64,000 nt of DNA from Cliona cf. orientalis (taxonomy: Eukaryota > Porifera > Demospongiae > Clionaida > Clionaidae): contig OZ005703.1 of NCBI GenBank assembly GCA_963930775.1, positions 6,386,001 through 6,450,000 of the forward strand. The letters run 5' to 3'. Positions 1 through 64,000 of the stretch are shown one piece after another. Both the position numbers and the translations under genes were made by a program. The first letter of the stretch is position 1; every line of letters begins with the position of its first letter. The notes beneath the pieces were generated by a model. That model worked only from the letters and a program-made list of their open reading frames with translations. It searched no databases and was not told where the DNA came from.

Positions 1-34
1 TTTTGTTTTATTGATTGACAAAGACACCATCATC

Positions 35-1612
35 TCACAGATAATGTTGCGAAAGAAACAGCAACGGCCCCCTGAGAGACCCACTAATTGCACTATCTGT
101 GGCTAGTATTGCACCACCATTCCTAGCTTTGTTATTGAGAAAATTCACAACTCCTGGACCAATAAAACGAATTATCGATTTAAAGCTTGTTATTGCCCCA
201 CCTTCTTGATGTATAAGTGTGGCATTTGCATTGATCTTGTCAGCTGATTCTGTGCAATATTTGAAGTTAGATGCACCAGTGAAATTGACATGGCTGTGGT
301 ATACATGAAGTGATCCCAGATTGTTTTCAAACGTGCTATTGGCTGCGTATATTTGGCAGTTGATACAAAATATTACTCCTCCATAGTAAGTTCCTGCATT
401 GTTATTGCTAAATTGAATATCAAGCATACTTAAGTTACCACTGTAACACCCGATGGTTGCGCTATCATATCCCGCACTGTTGGAAGTTAAGTAGCAATTG
501 GTAAAAGTGATTGAGGATAGAAGTGTCTCCATGACTCCACTGTGGAATGTTGCGCTGTTGTTTGAAAAATTGCTACCACTTGCGTTGAAGGTAGAGTCAT
601 CTGCATATATCACTCCTCCAACACGAGCAATGTTTTCATTGAAGGTGCTGCCAGTGACGCTAACAAATGGATTATAATATACGTACATTACTCCTGCTAG
701 AACTGCACCATTACCAATAAATCTGGAACTATTGAATATGTGTGTGCTGTTCTTTGATATCATTACTCCACCATACCCCATTGCTTCATTTACACTGAAG
801 CTACTATTGCTGACATATATAAACGAGTTAGTTATTGCCATGGCTCCGCCACCAAAAGCACTGTTGTATGTAAAGGTGCTTCCAGTCACTTGCAAGTTGC
901 TGCCATGAGCAAACAGTGCGCCTCCCATCCATGCAGCGTTTTCAGTAAATGTGGTAGTGTCGATTAGAATATCACTGAAGGCTGCAAATATTGCTCCACC
1001 AGCAGATAAAGAAGTATTATTGTGATTTTGAAGTAGTTCTAGTTTGCTCGCGATTTCATGTTCAATAGGAGTCTCAATTTCTTTGCCATAATTGTGAACA
1101 AAAGAATTTCTTTTGATTCGAGCTGATCCTACTTGGAATAAAATTATTGCTGTGCCTCCTCCATCTCCTAGATCTGCACCCTGGAAAATGGTGTCCTCTG
1201 CTACGAACTGTTCCACTTGTGTGACTCTGTTATTTCCACAACCAATGAAGTGTAGATGCTGGATAGATACAAGTTTTGTGTGGGTAATAACAAACGTTGC
1301 TGAGATGCTGATGCATTGTAAAAACACAGTTTCATTGACATCAGCAACTTTTTTCATTGAGAAATTGTCTGCTTGAGTGATTGAGAGCTCTCTATTGAGA
1401 GTATGATTTCCTGGCAGAAAGGAGAGAGATAGAGTCCCGGTATCTGCAATGCTATAATTTCTTTGTAAGTTTTTTGCCATCGATGAGATTGTTATGCAGG
1501 GAGGTTGAGGGCAAGGAGTGTTTGGTGATGGTGTGATGTAGTAGTGGACTGCACTGACAGTAGACTCGGTGCATACTGAAACAAGGAGAAGGGAGAGAAT
1601 AAATCCACTCAT
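35..1612 (-). CDS. Secreted right-handed beta-helix (Pmp-like) protein, possibly C-terminally truncated
   Basis: Starts with a clear signal peptide (residues 1-21, ending STVSA) followed by HYYITPS and a short Cys/Pro segment, which I recall as the usual opening of sponge Pmp-like surface proteins. From about residue 200 to 520 there are repeated short units with GGA(I/L/M/V) plus SxFxxN and N-glycosylation sequons (GGAIFA, GGALFA, GGAMAI, GGVMIS, GGVIYA, GGAILA), the signature of beta-helix coils related to chlamydial polymorphic outer membrane proteins. Likely an extracellular adhesive or recognition surface. No membrane anchor is present. The frame ends in TGA at 35-37, but the same frame continues with DDGVFVNQ, resembling the next coil, before a second stop. 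The copy may therefore be truncated, or a splice near the window edge is missed. Function beyond surface binding is inference. Confidence 0.7.
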   Translation of the reverse strand: MSGFILSLLLVSVCTESTVSAVHYYITPSPNTPCPQPPCITISSMAKNLQRNYSIADTGTLSLSFLPGNHTLNRELSITQADNFSMKKVADVNETVFLQCISISATFVITHTKLVSIQHLHFIGCGNNRVTQVEQFVAEDTIFQGADLGDGGGTAIILFQVGSARIKRNSFVHNYGKEIETPIEHEIASKLELLQNHNNTSLSAGGAIFAAFSDILIDTTTFTENAAWMGGALFAHGSNLQVTGSTFTYNSAFGGGAMAITNSFIYVSNSSFSVNEAMGYGGVMISKNSTHIFNSSRFIGNGAVLAGVMYVYYNPFVSVTGSTFNENIARVGGVIYADDSTFNASGSNFSNNSATFHSGVMETLLSSITFTNCYLTSNSAGYDSATIGCYSGNLSMLDIQFSNNNAGTYYGGVIFCINCQIYAANSTFENNLGSLHVYHSHVNFTGASNFKYCTESADKINANATLIHQEGGAITSFKSIIRFIGPGVVNFLNNKARNGGAILATDSAISGSLRGPLLFLSQHYL

Positions 1613-2008
1613 GGTTTAGATATCACTTCGAATCCTCAATTGTTGACGTTTTGTAATTGAATAATGAAAGCTAGCTATCCACTGAATGATAAATTCTGTG
1701 CTCTGTAGGGCTTTAAATAGAGCACAGTCGCATACTATTACCGAGTATAATAATTATATTATGCATTTCCCCCACATCTAATGCAGCTATTAATTATGTA
1801 ATTTATTAATTACTACTATGTGCTGGCAAAAGCTATTAATTCATTGGTACAATTAAGCAGACACCAATAGAAACTTCCTTCAAGGGTGTGGGCATAATAA
1901 TAATTATTTTATTATCGAGGATTAGACTGTTGGCACAATAATGTAACCTCATTGATACAGTAATGAATTATTATTACACTTGAACTTGGCTTCATTTATT
2001 ATTGTACA
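1613..2008. other. Upstream region of the beta-helix gene
   Basis: AT-rich non-coding stretch 5' of the minus-strand beta-helix gene. It should hold that gene's promoter, but I see no motif I can defend. No family-gene fragment is visible here. Confidence 0.4.
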
Positions 2009-2229
2009 TACCGTATAGCCGGAAATATTGGCGGGCATTAAATTTGGCGGTTTAGTCCAAAATCGCTATTGCAAGAATATTGGCGGATTTAAATTTGGCG
2101 GTTCGGTACGGGATCGCCATACGTATATATGCGAGTAGGAAATTTTGGCGGATTTTAATTTGGCGGTTGTAATATAGACCGCCAAACCGCCAAATTTAAT
2201 TCCCCGCCAAATTTTCCGGCTATACGGTA
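2009..2229. mobile_element. MITE with terminal inverted repeats TACCGTATAGCCGGAAA
   Basis: The left end TACCGTATAGCCGGAAA is mirrored at the right end as TTTTCCGGCTATACGGTA. The interior is built of alternating TTGGCGG and CCGCCAA units, so the whole 221-bp element folds on itself. TACA stands just outside each end and may be the target duplication. There is no coding capacity. Two decayed relatives lie in reverse orientation near 47231 and 51786. Confidence 0.85.
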
Positions 2230-2844
2230 TACATACATGGGTGTGTGCCTAATCGTTTTCCTGCATGTGGTGTCATGGTAACCCATTCGGTAGTTTGGGA
2301 AGATTTTGTGCTAACCTATTTGCCATTCCTACTGTGAAAGGATATTATAGCATGCAGCAGAATAATATTATGATGTTCTTAATCTGTGCATCAATCTGCC
2401 ATGATTATTGTTTGTGTGGGTTGATGTGTCACAGTAATTTGATTCAGGACTGCAGAAGTCATGCATAGGTTTAATGTTGATATTACTAAATAAATGTGAG
2501 TCATGGAAATTATGCTGATTGTAGTAATAGTGGTGTAATATTACGTTATGCTGATGGTGCCATATCTAAACCTTCACATCTATGAAGTTATCTCGGTACA
2601 CTAGCTCTTAATTTGTATCTAAACAAGTTCATTCCCTTAAATTGAAACATTTTTCATGTATTTATTGAGTCTGTCAAGAAAAAGGTCCTAGGTTAATAAT
2701 ATTACTTCACGTATTATTTGAATCTAGAGGGACTCGTCATGACTGATTAAGATAAACTAGCTGGTACAATGTCATGTTCTGCTTACAGTTGTCACACACC
2801 CACATGTACAAAAGTGCCTGCTCCCGTATACACATGTATTAGTA

Positions 2845-3070
2845 CACATATCAAAGCTTATAGAACACATCAAAGCTTACAGAATCGTTATGATAGGCAG
2901 ATAGTGCAGTAACCAGAAAAAAAACATGCATGGTATACTTATCAAAACTGCAATAATAATCAGAGGAACGACCCTGAATCAACTGAAGTATTTCCCAGCT
3001 ATGAGAGTTTGTAAACTGAAGTCTCGCTTTTGGATTCAACTGAACTTGAGCCAATAGAATTTACCTAAGA
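2845..3070. repeat. Dispersed repeat R1, copy 1
   Basis: Contains the shared blocks ATCAAAGCTTA, TTATGATAGGCAGATAGTG, GACCCTGAATCAACTGAA and TGGATTCAACTGAACTTGAG. Similar copies occur near 19500-19735, 46890-47110, 49370-49590, 51490-51690, 53930-54170 and 63385-63600, always in the same plus-strand orientation whatever the direction of the neighbouring gene. It is non-coding as far as I can see. Between 2230 and 2845 I see nothing recognisable. Confidence 0.7.
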
Positions 3071-3168
3071 GTCGGATCAGTTCTCTTAAAGCAATACTAC
3101 GAATTCAGTTCTCTTGTAGCAATTATTTATACTACAAATTCAGTATTTCAATACTGAATTCAAGGATC

Positions 3169-4812
3169 ATGGAATGTACAATTGCATTAGTCACTCTGGC
3201 CATAATCTTATGTAACCAGCCAGAGAGAGCACTGGCTGATTATAGATTCATCCGTGAATTAGCTAACTGCAGTGATGATAGCATGTGTCCAACATGGTTC
3301 ACCTGTACCTCACAGAAAAACTGCCACTGTGGATACTGGTACGACGGTGAAATTATGTGCAAGGAAGATCACCACACTTCGTATATTTTCGACTGCTACT
3401 GTATGACTTATGATGATGATACTCAGTCAACATACCTTGGATCATGCTTTTACAATTGTCATAGTAGTGCCAAATATAGTCGCTTACCAGATAATCCAAA
3501 GCAGCTGATAAACAATTCAGTATGCACAGAATTTCACAGAGCAGGCCTATTATGTGGTGATTGTGAAGAGGGGTATAGTCCACTAGTACTCTCATACAAT
3601 CTCAGTTGTGTGAAGTGTCCAGATGGCCATAAAAACTGGTGGAAGTTCATCTTATTTGGATTTGTGCCTCTTACATTCTTCTACTTCATCGTGCTCCTGT
3701 TTAACATCAATGTGACCTCTTCTCATCTTCATGGAATCGTTTGGTTCAGTCAAGTATTATCAATGCCCATTTTCACACGTGGGTTAATGCTTGCTGTCTT
3801 CAAGAGAAAGAAAACATTGAAAGCTGTGAAGGTATTGTTAGTTTTCTACAGTTTTTGGAATCTTGATCTTTTTCGCTCTGTAATTCCTGATATTTGCCTG
3901 AATGTAACTACTCTCCAGGCATTGGCTTTGGATTACCTAATTGCATTTTATCCCTTTCTACTTTTATTAATTTCATATTTCTGTATTAAGCTTTATGATC
4001 GAAAAATCTGTTTAGTTGTTGCAATATGGAAGCCATTTCGGAGTGTGATATCGATCTTCCGTAAGTCTTGGAAGGTTCAGACATCACTTATTGATGCCTT
4101 TGCTTCTTTCTTTTTGCTATCATACGTTAAAATCATGAACGTGACTATGGACCTTCTAGATTCTACTGAAATACATCAGCTTGGCTTAAATATATCTACA
4201 TTAGGAGTTTTCTATTCCCCAACTGTCACATACTTTGGACATGATCATCTGCCATATGCTATTTTTGCACTGACTGTCTGTATTTTATTTGTGATTATCC
4301 CCCCGATTGTTTTAATTCTCTATCCTTTTCGGTGCTTTCAAAAATGTCTTTCCTTTATTCCACTGAAGTGGAACTTGATTCTTCACGGGTTTATTGACAC
4401 ATTTCAAGGCTGCTACAAGGATGGAGCAGAACCTGGAGCATTCGACTGCCGATGGTTTTCAGCGTTAATAATGCTCATCCGACTATTCATAAATTTCATG
4501 TTTGCAACAAACAGTTCATCAAGTACACTCTTCCTGGCCTCTATCATCTTAGTGCTTCTCTATCTGATAGCCATTATCAACATTCAGCCCTATAAGATGA
4601 AAGCTATCCGTTATCCGTCGACAAATTCACAATTTATGGTATTCCTTAGCCTTTGCTTAATTGCATTATTAGGGAGAGCATCTCTTCCAAGTGGAGCTCA
4701 AGGATTGAACTATCACACTATAATGGAAATATTATTTACATCATTTGCATTTGGTCCTCTTTTTTATATTATATTTCTTATTTGTTATTGGCTAGTTTCA
4801 AAGAAAAGATAA
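3169..4812 (+). CDS. Multi-pass membrane protein with Cys-rich ectodomain, subfamily A (547 aa)
   Basis: Single uninterrupted frame. Signal peptide residues 1-23 (ending ERALA). The ectodomain to about residue 155 carries the full 15-cysteine pattern (opening NCSDDSMCPTWFTC), then the juncture CVKCPDGHKNWWKF and 9-10 hydrophobic segments. The loop reads FQGCYKDGAEPGAFDC, with Ala where other subfamilies have Thr. Between the second and third membrane segments it has a basic stretch (KRKKTLK) not seen in subfamilies B-F. The tail is very short (SKKR). It is the only intact A gene here; fragments of close relatives lie at 19283 and 26657. Function unknown; a surface receptor or channel is inference. 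The start is the ATG directly before the signal peptide. Confidence 0.85.
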   Translation: MECTIALVTLAIILCNQPERALADYRFIRELANCSDDSMCPTWFTCTSQKNCHCGYWYDGEIMCKEDHHTSYIFDCYCMTYDDDTQSTYLGSCFYNCHSSAKYSRLPDNPKQLINNSVCTEFHRAGLLCGDCEEGYSPLVLSYNLSCVKCPDGHKNWWKFILFGFVPLTFFYFIVLLFNINVTSSHLHGIVWFSQVLSMPIFTRGLMLAVFKRKKTLKAVKVLLVFYSFWNLDLFRSVIPDICLNVTTLQALALDYLIAFYPFLLLLISYFCIKLYDRKICLVVAIWKPFRSVISIFRKSWKVQTSLIDAFASFFLLSYVKIMNVTMDLLDSTEIHQLGLNISTLGVFYSPTVTYFGHDHLPYAIFALTVCILFVIIPPIVLILYPFRCFQKCLSFIPLKWNLILHGFIDTFQGCYKDGAEPGAFDCRWFSALIMLIRLFINFMFATNSSSSTLFLASIILVLLYLIAIINIQPYKMKAIRYPSTNSQFMVFLSLCLIALLGRASLPSGAQGLNYHTIMEILFTSFAFGPLFYIIFLICYWLVSKKR

Positions 4813-5447
4813 GAATATTTACAATGTCAATATACATGAACGCATTCACACTTGTCTATCGAACAATGAAGAATGAGTCACAACTTAAAGTATTCATGTG
4901 TGTATTATCTCATGCCTACTGCATATAGTAATCGTTTCTATAATATTATAATACGCTGAATTTGCTATACTGTAGTGAAATTTCATGTGTTTATATCGTA
5001 TTCATGCATAATTATTCCATATAAGATCAATTATGAAAGCACTCTATCCTACAAGAATAACACCTGTAAGTGGAACAATTATTTATATGTTTGTTGCAGT
5101 TGCAAACTGATATTTCAAAGGCACACCGCATCTATTATTCATACTCATTAATCTGGAGAGTTCGTACACTGCTTCGAGCAGCTGCTTGCAGTGAGAGGTG
5201 TGGCTTATGCAAATTGCAATGCTGCTTCCATCTGCGCATGTGCACTGTACTAATATTATATAGATAGTGCACAGACTATGTCACTGCATGTACTCTCTGT
5301 GAGGACGTACTGTTAATAGATGATCATGAATACTAGCCACATTATCCCATGATTGTGACATCAAACGTACTTGTTTAGGAGCATAATAATTGTATTATTC
5401 TTCTAGTCAGTTATAGATATATGCACTATAGCCATATATGTATACTT
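4813..5447. other. Intergenic stretch with nothing recognised
   Basis: AT-rich sequence downstream of the A gene. No convincing reading frame, RNA gene or terminal repeat was seen. Confidence 0.4.
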
Positions 5448-5631
5448 GTTGGTAGTTGCTTAGCAACCAAAGTTTTTATAGGCAATTTGCCGGCTATGGG
5501 AAGGGGTTGGGTCATCATGAAGTAGGCCAATGATGAACAGAGGTCAACTACCAACAAAATAGTTATCTGCCAGTATTTGGGGTGCATTCGACCATGCATC
5601 TCATGCACCCCAATTACTGGCAGATAACTAT
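5448..5631. repeat. Two adjoining inverted repeats (fold-back element)
   Basis: GTTGGTAGTTG near 5449 is mirrored by CAACTACCAAC near 5545. Directly next to it, a 29-bp arm at 5559-5587 is mirrored at 5603-5631 with one mismatch and a 15-nt loop. Near-perfect arms suggest a young hairpin element or two nested MITE ends. No coding capacity. Confidence 0.75.
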
Positions 5632-5793
5632 TATATGCAGCCTAGATCTACTGTGGTATAATGCTTAGCTTATTTGCATCAATACACATATACTTACATA
5701 GATGTTACTATGATAGAGAATATGCAAACTGTATGCAATTGAGTCCAATTGTGAAGTATAAACAACCAATACGTTATAGACCCCCACCTGAGC

Positions 5794-5832
5794 TGTATGG
5801 AGTATAATGCATGAGTGCGTTATCCATACAGC
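5794..5832. repeat. Short hairpin CTGTATGGA / TCCATACAG
   Basis: CTGTATGGA and TCCATACAG flank a loop containing TAATGCA and GTGCG. The same core, with longer arms, occurs at 26101-26183, so the two may be relatives of one hairpin family. Confidence 0.5.
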
Positions 5833-5854
5833 CAACTGGTGTGACAGCCATGTT

Positions 5855-6292
5855 TGCAGCTCAGGTCCCATGGCAGAAAAGATGATCAAGGAGGTGACTG
5901 GGCATAAATCTTCTAAAGCTCTGGCTCTGTGTGAGCGCCCTACCCTTGTCCAAAAGCAAGCATTGTCTAAAGTGCTTGCTGGTGGTTCAGGAACAACTTC
6001 TAGCACTTCGTTTAGTGAAGAAGTGGACAAACTGAGATGCAAGGAGATAGGAGCTATAGTGCAAATGTCTGAGCATCACCTACACGCTAAGTCAGCTCTT
6101 CCTGCAGGCCTTTTTTCCTCCCGAGTTTCAAATTGCACCATTAACTTTGCACCTAAAACTATCAACATTGGAGTTGGAATTGGTGGAGCTGCCAGCACAC
6201 AGGAAGATGAATTTGATTTCTGGACCATTGTTTCTAACATGCACTGCTGGACTATTAGAGAACAGTGGGTGTATGTATCTACAACTAGCTAG
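5855..6292 (+). pseudogene. C-terminal relic of a tyrosine recombinase, Crypton-like
   Basis: The frame reads IKEVTGHKSSKALALCER followed by PTLVQKQALSKVLAG. This resembles the (T)GHxS...YER...Q...S..L end of tyrosine recombinases of the Crypton type and host genes derived from them; the catalytic Tyr position would be the Cys in ALCER. Downstream the frame has VSNCTINF, like the N-C-T-I/F-N-F tail I recall in cnidarian and sponge Crypton-like proteins. No N-terminal half is present within reach, and the upstream 16 codons look like run-in from the 5794 hairpin. Either a transposon fossil or a stray exon of a domesticated copy. The call rests on motif memory. Confidence 0.45.
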
Positions 6293-6598
6293 TGTGTATC
6301 TCAGTATATGTACATTGTAGGCTTCTGTTTTGATCTGTGAAGGTGACTGTCTAGCTTGTGTTTATTGCCCCAGCAGCTGACTAGCATGTGCTGTTTATTA
6401 TCACAGGGCAGTAACAGTGATATTGCCCTAACCACGGTACAATACCACATATACATAGATCTACATCACAATTGGGCTACAAACAACCAATACACAATAT
6501 ACTGCAATCACAATCACCGTACACAACTGCTGACTTTGCTACATTATACCTCTACTTTAAATTTTCAAGTGATGGCAATGAAGTAGAGTTTGAATGCC

Positions 6599-8278
6599 AT
6601 GACGTCTTGTAAATTACAAAACATAGTACTTTTAGTGTTTATAGTAGCTGGCCAGTCAAACGCTCAAAAATTTGGTAAGCACACCGATGGGGACGCTAAT
6701 TGTAGCGATGGCAGTGTATGTCCAACGTGGTATGTTTGTAATGAACAAAAACGGTGTGACTGTGGTGGTGGCAGTGATTACGACAGCAGGGTTGTGTGTG
6801 ACAATGAGAATCTTCGTTCTGCTGTATTGGACTGCAATTGTGTGACGTATGATATCAAGACAAAGTCCACCAGTGTCGGATCTTGCTATTACAGCTGTGT
6901 GAAACGCAAAGATCCATATACATGGCTGCCAGAAAATCCAGAAACATTAATCAATGGATCAGTCTGCACTAGTTTTAATAGAGCAGGCTTGCTGTGTGGT
7001 GATTGTGCACAAGAACACAGTCCATATGTACTATCGTACAACCTCAGTTGTGTAAGGTGTCCAGATGGCCATAAAAACTGGTGGAAATTTTTCATCGTGG
7101 CATTTGTGCCACTAACATTCTTCTATCTCATTGTGATACTCTTTAACATCAATGTGACATCGACACGCCTTCATGGAGTTGTTTGGTACAGCCAAGCTTT
7201 ATCAATTCCTGTTTTAGTACGTTTAATATTGCCCGTCATCAGTCATAGAGCACCGGCACTACTGACTCCAATGAAGATAACATTCATCTTTTTTAACTTC
7301 TGGAATCTTGACATACTTCGTTCTGTCCTTCCTGACATTTGTCTCAATATAACCACCCTACAGGCCTTAGCTTTGGACTACCTAATTGCACTCTATCCTT
7401 TTCTACTAATACTAGTCTCGTATATTACTATTGAGCTTCATGATAGAAAGTTCTTGTGCACAGTAATCATGTGGAAACCATTTCAGAAACTCCTTTCAAT
7501 ATTTCACACGTCATACGATGTACGTACGTCAGTCATCGACTCGTTTGCTACATTCTTTTTGTTAGCGCATGTCAAGGTTTTGAGTGTCACCACTGATCTT
7601 CTCACTCCTACTATAGTATATCAGTTAGGCTCAAATGCATCCACAGTTGGAGTATACTACTCACCAACTGTCCAATATTTTGGAGATGAGCACCTTCCAT
7701 ATGCCATACTAGCTTTGGTTATCTTTACATTGTTTGTAACCATACCTACAGTTTTACTTTTTCTTTATCCCTTTCAATGCTTTCAGAAATTTCTTTCCCT
7801 CTTTCCCTACAACTGGCACGTTCTCCGTGCCTTTGTTGACTCCTTTCAAGGCTGCTACAAGGATGGGACTGAACCTGGGACATTTGATTGCCGATGGTTT
7901 TCAGCATTTACAATATCAATCCGACTCATGTTTTTTGTCATATTCGGAATAACTAGGTCATGTATGTTCTTTGTATACGCTACCAATATATTAGTTATCC
8001 TTCTCATAGCAATTATCAATATTCAGCCGTACAAGAAGGAATCTGTTCGTCGTCCTTCAACAGATTCCACATTTTTTGCTTTTCTTACTACTGTATTCAT
8101 TGTGCTTCTTGGACAAGAAGTTACCACAACAAGGATTGAAGATATAGCAACTCTTGTAACTGGATTTATACTTGCTTTAATCCCACTTTTCTATACCATT
8201 ATTCTCATTACTTCTTGGCTAGTGACTAGCTATAAAAGGAGGCAGGCTAGCTGTTCCATCATAACCTTGTTGCTTTAA
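6599..8278 (+). CDS. Multi-pass membrane protein with Cys-rich ectodomain, subfamily C (559 aa)
   Basis: Start set at the ATG of MTSCKLQNIVLLVFIVAGQSNAQ's first codon, which gives a clean 23-residue signal peptide and matches the paralogue at 32235; the open frame upstream begins only with TTG. The ectodomain has a Gly-rich insert (GGGSDYDSR) between the fifth and sixth cysteines, and the juncture reads CGDCAQEHSPYV rather than CEEGYSP. Membrane segments follow CVRCPDGHKNWWKF. The FQGCYKDGTEPG loop is intact. The C-terminus is longer and more hydrophobic (RRQASCSIITLLL) than in its paralogue. Intron-free. Same strand as its A and D neighbours. Function unknown. Confidence 0.85.
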   Translation: MTSCKLQNIVLLVFIVAGQSNAQKFGKHTDGDANCSDGSVCPTWYVCNEQKRCDCGGGSDYDSRVVCDNENLRSAVLDCNCVTYDIKTKSTSVGSCYYSCVKRKDPYTWLPENPETLINGSVCTSFNRAGLLCGDCAQEHSPYVLSYNLSCVRCPDGHKNWWKFFIVAFVPLTFFYLIVILFNINVTSTRLHGVVWYSQALSIPVLVRLILPVISHRAPALLTPMKITFIFFNFWNLDILRSVLPDICLNITTLQALALDYLIALYPFLLILVSYITIELHDRKFLCTVIMWKPFQKLLSIFHTSYDVRTSVIDSFATFFLLAHVKVLSVTTDLLTPTIVYQLGSNASTVGVYYSPTVQYFGDEHLPYAILALVIFTLFVTIPTVLLFLYPFQCFQKFLSLFPYNWHVLRAFVDSFQGCYKDGTEPGTFDCRWFSAFTISIRLMFFVIFGITRSCMFFVYATNILVILLIAIINIQPYKKESVRRPSTDSTFFAFLTTVFIVLLGQEVTTTRIEDIATLVTGFILALIPLFYTIILITSWLVTSYKRRQASCSIITLLL

Positions 8279-9015
8279 AGATTGTGTATCTGCATACTGT
8301 AGTGTAATTAAGAAGCTGTTTGTTATCTATTATCATTAACTTTTGTGTAAAAGTCAGATATTGCAACACTTAGTCTATCACCATGCATTTATGAATTATT
8401 ATACATATACCAGAAAGCTATATGCATTGTCAAGTGCTTTGAACCTCATTATCTCATGATTGTATACCTCAAGATATGGAATCAGTATGCGCACAAAAAG
8501 TAATGGCAAGGGATAGATCAATAATGAAGATAAGCTAGTACACACTGACAATAGACTAAGTGTGCTTGTGTACACAACTGGTAATACCCCAGAGAGAACA
8601 CTTTGAATGAGCTCAATGGGAAAATTTGTCAACCATAATTGCATTAAAATTTAGTACATAGCTATGTATCAATACATTATCAAGTGAATACTATAGCAAA
8701 ACACGTCAGCCAAAACTGGAATTTTTTGGCATGAAATGTTAGTCATATCTACAGTATTATAGCACATCTATAGCATTCTCTACCAAATAGCCCAATTGAA
8801 TTTTAGCATGCTCCAACATGCTGTGATTTATAGCATTATACATGTGTATGTATAATATGTACTATATATGATTATTTTTTGTGCCATGGTATGCAGTATC
8901 GATTTGGGACACACCACCAAATTTTATTCCCACTATATATATATGGCAATATTTCTAGCCGCATGGTACAATGTGTTTGTGCAATATAATACACTCAGAA
9001 TGATAATCTTTTCAT
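8279..9015. other. Intergenic stretch with nothing recognised
   Basis: AT-rich, no supported gene. The 81-codon minus-strand frame at 8399-8644 has no family resemblance and looks fortuitous. Confidence 0.4.
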
Positions 9016-9159
9016 AAATTTAGTATCCATTGGCAAGTAGTTGATCATTACCTACGCTTTCAGCATCTGTAGTTTTTTGACAAGTATTCCCAGGAGGGTA
9101 AACGCTAAAGCTATACGAAGGTGTTTGCATGCGATCAGATCTATGCAGAAATAGCGAAC
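9016..9159 (+). promoter_or_regulatory. Conserved 5' flank of subfamily D
   Basis: Sequence running from AGTAGTTGATCATTACC through CTTTCAGCATCTGTAG and TATTCCCAGGAGGG to the ATG. It is matched, on the other strand, upstream of the D genes starting at 13952, 22580 and 29097. Conservation up to the start suggests 5' UTR or promoter copied with the gene. Confidence 0.55.
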
Positions 9160-10857
9160 ATGAAACTGCCAAATTGTGGACTAGCAATCCTAGGCCTAGT
9201 TATAGTGCTTAGCCAGTCAAGTTTGGAAATAAATCACACCTTTGAAGCGATTTCACCGACAGAAAATAGGCATTCACACTGCAGCAACGGCAGCGTTTGT
9301 CCAACATGGTTCATCTGTAACTCACAGAATAGCTGTCAGTGTGGAGGTGAACACAATCATGCAGTTGTGTGTGACATTGCAAACAAAAAATCTGCAATTC
9401 TAGACTGCTATTGTGCAACTTACGACAGAAATAGTGAGGCTACCCATCTTGGGCTGTGCTTCTATAACTGCCTAAACGTCAATATAGAAAGTATGGACTA
9501 TGTATATAATAAACTACCACAAAACCCAGAAGAGCTGCTAAACAAATCAGTATGCAGTCACTTTCACAGAACAGGTTTATTGTGTGGTGATTGTGAAGAG
9601 GGATACAGTCCATTTGTACTCTCATACAATCTCAGTTGTGTGAAGTGTCCAGATGGCCATAAAAACTGGTGGAAGTTCATCTTGGTTGGATTTGTGCCTC
9701 TTACATTCTTCTACCTCTTTGTGGTTATCTTTAATATCAATGTGACCTCTTCTCGTCTTCATGGAGTTGTTTGGTTCAGTCAAGCTTTATCCTCTCCCAC
9801 ACTTATCCGTTTAATTATGTCTGCTTTGAGCCATGGTAGTCCACATCTGTTGATAGCAACAAAGACCTATTTAGTATTTTACAGTCTTTGGCACCTTGAT
9901 TTGTTTCGATCTGTCATTCCTGATATTTGCCTCAATGTGACCACCCTTCAAGCATTAGCTCTGGACTACTGCCTTGCACTCTATCCATTTATATTGATAT
10001 TGCTTTCGTACTTGCTAATCGAGCTCCATGATAGACGGTTTGCTGTAGTAGTAATCATATGGAAGCCATTTCGCAAGGTGCTCTCTATATTTCGAAAGTC
10101 CTGGGACATTCGTACATCAATTATTGATTCCTTTGCTACTTTCTTTTTGCTGTCTTATGTCAAAGTGTTGAGTGTCTCGGCTGATCTTTTGATTCCTACT
10201 ACTGTCTACAAACTGGGGTCAAAAGAAGTACAATATGGATTATACTACACTCCCACTGTCCAGTACTTTGGAGATAAACATCTTCCATATGCCATCACAG
10301 CAATCATCATCCTTACACTGTTTGTAAGTATCCCTACACTGATCCTAATTCTTTATCCTTTTCAATTCTTTCAGAAATTTCTTTCCTTCTTTCCATTTAA
10401 CTGGCATGTTCTCCGTGCCTTTGTTGACTCCTTTCAAGGCTGCTATAAAGATGGGACTGAACCTGGGACATTTGATTGCCGATGGTTTTCTGTGACTCCC
10501 CTCCTTATTCGATTACTTTTCTTAATCATATATGGGATGACTTTGTCCATGATATATTTTATATACAGCCTTATCATTTTCATTATTGTTACAGTAGCTA
10601 TAATAAACATACAACCTTTCAAGAAGATTGCTTCCCGCTATTCTTCAATTGATATGGTATTCTACATTTCATTCGGTCTTGCATACACTGTTTGCATTAT
10701 GAGAGACATTGCAGCAACGGAATCGTACCTTTTCAATTTCACCACATTGATCTTACTTTTTCTGACAGCCTTTGTTCCAATTGTATACATAGCTTCTCTT
10801 GTCAGTGTCTGGATTATCTCAAGAATAAGATGGATCAGATATCTGTTTAAAACCTAG
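9160..10857 (+). CDS. Multi-pass membrane protein with Cys-rich ectodomain, subfamily D (565 aa), reference copy
   Basis: The longest frame opens with GTG at 9121; the ATG at 9160 (MKLPNCGLAILG) gives a signal peptide shared by all D copies. Residues 41-163 carry 15 cysteines (41, 47, 53, 59, 61, 71, 83, 85, 100, 104, 132, 142, 145, 160, 163). Juncture CPDGHKNWWKF at 163-173. Hydrophobic segments at about 174-194, 202-222, 231-247, 268-289, 320-340, 376-400, 445-468, 469-485, 497-515 and 526-555. The loop between segments 6 and 7 holds FQGCYKDGTEPG with two cysteines (428, 440). Sequons lie at NGS, NKS, NLS, NVT. The layout resembles a 7TM-plus or channel-like fold, but I cannot assign a named family. 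It faces the D gene ending at 12264 tail to tail. Confidence 0.87.
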   Translation: MKLPNCGLAILGLVIVLSQSSLEINHTFEAISPTENRHSHCSNGSVCPTWFICNSQNSCQCGGEHNHAVVCDIANKKSAILDCYCATYDRNSEATHLGLCFYNCLNVNIESMDYVYNKLPQNPEELLNKSVCSHFHRTGLLCGDCEEGYSPFVLSYNLSCVKCPDGHKNWWKFILVGFVPLTFFYLFVVIFNINVTSSRLHGVVWFSQALSSPTLIRLIMSALSHGSPHLLIATKTYLVFYSLWHLDLFRSVIPDICLNVTTLQALALDYCLALYPFILILLSYLLIELHDRRFAVVVIIWKPFRKVLSIFRKSWDIRTSIIDSFATFFLLSYVKVLSVSADLLIPTTVYKLGSKEVQYGLYYTPTVQYFGDKHLPYAITAIIILTLFVSIPTLILILYPFQFFQKFLSFFPFNWHVLRAFVDSFQGCYKDGTEPGTFDCRWFSVTPLLIRLLFLIIYGMTLSMIYFIYSLIIFIIVTVAIINIQPFKKIASRYSSIDMVFYISFGLAYTVCIMRDIAATESYLFNFTTLILLFLTAFVPIVYIASLVSVWIISRIRWIRYLFKT

Positions 10858-11879
10858 TATTATATTGATACAGTGAATTACGTGATAATTGTAAATTGCA
10901 TGAATGGACCATTCGTGTTCAACTTTTTTTGTCTCTGCACTTGTACTAATTAACAGCAGGTTCTGCAAAATTTTTGTGCAGCCATTTTGTAAGACTCAAT
11001 TGACTATTTTAATTTTATTCTGAGAATAATTTGCTTATTACTATCCAAATGTTAGAACTTTTAGCAATTAGCTTTATGTGCATTATCTCATGGTAATATC
11101 AGCATATTATATTTCTTAGATTGAATGTGTATACTGTTTGTACGTATATAACATAACTTCTACACCCACCCACCCAAACCATAATATTTGGCCTTCAATA
11201 TTAGCTAGCATGCATAATTTGTGTAGTGGCAGCTGATCCTAGGGAATGCATCAGTGCTGGAGGGGGATATGCGTATAGTTAACATTCTACTGATATTTTC
11301 GTGCATCTAATTAAGATTTAAGAGCATGGCTTTTGTGTTGATTTTGATAGGCCCACGCGTCAAAATCCATCTGTGGCTCAGTATTACATGTATATATCCA
11401 CCTATGTGTGCTTATCATGCACAGAGTTTAGGGAATCATCACAACAGGTGAGTTACAAAAACTAGAGGGATGATTTCGAATCTTTTGAGGATGTTTGTGT
11501 AAATTTTCATGGAAATGTATAAAGATTTGTATTTCATTTCAGCTACACTTAGCAATAGCAGTGATATTATATAGGGAGTATTGTTGTTACTGTAGCTAGA
11601 AACATCAATTGTACTTCTGATAGCATAATTATTGATTCTCTATCGCATCAAACAACAAGTGATCAGAAAGCTGCATGTAGCTAAGTATTCAAAGATATAG
11701 TTGTAATTGTTATGCTAAATACATGATCCAAATCTGGTTCAAATTTAATCGAGTCTAGTTTGTAAAGAGAGAGATGGAAATTTATCATGAAACTTATTGA
11801 AAAAGCTATAAATTTCTAGAGCTTCTGGAGAGCTAACTCGCACTCACCTAGATGCTCGTCAGCTTCCACCCCAACAAAA
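10858..11879. other. Intergenic stretch with nothing recognised
   Basis: Lies between two convergent D genes. AT-rich; no gene, terminal repeat or RNA seen. Confidence 0.4.
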
Positions 11880-12263
11880 TTTATCTACTGAGGCCAAACA
11901 TTTCACAAAAATTATGGGTGCATTTGTTTTGTACAAACAGTTTATGCATTCAATCCAAACTGTTACAATAAAATGATAATTACAATACACCGATATTAAC
12001 GTTATCTGTATGGATAATGTACATGAAGATAGTGGTTAAAAGTGCCAAAAGAGTATGGCATTTGGACAGTGACAAGCAAATTACAAGAAACAGTTGTTTA
12101 GTTTTACCAAATGACTGCACAATGTATAATATAGAAGCTGCTGTTATAACATTTTAGAGTGTGTGTTGTGTATTATAGCCCCAGGGAAGCTGATCTATGC
12201 AATACATTATGTCGTGATTACGACGTTGACTATCATTGTTACAAAGCAATATTATAGTATAGA

Positions 12264-13952
12264 CTATACTTTAAAGGTATTTGTAATCCTTGAGATAATC
12301 CAGACACCAATAAGAAAAGCTGTGTACACGATTGGAACAAAGGCTGTCAGAAAAAGTAGTACCATTGTGATGATGTTGAAGAAGTAGGATTCCATTACTG
12401 CAATGTCTCTCATAATACAACCAGTGTACGCAAGACTGAGTAGAATGTAGAATACCATATCAGTTGAAGAAAAGTAGGAAGCAATGTTCTTGAAAGGTTG
12501 TATGTTTATTACAGCTATCGTAAAGATAGTGAAAGCAATAAGGCCATATACAAAGTACATCATGGACAAAGTTATCGCATGTGTGATAAAGAAAAATAAT
12601 CTGATTACAAGGATAATTGCTGAAAACCATCGGCAGTCAAATGTCCCAGGTTCAGTCCCATCCTTGAAGCAGCCTTGAAAGGAATCAACAAAGGCATGGA
12701 GAAAGTGCCAGTTGAATGGAAAGAGGGAAAGAATCTTTTGAAAGAATTGAAAAGGATAAAGAATTAGGATCAGTGTAGGGATACTTACAAACAGTGTAAG
12801 GATGATGATTGCTGTGACGGCATATGGAAGATGTTCATTCCCAAAGTAGTGGACAGTGGGGGTGTAGTATAACCCATACTGAACTTTACTTGACCCCAGT
12901 TTATAGATGGTAGTAGGAATCAAAAGATCAGCAGAAACACTCAACACTTTAATGTAAGATAATAGGAAGAATGTAGAAAAGGAGTCAATAATTGATGTAC
13001 GAATATCCCAGGACTTTCGAAATATAGAAAGCACCTTGCGAAATGGCTTGCATATTGTAACTATTGCAGTATACTGTCGGTCATGAAACTCTATAAATAA
13101 GTATGAAAGAATGATTAGGACGAATGGATGGAGTGCAAGGGAGTAATCCAGAGCTAATGCCTGAAGGGTGGTCACATCTAGGCATATATCAGGAATGACG
13201 GATCGAAACAAATCAAGATTCCAAAAACTATAAAATACTAAGAAGGTCTTTGTTGCTATCAACAGATGTGGACTACCATGGCTCAAAGCAGACATAATTA
13301 AACGTACGAATGCAGGCATTGATAAAGCTTGGCTAAACCAAACGACTCCGTGAAGACGAGAAGATGTCACATTGATGTTAAAGATCACCACAAAGAGGTA
13401 GAAGAATGTAAGAGGCACAAATCCGACCAAGATGAACCTCCACCAGTTTTTATGGCCATCTGGGCACTTCACACAACTGAGATTGTATGAGAGTACAAGT
13501 GGACTGTATCCCTCTTCACAATCACCACACAATAAACCTGTTCTGTGAAAGTGACTGCATACTGATTTGTTTAGCAGCTCTTCTGGTTTTTGTGGTAGTT
13601 CACTGTATACGTAGTCCATTTTTTTTTCTGGATTATTGTTTAGACAGTTATAAAAGCACTGTCCAAGATAAGTAGCCGCACTGTTTCTGTCGTAAGTTGC
13701 ATAATAGCAGTCTAGAATTACAGATTTTTTGTTTGTAATATCACACACAATTGCATGATTGTGTTCACCTCCACACTGGCAGCTGTTCTGTGAGTTACAG
13801 ATGAACCATGTTGGACAAATACTGCCATTGCTGCAGTATGAATGCCCATTTTCTGTCAGTGAAATCACTTCAAAGGTGTAGTTTGGTTCCTGACTTGACG
13901 GGCTAAGCACTGTAACTAGGCCTAGGATCACTATTCCATTTGGCAGCTTCAT
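12264..13952 (-). CDS. Multi-pass membrane protein, subfamily D (562 aa)
   Basis: ATG of MKLPNGIVILG at 13952; the frame extends to a GTG at 13979 that has no support. Full length, no intron. Odd point: the eighth ectodomain cysteine is lost (LDCYYATYD instead of LDCYCATYD), leaving its likely disulphide partner free. The loop reads FQGCFKDGTEPG. The tail ends RITNTFKV, shared only with the copy at 20913. Close paralogue of that copy by segmental duplication and convergent with the D gene at 9160. Confidence 0.85.
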   Translation of the reverse strand: MKLPNGIVILGLVTVLSPSSQEPNYTFEVISLTENGHSYCSNGSICPTWFICNSQNSCQCGGEHNHAIVCDITNKKSVILDCYYATYDRNSAATYLGQCFYNCLNNNPEKKMDYVYSELPQKPEELLNKSVCSHFHRTGLLCGDCEEGYSPLVLSYNLSCVKCPDGHKNWWRFILVGFVPLTFFYLFVVIFNINVTSSRLHGVVWFSQALSMPAFVRLIMSALSHGSPHLLIATKTFLVFYSFWNLDLFRSVIPDICLDVTTLQALALDYSLALHPFVLIILSYLFIEFHDRQYTAIVTICKPFRKVLSIFRKSWDIRTSIIDSFSTFFLLSYIKVLSVSADLLIPTTIYKLGSSKVQYGLYYTPTVHYFGNEHLPYAVTAIIILTLFVSIPTLILILYPFQFFQKILSLFPFNWHFLHAFVDSFQGCFKDGTEPGTFDCRWFSAIILVIRLFFFITHAITLSMMYFVYGLIAFTIFTIAVINIQPFKNIASYFSSTDMVFYILLSLAYTGCIMRDIAVMESYFFNIITMVLLFLTAFVPIVYTAFLIGVWIISRITNTFKV

Positions 13953-14085
13953 GTTCGCTACTTCTGCACAGGTACACACCAGATCACAAATAAGACTTAG
14001 TTTCAGTATTTTCCTCCTGGGAATACTACAGGTGCTGAAAAGCGTAGGTAATAATCAACTACTTGGATACTGAAATGGATTATAA
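13953..14085 (-). promoter_or_regulatory. Conserved 5' flank of subfamily D
   Basis: Reverse-strand match to the block before the D gene at 9160: TTTCCTCCTGGGAATACTAC, AGGTGCTGAAAAGCGTAGGT and AATAATCAACTACTTGGATA follow the start on the plus strand. Probably 5' UTR or promoter. Confidence 0.55.
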
Positions 14086-14962
14086 AAGGTTAGGAACACT
14101 AGCTAGAACACGAAAACAGTAGGAATACTGATAAGGTAAGGAATACACAACAGTAATATTGGAAGTGAATTTGCTAATTTAGCATATTTGGGAACATATT
14201 TTATGGCTTGCACTAACACCAAATAAAATACAAAACTCTTTGGCACTTAATCATGATAATAATTGAAATATTATTGTGTCATGCTGTAAGTGCTGATTAA
14301 GCCACACACACACACATATGGTAAATGAATACTGGGCGTGGTGGATGGCTGATAGGTTTGCGTATATACATTTTCAAATCTCCCCACTGTGGCTTGCTCT
14401 GCTGAGTATTTGACTTTCTAGGCAGTGGGTAGAGCCTTTAGCCTTTACTTAATCAATTTGGTATTTTTAGCTATCCGTAACTGCTGATCACAGGACTTTC
14501 AACTCAAGTTCCGTGGATTATTATACCATGATATTGGGTGTGCCCATATTTTCTATACCAGCTAACTAATTAGCTCATGGCAGAGCAGTTATGCCTTACT
14601 TCACCAACACATTGCCTTTTAAGAGAGAGTGCCCACTTAACGCAAGCATTCAAACATAAGAATTCCAACTGTGTGTCTAGCAAGCCTCAGGATGTGGTCA
14701 CACACTGTACAGGGTATTTGAATCTTCGAGATAGATGATCGATAAATAAGCAGCAGAACCAAGCCAAGGATGTTTTCTGCCATGTTTTTGCCTTGAACGA
14801 ACGATCGTGGCCACGTCCACTTAATTGTGTTTGCGCATGCGTGTGGCTACTATTTCTTTCGTAGATGTCCATGTACGGCCGCTATTTGAGGGTGGCTACT
14901 GATCGGGGTGCAGCTTCCATTCAAATAAATATATGATGTATACTACCATCGTACCATTCATA
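14086..14962. other. Intergenic stretch with nothing recognised
   Basis: Begins with a degenerate AGGAAYACT-type run (about 14090-14160) also seen near 22720-22805; beyond that I see no structure. Confidence 0.4.
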
Positions 14963-15259
14963 AGCCCCGTTTACACTAGGCCTTTAAACCAGTTTGGAAG
15001 CCAGCTTAGTTTAAGCTGGCTTAGTGTAAACCAACTAAACCGCTTTACAAGTCGCCTTCTAAACCGATTTGTAAACCACGTCTGGGAGGGGGTTTGAAAC
15101 CGGTTTAGGATATGTTGCTATACAAACTGTCCATGTGTAAACACTCTAAGCTGGCTTAAGGCTCTTACATAAGCTGGCTTAAGGCCCTACGTGTAAACGC
15201 AATTAAGGCGCATTCCAAAGCGGTTTAGTCTAAGCCAGCTTGTATGTGTAAACGGGGCT
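14963..15259. mobile_element. MITE with AGCCCCGTTTACAC ends, copy 1
   Basis: Ends are AGCCCCGTTTACAC and GTGTAAACGGGGCT. The interior is full of nested AAGCCAGCTT / AAGCTGGCTT palindromes and repeated GTGTAAAC. It is flanked by TA on both sides. A shorter relative with the same ends lies at 42188-42440. No coding capacity. Confidence 0.85.
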
Positions 15260-15269
15260 ATATATGCGC

Positions 15270-15365
15270 TAAAGGTACACACTTTCACTTAATGGTAATT
15301 ATTATTATCATAGACATGACTATAATTGAATGTGAAAGATTTCACAGTGATGATATTGATAGCTA
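15270..15365. repeat. Relic of the B/C-gene intergenic flank
   Basis: TACACACTTTCACTTAATGG and following bases match the flank at 16615-16690, 23855-23930 and 32665-32740, which lies between C and B genes. A leftover of a lost unit. Confidence 0.5.
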
Positions 15366-15369
15366 CAAG

Positions 15370-15480
15370 ATTAGCTAGATCATGTTACACCAATCTGGCA
15401 TTGTGAAAAATAATATTCATCATAATAATCATCATAATTATAGGCATTATGATGATTATTATTTTTCGTTGAGAGAAACA
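15370..15480. repeat. Inverted pair of Penelope-like element tail sequences
   Basis: TTACACCAATCTGGCATTGT in the left half is the reverse complement of the end of the retroelement tail at 20445-20475. The right half (AGGCATTATGATGATTATTA, then TTGAGAGAAA) matches the same tail in forward orientation. The two halves form a long AT-rich hairpin. Probably two old 3' ends in opposite orientation. Confidence 0.5.
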
Positions 15481-16254
15481 AGTTAATTATATCCACTTCA
15501 TCCTGGCCAGATAAACACTCAGCATGATTGCATCACTCAGCATGATTGCATGAATTGGCGTGCATCTCATGGTCTCATTCCCAGATCCTCTAGTCTGGGA
15601 CCAGGATCAGAATGAGACTATATAATTATGTGTATGTAGGACATATTATTAATATTATGCGCTACATACTGAAAGTGAATCAGTAATACCCGGTAACTGC
15701 TACAATAGTAGCAATAATATTTATTATTTGCCACCTATCAATACTATGGTGTTTCTGTAACTGCATAATATTATTTGGTGTAGTTCATCGGTGTAATTTG
15801 TACAAGGATACCTGTAAACAATGTCAGATTTTAAACAGTGCAGATAATATTATACAAGCCATGGATATGTATCTTGTTTTCCTAACTGTCAAGCAATAAC
15901 AATAACTAATTTGCATCAGATTCTGCTTTAAATTTTTCAATAGTACTAGTATGACTTCATCACAATGCAGTTGTTTACCGTGACAGCTATGTACTTAGCT
16001 ATAGACTAATGTCTATACCGCATTAATTTTGCATGCATGTAGTGTCGAATCTACCATCAGGCTATGATAAAGAACAGACCTTGACTCTCGCTTCGCTCGA
16101 GGCTCGGTGGCCTGCTAGACAGGCTGTTTGTGCATACGGCACTAGCTATAATTCTGACCAATCGTGAGCTTGTAGAAGAGCACATCTTTTGTGCCCTCCA
16201 TGCAGGTTAGGACACGAACTATATAAGAAAATTGTCGCTCGAAATCAAACAAGC
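15481..16254. other. Intergenic stretch with nothing recognised
   Basis: No gene supported. There is a short inverted motif around ATGGTCTCATTCCCAGATCC and GGGACCAGGATCAGAATGAG near 15570-15617. Confidence 0.35.
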
Positions 16255-16455
16255 GACATGACAATATGTATTTAGATGTAATATTATATACTTGTATCAT
16301 GATGTTTGCATAAAACAGCATACGTAAGACGAGTACCATGCACCTTACTAATACACAGTCAATCAAAGAACTGAATTACAATAGTCCCAGTACATTGCTA
16401 AGTTACAGTAACTGTATCTGTAATTTATCTCTTTTATATCTAGTCACCAGCCAAG
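16255..16455 (-). pseudogene. Extreme 3' end and 3' flank of a lost subfamily B gene
   Basis: TACCATGCACCTTACTAATA, AGTCCCAGTACATTGCTAAG and TCTAGTCACCAGCCAAG match, in order, the 3' flank and last codons of the B gene at 16893. Homology stops after the last dozen codons, at the start of a G-rich stretch that leads into a 22-C run. Confidence 0.6.
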
Positions 16456-16486
16456 GGAGGAAGCTGGGTGGTTTGGAGGGAAGGTT

Positions 16487-16508
16487 CCCCCCCCCCCCCC
16501 CCCCCCCC
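16487..16508. repeat. Homopolymer run of 22 C
   Basis: Uninterrupted C22 just after the junction that truncates the B relic, preceded by a G-rich stretch (GGTGGTTTGGAGGGAAGG). It may mark a breakpoint, and its length is likely uncertain in the assembly. Confidence 0.8.
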
Positions 16509-16892
16509 ACTATTCTGTAAAGTTATTGCTTGGCTGTGTCTCCATGGACCTGCCATGATTTGTTGATGATACACTGTTTATGTCAACTCAGCGATGGAGC
16601 CATGCATCGAAGATCAAGTATACACTTTCACTTAATGATATCATAGTCATGAATATAATTGATACGAAAGCTTTTGCAGTGATATTTTGCATGCTTATTA
16701 TGCCACATGTACATTTTCAGAGATACCCTTAATGTGTTATCAGAATTTAAACAAGTGCGTAATAATATTATGTATTAAATTTTACATAATGTTTGCACAA
16801 AACAGCATACATAAGATGAGTACCATGCACCTTACTAACATACTGTCAATCAAACAACTGAATTACAATTATAGTCCCAGTACATTGCTAAG

Positions 16893-18599
16893 TTACTGTA
16901 TCTGTCTACCTCTTTTAAATCTAATCACCAGCCAAGAAATGATGATGACTGTGGTGTAGAAAAGTGGGATAAATGCAAATATAAATCCAGATATTATAGT
17001 CATTTCAGTATTATGTTCAAAGTTTGCAGTCATAGCAGTTTCTCTTCCGAGAAACACAATGTATACAAGGCTAAGGAATAAAAAGAATACGGAATCTGTT
17101 GAGGGATAGCGAACAGATTCCTTCTTATATGGATTAATGTTGATGATTGCTATCAGAAATACGACTAATGAGATGATACCATACACGAAAAACACTCCTG
17201 ACAATGTTAAACCGTAAATGACAAAAAACAGAATTCGGATCAGTAGTGTACATCCTGAAAACCATCGGCAGTCAAATGTCCCTGGCTCAGTCCCATCCTT
17301 ATAGCAGCCTTGAAAAGAATCAACAAAGGCATGGAGAAAGTGCCAATTGAGTGGAAATAAAGAAAGAAGCTTATGGAATAAATGACAAGGATAAAGAAGG
17401 AAGACTAAAGTAGGTATTATGACAAACAATGTAAGTAAAGCCAAAGCTAAAATGGCATATGGAAGATGTTCGTCTCCGAAATATTGAACAGAGGGTGTGT
17501 AGTATACTCCAAATGTGAAATTGTTTGAGCCTAGTTGGTCAATTCGAGTGGGCAGTAAGAGATCTGTGGTTACACTCAATACCTTGACATAAGCTAGCAA
17601 AAAGAAAGTTGCAAAAGAGTCGATAACTGATGTGCGTATGTCATAAGTCATGTGAATAAGTGTGAGCAGTTTATGAAATGGTTTCCATGCAGTCACTACA
17701 CACACAAACTTTCTATCATGAAGCTCGATAATAAAGTAAGAAACAAGTATCAATAGAAAAGGATAGAGTGCAATTAGGTAGTCCAAAGCTAAGGCCTGTA
17801 GGGTGGTTATATCGAGACAAATGTCAGGAAGGACGGAACGAAATATGTCAAGATTCCAGAAGCTAAAGAAGATAAGTAAAACCTTTGTTGGTTTCAATAA
17901 AGCTGGTGCATTTTGACTGAGGATAAGCATTGTCAGTCGTATAAAAATAGGCATCGATAGTGCTTGGCTGTACCATGAAACTCCATGAAGGCGTGTCGAT
18001 GTCACATTGATATTAAAGAGAAGCACAATAAAATAAAAAAATGTTAGTGGCACGAATGCAACTAGAAGAAATTTCCACCAGTTTTTGTGGCCATCTGGGC
18101 ACCTCACACAACTGAGATTATATGAAAGTACTAGTGGACTGAATCCCTCTTCACAATCGCTGCACAATAGGCCTTCTCTGTGAAAATAAGTACAAATGGA
18201 TTCATTGATTAATTTTTCTGGGTTTTGTGGTAGCCAGCTATGCACAGTGTGTTTGTTGTTTACACAGTTGTAATAGCATGATCCTGCAAAAGTCGATTTG
18301 GTCTGAGCATTGTAGGTCACACAATTACAGTCCAATACGGCAGCACGAAAGCTTCGGGCATCACATATTACTGCATCGTTGCGATCATTACTACACGTAC
18401 ATTGTCCCTGATTATTACAGGTATACCATGTAGGGCATCCAATGTCGTTGCTGCAGTTGGTGTATCTGCCAGTAGTAGTGTCTTTGCCACATTTTTGTGT
18501 ACTTGATTGGCTAGAGCTAACTACTAATATTAATAGTACTGTTGACAATACCTTTTGTAAAGACTGCACATCTGCAGAGAAACTCTGATACACCGCCAT
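16893..18599 (-). CDS. Multi-pass membrane protein with Cys-rich ectodomain, subfamily B (568 aa)
   Basis: ATG at 18599 (MAVYQSFSADVQSLQKVL) is shared with the B copies at 34597 and 38455; a TTG-initiated extension to 18680 is unsupported. The signal sequence is longer than in other subfamilies (hydrophobic core at about residues 19-30). The ectodomain opens CSNDIGCPTWYTC. The CGDC motif reads LLCSDCEEGFSP, a change seen only here. The membrane part and FQGCYKDGTEPG are regular. The tail RFKRGRQIQ is basic. It sits in a D-(C)-B-A block. Intron-free. Function unknown. Confidence 0.85.
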   Translation of the reverse strand: MAVYQSFSADVQSLQKVLSTVLLILVVSSSQSSTQKCGKDTTTGRYTNCSNDIGCPTWYTCNNQGQCTCSNDRNDAVICDARSFRAAVLDCNCVTYNAQTKSTFAGSCYYNCVNNKHTVHSWLPQNPEKLINESICTYFHREGLLCSDCEEGFSPLVLSYNLSCVRCPDGHKNWWKFLLVAFVPLTFFYFIVLLFNINVTSTRLHGVSWYSQALSMPIFIRLTMLILSQNAPALLKPTKVLLIFFSFWNLDIFRSVLPDICLDITTLQALALDYLIALYPFLLILVSYFIIELHDRKFVCVVTAWKPFHKLLTLIHMTYDIRTSVIDSFATFFLLAYVKVLSVTTDLLLPTRIDQLGSNNFTFGVYYTPSVQYFGDEHLPYAILALALLTLFVIIPTLVFLLYPCHLFHKLLSLFPLNWHFLHAFVDSFQGCYKDGTEPGTFDCRWFSGCTLLIRILFFVIYGLTLSGVFFVYGIISLVVFLIAIININPYKKESVRYPSTDSVFFLFLSLVYIVFLGRETAMTANFEHNTEMTIISGFIFAFIPLFYTTVIIISWLVIRFKRGRQIQ

Positions 18600-19282
18600 T
18601 TGAGCCACTTGAATACAACAGGGATAGTTATTGAAATTACTGTATCTCTTGTGTAATGAACAAACTTCATAAACAGTCAATAATATATTACAAGTATAAA
18701 AAATAATGAAATTGAAGGATAATCACTATACATTCCAGGACCTGCTTTTCTCAATTATTGTACACCCGTTGATGCCATGGCAACCCATTGCACCAGGTGC
18801 TATCCCTACAATCTCACTTATGTACTTGTTGCCCCTGCCGTATCCCTACTTTATTCTTCGATTTCATTCTTTCTTATACTTGTTACTGTTACTTTTATTC
18901 CTCTTTAATGTAATTCATTGATAGATGATTTGTCCAATAACTCTTAAATTCGTTGTCAGTGGTGCAGTGGCATAATAATATAGGTATCCAGGGTGATGGT
19001 TCGAATTTGTGTGTGCGTGCAAAAGTTGTAGCCACACCTTTCATTAGTTTGTCGTTAATTGTACCGCAGCCACACTTGTAGGTGAGGCCACCCAACTTGG
19101 GCTGTGCTTGTGCGGCCCCTCAGCTCTCAGCATATAAACAACCAGTTTAATAACTAGCTTCGCTCCAATTAGTGGACCATCATACAGCCTATGATCTCTC
19201 TACAACTAATCATGAAATGACCAGAAAGATGATGGAATAAATGCTGATAAAAATTCAAAAATTGACACAATCATATAATTTT
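18600..19282 (-). promoter_or_regulatory. Conserved 5' flank of subfamily B, copy 1
   Basis: Shares long stretches with the flanks at 25817-26620 and 34598-35250: GTTGATGCCATGGCAACCCA, GCACCAGGTGCTATCCCTAC, GTGCAGTGGCATAATAATAT and AAAAGTTGTAGCCACACC. It was duplicated with the gene and probably includes the promoter; no defined element can be named. Confidence 0.6.
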
Positions 19283-19494
19283 TTTGCATTGACTGTCTTT
19301 ATTTTATTTGTGATTGTCCCCCCAATTGTTTTAATTCTCTATCCTTTTTGGTACTTCAGAAACTTCTTTCCTTTATTCCACGGAGATGGAACTTAATTCT
19401 TCATGGGTTTATCGACAAATTTCAAGGCTGCTACAAGGATGGAGCAGAACCTGGAGTATTTGATTGCCAATGGTTTTCAGCGTTAACATTGCTG
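19283..19494 (+). pseudogene. Internal fragment of a subfamily A gene
   Basis: Matches 4264-4476 of the A gene: LILYPF-type segment, LLSFIPRRWNLILHGFID, FQGCYKDGAEPG and a DCQWFSA motif. It stops abruptly at a junction with repeat R1 (the sequence continues ACACATATCAAAG as at 2842). Opposite strand to the neighbouring B gene. Clearly a recombination remnant. Confidence 0.8.
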
Positions 19495-19735
19495 TATACT
19501 ATAGTACACATATCAAAGTTTACACAACACATCAAAGCTTACAAAATTGTTACAATAGGCAGATAGTATAGTAACCAGAAAAAACATGCTTATCAAAACT
19601 ACAATAATACTCAGAGGAGCAACCCTGAATCAACTAAGTATTTCCCGGCTATGAAAGTTTGTAAACTGAAGTCTCACCTTCGGATTCAACTGAACTTGAA
19701 CCAACACGAATTTAGCTAATAGATCGGACCAGCTC
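19495..19735. repeat. Dispersed repeat R1, copy 2
   Basis: Same ordered blocks as 2845-3070 (ACCCTGAATCAACTAAGTAT, GTAAACTGAAGTCTCACC). It joins an A fragment to a D fragment. Confidence 0.7.
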
Positions 19736-19987
19736 TATAACTGCCTAAACATCAATATAGAAAGTATGGACTATGTATATAATAAACTACCACAAAACCC
19801 AGAAGAGCTGCTAAACAAATCAGTATGCAGTCACTTTCACAGAACAGGTTTATTGTGTGGTGATTGTGAAGAGGGATACAGTCCATTTGTACTCTCATAC
19901 AATCTCAGTTGTATGAAGTGTCCAGATGGCCGTAAAAACTGGTGGAAATTCGTCTTGGTTGGATCTGTGCCTCTTACATTTTTCTAG
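19736..19987 (+). pseudogene. Ectodomain fragment of a subfamily D gene
   Basis: Nearly the same sequence as 9463-9713 of the D gene on the plus strand, from YNCLNINIESMDYVYNKLP through GLLCGDCEEGYSP to the first membrane segment. Few differences (HKNWW has become RKNWW), so the copy is recent. It ends exactly where the retroelement tail begins. Confidence 0.85.
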
Positions 19988-20480
19988 GAGAGGAAAGTGA
20001 AAGAAGCTGTATACATCAGACTAGCTTCAAAGGGGTTGAAGATGAATAGGGATGAAGGAAAAAGAGCTCTCCCCCCTTTGGATCAGGACCATCTCGCAAG
20101 CTCGGAAGAAGCCGCCCCACGAGCCACACCCCCCGAGAGAACCGCGGCCAAGAGACAACAGGCCACCGCTCAGAGTCAGACGACGGGCTCCTACCACGTC
20201 ACCGGCTCCACGACAACCAACTCCACCCGAAGGACCACCACCAGCAGTCAGGAGACCTACTCCATCCTTAAGAAGAAGCAGGCGGTTAGCGTCGACCACG
20301 CCCCAAGGAGCATTGGACACGCCCACTGTAGAACTGACTATTTAGGAACTGTACACTTGTAGTTCTGCATTTTTGCCCTGAGGAAGACTGCAGTATAGCA
20401 GTCGAAACTGTAGGCATTATGATGAAATATTATTTTTCATTTGAGAGAAATAATGCCGGATTGGTGTAACTAGATCTAGC
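19988..20480 (+). mobile_element. 5'-truncated tail of a Penelope-like (GIY-YIG) retroelement
   Basis: The first codons read VKEAVYIRLASKG then LKMNRDEGKRALPP, like the KEAIxIR...MNRDxG end I recall after the GIY-YIG nuclease of Penelope-type elements. A GC-rich, Pro/Arg-rich C-terminus follows, in sharp contrast to the AT-rich surroundings, then a non-coding tail with a hammerhead-like motif at 20374-20416. Only the 3' end is present. It abuts the D-gene fragment without a visible target duplication. Confidence 0.55.
20374..20416 (+). ncRNA. Hammerhead-ribozyme-like motif (minimal type I)
   Basis: CTGAGGA core at 20378-20384, stem II GACTGC/GCAGTC (20386-20391 with 20398-20403), then GAAAC at 20404-20408, a tiny stem III (AC/GT) and a GTA cleavage triplet at 20410-20412. 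Stem I is TGCC (20374-20377) with GGCA (20413-20416). One extra A (20385) lies between the core and stem II, so activity is uncertain. Penelope-like elements are known to carry minimal hammerheads with very short stem III. Confidence 0.5.
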
Positions 20481-20912
20481 TCGTAGCTAGCTATCAATAT
20501 GACTACCCAATCAAGAAGTTCTCTGAAAAGGCCAAACATTTCACAAACATGGGTGCATTTGTTTTGTACAAACAATTTATGCATTCAATCCAAACAACAA
20601 AATGATAATAATTACAATACACCGATATTAATGTTATCTGTATGGATAATGTACATGAAGATAGTGGTTAAAAGTGCCATAAGAATATGGTATTTGGACA
20701 GTGACAAGCAAATTACAAGAAACAGTTGATTAGTTTTACCAAATGGGTGCACAATGTATAATAATAATATAGAAGCTGCTGTTATAACATTTTAGAGTGT
20801 GTGTTGTGTATTATAGCCCCAGGCCAGGGAAGCTGATCTATGTAATACATTAATATGTCATGATTACCATATTGACTATCCTTCAGATAACAAAGCAATA
20901 TTATAGTATAGA
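20481..20912. other. 3' flank of the D gene (part of segmental duplication)
   Basis: From about 20525 this matches 11880-12263 in order; no gene within. The 76-codon frame at 20499 is not supported. Confidence 0.5.
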
Positions 20913-22580
20913 CTATATTTTAAAGGTATTTGTAATCCTTGAGATAATCCAGACACCAATAAGAAAAGCTATGTACACGATTGGAACAAAGGCTGTCAGA
21001 AAAAGTAATACCATTGTGATGATGTTGAAGAAGTAGGTTTCCGTTACTGCAATGTCTCTCATAATACAACCAGTGTACCCAAGACTGAGTAGAATGTAGA
21101 ATACCATATCAGTTGAAGAAAAGTAGGAAGCAATGTTCTTGAATGGTTGTATATTTATTACAGCTATCATAAAGACAACGAAAGCAATAAGGCTGTATAT
21201 AAAGTACATCGTGGACAGAGTCATCCCATGTGTGATAAAGAAAAATAATCTGATTACAAGGATAATTGCTGATAACCACCGACAGTCAAATGTCCCAGGT
21301 TGAGTCCCATCCTTGAAGTAGCCTTGAAAGGAATCAACAAAGGCATCGAGGAAGTGCCAGTTTAGTGAGAAGAAGGATAAAATCTTTTGAAAAAATTGAA
21401 AAGGATAAAGAATTAGGATCAGTGTAGGGATACTTACAACCAGTGTAAGGATGATAATTGCAATGATGGCGTATGGAAGATGTTCATTTCCAAAGTAGCG
21501 GACAGTGGGGGTGTAGTATAATCCATATACTTCTTTTGACCCCAGTTTGTAGATGGTAGTAGGAATCAAAAGATCAGTAGAGACACTCAACACTTTAACG
21601 TAAGACAATAGGAAAAAAGTAGCAAAGGAGTCAATAATTGATGTACGAATATCCCAGGACTTTCGAAATATAGAAAGTACTTTGCGAAATGGCTTCCATA
21701 TTGTAACTATTGCAGTATACTGTCGGTCATGGAACTCTATAAATAAGTATGAAAGAATGATTAGGACAAATGGATAGAGTGCAAGGGAGTAATCCAGAGC
21801 TAATGCCTGAAGGGTGGTCACATCTAGGCATATATCAGGAATGACGGATCGAAATAAGTCAAGATTCCAAAAACTATAAAATACTAAGAAGGTCTTCGTT
21901 GCTATCAACAGATGTGGACTACCATGGCTCAAAGCAGACATAACTGAACGTACAAATGCAGGCATTGATAAAGCTTGGCTAAACCAAACAACTCCATGAA
22001 GACGAGAAGATGTCACATTGATGTTAAAGATCACCACAAAGAGGTAGAAGAATGTAAGAGGTACAAATCCAACCAAGATGAACCTCCACCAGTGTTTATG
22101 GCCATCTGGGCACCTCACACAACTGAGATTGTATGAGAGTACAAATGGACTGTATCCCTCTTCACAATCGCCACATAATAAACCTGTTCTGTGAAAGTGA
22201 CTGCATGCCGATTTGTTTGGCAGCTCCTCTGGTTTTTGTGGTAGTTTACTGTATACATAGTCCATCTTTTTTTCTGGATTACTATTTTGACAGTTATAAA
22301 AGCACTGTCCAAGATAAGTAGCCGCACTGTTTCTGTCGTAAGTTGCACAATAGCAGTCTAGAATTGCAGATTTTTTGTTTGCAATATCACACACCACTGC
22401 ATGATTGTGTTCAGCTCCACACTGGCAGCTGTTCTGTGAGTTACATATGAACCACGTTGGACATACACTGCCGTTGCTGCAGTGTGAATTCCCATTTTCT
22501 GTCAGTGTAGTCGGTTCCTGACTTGACTGGCTAAGCACTGTAACTAGGCCTAGGATCACTATTCCATTTAGTAGCTTCAT
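20913..22580 (-). CDS. Multi-pass membrane protein, subfamily D (555 aa)
   Basis: ATG at 22580 (MKLLNGIVILG). The open frame runs on for 85 more codons to 22835, but that part is 5' flank in the paralogues and begins with GTG, so I exclude it. Odd points: the loop cysteine is lost (FQGYFKDGTQPG), the juncture reads CPDGHKHWWRF, and a short stretch of the N-terminal ectodomain is missing compared with 9160. These hint at relaxed constraint although no stop is present. Sister of 12264. Confidence 0.82.
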   Translation of the reverse strand: MKLLNGIVILGLVTVLSQSSQEPTTLTENGNSHCSNGSVCPTWFICNSQNSCQCGAEHNHAVVCDIANKKSAILDCYCATYDRNSAATYLGQCFYNCQNSNPEKKMDYVYSKLPQKPEELPNKSACSHFHRTGLLCGDCEEGYSPFVLSYNLSCVRCPDGHKHWWRFILVGFVPLTFFYLFVVIFNINVTSSRLHGVVWFSQALSMPAFVRSVMSALSHGSPHLLIATKTFLVFYSFWNLDLFRSVIPDICLDVTTLQALALDYSLALYPFVLIILSYLFIEFHDRQYTAIVTIWKPFRKVLSIFRKSWDIRTSIIDSFATFFLLSYVKVLSVSTDLLIPTTIYKLGSKEVYGLYYTPTVRYFGNEHLPYAIIAIIILTLVVSIPTLILILYPFQFFQKILSFFSLNWHFLDAFVDSFQGYFKDGTQPGTFDCRWLSAIILVIRLFFFITHGMTLSTMYFIYSLIAFVVFMIAVINIQPFKNIASYFSSTDMVFYILLSLGYTGCIMRDIAVTETYFFNIITMVLLFLTAFVPIVYIAFLIGVWIISRITNTFKI

Positions 22581-22705
22581 ATTCACTACTTCTGCATAGG
22601 TACACATCAGATCACAAATACTATTTTTTTTAAGTTTCAGCATTTTCAAAACTATACTAGGTGCTGAAAAGCGTATGTAATAATCAACTACTTGAATACT
22701 GAAAT
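22581..22705 (-). promoter_or_regulatory. Conserved 5' flank of subfamily D
   Basis: Counterpart of 13953-14085 (AGGTGCTGAAAAGCGTATGT, AATAATCAACTACTTGAATA). The TTTCCTCCTGGGAA block present in the other copies is altered here. Confidence 0.5.
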
Positions 22706-22719
22706 AAATTATGAATATT

Positions 22720-22805
22720 TCAGAAACACTGGGAACACCAAAAACACTACGAATAGTAGGAACACTGAGAAGTGTGGAAATACTAGAAATACTAGGAACT
22801 AAACA
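22720..22805. repeat. Degenerate short tandem repeat (AGGAACACTR-like)
   Basis: Irregular repeats of GGAACAC / GAAATACTAG about 9-18 bp apart; a related but shorter run lies at 14090-14160 in the sister segment. An eroded minisatellite beyond the D 5' flank. Confidence 0.5.
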
Positions 22806-23032
22806 ACATACGGCAACACTGAAAGTGAATTCCACTGGTGCAAGTTACTTAGCATACACATTATTACGCTCTGTTTATACAACTCTTGAGTGTGCAATAT
22901 ATTGGTGGTTGTATTGCCATTGCACCTGCCCCCCTCCTACACACACATATATGTTACATGTGACTATCGTACCATTCACGTATGCACTAAGGGTGATAAT
23001 TATAGCTGCATGTATCCTCCAAATTTAAGTAT
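22806..23032. other. Intergenic stretch with nothing recognised
   Basis: No supported feature. Confidence 0.3.
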
Positions 23033-24120
23033 TGTGGTTGATAAAATTTAATGTGTCTAAGCTTTTAGAGCTCATTCAAAGTTATCCCTCTGTAGCAATA
23101 CTTCTGCACACTCTTAGTTTATATTGATTATTAATTTTGTCTATCCCTTGCCATTACTGATTTATTATCAAGTCTTGCAATGAGGTATAGTACATAATAT
23201 TATTTATGATAGTGAAAATACTTGCCTAATGTATTATTATTTCTTGTAGCAAGTTTATAAATGCATGTGCATGTGATATTGTAGTTATCTTAATGAGACA
23301 ATTATTTGCAGGTATAATATTTTTCTGCGTACTACGTTGGACATATACACTGTCGTTGCTACAGCTGGCGTCCCTGTCAATATTTTTACTACATTTTTGT
23401 CAATGAGCATCCGACTGGCTAGAAGCTACTATAAATACTAATAGTAGTATCTTTTGTAGTTTAAGAGAGTCTAGTGTCATGGTATTCAAGCTCCATTTTA
23501 TTTCCATTATTGCAAGCTAGCTTTGCATGCATATAGTCAAGTTTAGTGTGAGTGCAACATCTATGCTAGGCTATATAACTATATCCTGTTCTTTCTGTGA
23601 ATTATACAGAATGTTATAATTTCTGTATGCGAAAGGCAATCTGCATGCAATGACACCTTTAAGGAGGTTTTGGGGGTTTCTGGAAACTAGTCAAACTCCA
23701 AACAATGCCTGTTTATACAATATTAATAGCTATCTATTAGCTACTGTAACAGTTATTGCTTGGCAGTGTCTCCATGGACTTGGTAATGTGTGGATACACT
23801 GTTTATGTCAACTCAGCAATGGAGCCATGCACTACCTAGCATTGAAGATCAAGTATACACTTTCACTTAATGATATCATAGCCATGAATATAATTGAACA
23901 TGCACAAACACTTTTGCAGTGATATTTTGCGTACTTATTATGCCACATATATTTTCAGCAACAAGTGCGTTGTAATATGCATTTTAAAATTATAGATATA
24001 TTATAATATACCTGATGTCTGCACAAAACAGCGTATATAAAGATGAGTACCATGCACCTTACTAATACACAGTCAATTAAACAACTGAATTACAATTATA
24101 GTACCAGCACTTTATTATAG
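23033..24120. repeat. Copy of the C-gene region with the gene body deleted
   Basis: 23033-23325 matches the 3' flank of the C gene at 30217-30480 (TTTAGAGCTCATTCAAAGTT). 23325-24120 matches its N-terminal coding part, 5' flank and the region up to the next B gene (32095-32890). The ~1.6 kb gene body between is missing. Confidence 0.75.
23325..23487 (-). pseudogene. N-terminal remnant of a subfamily C gene
   Basis: Matches 32090-32240 in the C gene: signal-peptide region (LQKILLLVFIVAS-like) through the first cysteines and CPT. The reading frame is disrupted and the rest of the gene is absent. It occupies the expected C position between the D and B genes of this block. Confidence 0.75.
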
Positions 24121-24124
24121 CTGT

Positions 24125-25816
24125 TTACCTCAGCCTTTTAAATCTAGTCACCAGCCATGAAATGATGATGACCGTTGTGTAGAAAAGTGGGATAAATGCA
24201 AATATAAATCCAGATATAGTCATTTCAATATATTCAAAGTTTGCAGTCATAGCAGTTTCTCTTCCAAGAAACACAATGAGTACAAGGCTAAGAAATATAA
24301 AGAATACGGAATCAGTTGAGGGATAGCGAACAGATTCCTTCTTATATGGATTGATGTTGATGATTGCTATTAGAAATACGACTAATGAGATGATGGCATA
24401 CACGAAAAACACTCCTGACAATGTTAAACCATAAATGACAAAAAGTAGAATTCGGATCAGTAGTGTACATCCTGAAAACCATCGGCAGTCAAATGTCCCA
24501 GGCTCAGTCCCATCCTTATAGCAGCCTTGAAAGGAGTCAACAAAGGCATGGAGAAAGTGCCAGTTGAATGGAAAGAAAGAAAGAAGCTTATGAAAAAGCT
24601 GTAAAGGATAAAGAAGGAAGACTAATGTAGGTATGATGACAAACAACGTAAGCAAAGACAAAGCTAAAATGGCATATGGAAGATGTTCGTCTCCAAAATA
24701 TTGAACAGAGGGTGAATAGTACAGTCCAAATGTGAAATTGTTTGAGCCTAGTTGGTCAATTCGAGTGGGCAGTAAGAGATCTGTGGTTACACTCAACAAT
24801 TTGACATGAGCTAGTAAAAAGAAAGTTGCAAAAGAGTCGATAATTGATGTGCGTATGTCATAAGTCATGTGAATAAGTGTGAGCAGTTTATGAAATGGTT
24901 TCCATGCAGTCACTACACACACAAACTTTCTATCATGAAGCTCAATAATGAAATAAGAAATGAGTATCAATAGAAAAGGATAGAGTGCAATTAGGTAGTC
25001 CAAAGCTAAGGCCTGTAGGGTGGTTATATCGAGACAAATGTCAGGAAGGATGGAACGAAGTATGTCAAGATTCCAGAACCTAAAAAAGATAAATATAACC
25101 TTTGCTGGTATCAATAAAGTTGGTGTGTTTTGTCTGAGAACAGGCATTATCAGTCGTGCAAGAATAGGTGTCGATAGTGCTTGGCTGTACCATGAAACTC
25201 CATGAAGGCGTGTCGATGTCACATTGATGTTAAAGAGAAGCACAATAAAATAGAAAAATGTTAGTGGCACGAATGCAACTAAAAGAAATTTCCACCAATT
25301 TTTATGTCCATCAGGGCACTTCACACAAGTAAGATTGTATGAGAATACTAGTGGACGGTGTCCCTCTTCACAATCACCACACAATATACCTGCTCTTTGA
25401 AAATAAGTACAAATTGATCCATTGATTAAATTTTCTGGATTTTGTGGTAGCCAGCTATGTACAGTTTTTTTGTTGTTTACACAGTTGTAATAGCATGATC
25501 CTGCAAAAGTCGATTTGGTCTGAGCATTGTAGGTCACACAATTACAGTCCAATACAGCAGAATGAAAGCTTCGGGCATCACATATTACTGCATTGTTGCG
25601 ATCATTACTACACGTACATTGTCTCTGATTATTACAGGTATACCATGTAGGACATCCAATGTCGTTGCTGCAGTTGGTGTATCTGCCAGTAGTAGTGTCT
25701 TTGCCACATTTTTGTGTACTTGATTGGCTAGAGCTAACTATTAATATTAATAGTACTGTTGACAATACCTTTTGTAAAGACTGCACATCTGCAGAGAAAC
25801 TCCGATACACCACCAT
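24125..25816 (-). CDS. Multi-pass membrane protein with Cys-rich ectodomain, subfamily B (563 aa)
   Basis: ATG at 25816 (MVVYRSFSADVQSLQKVL), equivalent to MAVYQSF of its sisters. The ectodomain keeps 15 cysteines; the juncture differs (GILCGDCEEGHRPLVFSYN), changing charge just before the first membrane segment. FQGCYKDGTEPG is intact. The tail is short (RFKRLR). Membrane segments two and three are the most divergent against the copy at 16893 (PVLRQNTPTLLIPAK versus LILSQNAPALLKPTK), suggesting that this extracellular or pore-side region varies most. Confidence 0.85.
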   Translation of the reverse strand: MVVYRSFSADVQSLQKVLSTVLLILIVSSSQSSTQKCGKDTTTGRYTNCSNDIGCPTWYTCNNQRQCTCSNDRNNAVICDARSFHSAVLDCNCVTYNAQTKSTFAGSCYYNCVNNKKTVHSWLPQNPENLINGSICTYFQRAGILCGDCEEGHRPLVFSYNLTCVKCPDGHKNWWKFLLVAFVPLTFFYFIVLLFNINVTSTRLHGVSWYSQALSTPILARLIMPVLRQNTPTLLIPAKVIFIFFRFWNLDILRSILPDICLDITTLQALALDYLIALYPFLLILISYFIIELHDRKFVCVVTAWKPFHKLLTLIHMTYDIRTSIIDSFATFFLLAHVKLLSVTTDLLLPTRIDQLGSNNFTFGLYYSPSVQYFGDEHLPYAILALSLLTLFVIIPTLVFLLYPLQLFHKLLSFFPFNWHFLHAFVDSFQGCYKDGTEPGTFDCRWFSGCTLLIRILLFVIYGLTLSGVFFVYAIISLVVFLIAIININPYKKESVRYPSTDSVFFIFLSLVLIVFLGRETAMTANFEYIEMTISGFIFAFIPLFYTTVIIISWLVTRFKRLR

Positions 25817-26620
25817 TTGAGCCACTTGAATACAACAGGGATACTGTTATTGAAATTACTCTTGTGTAATGAATATTTAACGAACTTCATAAACAGTCAA
25901 TGTTATCTTACAAGTATCACAAACAATGAAATTGAAGGATAAACCACCCACCTATGACATAGATCAAAGCTACCGCCAGGGTAATATACTGGATATTGCC
26001 CTGTGGTCTGTGGTACAGCTGACTACTACAGGTACCTGGCCCAGTGGTCAGACTCAGACACCACACTTGTAGTGCTATTACATCAGCGGGTATACAAACC
26101 AGTTAACACACCCCCTACTAGTGCTGTATGGAATAATGCACTCGTGCGTAACCACATACAGCACTAGTAGGGGTGTATTAACTATAACTTAATACATTCC
26201 AGGACCTGTTTTTCTCAATTATTGTACACCTGTTGATGCCATGGCAACCCATTGCACCAGGTGCTATCCCTACAAATCTCACTTACGTCATTCTTTCTTA
26301 TACTTATTACTGTTCTTTTTATTCCTCTTTAGGGTTACTAATTTATTGATTCATGATTTGTCCATTAACTCTTAAATTCATTGTCAATGGTGCAGTGGCA
26401 TAATAATATAGGTATCCATGGTGATGGTTCGAAGTTTGTGTGTGCGTGCAAAAGTTGTAGCCACACCTTTCATTAGTTTGTCGTTAATTGTACCGCAGCC
26501 ACACTCAGCATATAAATGGTCAGCTCAGTTACTAGCCTCGTTCCCATTGGTGGACCATCATGCAACCTGTGATCTCTCTACAACTAATCATGAAATGACC
26601 AGAAAGATGACTGAATAAAT
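25817..26620 (-). promoter_or_regulatory. Conserved 5' flank of subfamily B, copy 2 (with an insertion)
   Basis: Same blocks as 18600-19282, but about 250 bp at 25942-26190 is extra relative to the other two copies. After the insertion the flank resumes at ACATTCCAGGACCTG. Confidence 0.6.
25942..26190. mobile_element. Non-coding insertion containing a strong hairpin
   Basis: Absent from the two sister flanks. It ends in a near-perfect hairpin (arms about 26101-26131 and 26152-26183, sharing CTACTAGTGCTGTATG) and holds a second inverted pair (CAGGGTAATATAC and GATATTGCCCTG, near 25977-26005). Likely a small fold-back transposon. Its ends are not certain. Confidence 0.6.
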
Positions 26621-26656
26621 GCTGATAAAATGACACAATCATAATATTATAATCTT

Positions 26657-27193
26657 TTGACTAACTGTCTTTATTTTATTTGTGATTGTCCCCCGATTGT
26701 TTTGATTCTCTATCCTTTTTGGAACTTTCAGAAACTTCTTTCCTTTATTCCATTGAGATGGAACTTAATTCTTCACGGGTTTATCGACACATTTCAAGGC
26801 TGCTACAAGTATGGAGCAGAACCTGGAGCATTTGACTGCTGATGGTTTTCAGTGTTAATATTACTCATCCGACTATTCATAAATCTCATGCTTGCAGCAA
26901 ACAGTTCACCAGGTACACTCTTTCTGGCCTCTATCATCTTTGTGCCTCTCTATCTAATAGTCCTTATCAACTTTCAGCCCTATAAGAGAAAAGCTGCTGG
27001 TTATCCATCGACAGATTCACAGTTCCTGGTATTACTTAGCCTTTGCTTTATTGCATTATTAGGGAGAGCATCTCTTCCTCAAGGATTAAGGAACTATCAC
27101 ACTACAATGGAAATATTATTTTCATCATTTGAATTTGGTCCTCTTTTTTATATCACCTTTCTCATTTGTTCTTGGCTAATTTTAAAGAAATGA
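26657..27193 (+). pseudogene. C-terminal half of a subfamily A gene
   Basis: Follows the A gene (4280-4812) from the CLYFICD/PPIVLILYPF segment through FQGCYKYGAEPGAFDC and the last four membrane segments to its own stop. The Arg codon of DCRW is TGA (at 26840-26842), and a frame change precedes it near 26690. No ectodomain or first half is present. Same arrangement relative to the B gene as the fragment at 19283. Confidence 0.85.
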
Positions 27194-27387
27194 TAAGCAT
27201 TAATGTAATAATATATACACAAAGACATTCAAATTATTGAACAATGATAGTCGTAACTTAGTGTGAGTGTAGAGAATGAGGGGAGCCTTAGGAAAGACAA
27301 CAAAGTTATGCGTAAAATATGATCAGTGCAATATTTTAGGTCGCGGTCATGTAATTCACTATAACAAAACATAACCATTACAGTAGA

Positions 27388-29097
27388 CTATGCTTTAAAC
27401 AGATATCTGATATGTCTCATTTTTGAGATCACCCAGACACTGATAAGAGAAGCTATGTATACAATTGGAACAAAAGCTGTCAGAAAAAGTAAGATCAGTG
27501 TGATAATGTTTAAGAAATAGATTTCAATTGTTGCAATGTCTCTCATAATACAACCAGTGTACGCAAGGCTGAGTAGAATGTAGAATACCATATCAGTTGA
27601 AGCATGGCAAGAAGCAACCTTCTTAAATGGTTGTATGTTTATTACAGCTATCGTAAAGACAACAAAGGCAATGAGGCTGTATACAAAGTACATCACAGAC
27701 AAAGTCATCCCATATATGATAAAGAAAAATAATCGAATTACAAGGATAATAGCTGAAAACCATCGGCAGTCAAATGTCCCAGGTTCAGTCCCATCCTTGT
27801 AGCAGCCTTGAAAGGAGTCAACAAAGGCACGGAGAGAGTGCCAGTTTAGTGAGAAAAAGGAAAGGAAGTTTTGAAAAAATTGAAAAGGATAAAGAATTAA
27901 GATCAGTGTAGGGATACTTACAAACAGTGTAAGGATGATGATTGCTGTGATGGCGTATGGAAGGTGTTCATTTCCAAAGTACTGGACAGTGGGGGTATAG
28001 TATAATCCAAATTGTACTTCATTTGATCCCAGTTTGTAAATTATAGTAGGAATCAAAAGATCAGCAGAGACACTCAACACTTTGACATAAGACAGCAAAA
28101 AGAAAGTAGCAAAGGAGTCAATAATCGATGTACGAATATCCCAGGACTTTCGAAAAACAGAAAGCACCTTGTGAAACGGCTTCCATATGATTACTATTGC
28201 AGTATACTGTCGATCATGGAGTTCAATAAATAAGTATGAAAAAAGTATTAATACAAATGGATAAAGTGCAAGAAAGTAGTCCAGAGCTAATGCTTGAAGG
28301 GTGGTCACATTGAGGCAAATATCAGGAAGGACAGAACGAAATAAATCAAGATTCCAAAAACTGTAAAACACTATGAATATCTTTGCTGCTATCAACGGAT
28401 GTGGACTACCATGGCTCAAAGCAGACATAATCACGCGGACAAGTACGGGTATTGACAGAGCTTGACTGAACCAGACTACTCCATGAAGACGAGAAGAGAT
28501 CACATTGATATTAAAGATAACCATAAAGAGGTAGAAGAATGTAAGAGGCACAAATCCAACCAAGACGAACTTCCACCAGTTTTTATGGCCATCTGGACAC
28601 CTCACACAACTGAGATTGTATGAGAGTACAAATGGACTATATCCCTCTTCACAATCACCACACAATAAGCCTGTTCTGTGAAAATGAGTGCAGACTGATT
28701 TATTTAGCAGCTCTTCTGGTTTTTTTGGTAGTTTATTGTACACGTAATCCATCTTTTTTTCTGTATTGGTGTTCTGGCAGTTATAAAAGCACAGCCCAAG
28801 TTGGGTGGCCTTATTATTTCCATCGTAAGTTGCACAATAGCAGTCTAGAATTGCAGATTCTTTATTTGCAATGTCACACACAACTGCATGATTATGTTCA
28901 GCTCCACACTGGCAGCTGTTCTGTGAGTTACAGATGAACCATGTTGGACAAACACTGCCATTGCTACAGTGTGAATGTCCATTTTCTGTTGGTGTAGTCA
29001 CTTCAAAGATGTGTTTTATTTCCAAACTTGACTGGCTAAGCACTATAACTAGGCCTAGGATTAATACTACTCTATTATTGAATTTTGGCAACTTCAT
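27388..29097 (-). CDS. Multi-pass membrane protein, subfamily D (569 aa)
   Basis: ATG at 29097 (MKLPKFNNRVVLILG); an extension to a GTG at 29115 is unsupported. All 15 ectodomain cysteines and both loop cysteines are present. The NVTS sequon after the first membrane segment is changed to NVIS, removing a glycosylation site that nearly every paralogue keeps. The tail MRHIRYLFKA resembles the copy at 9160 more than those at 12264 and 20913, so there are two D lineages. Convergent with the A fragment. Confidence 0.86.
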   Translation of the reverse strand: MKLPKFNNRVVLILGLVIVLSQSSLEIKHIFEVTTPTENGHSHCSNGSVCPTWFICNSQNSCQCGAEHNHAVVCDIANKESAILDCYCATYDGNNKATQLGLCFYNCQNTNTEKKMDYVYNKLPKKPEELLNKSVCTHFHRTGLLCGDCEEGYSPFVLSYNLSCVRCPDGHKNWWKFVLVGFVPLTFFYLFMVIFNINVISSRLHGVVWFSQALSIPVLVRVIMSALSHGSPHPLIAAKIFIVFYSFWNLDLFRSVLPDICLNVTTLQALALDYFLALYPFVLILFSYLFIELHDRQYTAIVIIWKPFHKVLSVFRKSWDIRTSIIDSFATFFLLSYVKVLSVSADLLIPTIIYKLGSNEVQFGLYYTPTVQYFGNEHLPYAITAIIILTLFVSIPTLILILYPFQFFQNFLSFFSLNWHSLRAFVDSFQGCYKDGTEPGTFDCRWFSAIILVIRLFFFIIYGMTLSVMYFVYSLIAFVVFTIAVINIQPFKKVASCHASTDMVFYILLSLAYTGCIMRDIATIEIYFLNIITLILLFLTAFVPIVYIASLISVWVISKMRHIRYLFKA

Positions 29098-29245
29098 ATT
29101 CGCTATACCTATCACCAGATTGCAAACACTATGTTTTATAATAGCTTTTAATTAGCGTTTATCCTAGTTCTTGGGAATTATACTTGTCATAACTATAGGT
29201 GCTGAAAACCATGATAGGTAATGATCAACTACCTTGATACTGAAT
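29098..29245 (-). promoter_or_regulatory. Conserved 5' flank of subfamily D
   Basis: Shares GGTGCTGAAAACCATGATAG and AATGATCAACTACCTTGATA with the other D flanks, more diverged than the pair at 13953 and 22581. Confidence 0.45.
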
Positions 29246-29823
29246 GGATTATCAAATTTTGCTTTCTGAGTGTACAAAAACTGTTAATTTTAATTCCCCA
29301 TCAAATTATACTGATACAAAGCGATTATCGTATAGCGGGAAACTTTCGAGAGAGAAAGCTTTCACAGATTGGTTGGAAGGGAGCATTTTGCGGAGAAAAA
29401 ATTAAACTTTCACTGAATGTTAAATTTTTAGCATAATGGGTGTAGCATGCCTAAAAGTTCATGGAGAAAACGTTCACGGGTGGCTGTAAAATTGCGAAAC
29501 TTGTAAAGGTTTTCTCTCAGCAATAGTCAAAATTGGATGAGGCGAGGCTGAGTCTAATTTTGACTATTGCATGTAATTATTCCCTAACTGGACTCAAATG
29601 ACATTGTGTGTGATTGCTTATTAATCGTATAGTTTAAGTGACTGTCTTTATGTATACAATTAGGGATTAATCAGTACTCGACTATATAGGGGAAGGTGTA
29701 GGGCAAGAAACTACTTAGTAGCTATACAAGATTTGTACATATCAATGTACTATTAGAAAGAGCATAGCACAAGAATTCTGAACCTATAGGTGTCATAGCT
29801 GTGAGAGACTGTTTTACACACAC
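29246..29823. other. Intergenic stretch with small inverted repeats
   Basis: 29331-29345 (ATCGTATAGCGGGAAA) resembles the end of the MITE at 2009 without a partner. 29520-29570 is a hairpin (GCAATAGTCAAAATT mirrored by AATTTTGACTATTGC). Nothing else is seen. Confidence 0.5.
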
Positions 29824-29997
29824 TACCGTAAATTACGAATATTTCGTTTTTAAAATATTTTCGGATAGCCTGGCTTGTGCGAAAATTAAACGCACGAAAT
29901 ACATACGCAATATTAACGATAATGCGGTACAGGGTCGTTTGTCCGAAAGTTATTTAACATGAAAATTTATCACATGAAATATTCGCGATTTACGGTA
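29824..29997. mobile_element. MITE with TACCGTAAAT ends
   Basis: 174 bp. The left end TACCGTAAATTACGAATATT is mirrored at the right end (AATATTCGCGATTTACGGTA). The interior is AT-rich with several CG dinucleotides retained (CGAAA, GCGAA), which suggests a fairly young copy. No coding capacity. Confidence 0.85.
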
Positions 29998-30561
29998 TAT
30001 TTGGCACAATAATACATGCACCGCTGCACTGTGATAGTGCATGGTATACACTTAAGCAAGTTATTTAGCCCGTGATGTCATGCTTTATTTATACCACTCT
30101 GAGTGCACGATATTGATAGTTGTGAAGTCACCCTACCAACACATGTGACTCTCATACACCTCACATAAAATGTGCTAATTAAGGGTATTATAGCTGTGTA
30201 CTCAAAACTTTGTTTCATGTGGTTGACAAATTCTCCTGTCTAAGCTCTTTGGAGCTCATTCAAAGTTTTTCCTCTGGGGCATTACTGGTTGTGTACACAT
30301 GCACACTATTATTAATAATTGATCATTTGATTATCCCTTACCATTAATTTGTGCACACTGATTTATTATACCAAATCTTGAGGTATATATGAGATAATGG
30401 AAGTACTTTCCTAATGCATTAATGATAACTTTCTATAGCAAGTGTACAATACGTGGTTATAATGTGACTTGCATACAAAGATTATATTAAGTTAATGACA
30501 ATCTGAAATACACATGATAAGCAGCTCCTGTATGCACAATAGTAACAAGATTATGATTGTC
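29998..30561. other. 3' flank of the C gene
   Basis: From about 30217 it matches 23033-23325. Otherwise nothing is recognised. Confidence 0.45.
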
Positions 30562-32235
30562 TTACAAAGTAATGGCCTGCCTCTTTTTAATTCTAGTCAC
30601 TAGCCAAGAGATAATGAGAAAAATAGTATAGAAAAGTGGGATTAAAGCAAATATGAATCCAGATATGATCATTGTGATACCTTCAATCCTTGTTGTCACG
30701 GCAGGTTCCCTTCCAAGAAACAAGATAAATACAATGATAAGAAATACAAAAAATGTGGAATCTGTTGAGGGATGACGAACATATGTCTTGTATGGCTGAA
30801 TATTGATAATTGCAATGAGAAAGATAATTAATATACTGATAGCATATACAAAGAACATACATGACCTAGTTATTCCGAATATGACAAAAAATATGAGTCG
30901 GATTGAAACTGTAAATGCTGATAACCATCGACAGTCAAATGTCCCAGGTTCAGTTCCGTCCTTGTAGCAGCCTTGAAAGGAATCAACAAAGGCACGGAGG
31001 TAGTGCCAATTGAATGGAAAGAGAGAAAGAAATTTCTGGAAGCATTGAAAGGGATACACAAAAAGTATAAATGTAGGTATCATTACAAATAATGTAAAGA
31101 TAACCAAAGCTAGTATGGCATATGGAAGGTGCTCATCTCCAAAATATTGGACAGTTGGTGAGTAATATACTCCAACTGTGGATGCATTTGAGCCTAACTG
31201 ATATATTACAGTTGGAGTGAGAACATCAGTGGTGACACTCAAAATCTTGACGTGAGCTAACATAAAGAATGTAGCAAATGAGTCGATGACTGATGTGCGT
31301 ACATCGTATGATTTGTGAAATATTGAAAGGAGTTTCTGAAATGGTTTCCACATGATTACTGTGCACAAGAACTTTTTGTCATGAAGTTCAATAATAATAC
31401 AGGAGATTAGTATTAGTAGGAAAGGATAGAGTGCAATTAGGTAGTCCAAAGCCAAGGCCTGTAGGGTGGTTATATTGAGACAAATGTCAGGAAGGACAGA
31501 ACGAAGTATGTCAAGATTCCAGAAGCTAAAAAATATGAATGTTATTTTTATTGGAGTCAGTAGTGCTGGTGCACGTAGACTGACTATGGGCAATATTAAA
31601 CGTACCATAGGAGGAATTGATAAAACCTGGCTGTACCATACAACTCCATGAAGGCGTGTCGATGTCACATTGATGTTAAAGAGTATCACAATGAGATAAA
31701 AGAACGTTAGTGGAAGAAATCCCACAACGAAAAACTTCCACCAATTTTTATGGCCATCTGGACACCTTACACAACTGAGGTTGTATGAGAGTACTAATGG
31801 ACTGTGTTCTTCTTCACAGTCACCGCATAGTAAGCCTGTTCTATTGAAGCGAGTACAGACTGATCCATTAATTAATGCTTCTGGATTCTGTGGCAGCCAG
31901 GTATATGCATCTTGTTTGTCATATGCACAGTTATAATAGCAAGATCCAACACTAGTAGACTTCGTCTTGATATCGTAAGTCACACAGTTGCAGCTCAATA
32001 CAGCAGAACGAAGATTCTCATTGTCACATATCACTCTGTTATTGTAATCTTTTCCACCACCACAATTGCACTGTTTTTGTTCATCACATGCGTACCACGT
32101 TGGACATACACTGTCATTGCTACAGCTGGCGTCCCTGTCAATATTTTTACCACATTTTTGAGCATCCGACTGGCTAGAAGCTACTATAAATACTAATAGT
32201 AGTATCTTTTGTAGATTAAGAGAATCTGATGTCAT
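30562..32235 (-). CDS. Multi-pass membrane protein with Cys-rich ectodomain, subfamily C (557 aa)
   Basis: Start set at 32235 (MTSDSLNLQKILLLVFIV), matching the plus-strand C gene; an in-frame ATG at 32268 would add 11 residues before the signal peptide. The ectodomain opens CSNDSVCPTWYAC with the Gly-rich GGGKDYNNR insert typical of C. The juncture reads CEEEHSPLV. The loop ends DCRWLSA. The tail IKKRQAITL lacks the hydrophobic extension of the 6599 gene. Intron-free, between D (27388) and B (32897) genes: the one complete D-C-B block. Confidence 0.85.
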   Translation of the reverse strand: MTSDSLNLQKILLLVFIVASSQSDAQKCGKNIDRDASCSNDSVCPTWYACDEQKQCNCGGGKDYNNRVICDNENLRSAVLSCNCVTYDIKTKSTSVGSCYYNCAYDKQDAYTWLPQNPEALINGSVCTRFNRTGLLCGDCEEEHSPLVLSYNLSCVRCPDGHKNWWKFFVVGFLPLTFFYLIVILFNINVTSTRLHGVVWYSQVLSIPPMVRLILPIVSLRAPALLTPIKITFIFFSFWNLDILRSVLPDICLNITTLQALALDYLIALYPFLLILISCIIIELHDKKFLCTVIMWKPFQKLLSIFHKSYDVRTSVIDSFATFFMLAHVKILSVTTDVLTPTVIYQLGSNASTVGVYYSPTVQYFGDEHLPYAILALVIFTLFVMIPTFILFVYPFQCFQKFLSLFPFNWHYLRAFVDSFQGCYKDGTEPGTFDCRWLSAFTVSIRLIFFVIFGITRSCMFFVYAISILIIFLIAIINIQPYKTYVRHPSTDSTFFVFLIIVFILFLGREPAVTTRIEGITMIISGFIFALIPLFYTIFLIISWLVTRIKKRQAITL

Positions 32236-32896
32236 GACATTCCATCTCCACTTCATCATTCCTTTCATTGCAAGCAAATAAAAAAATAGAATTATTGCAA
32301 TGCATGTGGTACGTGTTTGTGATTGCAGTGTATCTCTTGAGTATTGATTGTTTATTACATACTGCTTTCATGCATTAATAAACAATAAAACTGAAAGCAG
32401 AAGGATATTTTGGACTCATTTGCATAAAGCTTGCATAGTCTTTAGTGTATGTGCAACGTCTATGCTAGTATATCTTGTTCTTTCTGTGTTATACAGAATG
32501 TTTATATCAAACTCCAAAGAATGCCTATTAGCTATACAATGTAGCTATCTATTAGCTACATGCAGTTATTACTTGGCAGTGTCTCCATGGACTTGCATGA
32601 CCTGTTAATGAATATATTGACTCAGCAGTGGAGCCATGCACTATCTAACACTGAAGATGACAAGTGTACACTTTCATTTAATGATGTCATAGTCAGGAAT
32701 ATATTAATTGAACACGAAAGCTTTCGCAGTGATATTTGCATACTTATCATATGCCACATATATATTTTCCAGACACCGGCCCTTAATGTGTTATCAGAAT
32801 TTAAACAAGTGCATAATATTATGTATTTCTGATGTTTGCACAGAACAGCATACATAAAGATGAGTACCATGCACCTTACTAACACACTGTCAAAAG
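32236..32896. other. C 5' flank and B 3' flank
   Basis: Matches 23488-24120 and, from TGTCTCCATGGACTTG on, 16525-16890. No gene is supported; short frames here differ between copies. Confidence 0.55.
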
Positions 32897-34597
32897 TTAC
32901 TGTATCTGTTTACCTCTTTTAAATCTAGTCACTAGCCAAGAAATGATGATGACTGTGGTGTAGAAAAGTGGAATGAATGTAAATATAAATGCAGATATAG
33001 TCATTTCGATATGTTCAAAGTTTGTAGTCATAGCAGTTTCTCTTCCAAGAAACACGATGCATACAAGGCTAAGAAATATAAAGAATACAGAATCTGTTGA
33101 GGGATAGCGAACAGATTCCTTCTTATATGGATTAATGTTGATGATTGCTATTAGAAATACGACTAATAAGATGATGGCATACACGAAAAACACTCCTGAC
33201 AATGTTAAACCGTAAATGACAAAAAGTAGAATTCGGATCAGTAGTGAAAATCCTGAAAACCATCGGCAGTCAAATGTCCCAGGCTCAGTCCCATCCTTAT
33301 AGCAGCCTTGAAAGGAATCAACAAAGGCATGGAGAAAGTGCCAATTGAGTGGAAATATAGAAAGAAGTTTATGTAATTTCTGACAAGGATAGAAAAGGAA
33401 GACTAATGTAGGTATGATGACAAACAACGTAAGGAAAGCCAAAGCTATAATGGCATATGGAAGATGTTCGTCTCCGAAATATTGAACAGAGGGTGAATAG
33501 TACAATCCAAATGTGAAATTGTTTGAGCCTAGTTGATCAATTCGAGTGAGCAAGAGGAGATCTGTGGTTACACTCAACACCTTGACATAAGCTAGCAAAA
33601 AGAAAGTTGCAAAAGAGTCGATCACTGATGTGCGTATGTCATAAGTCATGTGAATAAGTGTGAGCAGTTTATAAAACGGTTTCCATGCAGTCACTACACA
33701 TCCAAACTTTCTGTCATGAAGCTCGATAATTAAGTAAGAAACGAGTATCAATAGAAAAGGATAGAGTACAATTAGGTAGTCCAAAGCTAAGGCCTGTACG
33801 GTGGTTATATTGAGACAAATATCAGGAAGGACGGAACGAAGTATATCAAGATTCCAGAAGCTAAAAAAGATAAATAAAACCTTTGCTGGTTTCAATAAAG
33901 CTGGTGCACTTTGACTGAAGATAGGTAGTATCAGTCGTACAAGAATAGGCATCGATAGTGCTTGGCTGTACCATGAAACTCCATGAAGGCGTGTCGATGT
34001 CACATTGATGCTAAAGAGAAGCACAATAAAATAAAAAAATGTTAGTGGCACGAATGCAACTAGAAGAAATTTCCACCAATTTTTATGTCCATCTGGGCAC
34101 CTCACACAACTGAGATTGTATGAGAGTACTAGTGGACTGAGTCCCTCTTCACAATCACCACACAATAGGCCTGCTCTGTGAAAATAAGTACAAATGGATT
34201 CATTGATTAATTTTTCTGGGTTTTGTGGTAGCCAGCTATGTACAGTTGTTTTGTTGTTTACACAGTTGTAAAAGCATGATCCTGCAAAAGTCAATTTGGT
34301 CTGAGCATTGTAAGTCACACAATTACAGTCCAATACGGCAGAACGAAAGCTTCGGGCATCACATATTACTGCATCGTTGCGATCATTACTACATGTACAT
34401 TGTCTCTGATCATTACAGGTATACCATGTAGGACATCCAATGTCATTACTACAGTTTGTGTATCGACCAGTAGTAGTAGTACCTTTGCCACATTTTTGCG
34501 TACTTGATTGACTAGAGCTAACTACAAATATTAATAGTACTGTTGACAATACCTTTTGTAGAGACTGCACTGCAGAGAAACTCTGATACACCGCCAT
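32897..34597 (-). CDS. Multi-pass membrane protein with Cys-rich ectodomain, subfamily B (566 aa)
   Basis: ATG at 34597 (MAVYQSFSAVQSLQKVL, two residues shorter than 16893 before the hydrophobic core). The juncture is regular (LLCGDCEEGLSPLV). The segment before FPLNWHFLHAF reads YPCQKLHKLLSI, differing from both other B lineages. FQGCYKDGTEPG and DCRWFSG are kept. The tail is RFKRGKQIQ, closest to 16893. Uninterrupted. Confidence 0.86.
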   Translation of the reverse strand: MAVYQSFSAVQSLQKVLSTVLLIFVVSSSQSSTQKCGKGTTTTGRYTNCSNDIGCPTWYTCNDQRQCTCSNDRNDAVICDARSFRSAVLDCNCVTYNAQTKLTFAGSCFYNCVNNKTTVHSWLPQNPEKLINESICTYFHRAGLLCGDCEEGLSPLVLSYNLSCVRCPDGHKNWWKFLLVAFVPLTFFYFIVLLFSINVTSTRLHGVSWYSQALSMPILVRLILPIFSQSAPALLKPAKVLFIFFSFWNLDILRSVLPDICLNITTVQALALDYLIVLYPFLLILVSYLIIELHDRKFGCVVTAWKPFYKLLTLIHMTYDIRTSVIDSFATFFLLAYVKVLSVTTDLLLLTRIDQLGSNNFTFGLYYSPSVQYFGDEHLPYAIIALAFLTLFVIIPTLVFLFYPCQKLHKLLSIFPLNWHFLHAFVDSFQGCYKDGTEPGTFDCRWFSGFSLLIRILLFVIYGLTLSGVFFVYAIILLVVFLIAIININPYKKESVRYPSTDSVFFIFLSLVCIVFLGRETAMTTNFEHIEMTISAFIFTFIPLFYTTVIIISWLVTRFKRGKQIQ

Positions 34598-35250
34598 TTG
34601 ATTCACTTGAAAACAACAGGGATACTGTTATTGAAATTACTATATACCAAAAAATTATCCATGTGTGTATCTCTTGTGTAATGAATATTATTCATAAACA
34701 GTCAATATTATGTTGCAAGTACAAAAACCAATGGATAACCACTATACATTCCAGAACCTGCTTTTCTCGATTATTGTACACCTGTTGATGCCATGGCAAC
34801 CCATTGCACCAGGTGCTATCCCTACAAATCTCACTTAATATGTACTTGTTGGCCCTGCCGTATCCCTACTTCATCCTTCGATTTCATTATTTCTTATACT
34901 TGTTACTGTTCCTTTTATTCCTCTTTAAGGTAATTCATTGATACATGATTTGTCCATTAACTCTTGAAATCATTTTCAATGGTGCAGTGGCATAATAATA
35001 TAGGTATCCAGGGTGATGGTTCGAAGTTTGCGTGTGTGCGCAAAAGTTGTAGCCATACCTTTCATTTATTTGTTGTTAATTGTATCGTAGCCACACCCAT
35101 AGGTGCGGCCCCTCAGCTCTCAGCATATAAACAGTCAGCTTAGTAACTAGCTTTGTTCCTATTGGTGGACCATCATGCAACCTATGATCTCTCTACAACT
35201 AATCATGAAATGACCAGAAAGATGAAGGAATAAATGCTGATAAAATCTAA
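34598..35250 (-). promoter_or_regulatory. Conserved 5' flank of subfamily B, copy 3
   Basis: Follows copies 1 and 2 block by block without the 25942 insertion (GTTGATGCCATGGCAACCCA, GTGCAGTGGCATAATAATAT). Ends where an F-like fragment begins. Confidence 0.6.
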
Positions 35251-35266
35251 CAATTTTTACTTTTAA

Positions 35267-35557
35267 TCAGAAATCTGTCTTGCTAAGAACATAACTTTGC
35301 ATAGACTGAGTAAAACAATACCGGATTATTATTGGATTAGTTGAAGGAGAACGTAGAACATGCTTCTTGCATGTTTGAATATTGACCATAACTATCAGAA
35401 AGATAATGAGAACTATGAGATAATACACAAAAAACCTACAGAGAGGATTATGCTGAAAATTATGAACAGCGTAAGTCGAGTAGATAGAAAAGAATTGAAA
35501 ACTATCGGCAGTCAAATGTCCCATCCAGGATAGCAGTGATAAGGCAATCATTATCAC
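35267..35557 (-). pseudogene. Degenerate C-terminal fragment, closest to subfamily F
   Basis: Keeps a DCRWF-like remnant, a membrane segment (YYLIVLIIFLIVMVNIQ) and PSTNP, in the order of the last third of the F gene at 40245. The FQGC loop is shortened to a few codons. Too decayed to define ends precisely. Confidence 0.6.
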
Positions 35558-36772
35558 GTAATTGTACCACCATATCTATTTCCACACTTAATCTGACATT
35601 TTTTGTCAGAGCCCATAAACAAAACCATATTATGGGAACAAAATAAAGGCGGATTCAATTAATATGACAGCATTTCCGTAACAAGGGTGGGTTGTGTGAG
35701 CTAACAACACTAAATCTTGCTATGTTCAGTGTTCAACACTACTGATATCATGATATGCAACATGGCCTATATATGTATGATGAATGTGACCGAGTATGAC
35801 AGTAAGTATTTAGATCACAAGTTAAACTTCGCCAATACCAATGAAGAGCCATTTTGCCACATTTAATGCTTGCCAAACTTGCCCACTATGTACGGTATAT
35901 TGCCACCCACACGTCCCTGTATCTTGGTCAAATTTCGAACAATAATAATTATGATTTTTTTTTTTTTTTTTTTCAAGGGGACCACACACTAAGCAGAAAA
36001 AAATGGTCCGAAAACCACCACACAATCGAGCCGGATGCATAGTAGAGTCCTACAATGCAAGCAGGCATCCAAATACCAATGTATGCAATGTTTGGTAAAG
36101 GGTCGTCAACGTACCCCGCGCGCCCGTAATTTTTTTTATGGGCAAACATTGCAAGTGCATGGCTTCCTATACAAACATATGGGAACACTCTAGGGGGTGT
36201 ATCTTTAATATAAAGGCGTGAATCAAAAATCCAAAAAGATTAAACTTCTTGTTTCGATCCATTCTGCGTGCCCATGTCAAAATTATGGCCCGAAATGCTT
36301 CCTAGTGCTCTAATCTTTTTTCGGTTTTAAGATCTTTTTTTTTCTACTTAGTGTGTAATTAGTGTGTAATGTCTATGAAATGTTTTTGCATAACAAATGC
36401 AAGGGATATACAAAATAGTGAAACACACTAATATGAATGCATACCCTATAATGAACAATTATGACTATGTGAATGATTTAGAACTAAAGTATTGCTTTAA
36501 ATTACGTTTAAATGAAGGAATGGAAGGGGAAGTAGTGATGGACTGTGGAAGTGAATTCCATAGTGACAGTGTAGATGGGTAAAATGAGTGAAAGTATAAG
36601 TTTGAATGTGCATATGGTTGGATGTACGTTTTCCGGTTGTTGGAGCGAGTGTGATAGACTTAAATACCTGATGTTTATAGTACACATTAAAACAAACATA
36701 AGATGAGTGGCACCTTACATGATGCATAAACAAACGCATTACGATAGTCTCAGTACTTCGCTAAGAATCTGT
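35558..36772. other. Intergenic stretch with unplaced sequence
   Basis: 35558-35780 shows no gene. 35951-35972 is a long T run. 35973-36188 has an open minus-strand frame (GRAGYVDDPLPNIAYIGIW) in locally CG-rich sequence (GTACCCCGCGCGCCCG), possibly part of an unknown transposon or exon. The rest is the 3' flank of a B gene with nothing further recognised. Confidence 0.35.
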
Positions 36773-38455
36773 CTATCTCTTTTTAAATCTAGTCACCAGC
36801 CAAGAAATGATGAGGACTGTGGTGTAGAAAAGTGGGATAAATGCAAATATAAATCCAGATATGGTCAATTCGATAAATGCAAACTTTGTAGTCGTGACAG
36901 CTCCTCTTCCAAGAAGTATAATGAATACAAGGCTAAAAAATGTAAAGAATATGGAATCTGTTGAGGGATAGCGAACAGATTCCTTCTTATATGGATTAAT
37001 GTTGATGATTGCTATCAGAAATAAGACTAATAAGATTACAGCGTACACAAAAAATGCTGCTGACAATGTTAAGCCATAAATAGCAAAGAATAAAATTCGG
37101 ATCAGTAGTGTACATCCTGAAAACCATCGGCAGTCGAATGTTCCAGATTTAGTCCCATCCTTGTAGCAGCCTTGGAAAGAGTCAACAAAGGCATGGAGAA
37201 AGTGCCAATTGAATGGAAAGAAAGAAAGAAGTTTATGAAAAAGCTGAAAAGGATAAATAAGGAAGGCTAATGTAGGTATTATCACAAACAATGTAAGGAA
37301 AACCAAAGCTAAAGTGGCGTATGGAAGATGTTCATCTCCAAAATATTGAACAGAGGGTGAATAGTATAATCCAAATGTGAAATTATTTGAGCCTAGTTGG
37401 TCAATTCGAGTGGGCAGTAAGAGATCTGTGGTTACACTCAACACCTTGACATGAGCTAGCAAAAAGAAAGTAGCAAAGGAGTCGATAACTGATGTGCGTA
37501 TATCATAAGACATATGAATAATTATGAGCATTTTGTGAAATGGTTTCCATGCAGTCACTAGGCATGCAAACTTTCTATCATAAAGCTCAATAATGAAGTA
37601 AGAAATGAGTATCAATAAAAAAGGATAGAGTGCAATTAGGTATTCCAAAGCTAAGGCCTGCAGGGTAGTTATATTGAGACAAATTTCAGGAAGGACGGAA
37701 CGAAGTATGTCAAGATTCCAGAAGCTAAAAAAGATGAACATCACCTTGATTGGTTTCAGTAAAGCTGGTGCATTTAGACTGGCAGCAGACATTATCAGTC
37801 GTGCAAGAATAGGCGTTGATAGTGCTTGGCTGTACCAGACAACCCCATGAAGGCGTGTCGATGTCACATTGATGTTAAAGAGAAGTATGATAAAATAGAA
37901 AAATGTTAGTGGCACAAATGCAACTAAAAGAAATTTCCACCAGTTTTTATGTCCATCTGGGCACCTCACACAACTAAGATTGTATGAGAGTACTAGTGGA
38001 CTGCGTCCCTCTTCACAATCACCACACAATAGACCTGCTCTGTGAAAATAAGTACAAATTGATCCATTGATCAATGTTTCTGGATTTTGTGGTAGCCAGC
38101 TATACACAAATTTTTTGTTGATTTCACAGTTGTAATAGCATGACCCTGTAAAAGTCGATTTGGTCTGAGCATTATAAGTCACACAATTACAGTCCAATAC
38201 AGCAGAACGAAAGCTTCGGGCATCACATATTACTGCATCGTTGCGATCATTATTACACGTACATTGTCTCTGATCATTGCAGGTATACCATGTAGGGCAT
38301 CCAATGTCGTTGCTGCAGTTGGTGTATCTGCCAGTAGTAGTACCTTTGCCACATTTTTGCGTACTTGATTGGCTAGAGCTAACTACTAATATTAATAGTA
38401 CTGTTGACAATACCTTTTGCACTGCATGCGCAGAGAAACTCTGATACACCGCCAT
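36773..38455 (-). CDS. Multi-pass membrane protein with Cys-rich ectodomain, subfamily B (560 aa)
   Basis: ATG at 38455 (MAVYQSFSAHAVQKVL). The sequence just 5' of the start holds a 4-bp palindromic insertion (CATGCAT where sisters have CAT) that leaves the ATG intact. The loop is altered (FQGCYKDGTKSGTFDC): the EP of EPG is replaced, the only such change in the family here. ALEYLIALYPF replaces ALDYLIALYPF. The flanks differ from the other three B genes, so this copy arose by a separate event. Tail RFKKR. Full length and open. Confidence 0.84.
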   Translation of the reverse strand: MAVYQSFSAHAVQKVLSTVLLILVVSSSQSSTQKCGKGTTTGRYTNCSNDIGCPTWYTCNDQRQCTCNNDRNDAVICDARSFRSAVLDCNCVTYNAQTKSTFTGSCYYNCEINKKFVYSWLPQNPETLINGSICTYFHRAGLLCGDCEEGRSPLVLSYNLSCVRCPDGHKNWWKFLLVAFVPLTFFYFIILLFNINVTSTRLHGVVWYSQALSTPILARLIMSAASLNAPALLKPIKVMFIFFSFWNLDILRSVLPEICLNITTLQALALEYLIALYPFLLILISYFIIELYDRKFACLVTAWKPFHKMLIIIHMSYDIRTSVIDSFATFFLLAHVKVLSVTTDLLLPTRIDQLGSNNFTFGLYYSPSVQYFGDEHLPYATLALVFLTLFVIIPTLAFLIYPFQLFHKLLSFFPFNWHFLHAFVDSFQGCYKDGTKSGTFDCRWFSGCTLLIRILFFAIYGLTLSAAFFVYAVILLVLFLIAIININPYKKESVRYPSTDSIFFTFFSLVFIILLGRGAVTTTKFAFIELTISGFIFAFIPLFYTTVLIISWLVTRFKKR

Positions 38456-40244
38456 GCATTTGAGCCACTTGAAAAGAACAGGGATACTGCTATTAAAAAT
38501 TTACAAATTTAATATTGTATACATGTATGTGTGTATCTCTTGTGTAATGGATACTTGTATACTGCTTCATTCAATATTGGTAACTTGTTTGCATACAGAA
38601 ACAGTTTGGGACTTTAATATGCACAGCTGGAGATTTAGCAAGTTCAAATGCCATATTATCATGGTAGTTGGATTGATGATGGGTATCTAAGGACTATTAA
38701 GTTTACTATTAGCTTCTTTCAAGGGTGAACTACAATGCCATGTACATGCATGTATTATCACTGTATCACTGGATTTGGCAATGCATGCATACTTATATGA
38801 TTGACAATACACTGGGAAACTTATCATGGCAGAAATTGTCCTGGGTAATTGCAAAATCTTACTGTTGATGGTCACTGCCTTGCACAAATAATTGCACAAT
38901 TCGCATTTGATATGTTTATCTATGCTAACAGTTCTATAATAATAATTATGCATGTGCCATGCACAATGTCTACCATCAAGGAGTCTATATTATATGAGCT
39001 TACCATCCAAGATAGCAGCAATATAAGCTAATTATTATCACATGATTTTACCACCTTATTATTACAAATTTAAAAGTGTATGTCACAAATAATATTGCTA
39101 GGAAGATGATAAAATAGCAGTAAGTACTGTAAATACTTCCCGTGTGCATGTACTATTAATTCAGAGCGTGCCAAAAAAATGTGATGTAATGTAAATAATG
39201 TAATTCAACTCAGCCCCAGAACATGCTATGGACGTAATTCAAAGACCAGCAGATAGAACATAATTCCAGAATTTTCAATTTCACTTTCATTGTCGAGTTA
39301 TAAGCATAACTGTCCTTGTCAAAATACAGAAGCCAAATGGAATATTTTTGTACTACATGGATGTGTATGAAACATAAATGAGATTCGGGAAGGGTTAAAG
39401 ATTAAATCTAATAGTAGTGCTATAGGTGACCATATAGCCACTTTATATGCCAATGGTCTGTTGTGGATTTTGGACTGATGACTTAGTAAAGCAAAACTAA
39501 GCTACCTATATAGTTTAAATAAGTATGCAGCAACAAAATGAGCTGCTTTCTGCTTAGGATGCGGTTAGTCTTCCTTAAAAAGAAAATTAATAAATACGTA
39601 CTAGTGCTGTGGATGACCCTTACCATGTATGTTTAGCCGCACTGTCTGTAGTGCATTATACAGGTGTATTATTGCCAGAGCTAGGGAAGTTATGCTATGG
39701 CTGGTGGTTACTACAGTGTATACATTGTATATAGACAACAGGTGATATTCTCTCTTAGACTAACCATAGTATACAAGACATTGTATACCACTGATTATTC
39801 ATGCTCATGATCATACACGATATCTTGACCAACTTGTGGCGTTATGTCAACCAGCTGCTGTAGCATAATTGTGACAACACTATGCCCAAACTTTGGGTTT
39901 TCAAAAATGAAAACGATAACAGTCACCATGCAAGGAAACACCATGCATACCATGAGTATCATGTTTCTATATGTTTCAGGTGTGATGCTACCACTAATTG
40001 CTTAAAAGAATAGACTGAATACTCGGTCTAGTAGCCACCTCATGTCTGCATTAAGTAGGTCAGACTCACTCTGGCCATGGACTAAACAATAAGAAAGCTC
40101 ACTGAATCTTCACTATAGTTATGCCTCCGATTTATAGCAAGCAAACATCACTATTAATAATAATCATTGAATTATTATTAATAAATACACCTTCTGGAGC
40201 AAATTATAGCTAACTGAGAGTCATAATCGATTTCTACTGATCCA
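38456..40244. other. Largest gap in the gene-dense part
   Basis: 1.8 kb with no family gene. 39005-39050 (GATAGCAGCAATATAAGC) resembles 35530-35570. A candidate exon lies at 39795-39993. Elsewhere nothing is recognised. Confidence 0.4.
39795..39993 (-). CDS. Possible terminal exon of an unknown membrane protein
   Basis: After a possible AG acceptor, the minus strand encodes GSITPETYRNM, a hydrophobic stretch (VCMVFPCMVTVIVFIF), then ENPKFGHSVV and an acidic end (DHEHE) before a stop at 39795-39797. The mix of a membrane segment and a normal-looking soluble tail is unlike the flanking noise. Not related to the tandem family and not recognised. It could equally be a chance frame. Confidence 0.25.
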
Positions 40245-41906
40245 CTATCTCCTTGAGCACAACCAGTAAATGATCAGAAAAGTAATATAAAAAACTGGGA
40301 TGACTGCTGTTAAAATTTGTAGTATCGTCATTGTAGTGAAGTAGAAGTCATTCATACTAGCAATAGTTCTCCCTATGTAGGCCGCGAAGTAAAGACTGAG
40401 TAACACAAGAAATACTGGATCAGTTGAGGGGTAGCGAACAGTGAGCTTGAAAGGTTGTACGTTGATCATAATTATCAGGGAGAGGACCAAAATGATCAGA
40501 ATATATACACAGCTCATCATTGACGGAGTTGTGATGTAGGCAACAAAGAATAAAGGTCTCATTAAAAGAGTGAGAGCTGAAAACCAGCGATAGTCAAATG
40601 TCCCAGGTTCAGTCCCATCCTTGTAGCAGCCTTGAAAGGAGTCAACGAATGCGTGGAGAAAGTGCCAATTGAGTGGAAAAAGAGAAAGAAACCTTTGAAA
40701 GAATTGAAAAGGATAGAGAAAGGAAACGAGTATAGGAATTATTACAAATAATATAAGGGTGATTATTGCTGGAATAGCGTATGGTAAGTGATCAACACCG
40801 AAGTATTCAATATTGGGTGAATGATACACTCCAAATGTTGATCTGTTAGAACCAAGTTTGTAAATTTGGACAGGTGCTAAAAGATCAGTGGTCACGCTCA
40901 AGATCTTCATGTAAGATAGCAATAGAAAGGTGGCAAAAGAGTCGATGACTGATGTACGTATGTCCCACGTTTTTCGAAAGATAGAGAGCAACTTACGAAA
41001 CGGTTTCCATAGAGTGACTATTAGAGTGCACTTATTGTCATAGAGTTGGATAACAAAATACGATATTAATATCAGCACAAAAGGATAGAGAGCAATTAGA
41101 TATTCCAAGGCCAATGCTTGAAGTGTTGTTATGTGTAGGCAGATATCTGGAAGTATGGACCGAAATGGCTCGAGGTTCCAATAACTATACAAGATCATGG
41201 AAATCTTGACAGCTATCATTAACCTTGGATAGCCCTGGGATAGTGCAGAGAATATCACACGCAGCAATATAGGAATAGACAGAGCTTGGCTGTACCAGAC
41301 AACTCCATGAAGGCGAGAAGAGGTCACGTTGATGTTAAAGAAAAGTACAAAGAAATAGAAAAACGTTAGTGGTACAAACCCTGCCAAGATGAACTTCCAC
41401 CAGTTTTTATGGCCATCTGGACACTTCACACAACTGAGATTGTATGAGAGTACTAGTGGACTGTATCCCTCTTCACAATCACCGCATAATAGGCCTGCTC
41501 TGTTAAAGTAATGACAGATAGAGGCATTTAGGAGTATTTCTGCTCTCTTTGGTAGTGGCATTGTTACTAAGTCATTTTTATTCCTTGAATGGTGATTCTC
41601 ACAGTTGTAGAAACATAAGCCTACATAGGTTGACTGGCTTTCTTTGTCGTAAGTCACACAGTGGCAGTCAAAAACTGCTGAAATCTGCCTGTGAGTGTCA
41701 CATGCTACTGCTTCAGATCCTTGAATTCCACAGAAGCATTTTTTGGATTGATCACAAGTAAACCATGTTGGACAGTCACTGTCTTCTCTACATTGACTAA
41801 TATTAAATTTTGTGTCCCTAAATTCAGAATTACCTCTCTCTCCTTGTGTTGGCACTAGTAAATAGATCAGGAATAATTCTAGTAGCAACCTCTTCATTAC
41901 ATTCAT
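40245..41906 (-). CDS. Multi-pass membrane protein with Cys-rich ectodomain, subfamily F (553 aa)
   Basis: Singleton with its own signal peptide (MNVMKRLLLELFLIYLLVP; an in-frame ATG three codons on is also possible). The ectodomain opens CREDSDCPTWFTC and has shorter spacing between the fifth and sixth cysteines. The CEEGYSPLV juncture is regular. Odd: the second loop cysteine is Tyr (TFDYRWFSA). The third segment has SYWNLEPFRSILPD, where other members have FWNLDLFRSV. The tail is minimal (YWLCSRR). No second complete copy is in the window; 35267 is a decayed relative. Confidence 0.84.
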   Translation of the reverse strand: MNVMKRLLLELFLIYLLVPTQGERGNSEFRDTKFNISQCREDSDCPTWFTCDQSKKCFCGIQGSEAVACDTHRQISAVFDCHCVTYDKESQSTYVGLCFYNCENHHSRNKNDLVTMPLPKRAEILLNASICHYFNRAGLLCGDCEEGYSPLVLSYNLSCVKCPDGHKNWWKFILAGFVPLTFFYFFVLFFNINVTSSRLHGVVWYSQALSIPILLRVIFSALSQGYPRLMIAVKISMILYSYWNLEPFRSILPDICLHITTLQALALEYLIALYPFVLILISYFVIQLYDNKCTLIVTLWKPFRKLLSIFRKTWDIRTSVIDSFATFLLLSYMKILSVTTDLLAPVQIYKLGSNRSTFGVYHSPNIEYFGVDHLPYAIPAIITLILFVIIPILVSFLYPFQFFQRFLSLFPLNWHFLHAFVDSFQGCYKDGTEPGTFDYRWFSALTLLMRPLFFVAYITTPSMMSCVYILIILVLSLIIMINVQPFKLTVRYPSTDPVFLVLLSLYFAAYIGRTIASMNDFYFTTMTILQILTAVIPVFYITFLIIYWLCSRR

Positions 41907-42187
41907 TGCTGCAAATTTGCTATCGATTTCTATTGTTTTGCTAAGTGCAGCTGCAGTTGTTGATAATATCTAAGACTTGTATACAGTTTCACGTTGAAAA
42001 CAACTGGTGCATGTGTGTTTCCCTTAAAATTCCTGTACTATAGTTAAGGATGTCCGAGTATACAGGTTTTTATGTCAAGTCTTATTATTATACCAGGTAT
42101 TGTATAGGACATACAATAGCTGTGGAACAATGTATAGTTTGTATACATCTGGCAAAAGATGGAATTCCACTAACTATAGACTTTATT
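41907..42187. other. 5' flank of the F gene
   Basis: No supported feature; must include the F promoter. Confidence 0.35.
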
Positions 42188-42440
42188 AGCCCCATTTACA
42201 CATAGGCCTTAACTCGGGTCAGGATCCGCATTAAACTAACTCGCTTATGTGTAAACGCGCTAATCCACTTGTAAACCGAATTAGTTGACCCGGGTTGTAA
42301 CCCACATCCTGATGTGGATTAGAAGTGGGTTACGTGCATAGTAGTGGGCTATGAATATCTTAACTCGGGTCAAGCGCGTGTGTGTAAACGCGGTTTAATC
42401 CGGTTCAGTTTAAACTGGTTTGGTACGTGTAAACGGGGCT
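42188..42440. mobile_element. MITE with AGCCCCRTTTACAC ends, copy 2
   Basis: Same ends as 14963-15259 (AGCCCCATTTACAC and GTGTAAACGGGGCT), the same repeated GTGTAAAC core, but a different interior (AACTCGGGTCAGGATCC type). It is 253 bp long: the same terminal repeats with a divergent middle. Confidence 0.85.
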
Positions 42441-42627
42441 ATTGTCTACTGCATAGATACCTCACGCAACATGATCATATGAGATTATAAGTTTTATTTC
42501 CTATTACCACAGTATAGCATTGCTGGTACATTTCTTGTAGCTAAATCTTATTGCACTTTCTTATGAGAATGCAAAATCTTGCCAAGAATGTAATTATACC
42601 ACCTATCCCACACTCTGCTGCCATCAG

Positions 42628-42701
42628 GGCTTAGTAGCTCAGTTGGTAAGAGTGTGTGACTAGAATTCAGAAGTTCCTGGGTTCAAATCCCGGCTTAGTC
42701 C
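42628..42701 (+). tRNA. tRNA-like sequence, anticodon AGA position; pseudogene or SINE head
   Basis: A box TAGCTCAGTTGG (42635-42646) and B box GGTTCAAATCC (42680-42690) are intact and correctly spaced. The 74-nt cloverleaf has acceptor GGCTTAG/CTTAGTC with one mismatch, anticodon stem TGTGA/TCAGA with one mismatch, and T stem CTGGG/CCCGG. The loop would give AGA (Ser), but serine tRNAs have a long variable arm and here it is only 5 nt. So I read it as a tRNA pseudogene or tRNA-derived SINE promoter. A T6 run follows at about 42706. Confidence 0.6.
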
Positions 42702-42864
42702 TGAGATTTTTTCTCTTCCTTCATTTCTCAATCGCCTATTTCAACACCTGCCTTACAAGGCTTATGGTAATTAGCCTTTGATTATCAATGTAATTATTAT
42801 AAATATTGCAAAGATGTTTTAATCAATTACAGTGTGAAAATAAGTTGATTGTGCGTTTACAAAA

Positions 42865-44547
42865 CTATTGTTGTCTGTTACACTTCATTCTTGAAATAAT
42901 CCAGAAACTAATAAATGTTGCTATGTATATAATTGGAACACAGCTTGTCAATAAAGGAAAAATTTCAATAAGTATTATGGAAAAGAATTTTCCTGTTGTT
43001 GCAATATCTCTTGAAATCACAGCAATGAATACTAAGCTTAGTAGAATATAGAATACTGTATCCATTAAAGAATAGAGTGAAGCAACCTTCTTGTATGGTT
43101 GTATGTTTATTGTAGCTATTGTAAGGATAAGGAGAGCAATAAGACCGTATATAAAGAACATCATCGACAAAGTCATTGCATATAAGACAAAAAATAGCAG
43201 TCGAATCAGATGAATGAATGCTGAAATCCATCGACAATCAAATGTCCCAGGTTCAGTCCCGTCCTTATAGCAGCCTTGAAAGGAGTCAACAAAGGCATGG
43301 AGGAAGTGCCAATTAAATGGAAAATAGGAAAAAAACATTTGAAAGAATTGAAAAGGGTAAAGAATAAAGATTATTGTAGGGATACCGACAAAGAGTGTAA
43401 GGATGATGATCGCTGTGATAGCATATGGAAGGTGTTCATTTCCAAAGTATTGGACAGTGGGGGTGTAGTATAGCCCAAATTGAGCTTTATTTGACCCCAG
43501 TTTGTAGATAGTAGTAGGAACCAAAAGATCAGCAGAGACACTCAACACTTTGACGTAAGATAGCAGAAAGAAAGTAGCAAAGGAGTCTATAATTGATGTT
43601 CGAGTATCCCAGGATTTTCGAAACACAGAAAGCACCTTGCGAAATGGCTTCCATATGATAACTACTACAGCAAACCGTCTATCATGGAGCTCAATAAGTA
43701 AGTATGAAAAAAGTATTAACACAAATGGATAAAGTGCAAGGAAGTAGTCCAGAGCTAATGCTTGAAGGGTGGTCACATCGAGGCAAATATCAGGAATGAC
43801 AGAATGAAACAAGTCAAGGTTCCAAAAACTGTAAAAGACCATGAGTATCTTTCCTGCTATTAGCAGATGTGGACTACGATGGCTCAATTCAAACATGACC
43901 AGACGGATGAACTGAGGCATAGATATGACTTGACTGAACCAGACTACTCCATGAAGACGAGAAGATGTCACATTGATGTTAAAGACGATGACAAAGAAAT
44001 AGAAGAATGTTAGGGGTACAGATCCAGCTAAGATGAATTTCCACCAGTTTTTATGACCATCTGGACACTTCACACAACTGAAATTGTATGAGAGTACAAA
44101 TGGACTGTATCCCTCTTCACAATCGCCACATAGTAGACCCATTCTGTGAAAGCTAACACAGACTGATTTATTGAGCAGCGCTTCTGGCATTTGTGGCAAT
44201 TTATTGTGAATATGATCCACTTTTTTAACGTTGTTACAGTTGTAGAAGCACAGTCCAAGATAGGTGGATCTAGTCTGTCTATCATAGGTCACACAGTGGC
44301 AGTCTAGAACAGCTGCCTCTCCACGTTCAATGTCGCACACCACTTCATAGCTGTGTTCATTTCCACACTCACAAATGTTCTGTGAGTTACAAATGAACCA
44401 TGTTGGACACGCACTATCATTATTGCAGTGAAGATATCTAACTTCTCTCGATTTAATAGTGCCGACTTTGGTGTATCTCCCTTGACTTGACTGACTAAGC
44501 ACTGTAACTAACAACAAGATAGATAGTAGACCTTTTGACATGTTCAT
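42865..44547 (-). CDS. Multi-pass membrane protein with Cys-rich ectodomain, subfamily E (560 aa)
   Basis: Signal peptide MNMSKGLLSILLLVTVLSQ starts at an ATG shared by most E copies. A linker (GRYTKVGTIKSREVRY) precedes the first cysteine, which is E-specific. The ectodomain opens CNNDSACPTWFICNSQNICEC. The sequon before the juncture is NFS instead of NLS. FQGCYKDGTEPG is regular, followed by DCRWISAF. The tail is basic and polar (ISRMKCNRQQ), unlike the RCVKLH end of the other E copies. It is the first, most diverged and intact unit of the E array. Confidence 0.86.
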   Translation of the reverse strand: MNMSKGLLSILLLVTVLSQSSQGRYTKVGTIKSREVRYLHCNNDSACPTWFICNSQNICECGNEHSYEVVCDIERGEAAVLDCHCVTYDRQTRSTYLGLCFYNCNNVKKVDHIHNKLPQMPEALLNKSVCVSFHRMGLLCGDCEEGYSPFVLSYNFSCVKCPDGHKNWWKFILAGSVPLTFFYFFVIVFNINVTSSRLHGVVWFSQVISMPQFIRLVMFELSHRSPHLLIAGKILMVFYSFWNLDLFHSVIPDICLDVTTLQALALDYFLALYPFVLILFSYLLIELHDRRFAVVVIIWKPFRKVLSVFRKSWDTRTSIIDSFATFFLLSYVKVLSVSADLLVPTTIYKLGSNKAQFGLYYTPTVQYFGNEHLPYAITAIIILTLFVGIPTIIFILYPFQFFQMFFSYFPFNWHFLHAFVDSFQGCYKDGTEPGTFDCRWISAFIHLIRLLFFVLYAMTLSMMFFIYGLIALLILTIATINIQPYKKVASLYSLMDTVFYILLSLVFIAVISRDIATTGKFFSIILIEIFPLLTSCVPIIYIATFISFWIISRMKCNRQQ

Positions 44548-44594
44548 GTTAGCTATAATGTTACAATTCGCTTACTATAATATTATATATGATT

Positions 44595-44676
44595 CACTGT
44601 AAAAAATGAATAGTGAACGTCACCACTTGGTAGTGATATCTGTGGCAAAATGTAGTGACAGTTATTTTTTACGGTG
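44595..44676. mobile_element. Tiny MITE, 82 bp, ends CACYGTAAAAAAT, copy 1
   Basis: CACTGTAAAAAATGAA at the left is mirrored by GTTATTTTTTACGGTG at the right. The interior has a second inverted pair (GTCACCAC... GTAGTGAC). A sister at 61146-61224 sits in the same place relative to its E gene, so it was probably duplicated with the unit. Confidence 0.75.
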
Positions 44677-44689
44677 ATATATATCAGCA

Positions 44690-45020
44690 ATGGAACAACA
44701 TGATAATATTGTTGTACATGGCTGTAGGTTATTAATAAATGTTTCATTTATATTAATAATATAACAAATTATGCGGATATACAAAGTAATATAGGTCAGT
44801 ACCTTGTATAAATTTGCTAGTGATTGTTGTATTTTAATGTAGGAATCAATGTGTTCTGTAACATGACACTGAAAGCTAATAATATGGAAACAAGTGCAAA
44901 TTGTTATTATAATACATGTACACACATGCATACACACAATGTCATGTGCACACACACACAATAACACAAAAATGTTCAGTACAGCAGTGAATTGTATGTT
45001 CACAAAACCCATAACCTAAT
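44690..45020. repeat. E-array intergenic repeat, copy 1
   Basis: Ordered blocks AACAACATGATAATATT, AGTACCTTGTATAAATTTGC, ACATGACACTGAAAGCTAAT, CACACAATGTCATGTGCACA and GTGAATTGTATGTTCACAAA recur between nearly every pair of E units. Contains CA-rich microsatellite sequence. No gene. Confidence 0.7.
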
Positions 45021-46695
45021 CTAGTGTAATTTAACACACCTCATTTTTGAAATAATCCAGAAACTAATAAATGTTGCTATATATACAATTGGAATACTGC
45101 CGGTTAATAAAGGAATAAGAGTATTAAATATAATAGGGGAGAGTTTTGCAACATCTCTTGAAATTATAGCAATGAACATTAAGCTTAGTAGAATGTAGAA
45201 CACTGTGTCCATTATAGAATAGCGGTAAGCAATTTTCTTATATGGTTGTATATTTATCACAACTATTGAAAGGGTAAGGAAAGCAATAAGACCATATATA
45301 CAGAACATCATCGACAAAGTCATCCCATACAAGATAAAAAACAGTAGTCGAATCAAATGGATGAGGGTTGAAACCCATCGACAGTCTAATGCATGTCCCA
45401 GGCTCAGTTCCGTCCTTATAGCAGCCTTGAAAGGAGTCAACAAAGGCGTGGAGAAAATGCCAATTGAATGGAAAATAGGAAAGGAACTTTTGAAAAAATT
45501 GAAAGGGGTAAACAATAAAGATTATTGTAGGGATACTCACAAATAATGTAAGGATAATGATTGCTGTGATGGCGTATGGAAGGTGTTCATTTCCAAAGTA
45601 TTGGACAGTGGGGGTGTAGAATAGCCCAAATTGAACATTATTTGACCCCAATTTATATATAGTGGTAGGAATCAAAAGATCAGCAGAGACACTCAACACT
45701 TTGACGTAAGATAGCAAAAAGAAAGTAGCAAAGGAATCAATAATTGATGTACGAATGTCCCAGGACTTTCGAAACACAGAAAGCACCTTGCGAAATGGCT
45801 TCCATATAGTTACTACTACAGCAAACCGTCTACCATGGAGCTCAATAAGTAAGTATGAAAGAAGTATTAACATAAATGGATAAAGTGCAAGGAAGTAGTC
45901 CAGAGCTAATGCTTGAAGGGTGGTCACATTGAGACAAATATCAGGAAGGACAGAACGAAACAAGTCAAGGTTCCAAAAACTATAAAAGACCATGAATATC
46001 TTTCCTACCATTAGCAGATGTGGACTATGATGGCTCAATTCATACATTATCAGACGGATAAATTGAGGCATAGTGATGACTTGACTGAACCAGACTACTC
46101 CATGAAGACGAGAAGATGTCACATTGATGTTAAAGATGACCACAAAGAGGTAGAAGAATGTGAGTGGCACAGATCCAGCTAGAATGAACTTCCACCAGTT
46201 TTTATGGCCATCTGGACACCTCACACAACTGAGATTGTATGAGAGTACAAGTGGACTGTATCCCTCTTCACAATCACCACATAGTAGACCTGTTCTGTGA
46301 AAGCTAGCACAGACTGATTTATTGAGCAGTGCTTCTGATGTTTGTGGTAGTTTAATATGAATATGATCCACTTTTTTAACGCTATTACAGTTGTAGAAGC
46401 ACAGTCCAAGATAGGTGGATCCAGTCTGTCTATCATAGGTCACACAGTGGCAGTCTAGAACAGCTGCCTCTCCACGTTCAATATCACACACCACTTCATA
46501 GCTGTGTTCATTTCCACACTCACAAATGTTCTGTGAGTTACAAATGAACCATGTTGGACATGCACTATCATTATTACAGTGAGGATAGCCAACTTCTCTA
46601 GTGCTGACTTTGGTATATCTCCCATGACTTGACTGGCTAAGCACAGTAACTAATATCAAGATAGATAGTAGACCTTTTGACGTGTTCATGTTCAT
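45021..46695 (-). pseudogene. Subfamily E gene with a single frameshift
   Basis: Starts MNMNTSKGLLSILILV. Everything to KDGTEPGT is regular, including all 15 ectodomain cysteines. At 45391-45394 four extra bases (giving AATGCATGTCCC where sisters have AATGTCCC) shift the frame, so the first frame runs out at 45238 while the second continues as DCRWVSTLIHLIR to the usual RCVKLH end. If translated it would lack the last four membrane segments. This is the only lesion I see, so loss is recent or the site is an assembly error. Confidence 0.8.
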
Positions 46696-46889
46696 GTTGA
46701 ACAGTAGCTACATGCAGAATATTCTTGATGTTTACAATTACTTTTTGTGAGAAGACTATTTATTATTTGCATATAGTCCAAGATCAAAGGGTAAATAAAG
46801 CACACTATAGCACACTTCTGGGGCAAATATAGCACACATGCACACAGTATTGCATACTTTTTGCCTTTAATCTTATGGCTTCATACAAC

Positions 46890-47110
46890 AAGTACATAAG
46901 AACGCACATCAAAGCTTTAGAATCATTATGACAGACAGATAGTGTATAATATAGCAACCCGACAGATACTTCAGAGGAATGACCCTGAATCACCTGAAAT
47001 AGTATTCCCTGCTAAGAAAATTAAAATTTGTCAGCTAAGGACTTGATTGCTTTTGAATTCAACTTGAGCCAACATAATTTAGCTAATAGATCTGATCAGA
47101 TCTCTTATAG
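46890..47110. repeat. Dispersed repeat R1, copy 3
   Basis: TTAGAATCATTATGACAGAC, GACCCTGAATCACCTGAAAT and CTTTTGAATTCAACTTGAGC in the R1 order. Here it lies antisense to the gene downstream of it, unlike copy 1. Confidence 0.65.
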
Positions 47111-47230
47111 CAATGCCATTTTAACATTTATTAGCCAAAATGTTACAGCCGGGGAATACCGGTAACATGATAATATTATTATTGTACCTGTCAGTGATTG
47201 TAAGTAAAATTAATTACGTTTCATTTGTAA

Positions 47231-47395
47231 TATCGTATAGCCGGAAAATTGGGCAGGGAATTAAATTTGGTGGTTTGTCTATCTATATCACAGCCACCAA
47301 ATTAAATCCACCAAAATTTCCTATACTCGCATATATACATATGGCAATCCCCGTACCGAACTGCCAAATTTAAATCTGCTAATATTCTGCTAATA
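47231..47395. mobile_element. Decayed, one-ended relative of the 2009 MITE
   Basis: Follows the reverse complement of 2009-2229 for about 150 bp (TATCGTATAGCCGGAAAATT start). Nearly every CG of the GGCGG units is changed to TG or CA (GGTGG, CCACC). The far end is lost. The copy at 51786 shares the same changes, so both derive from one insertion. Confidence 0.75.
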
Positions 47396-47521
47396 CACAT
47401 GCACACATCCATACACATAATATCAATGTCATGTGCAAACACACACAATAGCACAAAAATGTTCAGTACAACAGCGAATTGTATGCCAAGTTCACAAAAC
47501 CCATAACCCTATTAACTTAAT

Positions 47522-49192
47522 CTAGTGTAATTTAACACACCTCGTTTTTGAAATAATCCAGAAACTAATAAATATCGCTATATATACAATTGGAATACTG
47601 CCAGTTAATAAAGGAAAAAGAGTATTAAATATATTAATAGAGGAGAGTTTTGCAACATCTCTTGAAATTATAGCAATGAAGACTAAGCTTAGTAGAATGT
47701 AGAACACTGTGTCCATTATAGAATAGCGGTAAGCAATTTTCTTATATGGTTGTATATTTATCGCAACTATTGAAAGGGTAAGGAAAGCAATAAGACCATA
47801 TATACAGAACATCATCGACAAAGTCATCCCGTATAAGATAAAAAACAGTAGTCGAATCAAATGGATGAGGGTTGAAAACCATCGGCAGTCAAATGTCCCA
47901 GGTTCAGTCCCATCCTTATAGCAGCCTTGAAAGGAATCAACAAAGGCATGGAGAAAGTGCCAATTAAATGGAAAATAGGAAAGAAACTTTTGAAAGAATT
48001 GAAAAGGGTAAAGAATAAAGGTTATTGTAGGGATACTCACAAACAGTGTAAGGATGATGATTGCTGTGATGGCGTATGGAAGGTGTTCGTTTCCGAAGTA
48101 TTGGACAGTGGGGGTGTAGTATAGCCCAAATCGAACTTTATATGATCCCAATTCGTATATGGTAGTAGGAATCAAAAGATCAGCAGAGACAGTCAATACT
48201 TTGACATATGAAAGCAAAAAGAAAGTAGCAAATGAATCAATAATTGATGTACGAATGTCCCATGACTTACGAAACACAGAAAGCACCTTGCGAAATGGCT
48301 TCCATATGAGTACTATTGCAGTATACTGTCGATCGTGGAGCTCAATTAGTAAGTACGAAAGAATTATTAATACGAATGGATAAAGTGCAAGACTGTAGTC
48401 CATAGCTAATGCTTGAAGTGTGGTCACATTGAGACAAATATCAGGAATGACGGAACGAAACAAGTCAAGATTCCAAAAACTATAAAACACTGTGAATGTC
48501 TTCGCTGCTATCAACAGATATGGATTACGATGGCTCAATTCAAACATGACCAGACGGATAAACTGAGGCATAGTGATGACTTGACTGAACCAGACTACCC
48601 CATGAAGGCGAGAAGACGTCACATTGATGTTAAAGATGACCACAAAGAAGTAGAAGAATGTGAGTGGCATAAATCCGGCCAAGATGAACTTCCACCAGTT
48701 TTTATGGCCATCTGGACACCGTACACAACTGAGATTGTATGAGAGTACAAATGGACTGTATCCCTCGTCACAATCGCCACATAGTAGACCCGTTCTGTGA
48801 AAGCTCTTGCAGATCGATTTATTGAGCAGCGCTTCGGATTTTTGAGGCAGTTTGTTATGAATATGATCCACTTTTTTATAGTTATTACAGTTGTAGAAGC
48901 ACAGTCCAAGATAGGTGGATCCAGCTGGTTTATCATAGGTCACACAGTGGCAGTCTAGAACAGCTGCCTCTCCACGTTCAATGTCACACACCACTTCATA
49001 GCTGTGTTCATTTCCACACTCACAACTGTTCTGTGAGTTACAAATGAACCATGTTGGACATGCACTATCATTATTACAGTGAGAATATCTAACTTCTCTT
49101 GATTTAATAGTGCTGACTTTGGTGTATCTCCCTTGACTTGACCGTCTAAGCACTGTAACTAACATCAAGATAGATAGTAAACCTTTTGCCAT
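47522..49192 (-). CDS. Multi-pass membrane protein with Cys-rich ectodomain, subfamily E (556 aa)
   Basis: ATG at 49192 (MAKGLLSILMLVTVLRRSSQG); the two residues MN that precede SKG in sisters are here NVN without a start, and the open frame to 49234 begins with TTG. The ectodomain is complete; the juncture has CDEGYSPF (Asp for Glu), shared with the broken copy at 55990. FQGCYKDGTEPG and DCRWFSTL are kept. Tail SKTRCVKLH. Fully open, no intron. Flanked on both sides by array spacers. Confidence 0.86.
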   Translation of the reverse strand: MAKGLLSILMLVTVLRRSSQGRYTKVSTIKSREVRYSHCNNDSACPTWFICNSQNSCECGNEHSYEVVCDIERGEAAVLDCHCVTYDKPAGSTYLGLCFYNCNNYKKVDHIHNKLPQKSEALLNKSICKSFHRTGLLCGDCDEGYSPFVLSYNLSCVRCPDGHKNWWKFILAGFMPLTFFYFFVVIFNINVTSSRLHGVVWFSQVITMPQFIRLVMFELSHRNPYLLIAAKTFTVFYSFWNLDLFRSVIPDICLNVTTLQALAMDYSLALYPFVLIILSYLLIELHDRQYTAIVLIWKPFRKVLSVFRKSWDIRTSIIDSFATFFLLSYVKVLTVSADLLIPTTIYELGSYKVRFGLYYTPTVQYFGNEHLPYAITAIIILTLFVSIPTITFILYPFQFFQKFLSYFPFNWHFLHAFVDSFQGCYKDGTEPGTFDCRWFSTLIHLIRLLFFILYGMTLSMMFCIYGLIAFLTLSIVAINIQPYKKIAYRYSIMDTVFYILLSLVFIAIISRDVAKLSSINIFNTLFPLLTGSIPIVYIAIFISFWIISKTRCVKLH

Positions 49193-50095
49193 GTTCACGT
49201 TGATGTTGAACAGAGCTACGTCCAGAATATTCAAGACTTTTGTGTCTAATTATATTTGCATATATAGTCCAAGATCAAAGGGCAAATACAGCACACTTTT
49301 GGGGCAAATATAGCACACTCGTACACTTGCACACTTTTAGCCTTTGTTTTTGTATGGCTTCATATAATAAGTACACAAGAACACATAATATTATCAAAGC
49401 TAACAGAGCTGTTATGATAGGCACATAGTGTAGCAACCAGGAAAAACACAGATACCTATCAAAACTTTAGAGGAATGACCCTGAACTAACTGAAATAATA
49501 TTCCCTGATAAGAAAATTTGTGAATTGAAGACTCAATCGCTTTTGGATTGAACTTGAGCAGCTAATAGATCAGATCCGATCTCTAATAGCAATACCATTT
49601 TAATATTTATTAGCCAATTGAAAATGCTACAGCCATGGAACAACTTGATAACATTATTATTGTACCTGGTTGTAAGTGAGTTACGTTTCATTTGTAATAT
49701 TGATGTACTAAACTACGGGTACAAAGTAATATGGATCAGTACCTTGTATAAATTTACTAGTGATTTTTGTATTTTAATGTATAAGAATGTGTATAATGAC
49801 ACTGAAAGCTAATAATACGGAAACGAGTACAAATCGTTATCGTAGTTTACAGTGTATGCACAGGTGCACACATTTACCGTGTTTATGCTAATGAAACACA
49901 TGATCTAAATAGCACAATACGCGTTCTAGGATTTTTCACAGTGTATCTTAATGGAGCATGTGACGCAAAGTTTGAAATCGTAATTTTTTTAGCTTGCGTT
50001 CTATTTGAATAAACACGGTATGCACACAAAAATAACACAAAATGTTTAGTACAACATAGAAATAAGTAAATTGTGTATTCACAGAACCTATAGCC
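49193..50095. other. E-array spacer
   Basis: R1 copy 4 at about 49370-49590, then the intergenic repeat. 49870-50020 (ACCGTGTTTATGCTAATGAA, TAGCACAATACGCGTTCTA) recurs at 63860-63930, so it belongs to an extended spacer type. No gene. Confidence 0.6.
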
Positions 50096-51280
50096 CTAAC
50101 TGGTATTATTTTTAATACACCTCATTCTTATTCTTAAAATAATCCAGATATTACTAGTACTAATAAATATTGCTATGTATACAATTGGAATACAGGCTGT
50201 CAAAAAAGGAAGATATATAGAGAAGACTTTTCCTATTGTTATAACGTCTCTTGAAATCGCAACAATGAAAGCTAAGGAAAGTAATAAGATCATTGCTTCT
50301 GGCGTTTGTGGCAGTTTATTATGAATAGGATCCACTTTTTTAATGATGTTTATGCATGCATAAACTAGAGTTAATCGTGCCATGCCAACGCACACGGCCC
50401 ATCTCCAGAGTGCCATCATGCAGGGCGCATGCGCACATAAGTATAGACCTCATGCTCGTTCCAGTTAACGCACATCCCTGCTCTGCAATGCAGAAGAAGC
50501 TCCGTGGTGAAAAAATGCCCTTCCCACCCACCCAGACAACCAAAACATCATGCACTCACCAGCTAGTACACGCACACACATACATACACACACATACACT
50601 AGCATAGTAGGGGGAGCTGACTCGCAGTTGACCATTTTCTGTGACTTAATGGTCATACCAGCATCTTTGTTCTTGTAATGCTGGATGTCACCACCCTGGT
50701 ACTGATTGGCACTCAACTTCACGGTCGGGACTCCCACGCTGGCTCTGTGGCCAGTTGGTACCTGACTTGAGGTTGGGACTTACGAGTGTGCATAATAGTT
50801 TGTGCAATTGAACACCTATATGTAGGTGAACAATGGCAAGAACAGGTACTATCTATCTAGTATGTGCGCTGTAAACATTTCACATCGGTTTGTGTAATGA
50901 TTAATTACTGTACCTGTATGATTATAATATTCATGTATACAAGTTGGCATGAAACAGCTATTAAATGCTATTACAGTTGTAGAAGCACAGTCCTAGATAG
51001 GTGGATCCAGTCTGTCTATCATAGGTCACACTGTAGCAGTCTAGAACAGCTGCCTCTCCACGTTCAATGTCACACACCACTTCATAGCTGTGTTCATTTC
51101 CACACTCACAAATGTTCTGTGAGTTACAAATGAACCATGTTGGACATGCACTATCATTATTACAGTGAGGATATCTAGCTTCTCTCGATTTAATAGTGCC
51201 GACTTTGGTGTATCTCTCTTGACTTGACTGACTATAAGCACTGTAACTAACATCAAGATAGATAGTAGACCTTTTGACAT
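50096..51280 (-). pseudogene. Subfamily E gene, internally deleted and interrupted
   Basis: The N-terminal part (51280 to about 50969) has the signal peptide and cysteines up to YNCN, with a 2-bp TA gain near 51233 shifting the frame inside the signal peptide. About 620 bp of unrelated sequence (50346-50968) splits the ectodomain. The piece KKVDPIHNKLPQTPEA then joins directly to the ninth membrane segment (ILLLSLAFIVAISRD), so all of the central membrane domain is gone. The C-terminus is altered (RMRCIKNNTS). Confidence 0.85.
50346..50968. other. Unidentified ~620-bp insertion in an E pseudogene
   Basis: GC-richer than its surroundings, with an ACACAC microsatellite at 50570-50600. The minus strand at 50640-50750 has a normal-looking open stretch (VKLSANQYQGGDIQHYKN...) that could be an exon. 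No terminal inverted repeats or target duplication are evident, so its origin (transposon, captured exon or rearrangement) is open. Confidence 0.45.
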
Positions 51281-51314
51281 GTTCGTGTTTATGTTGAACA
51301 GTAGCTACATGCAA

Positions 51315-52093
51315 AATATTCTTGATGTTTACAATTAATTTTTGTGATCAGATTATATTATTTGCATAGTCCAAGATCAAATGGCAAATACAGCACACTA
51401 TAGCACACTTTTGGGGCAAATATAGCACACTTGCACACAGTATTGCATACTTTTGCCTTTAATCTTATGGCTTCATACAATAAGTACACAGGAACACACA
51501 TTAAAGCTTTAGAATCATTATGATAGGCAGATAGTGTATAATATAGCAACCCGAAAGATACTTCAGAGGAATGACCCTGAATCACCTGAAATAATATTCC
51601 CTGCTAAGAAAATTAAATTTTGTCAACTAAGGACTTGATCGCTTTTGAATTCAACTTGAGCCAACATAATTTATCTGATCAGATCTCTTATAACAATGCC
51701 ACTTTAACATTAAATTTTATTAGCCAAAATGTTACAGCAGTGGAATAAATCATAATATTATTATTGTACCTGATTGTAAATGAAATTAATTACGTTTCAT
51801 TTGTAATACCGTATAGCCGGAAAATTTGGCAGGGAATTAAATTTGGTGGTTTGTCTATCTATATCACAGCCACCAAATTAAATCCACCAAAATTTCCTAT
51901 ACTCGCATATATACATATGGCAATCCCCGTACCGAACTGCCAAATTTAAATCTGCTAATATTCTGCTAATACACATGCACACATGCATATACACATAATG
52001 TCGATGTCATGTGCAAACACACACAATAACACAAAAATGTTTAGTACAACAGCGAATTGTATGTTCACAAAACCCATAACCCTAACTTATAAT
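51315..52093. other. E-array spacer: AGCACAC repeats, R1, MITE relic
   Basis: Same order as 46696-47521: CACTATAGCACAC runs, R1 at about 51490-51690, decayed MITE at 51786-51950, intergenic repeat. The two spacers are sister copies. Confidence 0.7.
51786..51950. mobile_element. Decayed MITE relative, second copy
   Basis: TACCGTATAGCCGGAAAATT start, then the same CG-depleted sequence as 47231-47395 and the same missing end. Confidence 0.75.
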
Positions 52094-53767
52094 CTAGTGT
52101 AATTTAACACACCTCGTTTTTGAAATAATCCAGAAACTAATAAATGTTCCTATATATACAATTGGAATACTGGTGGCCAATGAAGGAAGAAGTATATTAA
52201 ATATAATAGAGGAGAGTTTTGCAACATCTCTTGAAATTATAGCAATGAAGATTAAACTTAGTAGAATGTAGAACACTGTGTCCATTATAGAATAGCGGTA
52301 AGCAATTTTCTTATATGGTTGTATATTTATTGCAACTATTGAGAGGGTAACGATAGTAATAAGACCATATATAAAGAACATCATCGACAAAGTCATCCCG
52401 TATATGATAAAAAACAGTAGTCGAATCAGATGGATGAGGGTTGAAACCCATCGACAGTCTAATGTCCCAGGTTCAATCCCGTCCTTATAGCAGCCTTGAA
52501 AGGAGTCAACAAAGGCGTGGAGAAAGTGCCAATTGAATGGAAAATAGGAAAGGAACTTTTGAAAGAATTGAAAAGGGTAAAGAATAAAGATTATTGTAGG
52601 GATACTCACAAACAATGTAAGGATAATGATTGCTGTGATGGCATATGGAAGGTGTTCATCTCCAAAGTATTTGACAGTGGGGGTGTAGAATAGCCCAAAT
52701 CGAACTTTGTTTGACCCCAATTCATATATGGTAGTAGGAATCAAAATATCAGTAGAGACAGTCAACACTTTGACATAAGACAGCAAAAAGAAAGTAGCAA
52801 AGGAATCAATAATTGATGTACGAATGTCCCATGACTTTCGAAACACGGAAAGCACCTTGCGGAGTGGCTTCCATATGAGTACTATTACAGTATACTGTCG
52901 ATCGTGGAGCTCAATAAGTAAATATGAAAGAATTATTAATACGAATGGATAAAGTGCAAGAAAGTAGTCCAGAGCTAATGCTTGAAGTGTGGTCACATTG
53001 AGACAAATATCAGGAATGACGGAACGAAACAAGTCAAGATTCCAAAAACTGTAAAACACTATGAATGTCTTTCCTGCTATTAGCAGATGTGGATTACGAT
53101 GGCTCAATTCAAACATGACCTGACGGATAAATTGAGGCGTAGTGATGACTTGACTGAACCAGACTACCCCATGAAGGCGAGAAGAGGTCACATTGATGTT
53201 AAAGATGACCACAACGAGGTAGAAGAATGTGAGCGGTACAGATCCAGCTAGAATGAACTTCCACCAGTTTTTATGGCCATCTGGACACTTCACGCAACTA
53301 AGATTGTATGAGAGTACAAATGGACTGTATCCCTCTTCACAATCACCACATAGTAGACCTGTTCTGTGAAAGCTAGCACAGACTGAATTGTTGAGCAGCG
53401 CTTCTGGCGTTTGTGGCAATTTGTTATGAATATGATCCACTTTTTTAATGTTATCACAGTTGTAGAAGCACAGTCCAAGATAGGTGGATCCAGTCTGTTT
53501 ATCATAGGTCACACAGTGGCAGTCTAGAATAGCTGCCTCTCCACGTTCAATGTCACACACCACTTCATAGCTGTGTTCATTTCCACACTCACAAATGTTC
53601 TGTGAGTTACAAATGAACCATGTTGGACATGCACTATCATGATTACAGTGAGGATATCTAACTTCTCTCGATTTAATAGTGCCGACTTTGGTGTATCTCC
53701 CTTGACTTGACTGACTAAGCACTGTAACTAACATCAAGATAGATAGTAGACCTTTTGACATGTTCAT
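52094..53767 (-). CDS. Multi-pass membrane protein with Cys-rich ectodomain, subfamily E (557 aa)
   Basis: ATG at 53767 (MNMSKGLLSILMLVTVLSQ), the consensus E start; the TTG extension to 53806 is unsupported. Complete ectodomain with the SREVRYPHC linker. The loop reads KDGIEPGTLDCRWVSTL (two changes from consensus, cysteines kept). VKYFGDEHLPYA replaces VQYFGNEHLPYA. Tail SKTRCVKLH. Uninterrupted. Last intact unit of the array; all units to its right are damaged. Confidence 0.86.
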   Translation of the reverse strand: MNMSKGLLSILMLVTVLSQSSQGRYTKVGTIKSREVRYPHCNHDSACPTWFICNSQNICECGNEHSYEVVCDIERGEAAILDCHCVTYDKQTGSTYLGLCFYNCDNIKKVDHIHNKLPQTPEALLNNSVCASFHRTGLLCGDCEEGYSPFVLSYNLSCVKCPDGHKNWWKFILAGSVPLTFFYLVVVIFNINVTSSRLHGVVWFSQVITTPQFIRQVMFELSHRNPHLLIAGKTFIVFYSFWNLDLFRSVIPDICLNVTTLQALALDYFLALYPFVLIILSYLLIELHDRQYTVIVLIWKPLRKVLSVFRKSWDIRTSIIDSFATFFLLSYVKVLTVSTDILIPTTIYELGSNKVRFGLFYTPTVKYFGDEHLPYAITAIIILTLFVSIPTIIFILYPFQFFQKFLSYFPFNWHFLHAFVDSFQGCYKDGIEPGTLDCRWVSTLIHLIRLLFFIIYGMTLSMMFFIYGLITIVTLSIVAINIQPYKKIAYRYSIMDTVFYILLSLIFIAIISRDVAKLSSIIFNILLPSLATSIPIVYIGTFISFWIISKTRCVKLH

Positions 53768-54325
53768 GTTTATGTTGAACAATATAGCTACATGCAGAAT
53801 ATTCAAGATTTTTTACAATTTTGTGTCTATTAAATTATATAGTCCAAGATCAAAGGGAAAATACAGCACACTTTTGGGGCAAATATAGCACACTTGCACA
53901 GTTTTAGCCTTTGTTCTTATATGGCTTTGTACAATAAGTATACACAAGAACACATATCAAAGCTAACAGAGCTGTTATGATAGGCAGATAGTGTAGCAAC
54001 CAGGAAAATAACACAGATACCTATCAAAACTTTAGAGGAATGACCCTGAACTAACTGAAATAGTATTCCCTGCTAAGAAAATTTGTGAACTGAAGACTCA
54101 ATCGCTTTTGGATTGAACTTGAGACAACAGAATTTAGCTAATAAATCAGAACAGATCTCTTATAGCAATACCATTTTAACATTCATTAGCCAAAATGTTA
54201 TAGCCATGGAATAACATTATTATTGTACCTGGTTGTAAGTGAGTTACGTTTCATTTGTAATATTGATGTACTAAACTACTGGACGGGTACAAAGTAATAT
54301 GGATCAGTACCTTGTATAAGTTTAC
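53768..54325. other. E-array spacer with R1 copy
   Basis: AGCACAC runs, R1 at about 53930-54170, then the intergenic repeat, cut at TATAAGTTTACAC where it runs straight into the middle of a broken gene. Confidence 0.65.
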
Positions 54326-55660
54326 ACCCTAATTCGTATATAGTAGTAGGAATCAAAAGATCAGCCGAGACGCTCAACACTTTGATATAAGACAGTACGT
54401 ACAAAAGAAAGTAGCAAAGGAATCAATAATTGATGTACAAATGTTCCATGACTTTCGAAACATAGAAAGCTAGCACCTTGCGGAATGGCTTCCATATGAG
54501 TACTATTGCAGTATACCGTCTATCATGGAGCTCAATAAGTAAGTATGAAAGAAGTATTAATACAAATGGATAAAGTGCAAGAAAGTAGTCCAGAGCTAAT
54601 GCTTGAAGAGTGGTCACATCGAGACAAACATCAGAAAGGACAGAACGAAACAAATTAAGGTTCCAAAAACTGTTAAACACTATGAGTGTTCGTCTTCACT
54701 GCTATCATCAGATGTGGATTACGATGGCTCAATTCAGACATCATCAGACAGATAAATGCAGGCATAGTGATGATTTGACTGAACCAGACTACCCCATAAA
54801 GGCAAGAAGACGTCACATTGATGTTAAAGATGCAGTGGCGTAGCTAGAGCTAGGAGTCTGGTAGGGCACAATATGTTAAATGGTCGCTAAGTACTAGTTT
54901 GACCACACCCCAAATTAATATTGCTGAATCTCAATCTTTAGCATACAATCTGGATTATTTCTGCCCTATTTTCATAGAATTGAAGGGCTGACACAATCAG
55001 TGGTTAGCTAAGTAGTAAGCATTACTAGAACAAAGTTGGTCGGGCCTGGCCCTACTAGGCCCACCCCTGGCTACGCCACTGTAAAGATGACCACAAAGAG
55101 GTAGAAGAATGTGAGTGGCACAGATCCAGCTAGAATAAACTTCCACCAGTTTTTATGGCCATCTGGACACCTTACACAACTGAGATTGTATGAGTGTACA
55201 AATGGACTGTATCCCTCTTCACAATCGCCACATAGTAGATCCGTTCTGTGAAAGCTAGTACAGACTGACTTATTGAGCAATGCTTTGGATTTTTGAGGCA
55301 ATTTGTGAAGAATATTATCCATTTTTTGTTTGTTATTACTGTTGTAGAAGCACTGTCCAAGATAGGTGGATCCAGTCTGTCTATCATAGGTCACACAGTG
55401 GCAGTCTAGAACAGCTGCCTCTCCACGTTCAATATCACACACCACTTCATAGCTGTGTTCATTTCCACACTCACAACTGTTCTATGAGTTACAAATGAAC
55501 CATGTTGGACATGCACTATCATTATTGCAGTGAGGATATCTAACTTCTCTCGATTTAATAGTGCTGACTTTGGTGTATCTCCCTTGACTTTACTGGCTAA
55601 GCACTGTAACTATAACATCAAGATAGATAGCAGACCTTTTGATATGTTTATGTTAGCCAT
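54326..55660 (-). pseudogene. Subfamily E gene, truncated and split by a hAT-type element
   Basis: The N-terminal half is recognisable: signal peptide (the MNMSKG start codons are lost, an ATG remains at 55660), a TAG stop at 55482-55484 in the NSQNS stretch, then the regular ectodomain and juncture. A 249-bp transposon interrupts the first membrane segment region. Homology ends at ELG in the loop before segment six, where spacer sequence takes over, so the last third is deleted. Two further short insertions (GTACGTAC at 54395, GCTAGC at 54469) break the frame. Confidence 0.88.
54833..55081. mobile_element. hAT-type non-autonomous element with 8-bp target duplication
   Basis: Ends CAGTGGCGTAGC and GCTACGCCACTG are perfect inverted repeats. 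TAAAGATG stands directly outside both ends (54825-54832 and 55082-55089), and removing one copy restores the sister-gene sequence (AATATTAAAGATGACCAC type). An 8-bp duplication is the hallmark of hAT transposition. 249 bp, no coding capacity. Confidence 0.92.
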
Positions 55661-55989
55661 AATGTTACAATTCGCTTACTAACAGCCGTTGAATAACATG
55701 ATAATATTATTATTGTACCTGGTTGTAAGTAAATTATGTTTCATTTTTAATATTATTCATGTACTAAACTGTGGGTACAAAATAATATGGATCAGTACCT
55801 TGTATAACTTTGCTGGTGATTTTAATGTAGGAATGTGCTCTATTACATGATACTGAAAGCAAAGTTAGTAACGATACGGAAGCAAGTACAAATTGTTGTT
55901 ATAATTTTGCACATGTGCACACACACAATAACCGAAATGTTGAGTACAGCAGTGAATTGTATGTTCACAAAACCGATAACCTAATTTAG
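55661..55989. other. E-array spacer
   Basis: Intergenic repeat blocks (AACATGATAATATTATTATT, GGATCAGTACCTTGTATAAC). No R1 in this spacer. Confidence 0.6.
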
Positions 55990-57653
55990 TGTACTTTAAT
56001 GCACCTCATTCTTAAAACAATCCAGAAACTAATAAATATTGTTATATACAATTGGAATACCGGCAGTCAATGAAGGAAAAAGTGAATTAAATATAATGGA
56101 GGAGAGTTTTGCAACATCTCTTGAAATCAGAGCAATGCAGATTAAGCTTGGTAGAATATAGAATACTGTGTCCATGATAGAATAGCAGCAAGCAACCTTC
56201 TTATATGGTTGTATATTTATCGCAACTATTGAGAGGGTAAGTAAAGCAATAAGACAATATATTAAGAACATCATCGACAAAGTCATCCCGTATATATGAT
56301 AAAAAACAGTAGTCGAATTAGATGGATGAGGGTTGAAAACCATCGGCAGTCAAATGTCCCAGGTTCAGTCCCATCCTTATAGCAGCCTTGAAAGGAGTCA
56401 ACAAAGACGTGGAGAAAGTGCCAATTAAATGGAAAATAGGAAAGGAACTTTTGAAAAAGTTGAAAAGGGTAAAGAATAAAGATTATTGTAGGGATTCCCA
56501 CAAACAATGTAAGGATAATGATTGCTGTGATGGCGTATGGAAGATGTTCGTATCCAAAGTACTGGACAGTGGGGATATAGTATAATCCATATTGTACTTC
56601 TTTTGACCCCAGTTTGTAGATAGTAGTAGGAATCAAAAGATCAGCAGAGACACTCAACACTTTGATATAAGATAGCAAAAAGAAAGTAGCAAAGGAATCA
56701 ATAATTGATGTACGAATGTCCCATGACTTTCGAAACACAGAAAGCACCTTGTGAAACGGCTTCCATATAATTACTACCACGGCAAACCGTCTATCATGGA
56801 GCTCAATAAGTAAGTATGAAAGAAGTATTAATAAAAATGGATAGAGTGCAAGGAAGTAGTCCAGAGCTAATGCTTGAAGTGTGGGCACATTGAGGCAAAT
56901 ATCAGGAATGACAGATCGAAACAAATCAAGATTCCAAAAACTGTAAAACATTGTGAATGTCTTTGCTGCTATCAACAGATGTGGATTACGATGGCTCAAT
57001 TCAAACATTATCAGACGGATAAATGCAGGCATAGTGATGACTTGACTGAACCAGACTACTCCATGAAGGCGAGAAGAGGTCACATTGATATTAAAGATGA
57101 CCACAAAGAAATAGAAGAATGTTAGGGGTACAAATCCAACCAAGATGAACTTCCACCAGTTTTTATGGCCATCTGGACACTTTATACAGCTGAGATTGTA
57201 TGAGAGTACAAATGGACTGTATCCCTCGTCACAATCGCCACATAGTAGACCTGTTCTGTGAAAGCTAGTACATACTGATTTATTGAGCAGCGCTTCTGGT
57301 GTTTGTGGTAGTTTATTATGAATATGATCCACTTTTTTAACGTCGTTACAGTTGTAGAAGCACAGTCCAAGATAGGTGGATCCAGTCTGTCTATCATAGG
57401 TCACACAGTGGCAGTCTAGAACAGCTGCCTCTCCACGTTCAATGTCACACACCACTTCATAGCTGTGTTCATTTCCACACTCACAACTGTTCTGTGAGTT
57501 ACAAATGAATTATGTTGGACATGCAGTATCACTATTACAGTGAGGATATCTAACTCCTCTCGATTTAATAGTGCTGAATTTGGTGTATCTCCCTTGACTT
57601 GACTGGCTAAGCACTATAATTAATATCAAAATAGATATTAAACCTTTTGACAT
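55990..57653 (-). pseudogene. Subfamily E gene with one stop and two small frame changes
   Basis: Begins at the ATG at 57653 (MSKGLIS-like). The Trp of CPTWF is a stop (TAA, near 57509), after which 390 codons are open from MVCDIERG. A 2-bp TA gain near 56293 shifts the frame between the seventh segment and its neighbour, and a 2-bp loss near 56040 removes the usual end. Otherwise full length, with all cysteines after the stop and FQGCYKDGTEPG. A recent casualty. Confidence 0.85.
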
Positions 57654-57978
57654 GTTCATAATGTTACTTATCGCTCACTATAACAGCCGTGGAACAACAT
57701 GTTGTACCTGGCTATATTTTAAGTTAATTATGATTAGACTATGCAGATATACAGGTCAGTGTCTTGTATAAAGTTACTAGTGATCGTTGTGTTTTAATAT
57801 AGGAATGTGTTCTGTTACGTGACACTGAAAGCTTAAAACAATTAAGTACAAATTGTTATTATAATACATGTGCAAACATGCATACACACAATGTCATGTG
57901 CACACACACACAATAACACAAAAATGTTTAATACAACAGCGAATTGTATGTTCACAAAACCTATAACCCCAACTTGAT
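57654..57978. other. E-array spacer
   Basis: Intergenic repeat with CACACAATGTCATGTGCACA and the GTTCACAAAACC end. No gene. Confidence 0.6.
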
Positions 57979-59226
57979 CTAGTGTAATTTAACACACCTC
58001 GTTTTTGAAATTATCCAGAAACTAATAAATGTTGCTATATATACAATTGGAATACTGCCAGTTAATAAAGGGAAAAGAGTATTAAATATAATAGAGGAGA
58101 GTTTTGCAACATCTCTTGAAATTATAGCAATGAACATTAAGCTTAGTAGAATGTAGAACACTGTGTCCATTATAGAATAGCGGTAAGCAATTTTCTTATA
58201 TGGTTGTATATTTATTGCAACTATTGAAAGGGTAAGGAAAGCAATAAGACCATATATACAGAACATCATCGACAAAGTCATCCCGTATAAGATAAAAAAC
58301 AATAGTCGAATCAAATGGATGAGGGTTGAAAACCATCGATAGTCTAATGTCCCAGGTTCAGTCCCGTCCTTATAGCAGCCTTGAAAGGAGTCAACAAAGG
58401 CGTGGAGATAGTGCCAATTGAATGGAAAATAGGAAAGGAAGTTTTGAAAGAATTGAAAAGGGTAAAGAATAAAGATTATTGTAGGGATACTCACAAACAA
58501 TGTAAGGATGATGATTGCTGTGATGGCATATGGAAGATGTTCATTTCCAAAGTATTGGACAGTGGGGGTGTAGTATAGCCCAAATCGAACTTTATTTGAC
58601 CTCAATTCATATATGGTAGTAGGAACTAAAAGATCAGTAGAGACACTCAACACTTTGACATAAGACAGCAAAAAGAAAGTAGCAAAGGAATCAATAATTG
58701 ATGTGCGAATGTCCCATGACTTTCGAAATATAGATAGCACCTTGCGGAATGGCTTCCATATGAGTACTATTGCAGTATACTGTCGATCGTGGAGCTCAAT
58801 AAGTAAGTACGAAAGAAGTATTAACACAAATGGATAAAGTGCAAGGAAGTAGTCCAGAGCTAATGCTTGAAGGGTGGTCACATTGAGGCAAATATCAGGA
58901 ATGACAGAACGAAACAAGTCAAGATTCCAAAAACTGTAAAACACTGTGAATGTCTTCGCTGCTATCAACAGATGTGGATTACGATGGCTCAATTCAAACA
59001 TTATCAGACGGATAAATGCAGGCATAGTGATGACTTGACTGAACCAGACTACTCCATGTAGACGAGAAGACGTCACATTGATTTTAAAGATGACCACAAA
59101 GAAGTAGAAGAATGTGAGCGGCATAAATCCAACCAAGATGAACTTCCACCAGTTCTTATGGCCATCTGGATACGGATATATAAAGTCATATAGGTCAGTA
59201 CCTTGTATAAATTTGCTATTGGTCAT
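57979..59226 (-). pseudogene. Subfamily E gene lacking the whole ectodomain (415 aa open)
   Basis: Homology to E genes stops at about 59170, just upstream of PDGHKNWWKF, where the spacer sequence (GTCATATAGGTCAGTACC) takes over. An ATG at 59226 in the spacer happens to give an open frame (MTNSKFIQGTDLYDF) into the membrane domain. It therefore lacks signal peptide and all ectodomain cysteines. The membrane part has no stops; the loop reads TLDYRWFST with the second cysteine lost. It may be non-functional, or make a bare membrane domain. Confidence 0.75.
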
Positions 59227-59408
59227 TGTGTTAAATGTAGGAATGTGTTCTGTTACATGACACTGAAAGCTAATTTATAGGGAAACAAGTACAAATTGTT
59301 ACTATAATACAAGTGCACACATGCATACACACAATGTCATGTGCACACACACAAAAATGTTTAGTACAGCAGTGAATTGTATGTTCACAAAACCTATAAT
59401 CCTAATAT
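59227..59408. repeat. E-array intergenic repeat, short copy
   Basis: AACATGACACTGAAAGCTAA-type block and the CACACAATGTCATGTGCACA block; directly continuous with the truncation junction at 59170. Confidence 0.6.
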
Positions 59409-61104
59409 CTAGTGTAATTTAATGCACCTCATTCTTGAAACAATCCAGAAACTAATAAATGTTGTTATATATACAATTGGAATACTGCCAGTTAATAAAG
59501 GAAAAAGAGTATTAAATATAATAGAGGAGAGTTTTGCAACATCTCTTGAAATTATAGCAATGAACATTAAGCTTAGTATATAGAATGTAGAACACTGTGT
59601 CCATTATAGAATAGCGGTAAGCAATTTTTTTATATGGTTGTATATTTATCGCAACTATTGCAAGGGTAAGGAAAGCAATAAGACCATATATACAGAACAT
59701 CATCGACAAAGTCATCCCGTATAAGACAAAAAACAGTAGTCGAATCAGATGGATGAGGGTTAAAAACCATCGACAGTCTAATGTCCCAGGTTCAGTCCCG
59801 TCCTCATAGCAGCCTTGAAAGGAGTCAACAAAGGCATGGAGATAGTGCCAGTTGAATGGAAAATAGGAAAGGAATTTTTGAAAAAATTAAAAAGGGTAAA
59901 GAATAAAGATTATTGAAGGGATACTCACAAACAATGTAAGGATGATGATTGCTGTGATGGCATATGGAAGATGTTCATTTCCAAAGTATTGGACGGTGGG
60001 GGTGTAGAATAGCCCAAATCGAACTTTTTTGGACCCCAATTCGTATATGGTAGTAGGAATCAAAAGATCAGCCGAGACACTCAACACTTTGATATAAGAC
60101 AGTAAAAAGAAAGTAGCAAAGGAATCAATAATTGATGTACGAATGTCCCATGACTTTCGAAACACAGAAAGCACCTTGTGAAATGGCATCCATATGAGTA
60201 CTATTGCAGTATACTGTCGATCGTGGAGCTCAATAAGTAAGTATGAAAAAAATATTAACACCAATGGATAGAGTGCAAGAAAGTAGTCCAGAGATAATGC
60301 TTGAAGTGTGGTCACATTGAGACAAATATCAGGAATGACAGAACGAAACAAGTCAAGGTTCCAAAAACTGTAAAATACCATTAGTATCTTTACTGCTATT
60401 AGCAGATGTGGACTACGATGGCTCAATTCAAACATGACCAGACGGATAAACTGAGGCATAGATATGACTTGACTAAACCAGACTACCCCATGAAGACGAG
60501 AAAATGTCACATTGATGTTAAAGACGATGACAAAGAAATAGAAGAACGTTAGGGGTACAGATCTAGCTAAGATGAATTTCCACCAGTTTTTATGACCATC
60601 TGGACACTTCACACAGCTGAAATTGTATGAGAGTACAAATGGACTGTATCCCTCTTCACAATAGCCACATAGTAGACCCGTTCTGCATGTGAAAGCTAAC
60701 ACAGACTGATTTATTGAGCAGCGCTTCTGGCATTTGTGGCAATTTATTGTGAATATGATCCACTTTTTTTACGTTGTTACAGTTGTAGAAGCACTGTCCA
60801 AGATAGGTCGATCCAGTCTGTCTTAGCTATCATAGGTCACACAGTGGCAGTCTAGAACAGCTGCCTCTCCACGTTCAATGTCACACACGACTTCATAGCT
60901 GTGTTCATTTCCACACTCACAAATGTTCTGTGAGTTACAAATGAACCATGTTGGACATGCACTATCATTATTACAGTGAGGATATCTAACTTCTCTCGAT
61001 TTAATAGTGCCGACTTTGGTGTATCTCCCTTGACTTGACTGGCTAAGCACTGTAACTAACATCAAGATAGATAGTAGGCCTTTTGACATGTTCATGTTAG
61101 CCAT
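59409..61104 (-). pseudogene. Subfamily E gene with several small lesions
   Basis: Full-length outline from MANMNMSKGLLS (ATG 61104) to a decayed end. Lesions seen against sisters: 5 extra bases near 60824 (making TAGCTA), 4 extra at 60685-60688 (TGCATG), a Gln-to-stop change near 59888 after FILYPF, and 4 extra at 59577-59580 (TATATA). The 271-codon central frame (60702-59887) is otherwise regular. Closest to the 42865 gene in the N-terminal half (NFS sequon, PQFIRLVMFEL) and to other E copies later, suggesting a recombinant. Confidence 0.85.
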
Positions 61105-61114
61105 TACAATTCGC

Positions 61115-61148
<34 letters not shown>

Positions 61149-61572
61149 TGAAAAAAATGAATAGTGAACGTCACTACTTGGTAGTGATATCTGTGGCAAA
61201 ATGTAGTGACGGTCATTTTTTACATATAGTCTATAACAGCAATGGAACAACATGATAATATTATTGTACCTGGCTGTAGCTTACTAATTAATTATGCTTC
61301 GTTTATTTTAATATAATAAATTATACGTATATACAAAGTAATATAGGTCAGTATCTTGTATAAAGTTGCTATAGTGATCGTTGTATTTTAATATAGGAAT
61401 GTGTTCTGTAACATGACACTGAAAGCTAATAATACGGAAACAAGTACAAATTGTTATTATAATACACGTGCACACATGCATACACACAATGTCATGTGCA
61501 CACACACACACAATGACAAAAATGTTCAGTACAGCAGTGAATTGTATGTTCACAAAACCCATAACCTATAAT
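61105..61572. other. E-array spacer with TA microsatellite and tiny MITE
   Basis: 61117-61145 is a TA run; 61146-61224 is the second copy of the 82-bp MITE; 61235-61560 is the intergenic repeat. Sister of the spacer at 44548-45020. Confidence 0.65.
61146..61224. mobile_element. Tiny MITE, copy 2
   Basis: Same sequence plan as 44595-44676 (AATAGTGAACGTCACTAC, GTAGTGACGGTCATTTTTTA). Its left end has merged into a TA microsatellite. Confidence 0.7.
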
Positions 61573-63250
61573 CTAGTGTAATTTAACAGACCTCATTTTT
61601 GAAATAATCCAGAAACTAATAAATATTGCTATATATACAATTGGAACACTGCCGGTCAATGAAGGAAGAAGTATATTAAATATTATAGAGGAGCGTTTTG
61701 CGACAAGTCTCGAAATTAGAGCAATGAAGATTAAGCTTAGTAGAATGTAGAACACTGTGTCCATTATAGAATAGCGGCAAGCAACCTTCTTATATGGTTG
61801 TATATTTATCGCAACTATTGAGAGGGTAAGGAAAGCAATAAGACCATATATAAGGAACATTATTGACAAAGTCATCCCGTATAAGATAAAAGACAGTAGT
61901 CGAATCAGATGGATGAGGGTTGAAAACCATCGGCAGTCAAATGTCCCAGGCTCAGTTCCGTCCTTATAGCAGCCTTGAAAGGAGTCAACAAAGGCGTGGA
62001 GAAAGTGCCAATTGAATGAAAAATAGGAAAGGAACTTTTGAAAGAATTGAAAAGGGTAAAGAATAAAGATTATTGTAGGGATACTTACAAACAATGTAAG
62101 GATGATGATTGCTGTGATGGCGTATGGAAGATGTTCATTTCCAAAGTACTGGACAGTGGGGGTATAGTATAATCCATATTGTACTTCTTTTGACCCCAGT
62201 TTGTAGATAGTAGTATAGGAATCAAAAGATCAGCAGAGACACTCAACACTTTGATATAAGATAGCAAAAAGAAAGTAGCAAAGGAATCGATAATTGATGT
62301 ACGAATGTCCCAGGACTTTCGAAATACAGAAAGCACATTGTGAAACGGCTTCCATATGATTACTACCACAGCAAACCGTCTATCATGGAGCTCAATAAGT
62401 AAGTATGAAAGAAGTATCAATAAAAATGGATAAAGTGCAAGGAAGTAGTCCAGGGCTAATGCTTGAAGGGTGGTCACATTGAGGCAAATATCAGGAATGA
62501 CAGAACGAAATAAGTCAAGATTCCAAAAACTGTAAAACACTGTGAATGTCTTCGCTGCTATCAACAGATGTGGATTACGATGGCTCAATTCAGACATCAT
62601 CAGACGGATAAATGCAGGCATAGTGATGACTTGACTGAACCAGACTACTCCATGAAGACGAGAAGACGTCACATTGATTTTAAAGATGACCACAAAGAGG
62701 TAGAAGAATGTGAGTGGCACAGATCCGGCTAAGATGAACTTCCACCAGTTCTTATGGCCATCTGGACACTTCACACAACTGAGATTGTATGAGAGTACAA
62801 ATGGACTGTATCCCTCTTCACAATCACCACATAGTAGACCCGTTCTGTGAAAGCTAGCACAGACTGATTTATTGAGCAGTACTTCTGGCTTTTGTGGCAG
62901 TTTGTGATGAATATGATCCACTTTTTTGATGCTAATACAGTTATAGAAGCATAGTCCAAGATAGGTGGATCCAGTCCGTCTATCATAGGTCACACAGTGG
63001 CAGTCTAGAACAGCTGCTCTCTACGTTCAATGTCACACACCACTTCATAGCTGTGTTCATTTCCACACTCACAAATGTTCTGTGAGTTACAAATGAACCA
63101 TGTTGGACATGCACTATCCTTATGGCAGTGAGGATATCTAACTTCTCTCAATTTAATAGTGCCGACTTTGGTGTATCTCCCTTGACTTGCTGACTTACTA
63201 AGCACTATGACTAACATCAAGATAGATAATAAATCTTTTGACATGTTCAT
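61573..63250 (-). pseudogene. Subfamily E gene with two small frame changes
   Basis: Starts MNMSKDLLSILMLVIVLS at 63250. One base is missing near 63016 (GCTGCTCTCTACG against GCTGCCTCTCCACG), shifting the frame after VVCDIER. Two extra bases (TA) at about 62214 shift it again after ADLLIP. Between and after these, all landmarks are regular: complete cysteines, PDGHKNWWKF, FQGCYKDGTEPG, end RSVKLH. No stop codon of its own otherwise. Confidence 0.86.
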
Positions 63251-64000
63251 ATTTATGTTGAACAGTAGCTACGTGCAGAATATTCAATTTTTTTACAATT
63301 TTGTGTCTAATGATATTTTGGGGCAAATATAGCACACTTGTACACTTGCACACCTTTGTTCTTATATGGCTTCATTCAATAAGTACACAAAAACACATAT
63401 CATGGCAAAGCTAACAGAGTCGTTATGATAGGCACCAGGAAAACACACAAATACCTGTCAAAACTTTAGAGAAATGACCCTGAATTAACTGAAATAATAT
63501 TCCCTGCTAAGAATATTTGTAAACTGAAGACTCAATCGCTTTTGAATTCAACTTGAGTCAACAGAATTTATAGCTAATAGATCAGAACAGATCTCTTATA
63601 GCAATGCCATTTTAGCCAAAATATTACAGCCATGGAATAACATGATAACATTATTATTGTACCTGGTTGTAAGTGAGTTACGTTTCATTTGTAATATTGA
63701 TGTACTAAACTACTGGTACAAAGTAATATGGATCAGTACCTTGTATAAATTTACTAGTGATTTTTGTATTTTAATGTAGGAATGTGTACTATATGACACT
63801 GAAAGCTAATAATACGGAAACGAGTACAAGTCGTTATCGTAATTTACAGTGTATGCACGTGTGCACACATTTACCGTGTTTACGCTAATGAAACACATGA
63901 TCTAAATAGCACAATACGCGTTCTATATATATACATGTATAGCTAGGATTTTTCACAGTGTATCTGGGAGTGCGTGACGCATAGTTTGAAATTGCAATTT
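63251..64000. other. E-array spacer running off the window
   Basis: AGCACAC run, R1 at about 63385-63600, intergenic repeat, then the extended block with TAGCACAATACGCGTTCTA shared with 49900. The array probably continues beyond 64000. Confidence 0.6.

Follow-up and report, generated by a model that had tools for sequence, protein, structure and literature searches.

What family does the sponge Cliona cf. orientalis encode between positions 3169 and 63250 of the window (the whole 64,000-nucleotide stretch analysed here), and could it be a repertoire of receptors with a sensory function, as the initial annotation proposed?

Composition of the array and mode of duplication

The ORF list contains 15 complete uninterrupted ORFs of 547-576 aa in this interval, all of a single family and in the number originally claimed, and tblastn located six long broken copies and seven fragments beside them. 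The initial annotation had seven broken copies and at least five fragments; the totals agree and the split differs, the assignment to one class or the other being partly a judgement call. The phylogenetic tree recovers its six subfamilies (a-f), of which e and f are single-copy. Its statement that the genes have no intron is correct as regards the coding sequence, although there may be an untranslated 5' exon. In the following list, intact copies are based on ORF and tree, broken copies and fragments on tblastn (the 57982 copy also on its ORF), and the neighbouring gene on a profile match.

35..1612, minus: non-member neighbour, predicted secreted, Chlam_PMP (beta-helix type) repeats
3169..4812, plus: intact copy, 547 aa, subfamily f (single)
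6599..8278, plus: intact copy, 559 aa, subfamily d
9160..10857, plus: intact copy, 565 aa, subfamily b
12264..13952, minus: intact copy, 562 aa, subfamily b, one Cys missing from ectodomain
16893..18599, minus: intact copy, 568 aa, subfamily c
19274..19494, plus: fragment, C-terminal half, two frames
19718..19984, plus: fragment, ectodomain end to TM1
20913..22643, minus: intact copy, 576 aa, subfamily b
23346..23501, minus: fragment, signal peptide region
24125..25816, minus: intact copy, 563 aa, subfamily c
26657..27190, plus: fragment, C-terminal third, one stop, closest to 3169 copy
27388..29097, minus: intact copy, 569 aa, subfamily b
30562..32268, minus: intact copy, 568 aa, subfamily d
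32897..34597, minus: intact copy, 566 aa, subfamily c
35336..35525, minus: fragment, two short pieces, 51% and 80% identity
36773..38455, minus: intact copy, 560 aa, subfamily c
40245..41906, minus: intact copy, 553 aa, subfamily e (single)
42865..44547, minus: intact copy, 560 aa, subfamily a
45024..46695, minus: broken copy, one frame change
47522..49192, minus: intact copy, 556 aa, subfamily a
50105..50383, minus: fragment, C-terminal end beside ectodomain scrap
50964..51283, minus: fragment, N-terminal end, two frames
52094..53767, minus: intact copy, 557 aa, subfamily a
54327..55643, minus: broken copy, stops and frame changes, lacks C-terminal part
55989..57659, minus: broken copy, frame changes and one stop
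57982..59169, minus: broken copy, lacks ectodomain, TM part open
59412..61089, minus: broken copy, three stops and one frame change
61576..63250, minus: broken copy, two frame changes

The neighbouring gene at 35-1612 matches Chlam_PMP with 22.2 bits vs. a cut-off of 20.6. It is oriented head-to-head to the first array copy, its stop lies near the window edge, and a six-frame scan of the window finds a cluster of GG[AVG] motifs only in this gene. Chlam_PMP repeats are not listed for any of the 17 family members submitted to the Pfam search.

Duplicated flanks accompany most of the genes, as in the upstream flanks of the 16893 and 32897 copies (82% over 685 columns) and the downstream flanks of the 47522 and 52094 copies (91% over 698 columns), and the copies were therefore made by duplication of DNA segments. 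A mobile element, or a retroposed family whose intron-free state stems from retroposition, would account for the intron-free coding parts and the scattered fragments, but the inverted repeats (at least 40 nt, within 3000 nt) amount to six pairs, all inside family copies, and the flanks were duplicated together with the genes. Because of these flanks, we set the retroposition or transposon origin aside as extremely improbable.

Protein architecture and selection

Every intact copy has a hydrophobic N-terminal signal-like segment, predicted to be a signal peptide, and a Cys-rich region in two parts, namely residues 41-104 and a CxxC...CxxC stub (residues 132-163) directly before TM1. The 15-Cys ectodomain, CPDGHKNWWKF and FQGCYKDGTEPG had all been ascribed to every copy. 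The full Cys set is found in 14 of 15 copies, the 12264 copy lacking the Cys of column 85, while 13 of the 15 intact copies have an exact CPDGHKNWWKF and 10 an exact FQGCYKDGTEPG, so that "all" was slightly too strong. The nine to ten hydrophobic segments originally noted depend on the scale used: Kyte-Doolittle gives eight strong segments past the signal peptide, whereas GES, set to a low threshold, finds 11, of which two within residues 198-246 and another at 407-425 are additional.

Read from hydropathy and loop charges, the most likely topology consists of nine membrane passes with the N-terminus outside and the C-terminus inside. The loop at 290-320 contains 6.3 K/R vs. 1.9 D/E, and the short basic tail, which contains no recognised signalling domain, 3.3 vs. 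0. Two ectodomain sequons, N128 and N157, are present in 15/15 copies. A further sequon, N194, occurs in 14/15 copies within a loop that the topology model places inside, and the loop at 398-442, also placed inside, has no positive excess (3.4 K/R, 3.9 D/E).

The family is under purifying selection with a median dN/dS of about 0.2, pairs of intact copies giving medians of 0.195 for the ectodomain and 0.201 for the membrane part. Between subfamilies, pN/pS is lowest in TM1 and TM4 (both 0.17), the FQG loop (0.20), TM3 (0.21), and the CxxC stub (0.23), and higher (0.41-0.73) in TM2, TM6-TM9, the last outer loop, and the tail. Neither the dN/dS pairs nor the region-wise pN/pS show a sign of diversifying selection; the ectodomain maximum is 0.61 among 94 counted pairs. 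Since dN/dS does not rise above 1 in any counted pair once the signal peptide is left aside, we rejected an ectodomain shaped by an arms race.

These values bear on the suggestion that the array encodes a self/non-self or microbe-recognition surface family, in which the ectodomain would be the recognition part. The tandem array, the many broken copies, and the Cys-rich ectodomains are all consistent with this, as is the 3169 copy, which changes position between region trees in a way that hints at mosaic exchange. However, the ectodomain shows no diversifying selection, and the protein is mostly membrane core, which is unusual for pure recognition; we consider this explanation improbable.

Searches for relatives by sequence and structure

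No curated family claims the array proteins: the best E-values are 0.011 in Pfam, 0.012 in NCBIfam, and 0.005 in PHROGs, and no PDB chain matches the family profile. With 17 members as queries, Pfam gave six families at E <= 10, a list from which HMMER's filters discard most matches above E of about 0.1. It includes no 7tm, TRP, or other receptor profile, and neither PF06011 nor any ion-channel model. Likewise, the Pfam and NCBIfam lists for these members contain no transporter profile. Relatives were not found in IMG/VR and GTDB contigs (searched with the family alignment, in scans seeded by one or two short conserved peptides), nor in plasmids and phages (tblastn with the 40245 copy alone as query). 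A mobile-element terminal motif had one match in IMG/VR, dismissed as chance since it lies inside a bacterial gene that we named peptidase-like, and none in GTDB. There is no published description of the family among the matches listed, and the excerpts of PMC4302439, PMC12716839, and PMC7003098 do not describe such proteins.

Two AlphaFold runs gave mean pLDDT values of 41.7 and 45.8, and Foldseek with the first model (pLDDT 41.7) returned 63 matches at E <= 10 and none at E <= 0.001. As both runs are of low confidence, none of receptor, channel, or transporter gains support from the fold.

The one recurrent lead is the weak likeness of the CxxC stub to DUF7630 (PF24633). This family comes up with 10 of the 15 ectodomains (best E 0.0024) and with 0/10 shuffles, the control comprising ten shuffles made from residue 31 onwards of six of these ectodomains. 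Other families were matched by 2/10 shuffles (E 0.067 and 0.18), and single matches near E 0.1 are thus noise. The available DUF7630 scores range from 8.2 to 19.7 bits, below the Pfam cut-off of 27; the highest belongs to a computed consensus piece, the first real ectodomain scoring 16.4 bits, and the other members must also fall below 27 bits because their E-values are 0.0024 or weaker. The whole family consensus reaches only E 3.7. Where positions are available (three copies, one ectodomain, and two consensus pieces), the match falls on the stub and ends at the last position of the profile. DUF7630 was absent from one IMG/VR virus record and 14 control genomes, an uninformative set.

The same searches weigh on two further explanations. 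A family of membrane transporters or lipid-handling proteins, whose copies would serve dosage or substrate range and whose ectodomain would be a cap, would be in line with nine or so passes, the lack of a recognised signalling domain, and purifying selection without an ectodomain excess. We regard it as rather unlikely, given the lists free of transporter profiles and given that numerous dead copies and as many as six divergent subfamilies are seen more typically in receptor repertoires. Clusters of GPCR chemoreceptors typically consist of single-exon genes in tandem, pseudogenes among them, and the array resembles these in that respect. Canonical GPCR membership, with coupling to G proteins, is nevertheless not supported by the sequences and appears highly improbable: no 7tm profile is listed for the 17 members at E <= 10, the family profile matches no PDB GPCR chain, and there are at least eight strong hydrophobic passes past the signal peptide, not seven.

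Proposed function and comparison with known systems

We tentatively favour, at somewhat less than even confidence, an explanation in which this locally duplicating single-coding-exon family encodes cell-surface ligand sensors with a channel or receptor membrane core. The Cys region would lie outside and bind the ligand, and the conserved CPDGHKNWWKF joint may relay the change to the membrane core. The output would be ion flow, or coupling via the conserved loops FQGCYKDGTEPG and HDR..WKPF, since nothing else in the protein could signal, while specificity or gating may be diversified by the second membrane segment and the final four, which vary more. The array would then be a short-ectodomain form of a broader animal family, in which a beta-helix ectodomain would precede a comparable Cys and membrane module. 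The beta-helix repeats of this putative broader family are of the kind seen in the 35-1612 neighbour. The searches described above turned up no beta-helix repeat relatives sharing the array's membrane core.

The intact frames, low dN/dS, hydropathy, loop charges, N128 and N157 sequons, pN/pS pattern between subfamilies, recurrent DUF7630-like stub, adjacent repeat protein, and duplicated flanks speak for this explanation. Against it stand the lack of a receptor or channel profile or PDB match, the low-confidence folds, the lack of positive selection on the ectodomain, the N194 sequon in an inside-placed loop, the charge of 398-442, and the consensus E-value for DUF7630. The genomic behaviour (tandem copies, single coding exon, many pseudogenes, divergent subfamilies, conserved frame) fits the receptor repertoire originally suggested, while its sensory function gains no direct support from receptor profiles, PDB, the low-confidence structure predictions, or selection; the array may be a chemoreceptor repertoire. 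The fuller proposition, an animal environmental-sensing repertoire of nine-pass sensors with 15-Cys ectodomains, multiplied as intron-free tandem copies, whose membrane fold is unrelated to GPCRs, TRP channels, and insect-type receptors and whose family of origin otherwise bears beta-helix ectodomains, we hold to be unlikely.

If these proteins are sensors, a neuron-less animal would be using a receptor class for which the curated libraries searched contain no recognised relative, and this would bear on the origin of animal chemosensation or microbe sensing. Even if they are not, this is a conserved, actively duplicating membrane family unnamed in Pfam and NCBIfam, and the 15 intact members in the window are enough for building a profile at once.

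Among known systems, animal chemoreceptor clusters are likewise tandem, with a single coding exon, several subfamilies, and many pseudogenes, the genomic features of such a repertoire that the array displays, but Pfam and PDB profile searches found no relation to them in sequence or fold. The seven-pass bundle of GPCRs differs from the eight (Kyte-Doolittle) or eleven (GES) segments of the array, a comparison of hydropathy only. Fungal TRP-like/Flc channels (PF06011) have a signal peptide, an ectodomain, and about nine passes, an overall layout common to the array proteins, but PF06011 is not one of the Pfam families that the 17 members bring up at E <= 10. DUF7630, a family of unknown function, is matched in the C-terminal part of its 45-position profile by the stub before TM1, and the array proteins cover only part of that profile. 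Lastly, there are animal proteins in which beta-helix repeats precede a Cys stub and then a multi-pass core, named G protein-coupled receptor-related (PTHR11319) in PANTHER. The array members lack such repeats, but the array has a repeat protein as its head-to-head neighbour, and the Cys stub, the first TM, and the last loops presumably follow one another in a similar way in the two.

Composition and growth of the array

Eighteen ORFs of at least 250 aa are present in the window, comprising 15 complete family members (547-576 aa), two broken copies, and one non-member ORF:

35-1612, - strand: predicted secreted protein with an N-terminal signal-like segment and Chlam_PMP repeats, head-to-head with the first array gene

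The remaining family copies, recovered by tblastn with the 15 intact proteins as queries, are six long broken copies and seven fragments. The large cluster of Cys-rich multi-pass membrane protein genes described in the initial annotation is real, well described and beyond chance, with its 15 intact members and its broken copies recovered. Intact copies run on the + strand up to the third and on the - strand from there on (twelve copies); copies 9160 and 12264 (named, as below, by start coordinate) are arranged tail to tail, with a 1339-nt inverted repeat (87%). A tRNA-Ser gene (anticodon aga, 42627-42702, +) sits between two array genes. At 2010-2228, about 219 bases between inverted terminal motifs of the TTTCCGGCTATACGGT type look like a small inverted-repeat element; with up to three mismatches allowed, motifs of this type also occur at 47232 (three mismatches) and 51808 (one mismatch), giving four matches in all, where 100 shuffles averaged 0.

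The family tree resolves six subfamilies (sizes 3, 4, 4, 2, 1, and 1), which are mostly kept across four region trees. In the tree of region 164-345, copy 27388 leaves subfamily b and groups with subfamily a (0.83). The ectodomain tree (0.95) and the 164-345 tree (1.0) place the single-member copy 3169 alongside subfamilies a and b, the 346-441 tree sets it apart from nearly all other copies, and the tree of the last part joins it to c and d (0.94); this shifting placement hints at exchange, and 3169 may be a mosaic gene. When 700 nt per side were compared among 20 copies, 13 of the 15 intact copies had an upstream flank matching another copy and nine had such a downstream flank, with many upstream matches being short and some windows in the dense part overlapping the next copy; 3169 and 40245 had no flank match to the other copies compared. 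Long matches beyond the dense part were found upstream of 16893 and 32897 and downstream of 47522 and 52094, and because of the long shared flanks of such pairs, the likeliest reading is that the array grew by duplication of DNA segments and not by retroposition.

Protein anatomy and selection

The N-terminal hydrophobic segment is read as a signal peptide. The ectodomain contains 15 Cys between residues 41 and 163 (9160 numbering; complete set in 14/15 copies), sequons N128 and N157 occur in every intact copy, and CPDGHKNWWKF directly precedes TM1 (exact in 13/15). Past the signal peptide, averaging over the family with the Kyte-Doolittle scale yields eight strong hydrophobic segments; with the GES scale and a low threshold the number rises to eleven, the extras being 203-221, 228-246, and 407-425. 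Judged from sequence, nine passes with one crossing in 198-246 and the C-terminus inside would fit best, given an outside N-terminus and the basic character of the tail and of loops 290-320 and 483-499; eight passes would place this tail outside, and eleven would place it inside, as with nine. Against the nine-pass model, sequon N194 (14/15) falls in a loop assigned to the inside, and the inside-assigned loop 398-442 lacks a positive excess.

Median pairwise dN/dS, with zero or saturated pairs excluded, is 0.195 in the ectodomain (94 of 105 pairs counted) and 0.201 in the membrane part (105/105). Among counted pairs, values above 1 occur only in the signal peptide, in 13% of the pairs counted there (45/105). 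Within subfamilies, measured as uncorrected pN/pS, constraint is strongest in TM4 (0.12), TM1 (0.14), the conserved FQG loop of the membrane part (0.20), and the first Cys part and TM3 (0.21), followed by the CxxC stub ahead of TM1 (0.27), TM2 and TM6-TM9 (0.36-0.47), and the last outer loop (0.69) and tail (0.72). Between subfamilies, synonymous differences are lowest at codons ~121-180 and 401-440 (9160 numbering; pS 0.46-0.51, versus 0.52-0.82 in other 40-codon windows), which could reflect gene conversion or another constraint.

Relatives and possible function

The most recurrent profile match is DUF7630 (PF24633), found by Pfam scan in 9 of 17 members (best E 0.011), in 10 of 15 ectodomains alone (best E 0.0024), and in none of 10 shuffled ectodomains; a 58-aa consensus piece reached E 0.00096 (19.7 bits) but the whole consensus only E 3.7, and all scores shown are below the 27-bit cut-off. 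Remaining Pfam matches involve one or two members apiece, including an adenylyl cyclase N-terminal region (E 0.25, one member of 17). NCBIfam yielded three families, each listed for a single member of the array (best E 0.012), and PHROGs six, the best an unspecified membrane protein (E 0.005, 3/17). Neither the family profile nor a single copy matched the PDB at E <= 10, and no relative was found in IMG/VR, GTDB, plasmids, or phages, viral, prokaryotic, and plasmid collections that are uninformative on animals. AlphaFold reached a mean pLDDT of 41.7 with 17 rows and, when limited to the membrane part, 45.8 with 20 rows; helices fall roughly in line with hydropathy, at a confidence too low to claim a fold, and Foldseek on the first model returned nothing significant.

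Among the functions considered for these multi-pass proteins with their Cys-rich ectodomains, a surface sensor or channel ranks first, as a tentative reading; a transporter is unlikely, and a recognition protein less probable still. No recognised signalling domain is present in the short C-terminal tail. By analogy with other tandem arrays, the cluster may represent a sensory repertoire, as initially proposed. That the DNA comes from a sponge is plausible.

In the neighbouring ORF at 35-1612, Chlam_PMP matches five stretches (E 1.4e-4 for the protein, passing Pfam's cut-off), and no PDB match was found at E <= 1. Because its reading frame ends at a stop codon close to the edge, this gene could be a broken one, could be spliced, or could run on past the window, perhaps into a Cys and membrane module. 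Sponge and cnidarian proteins are known that combine Chlam_PMP-type repeats with a Cys and membrane module.
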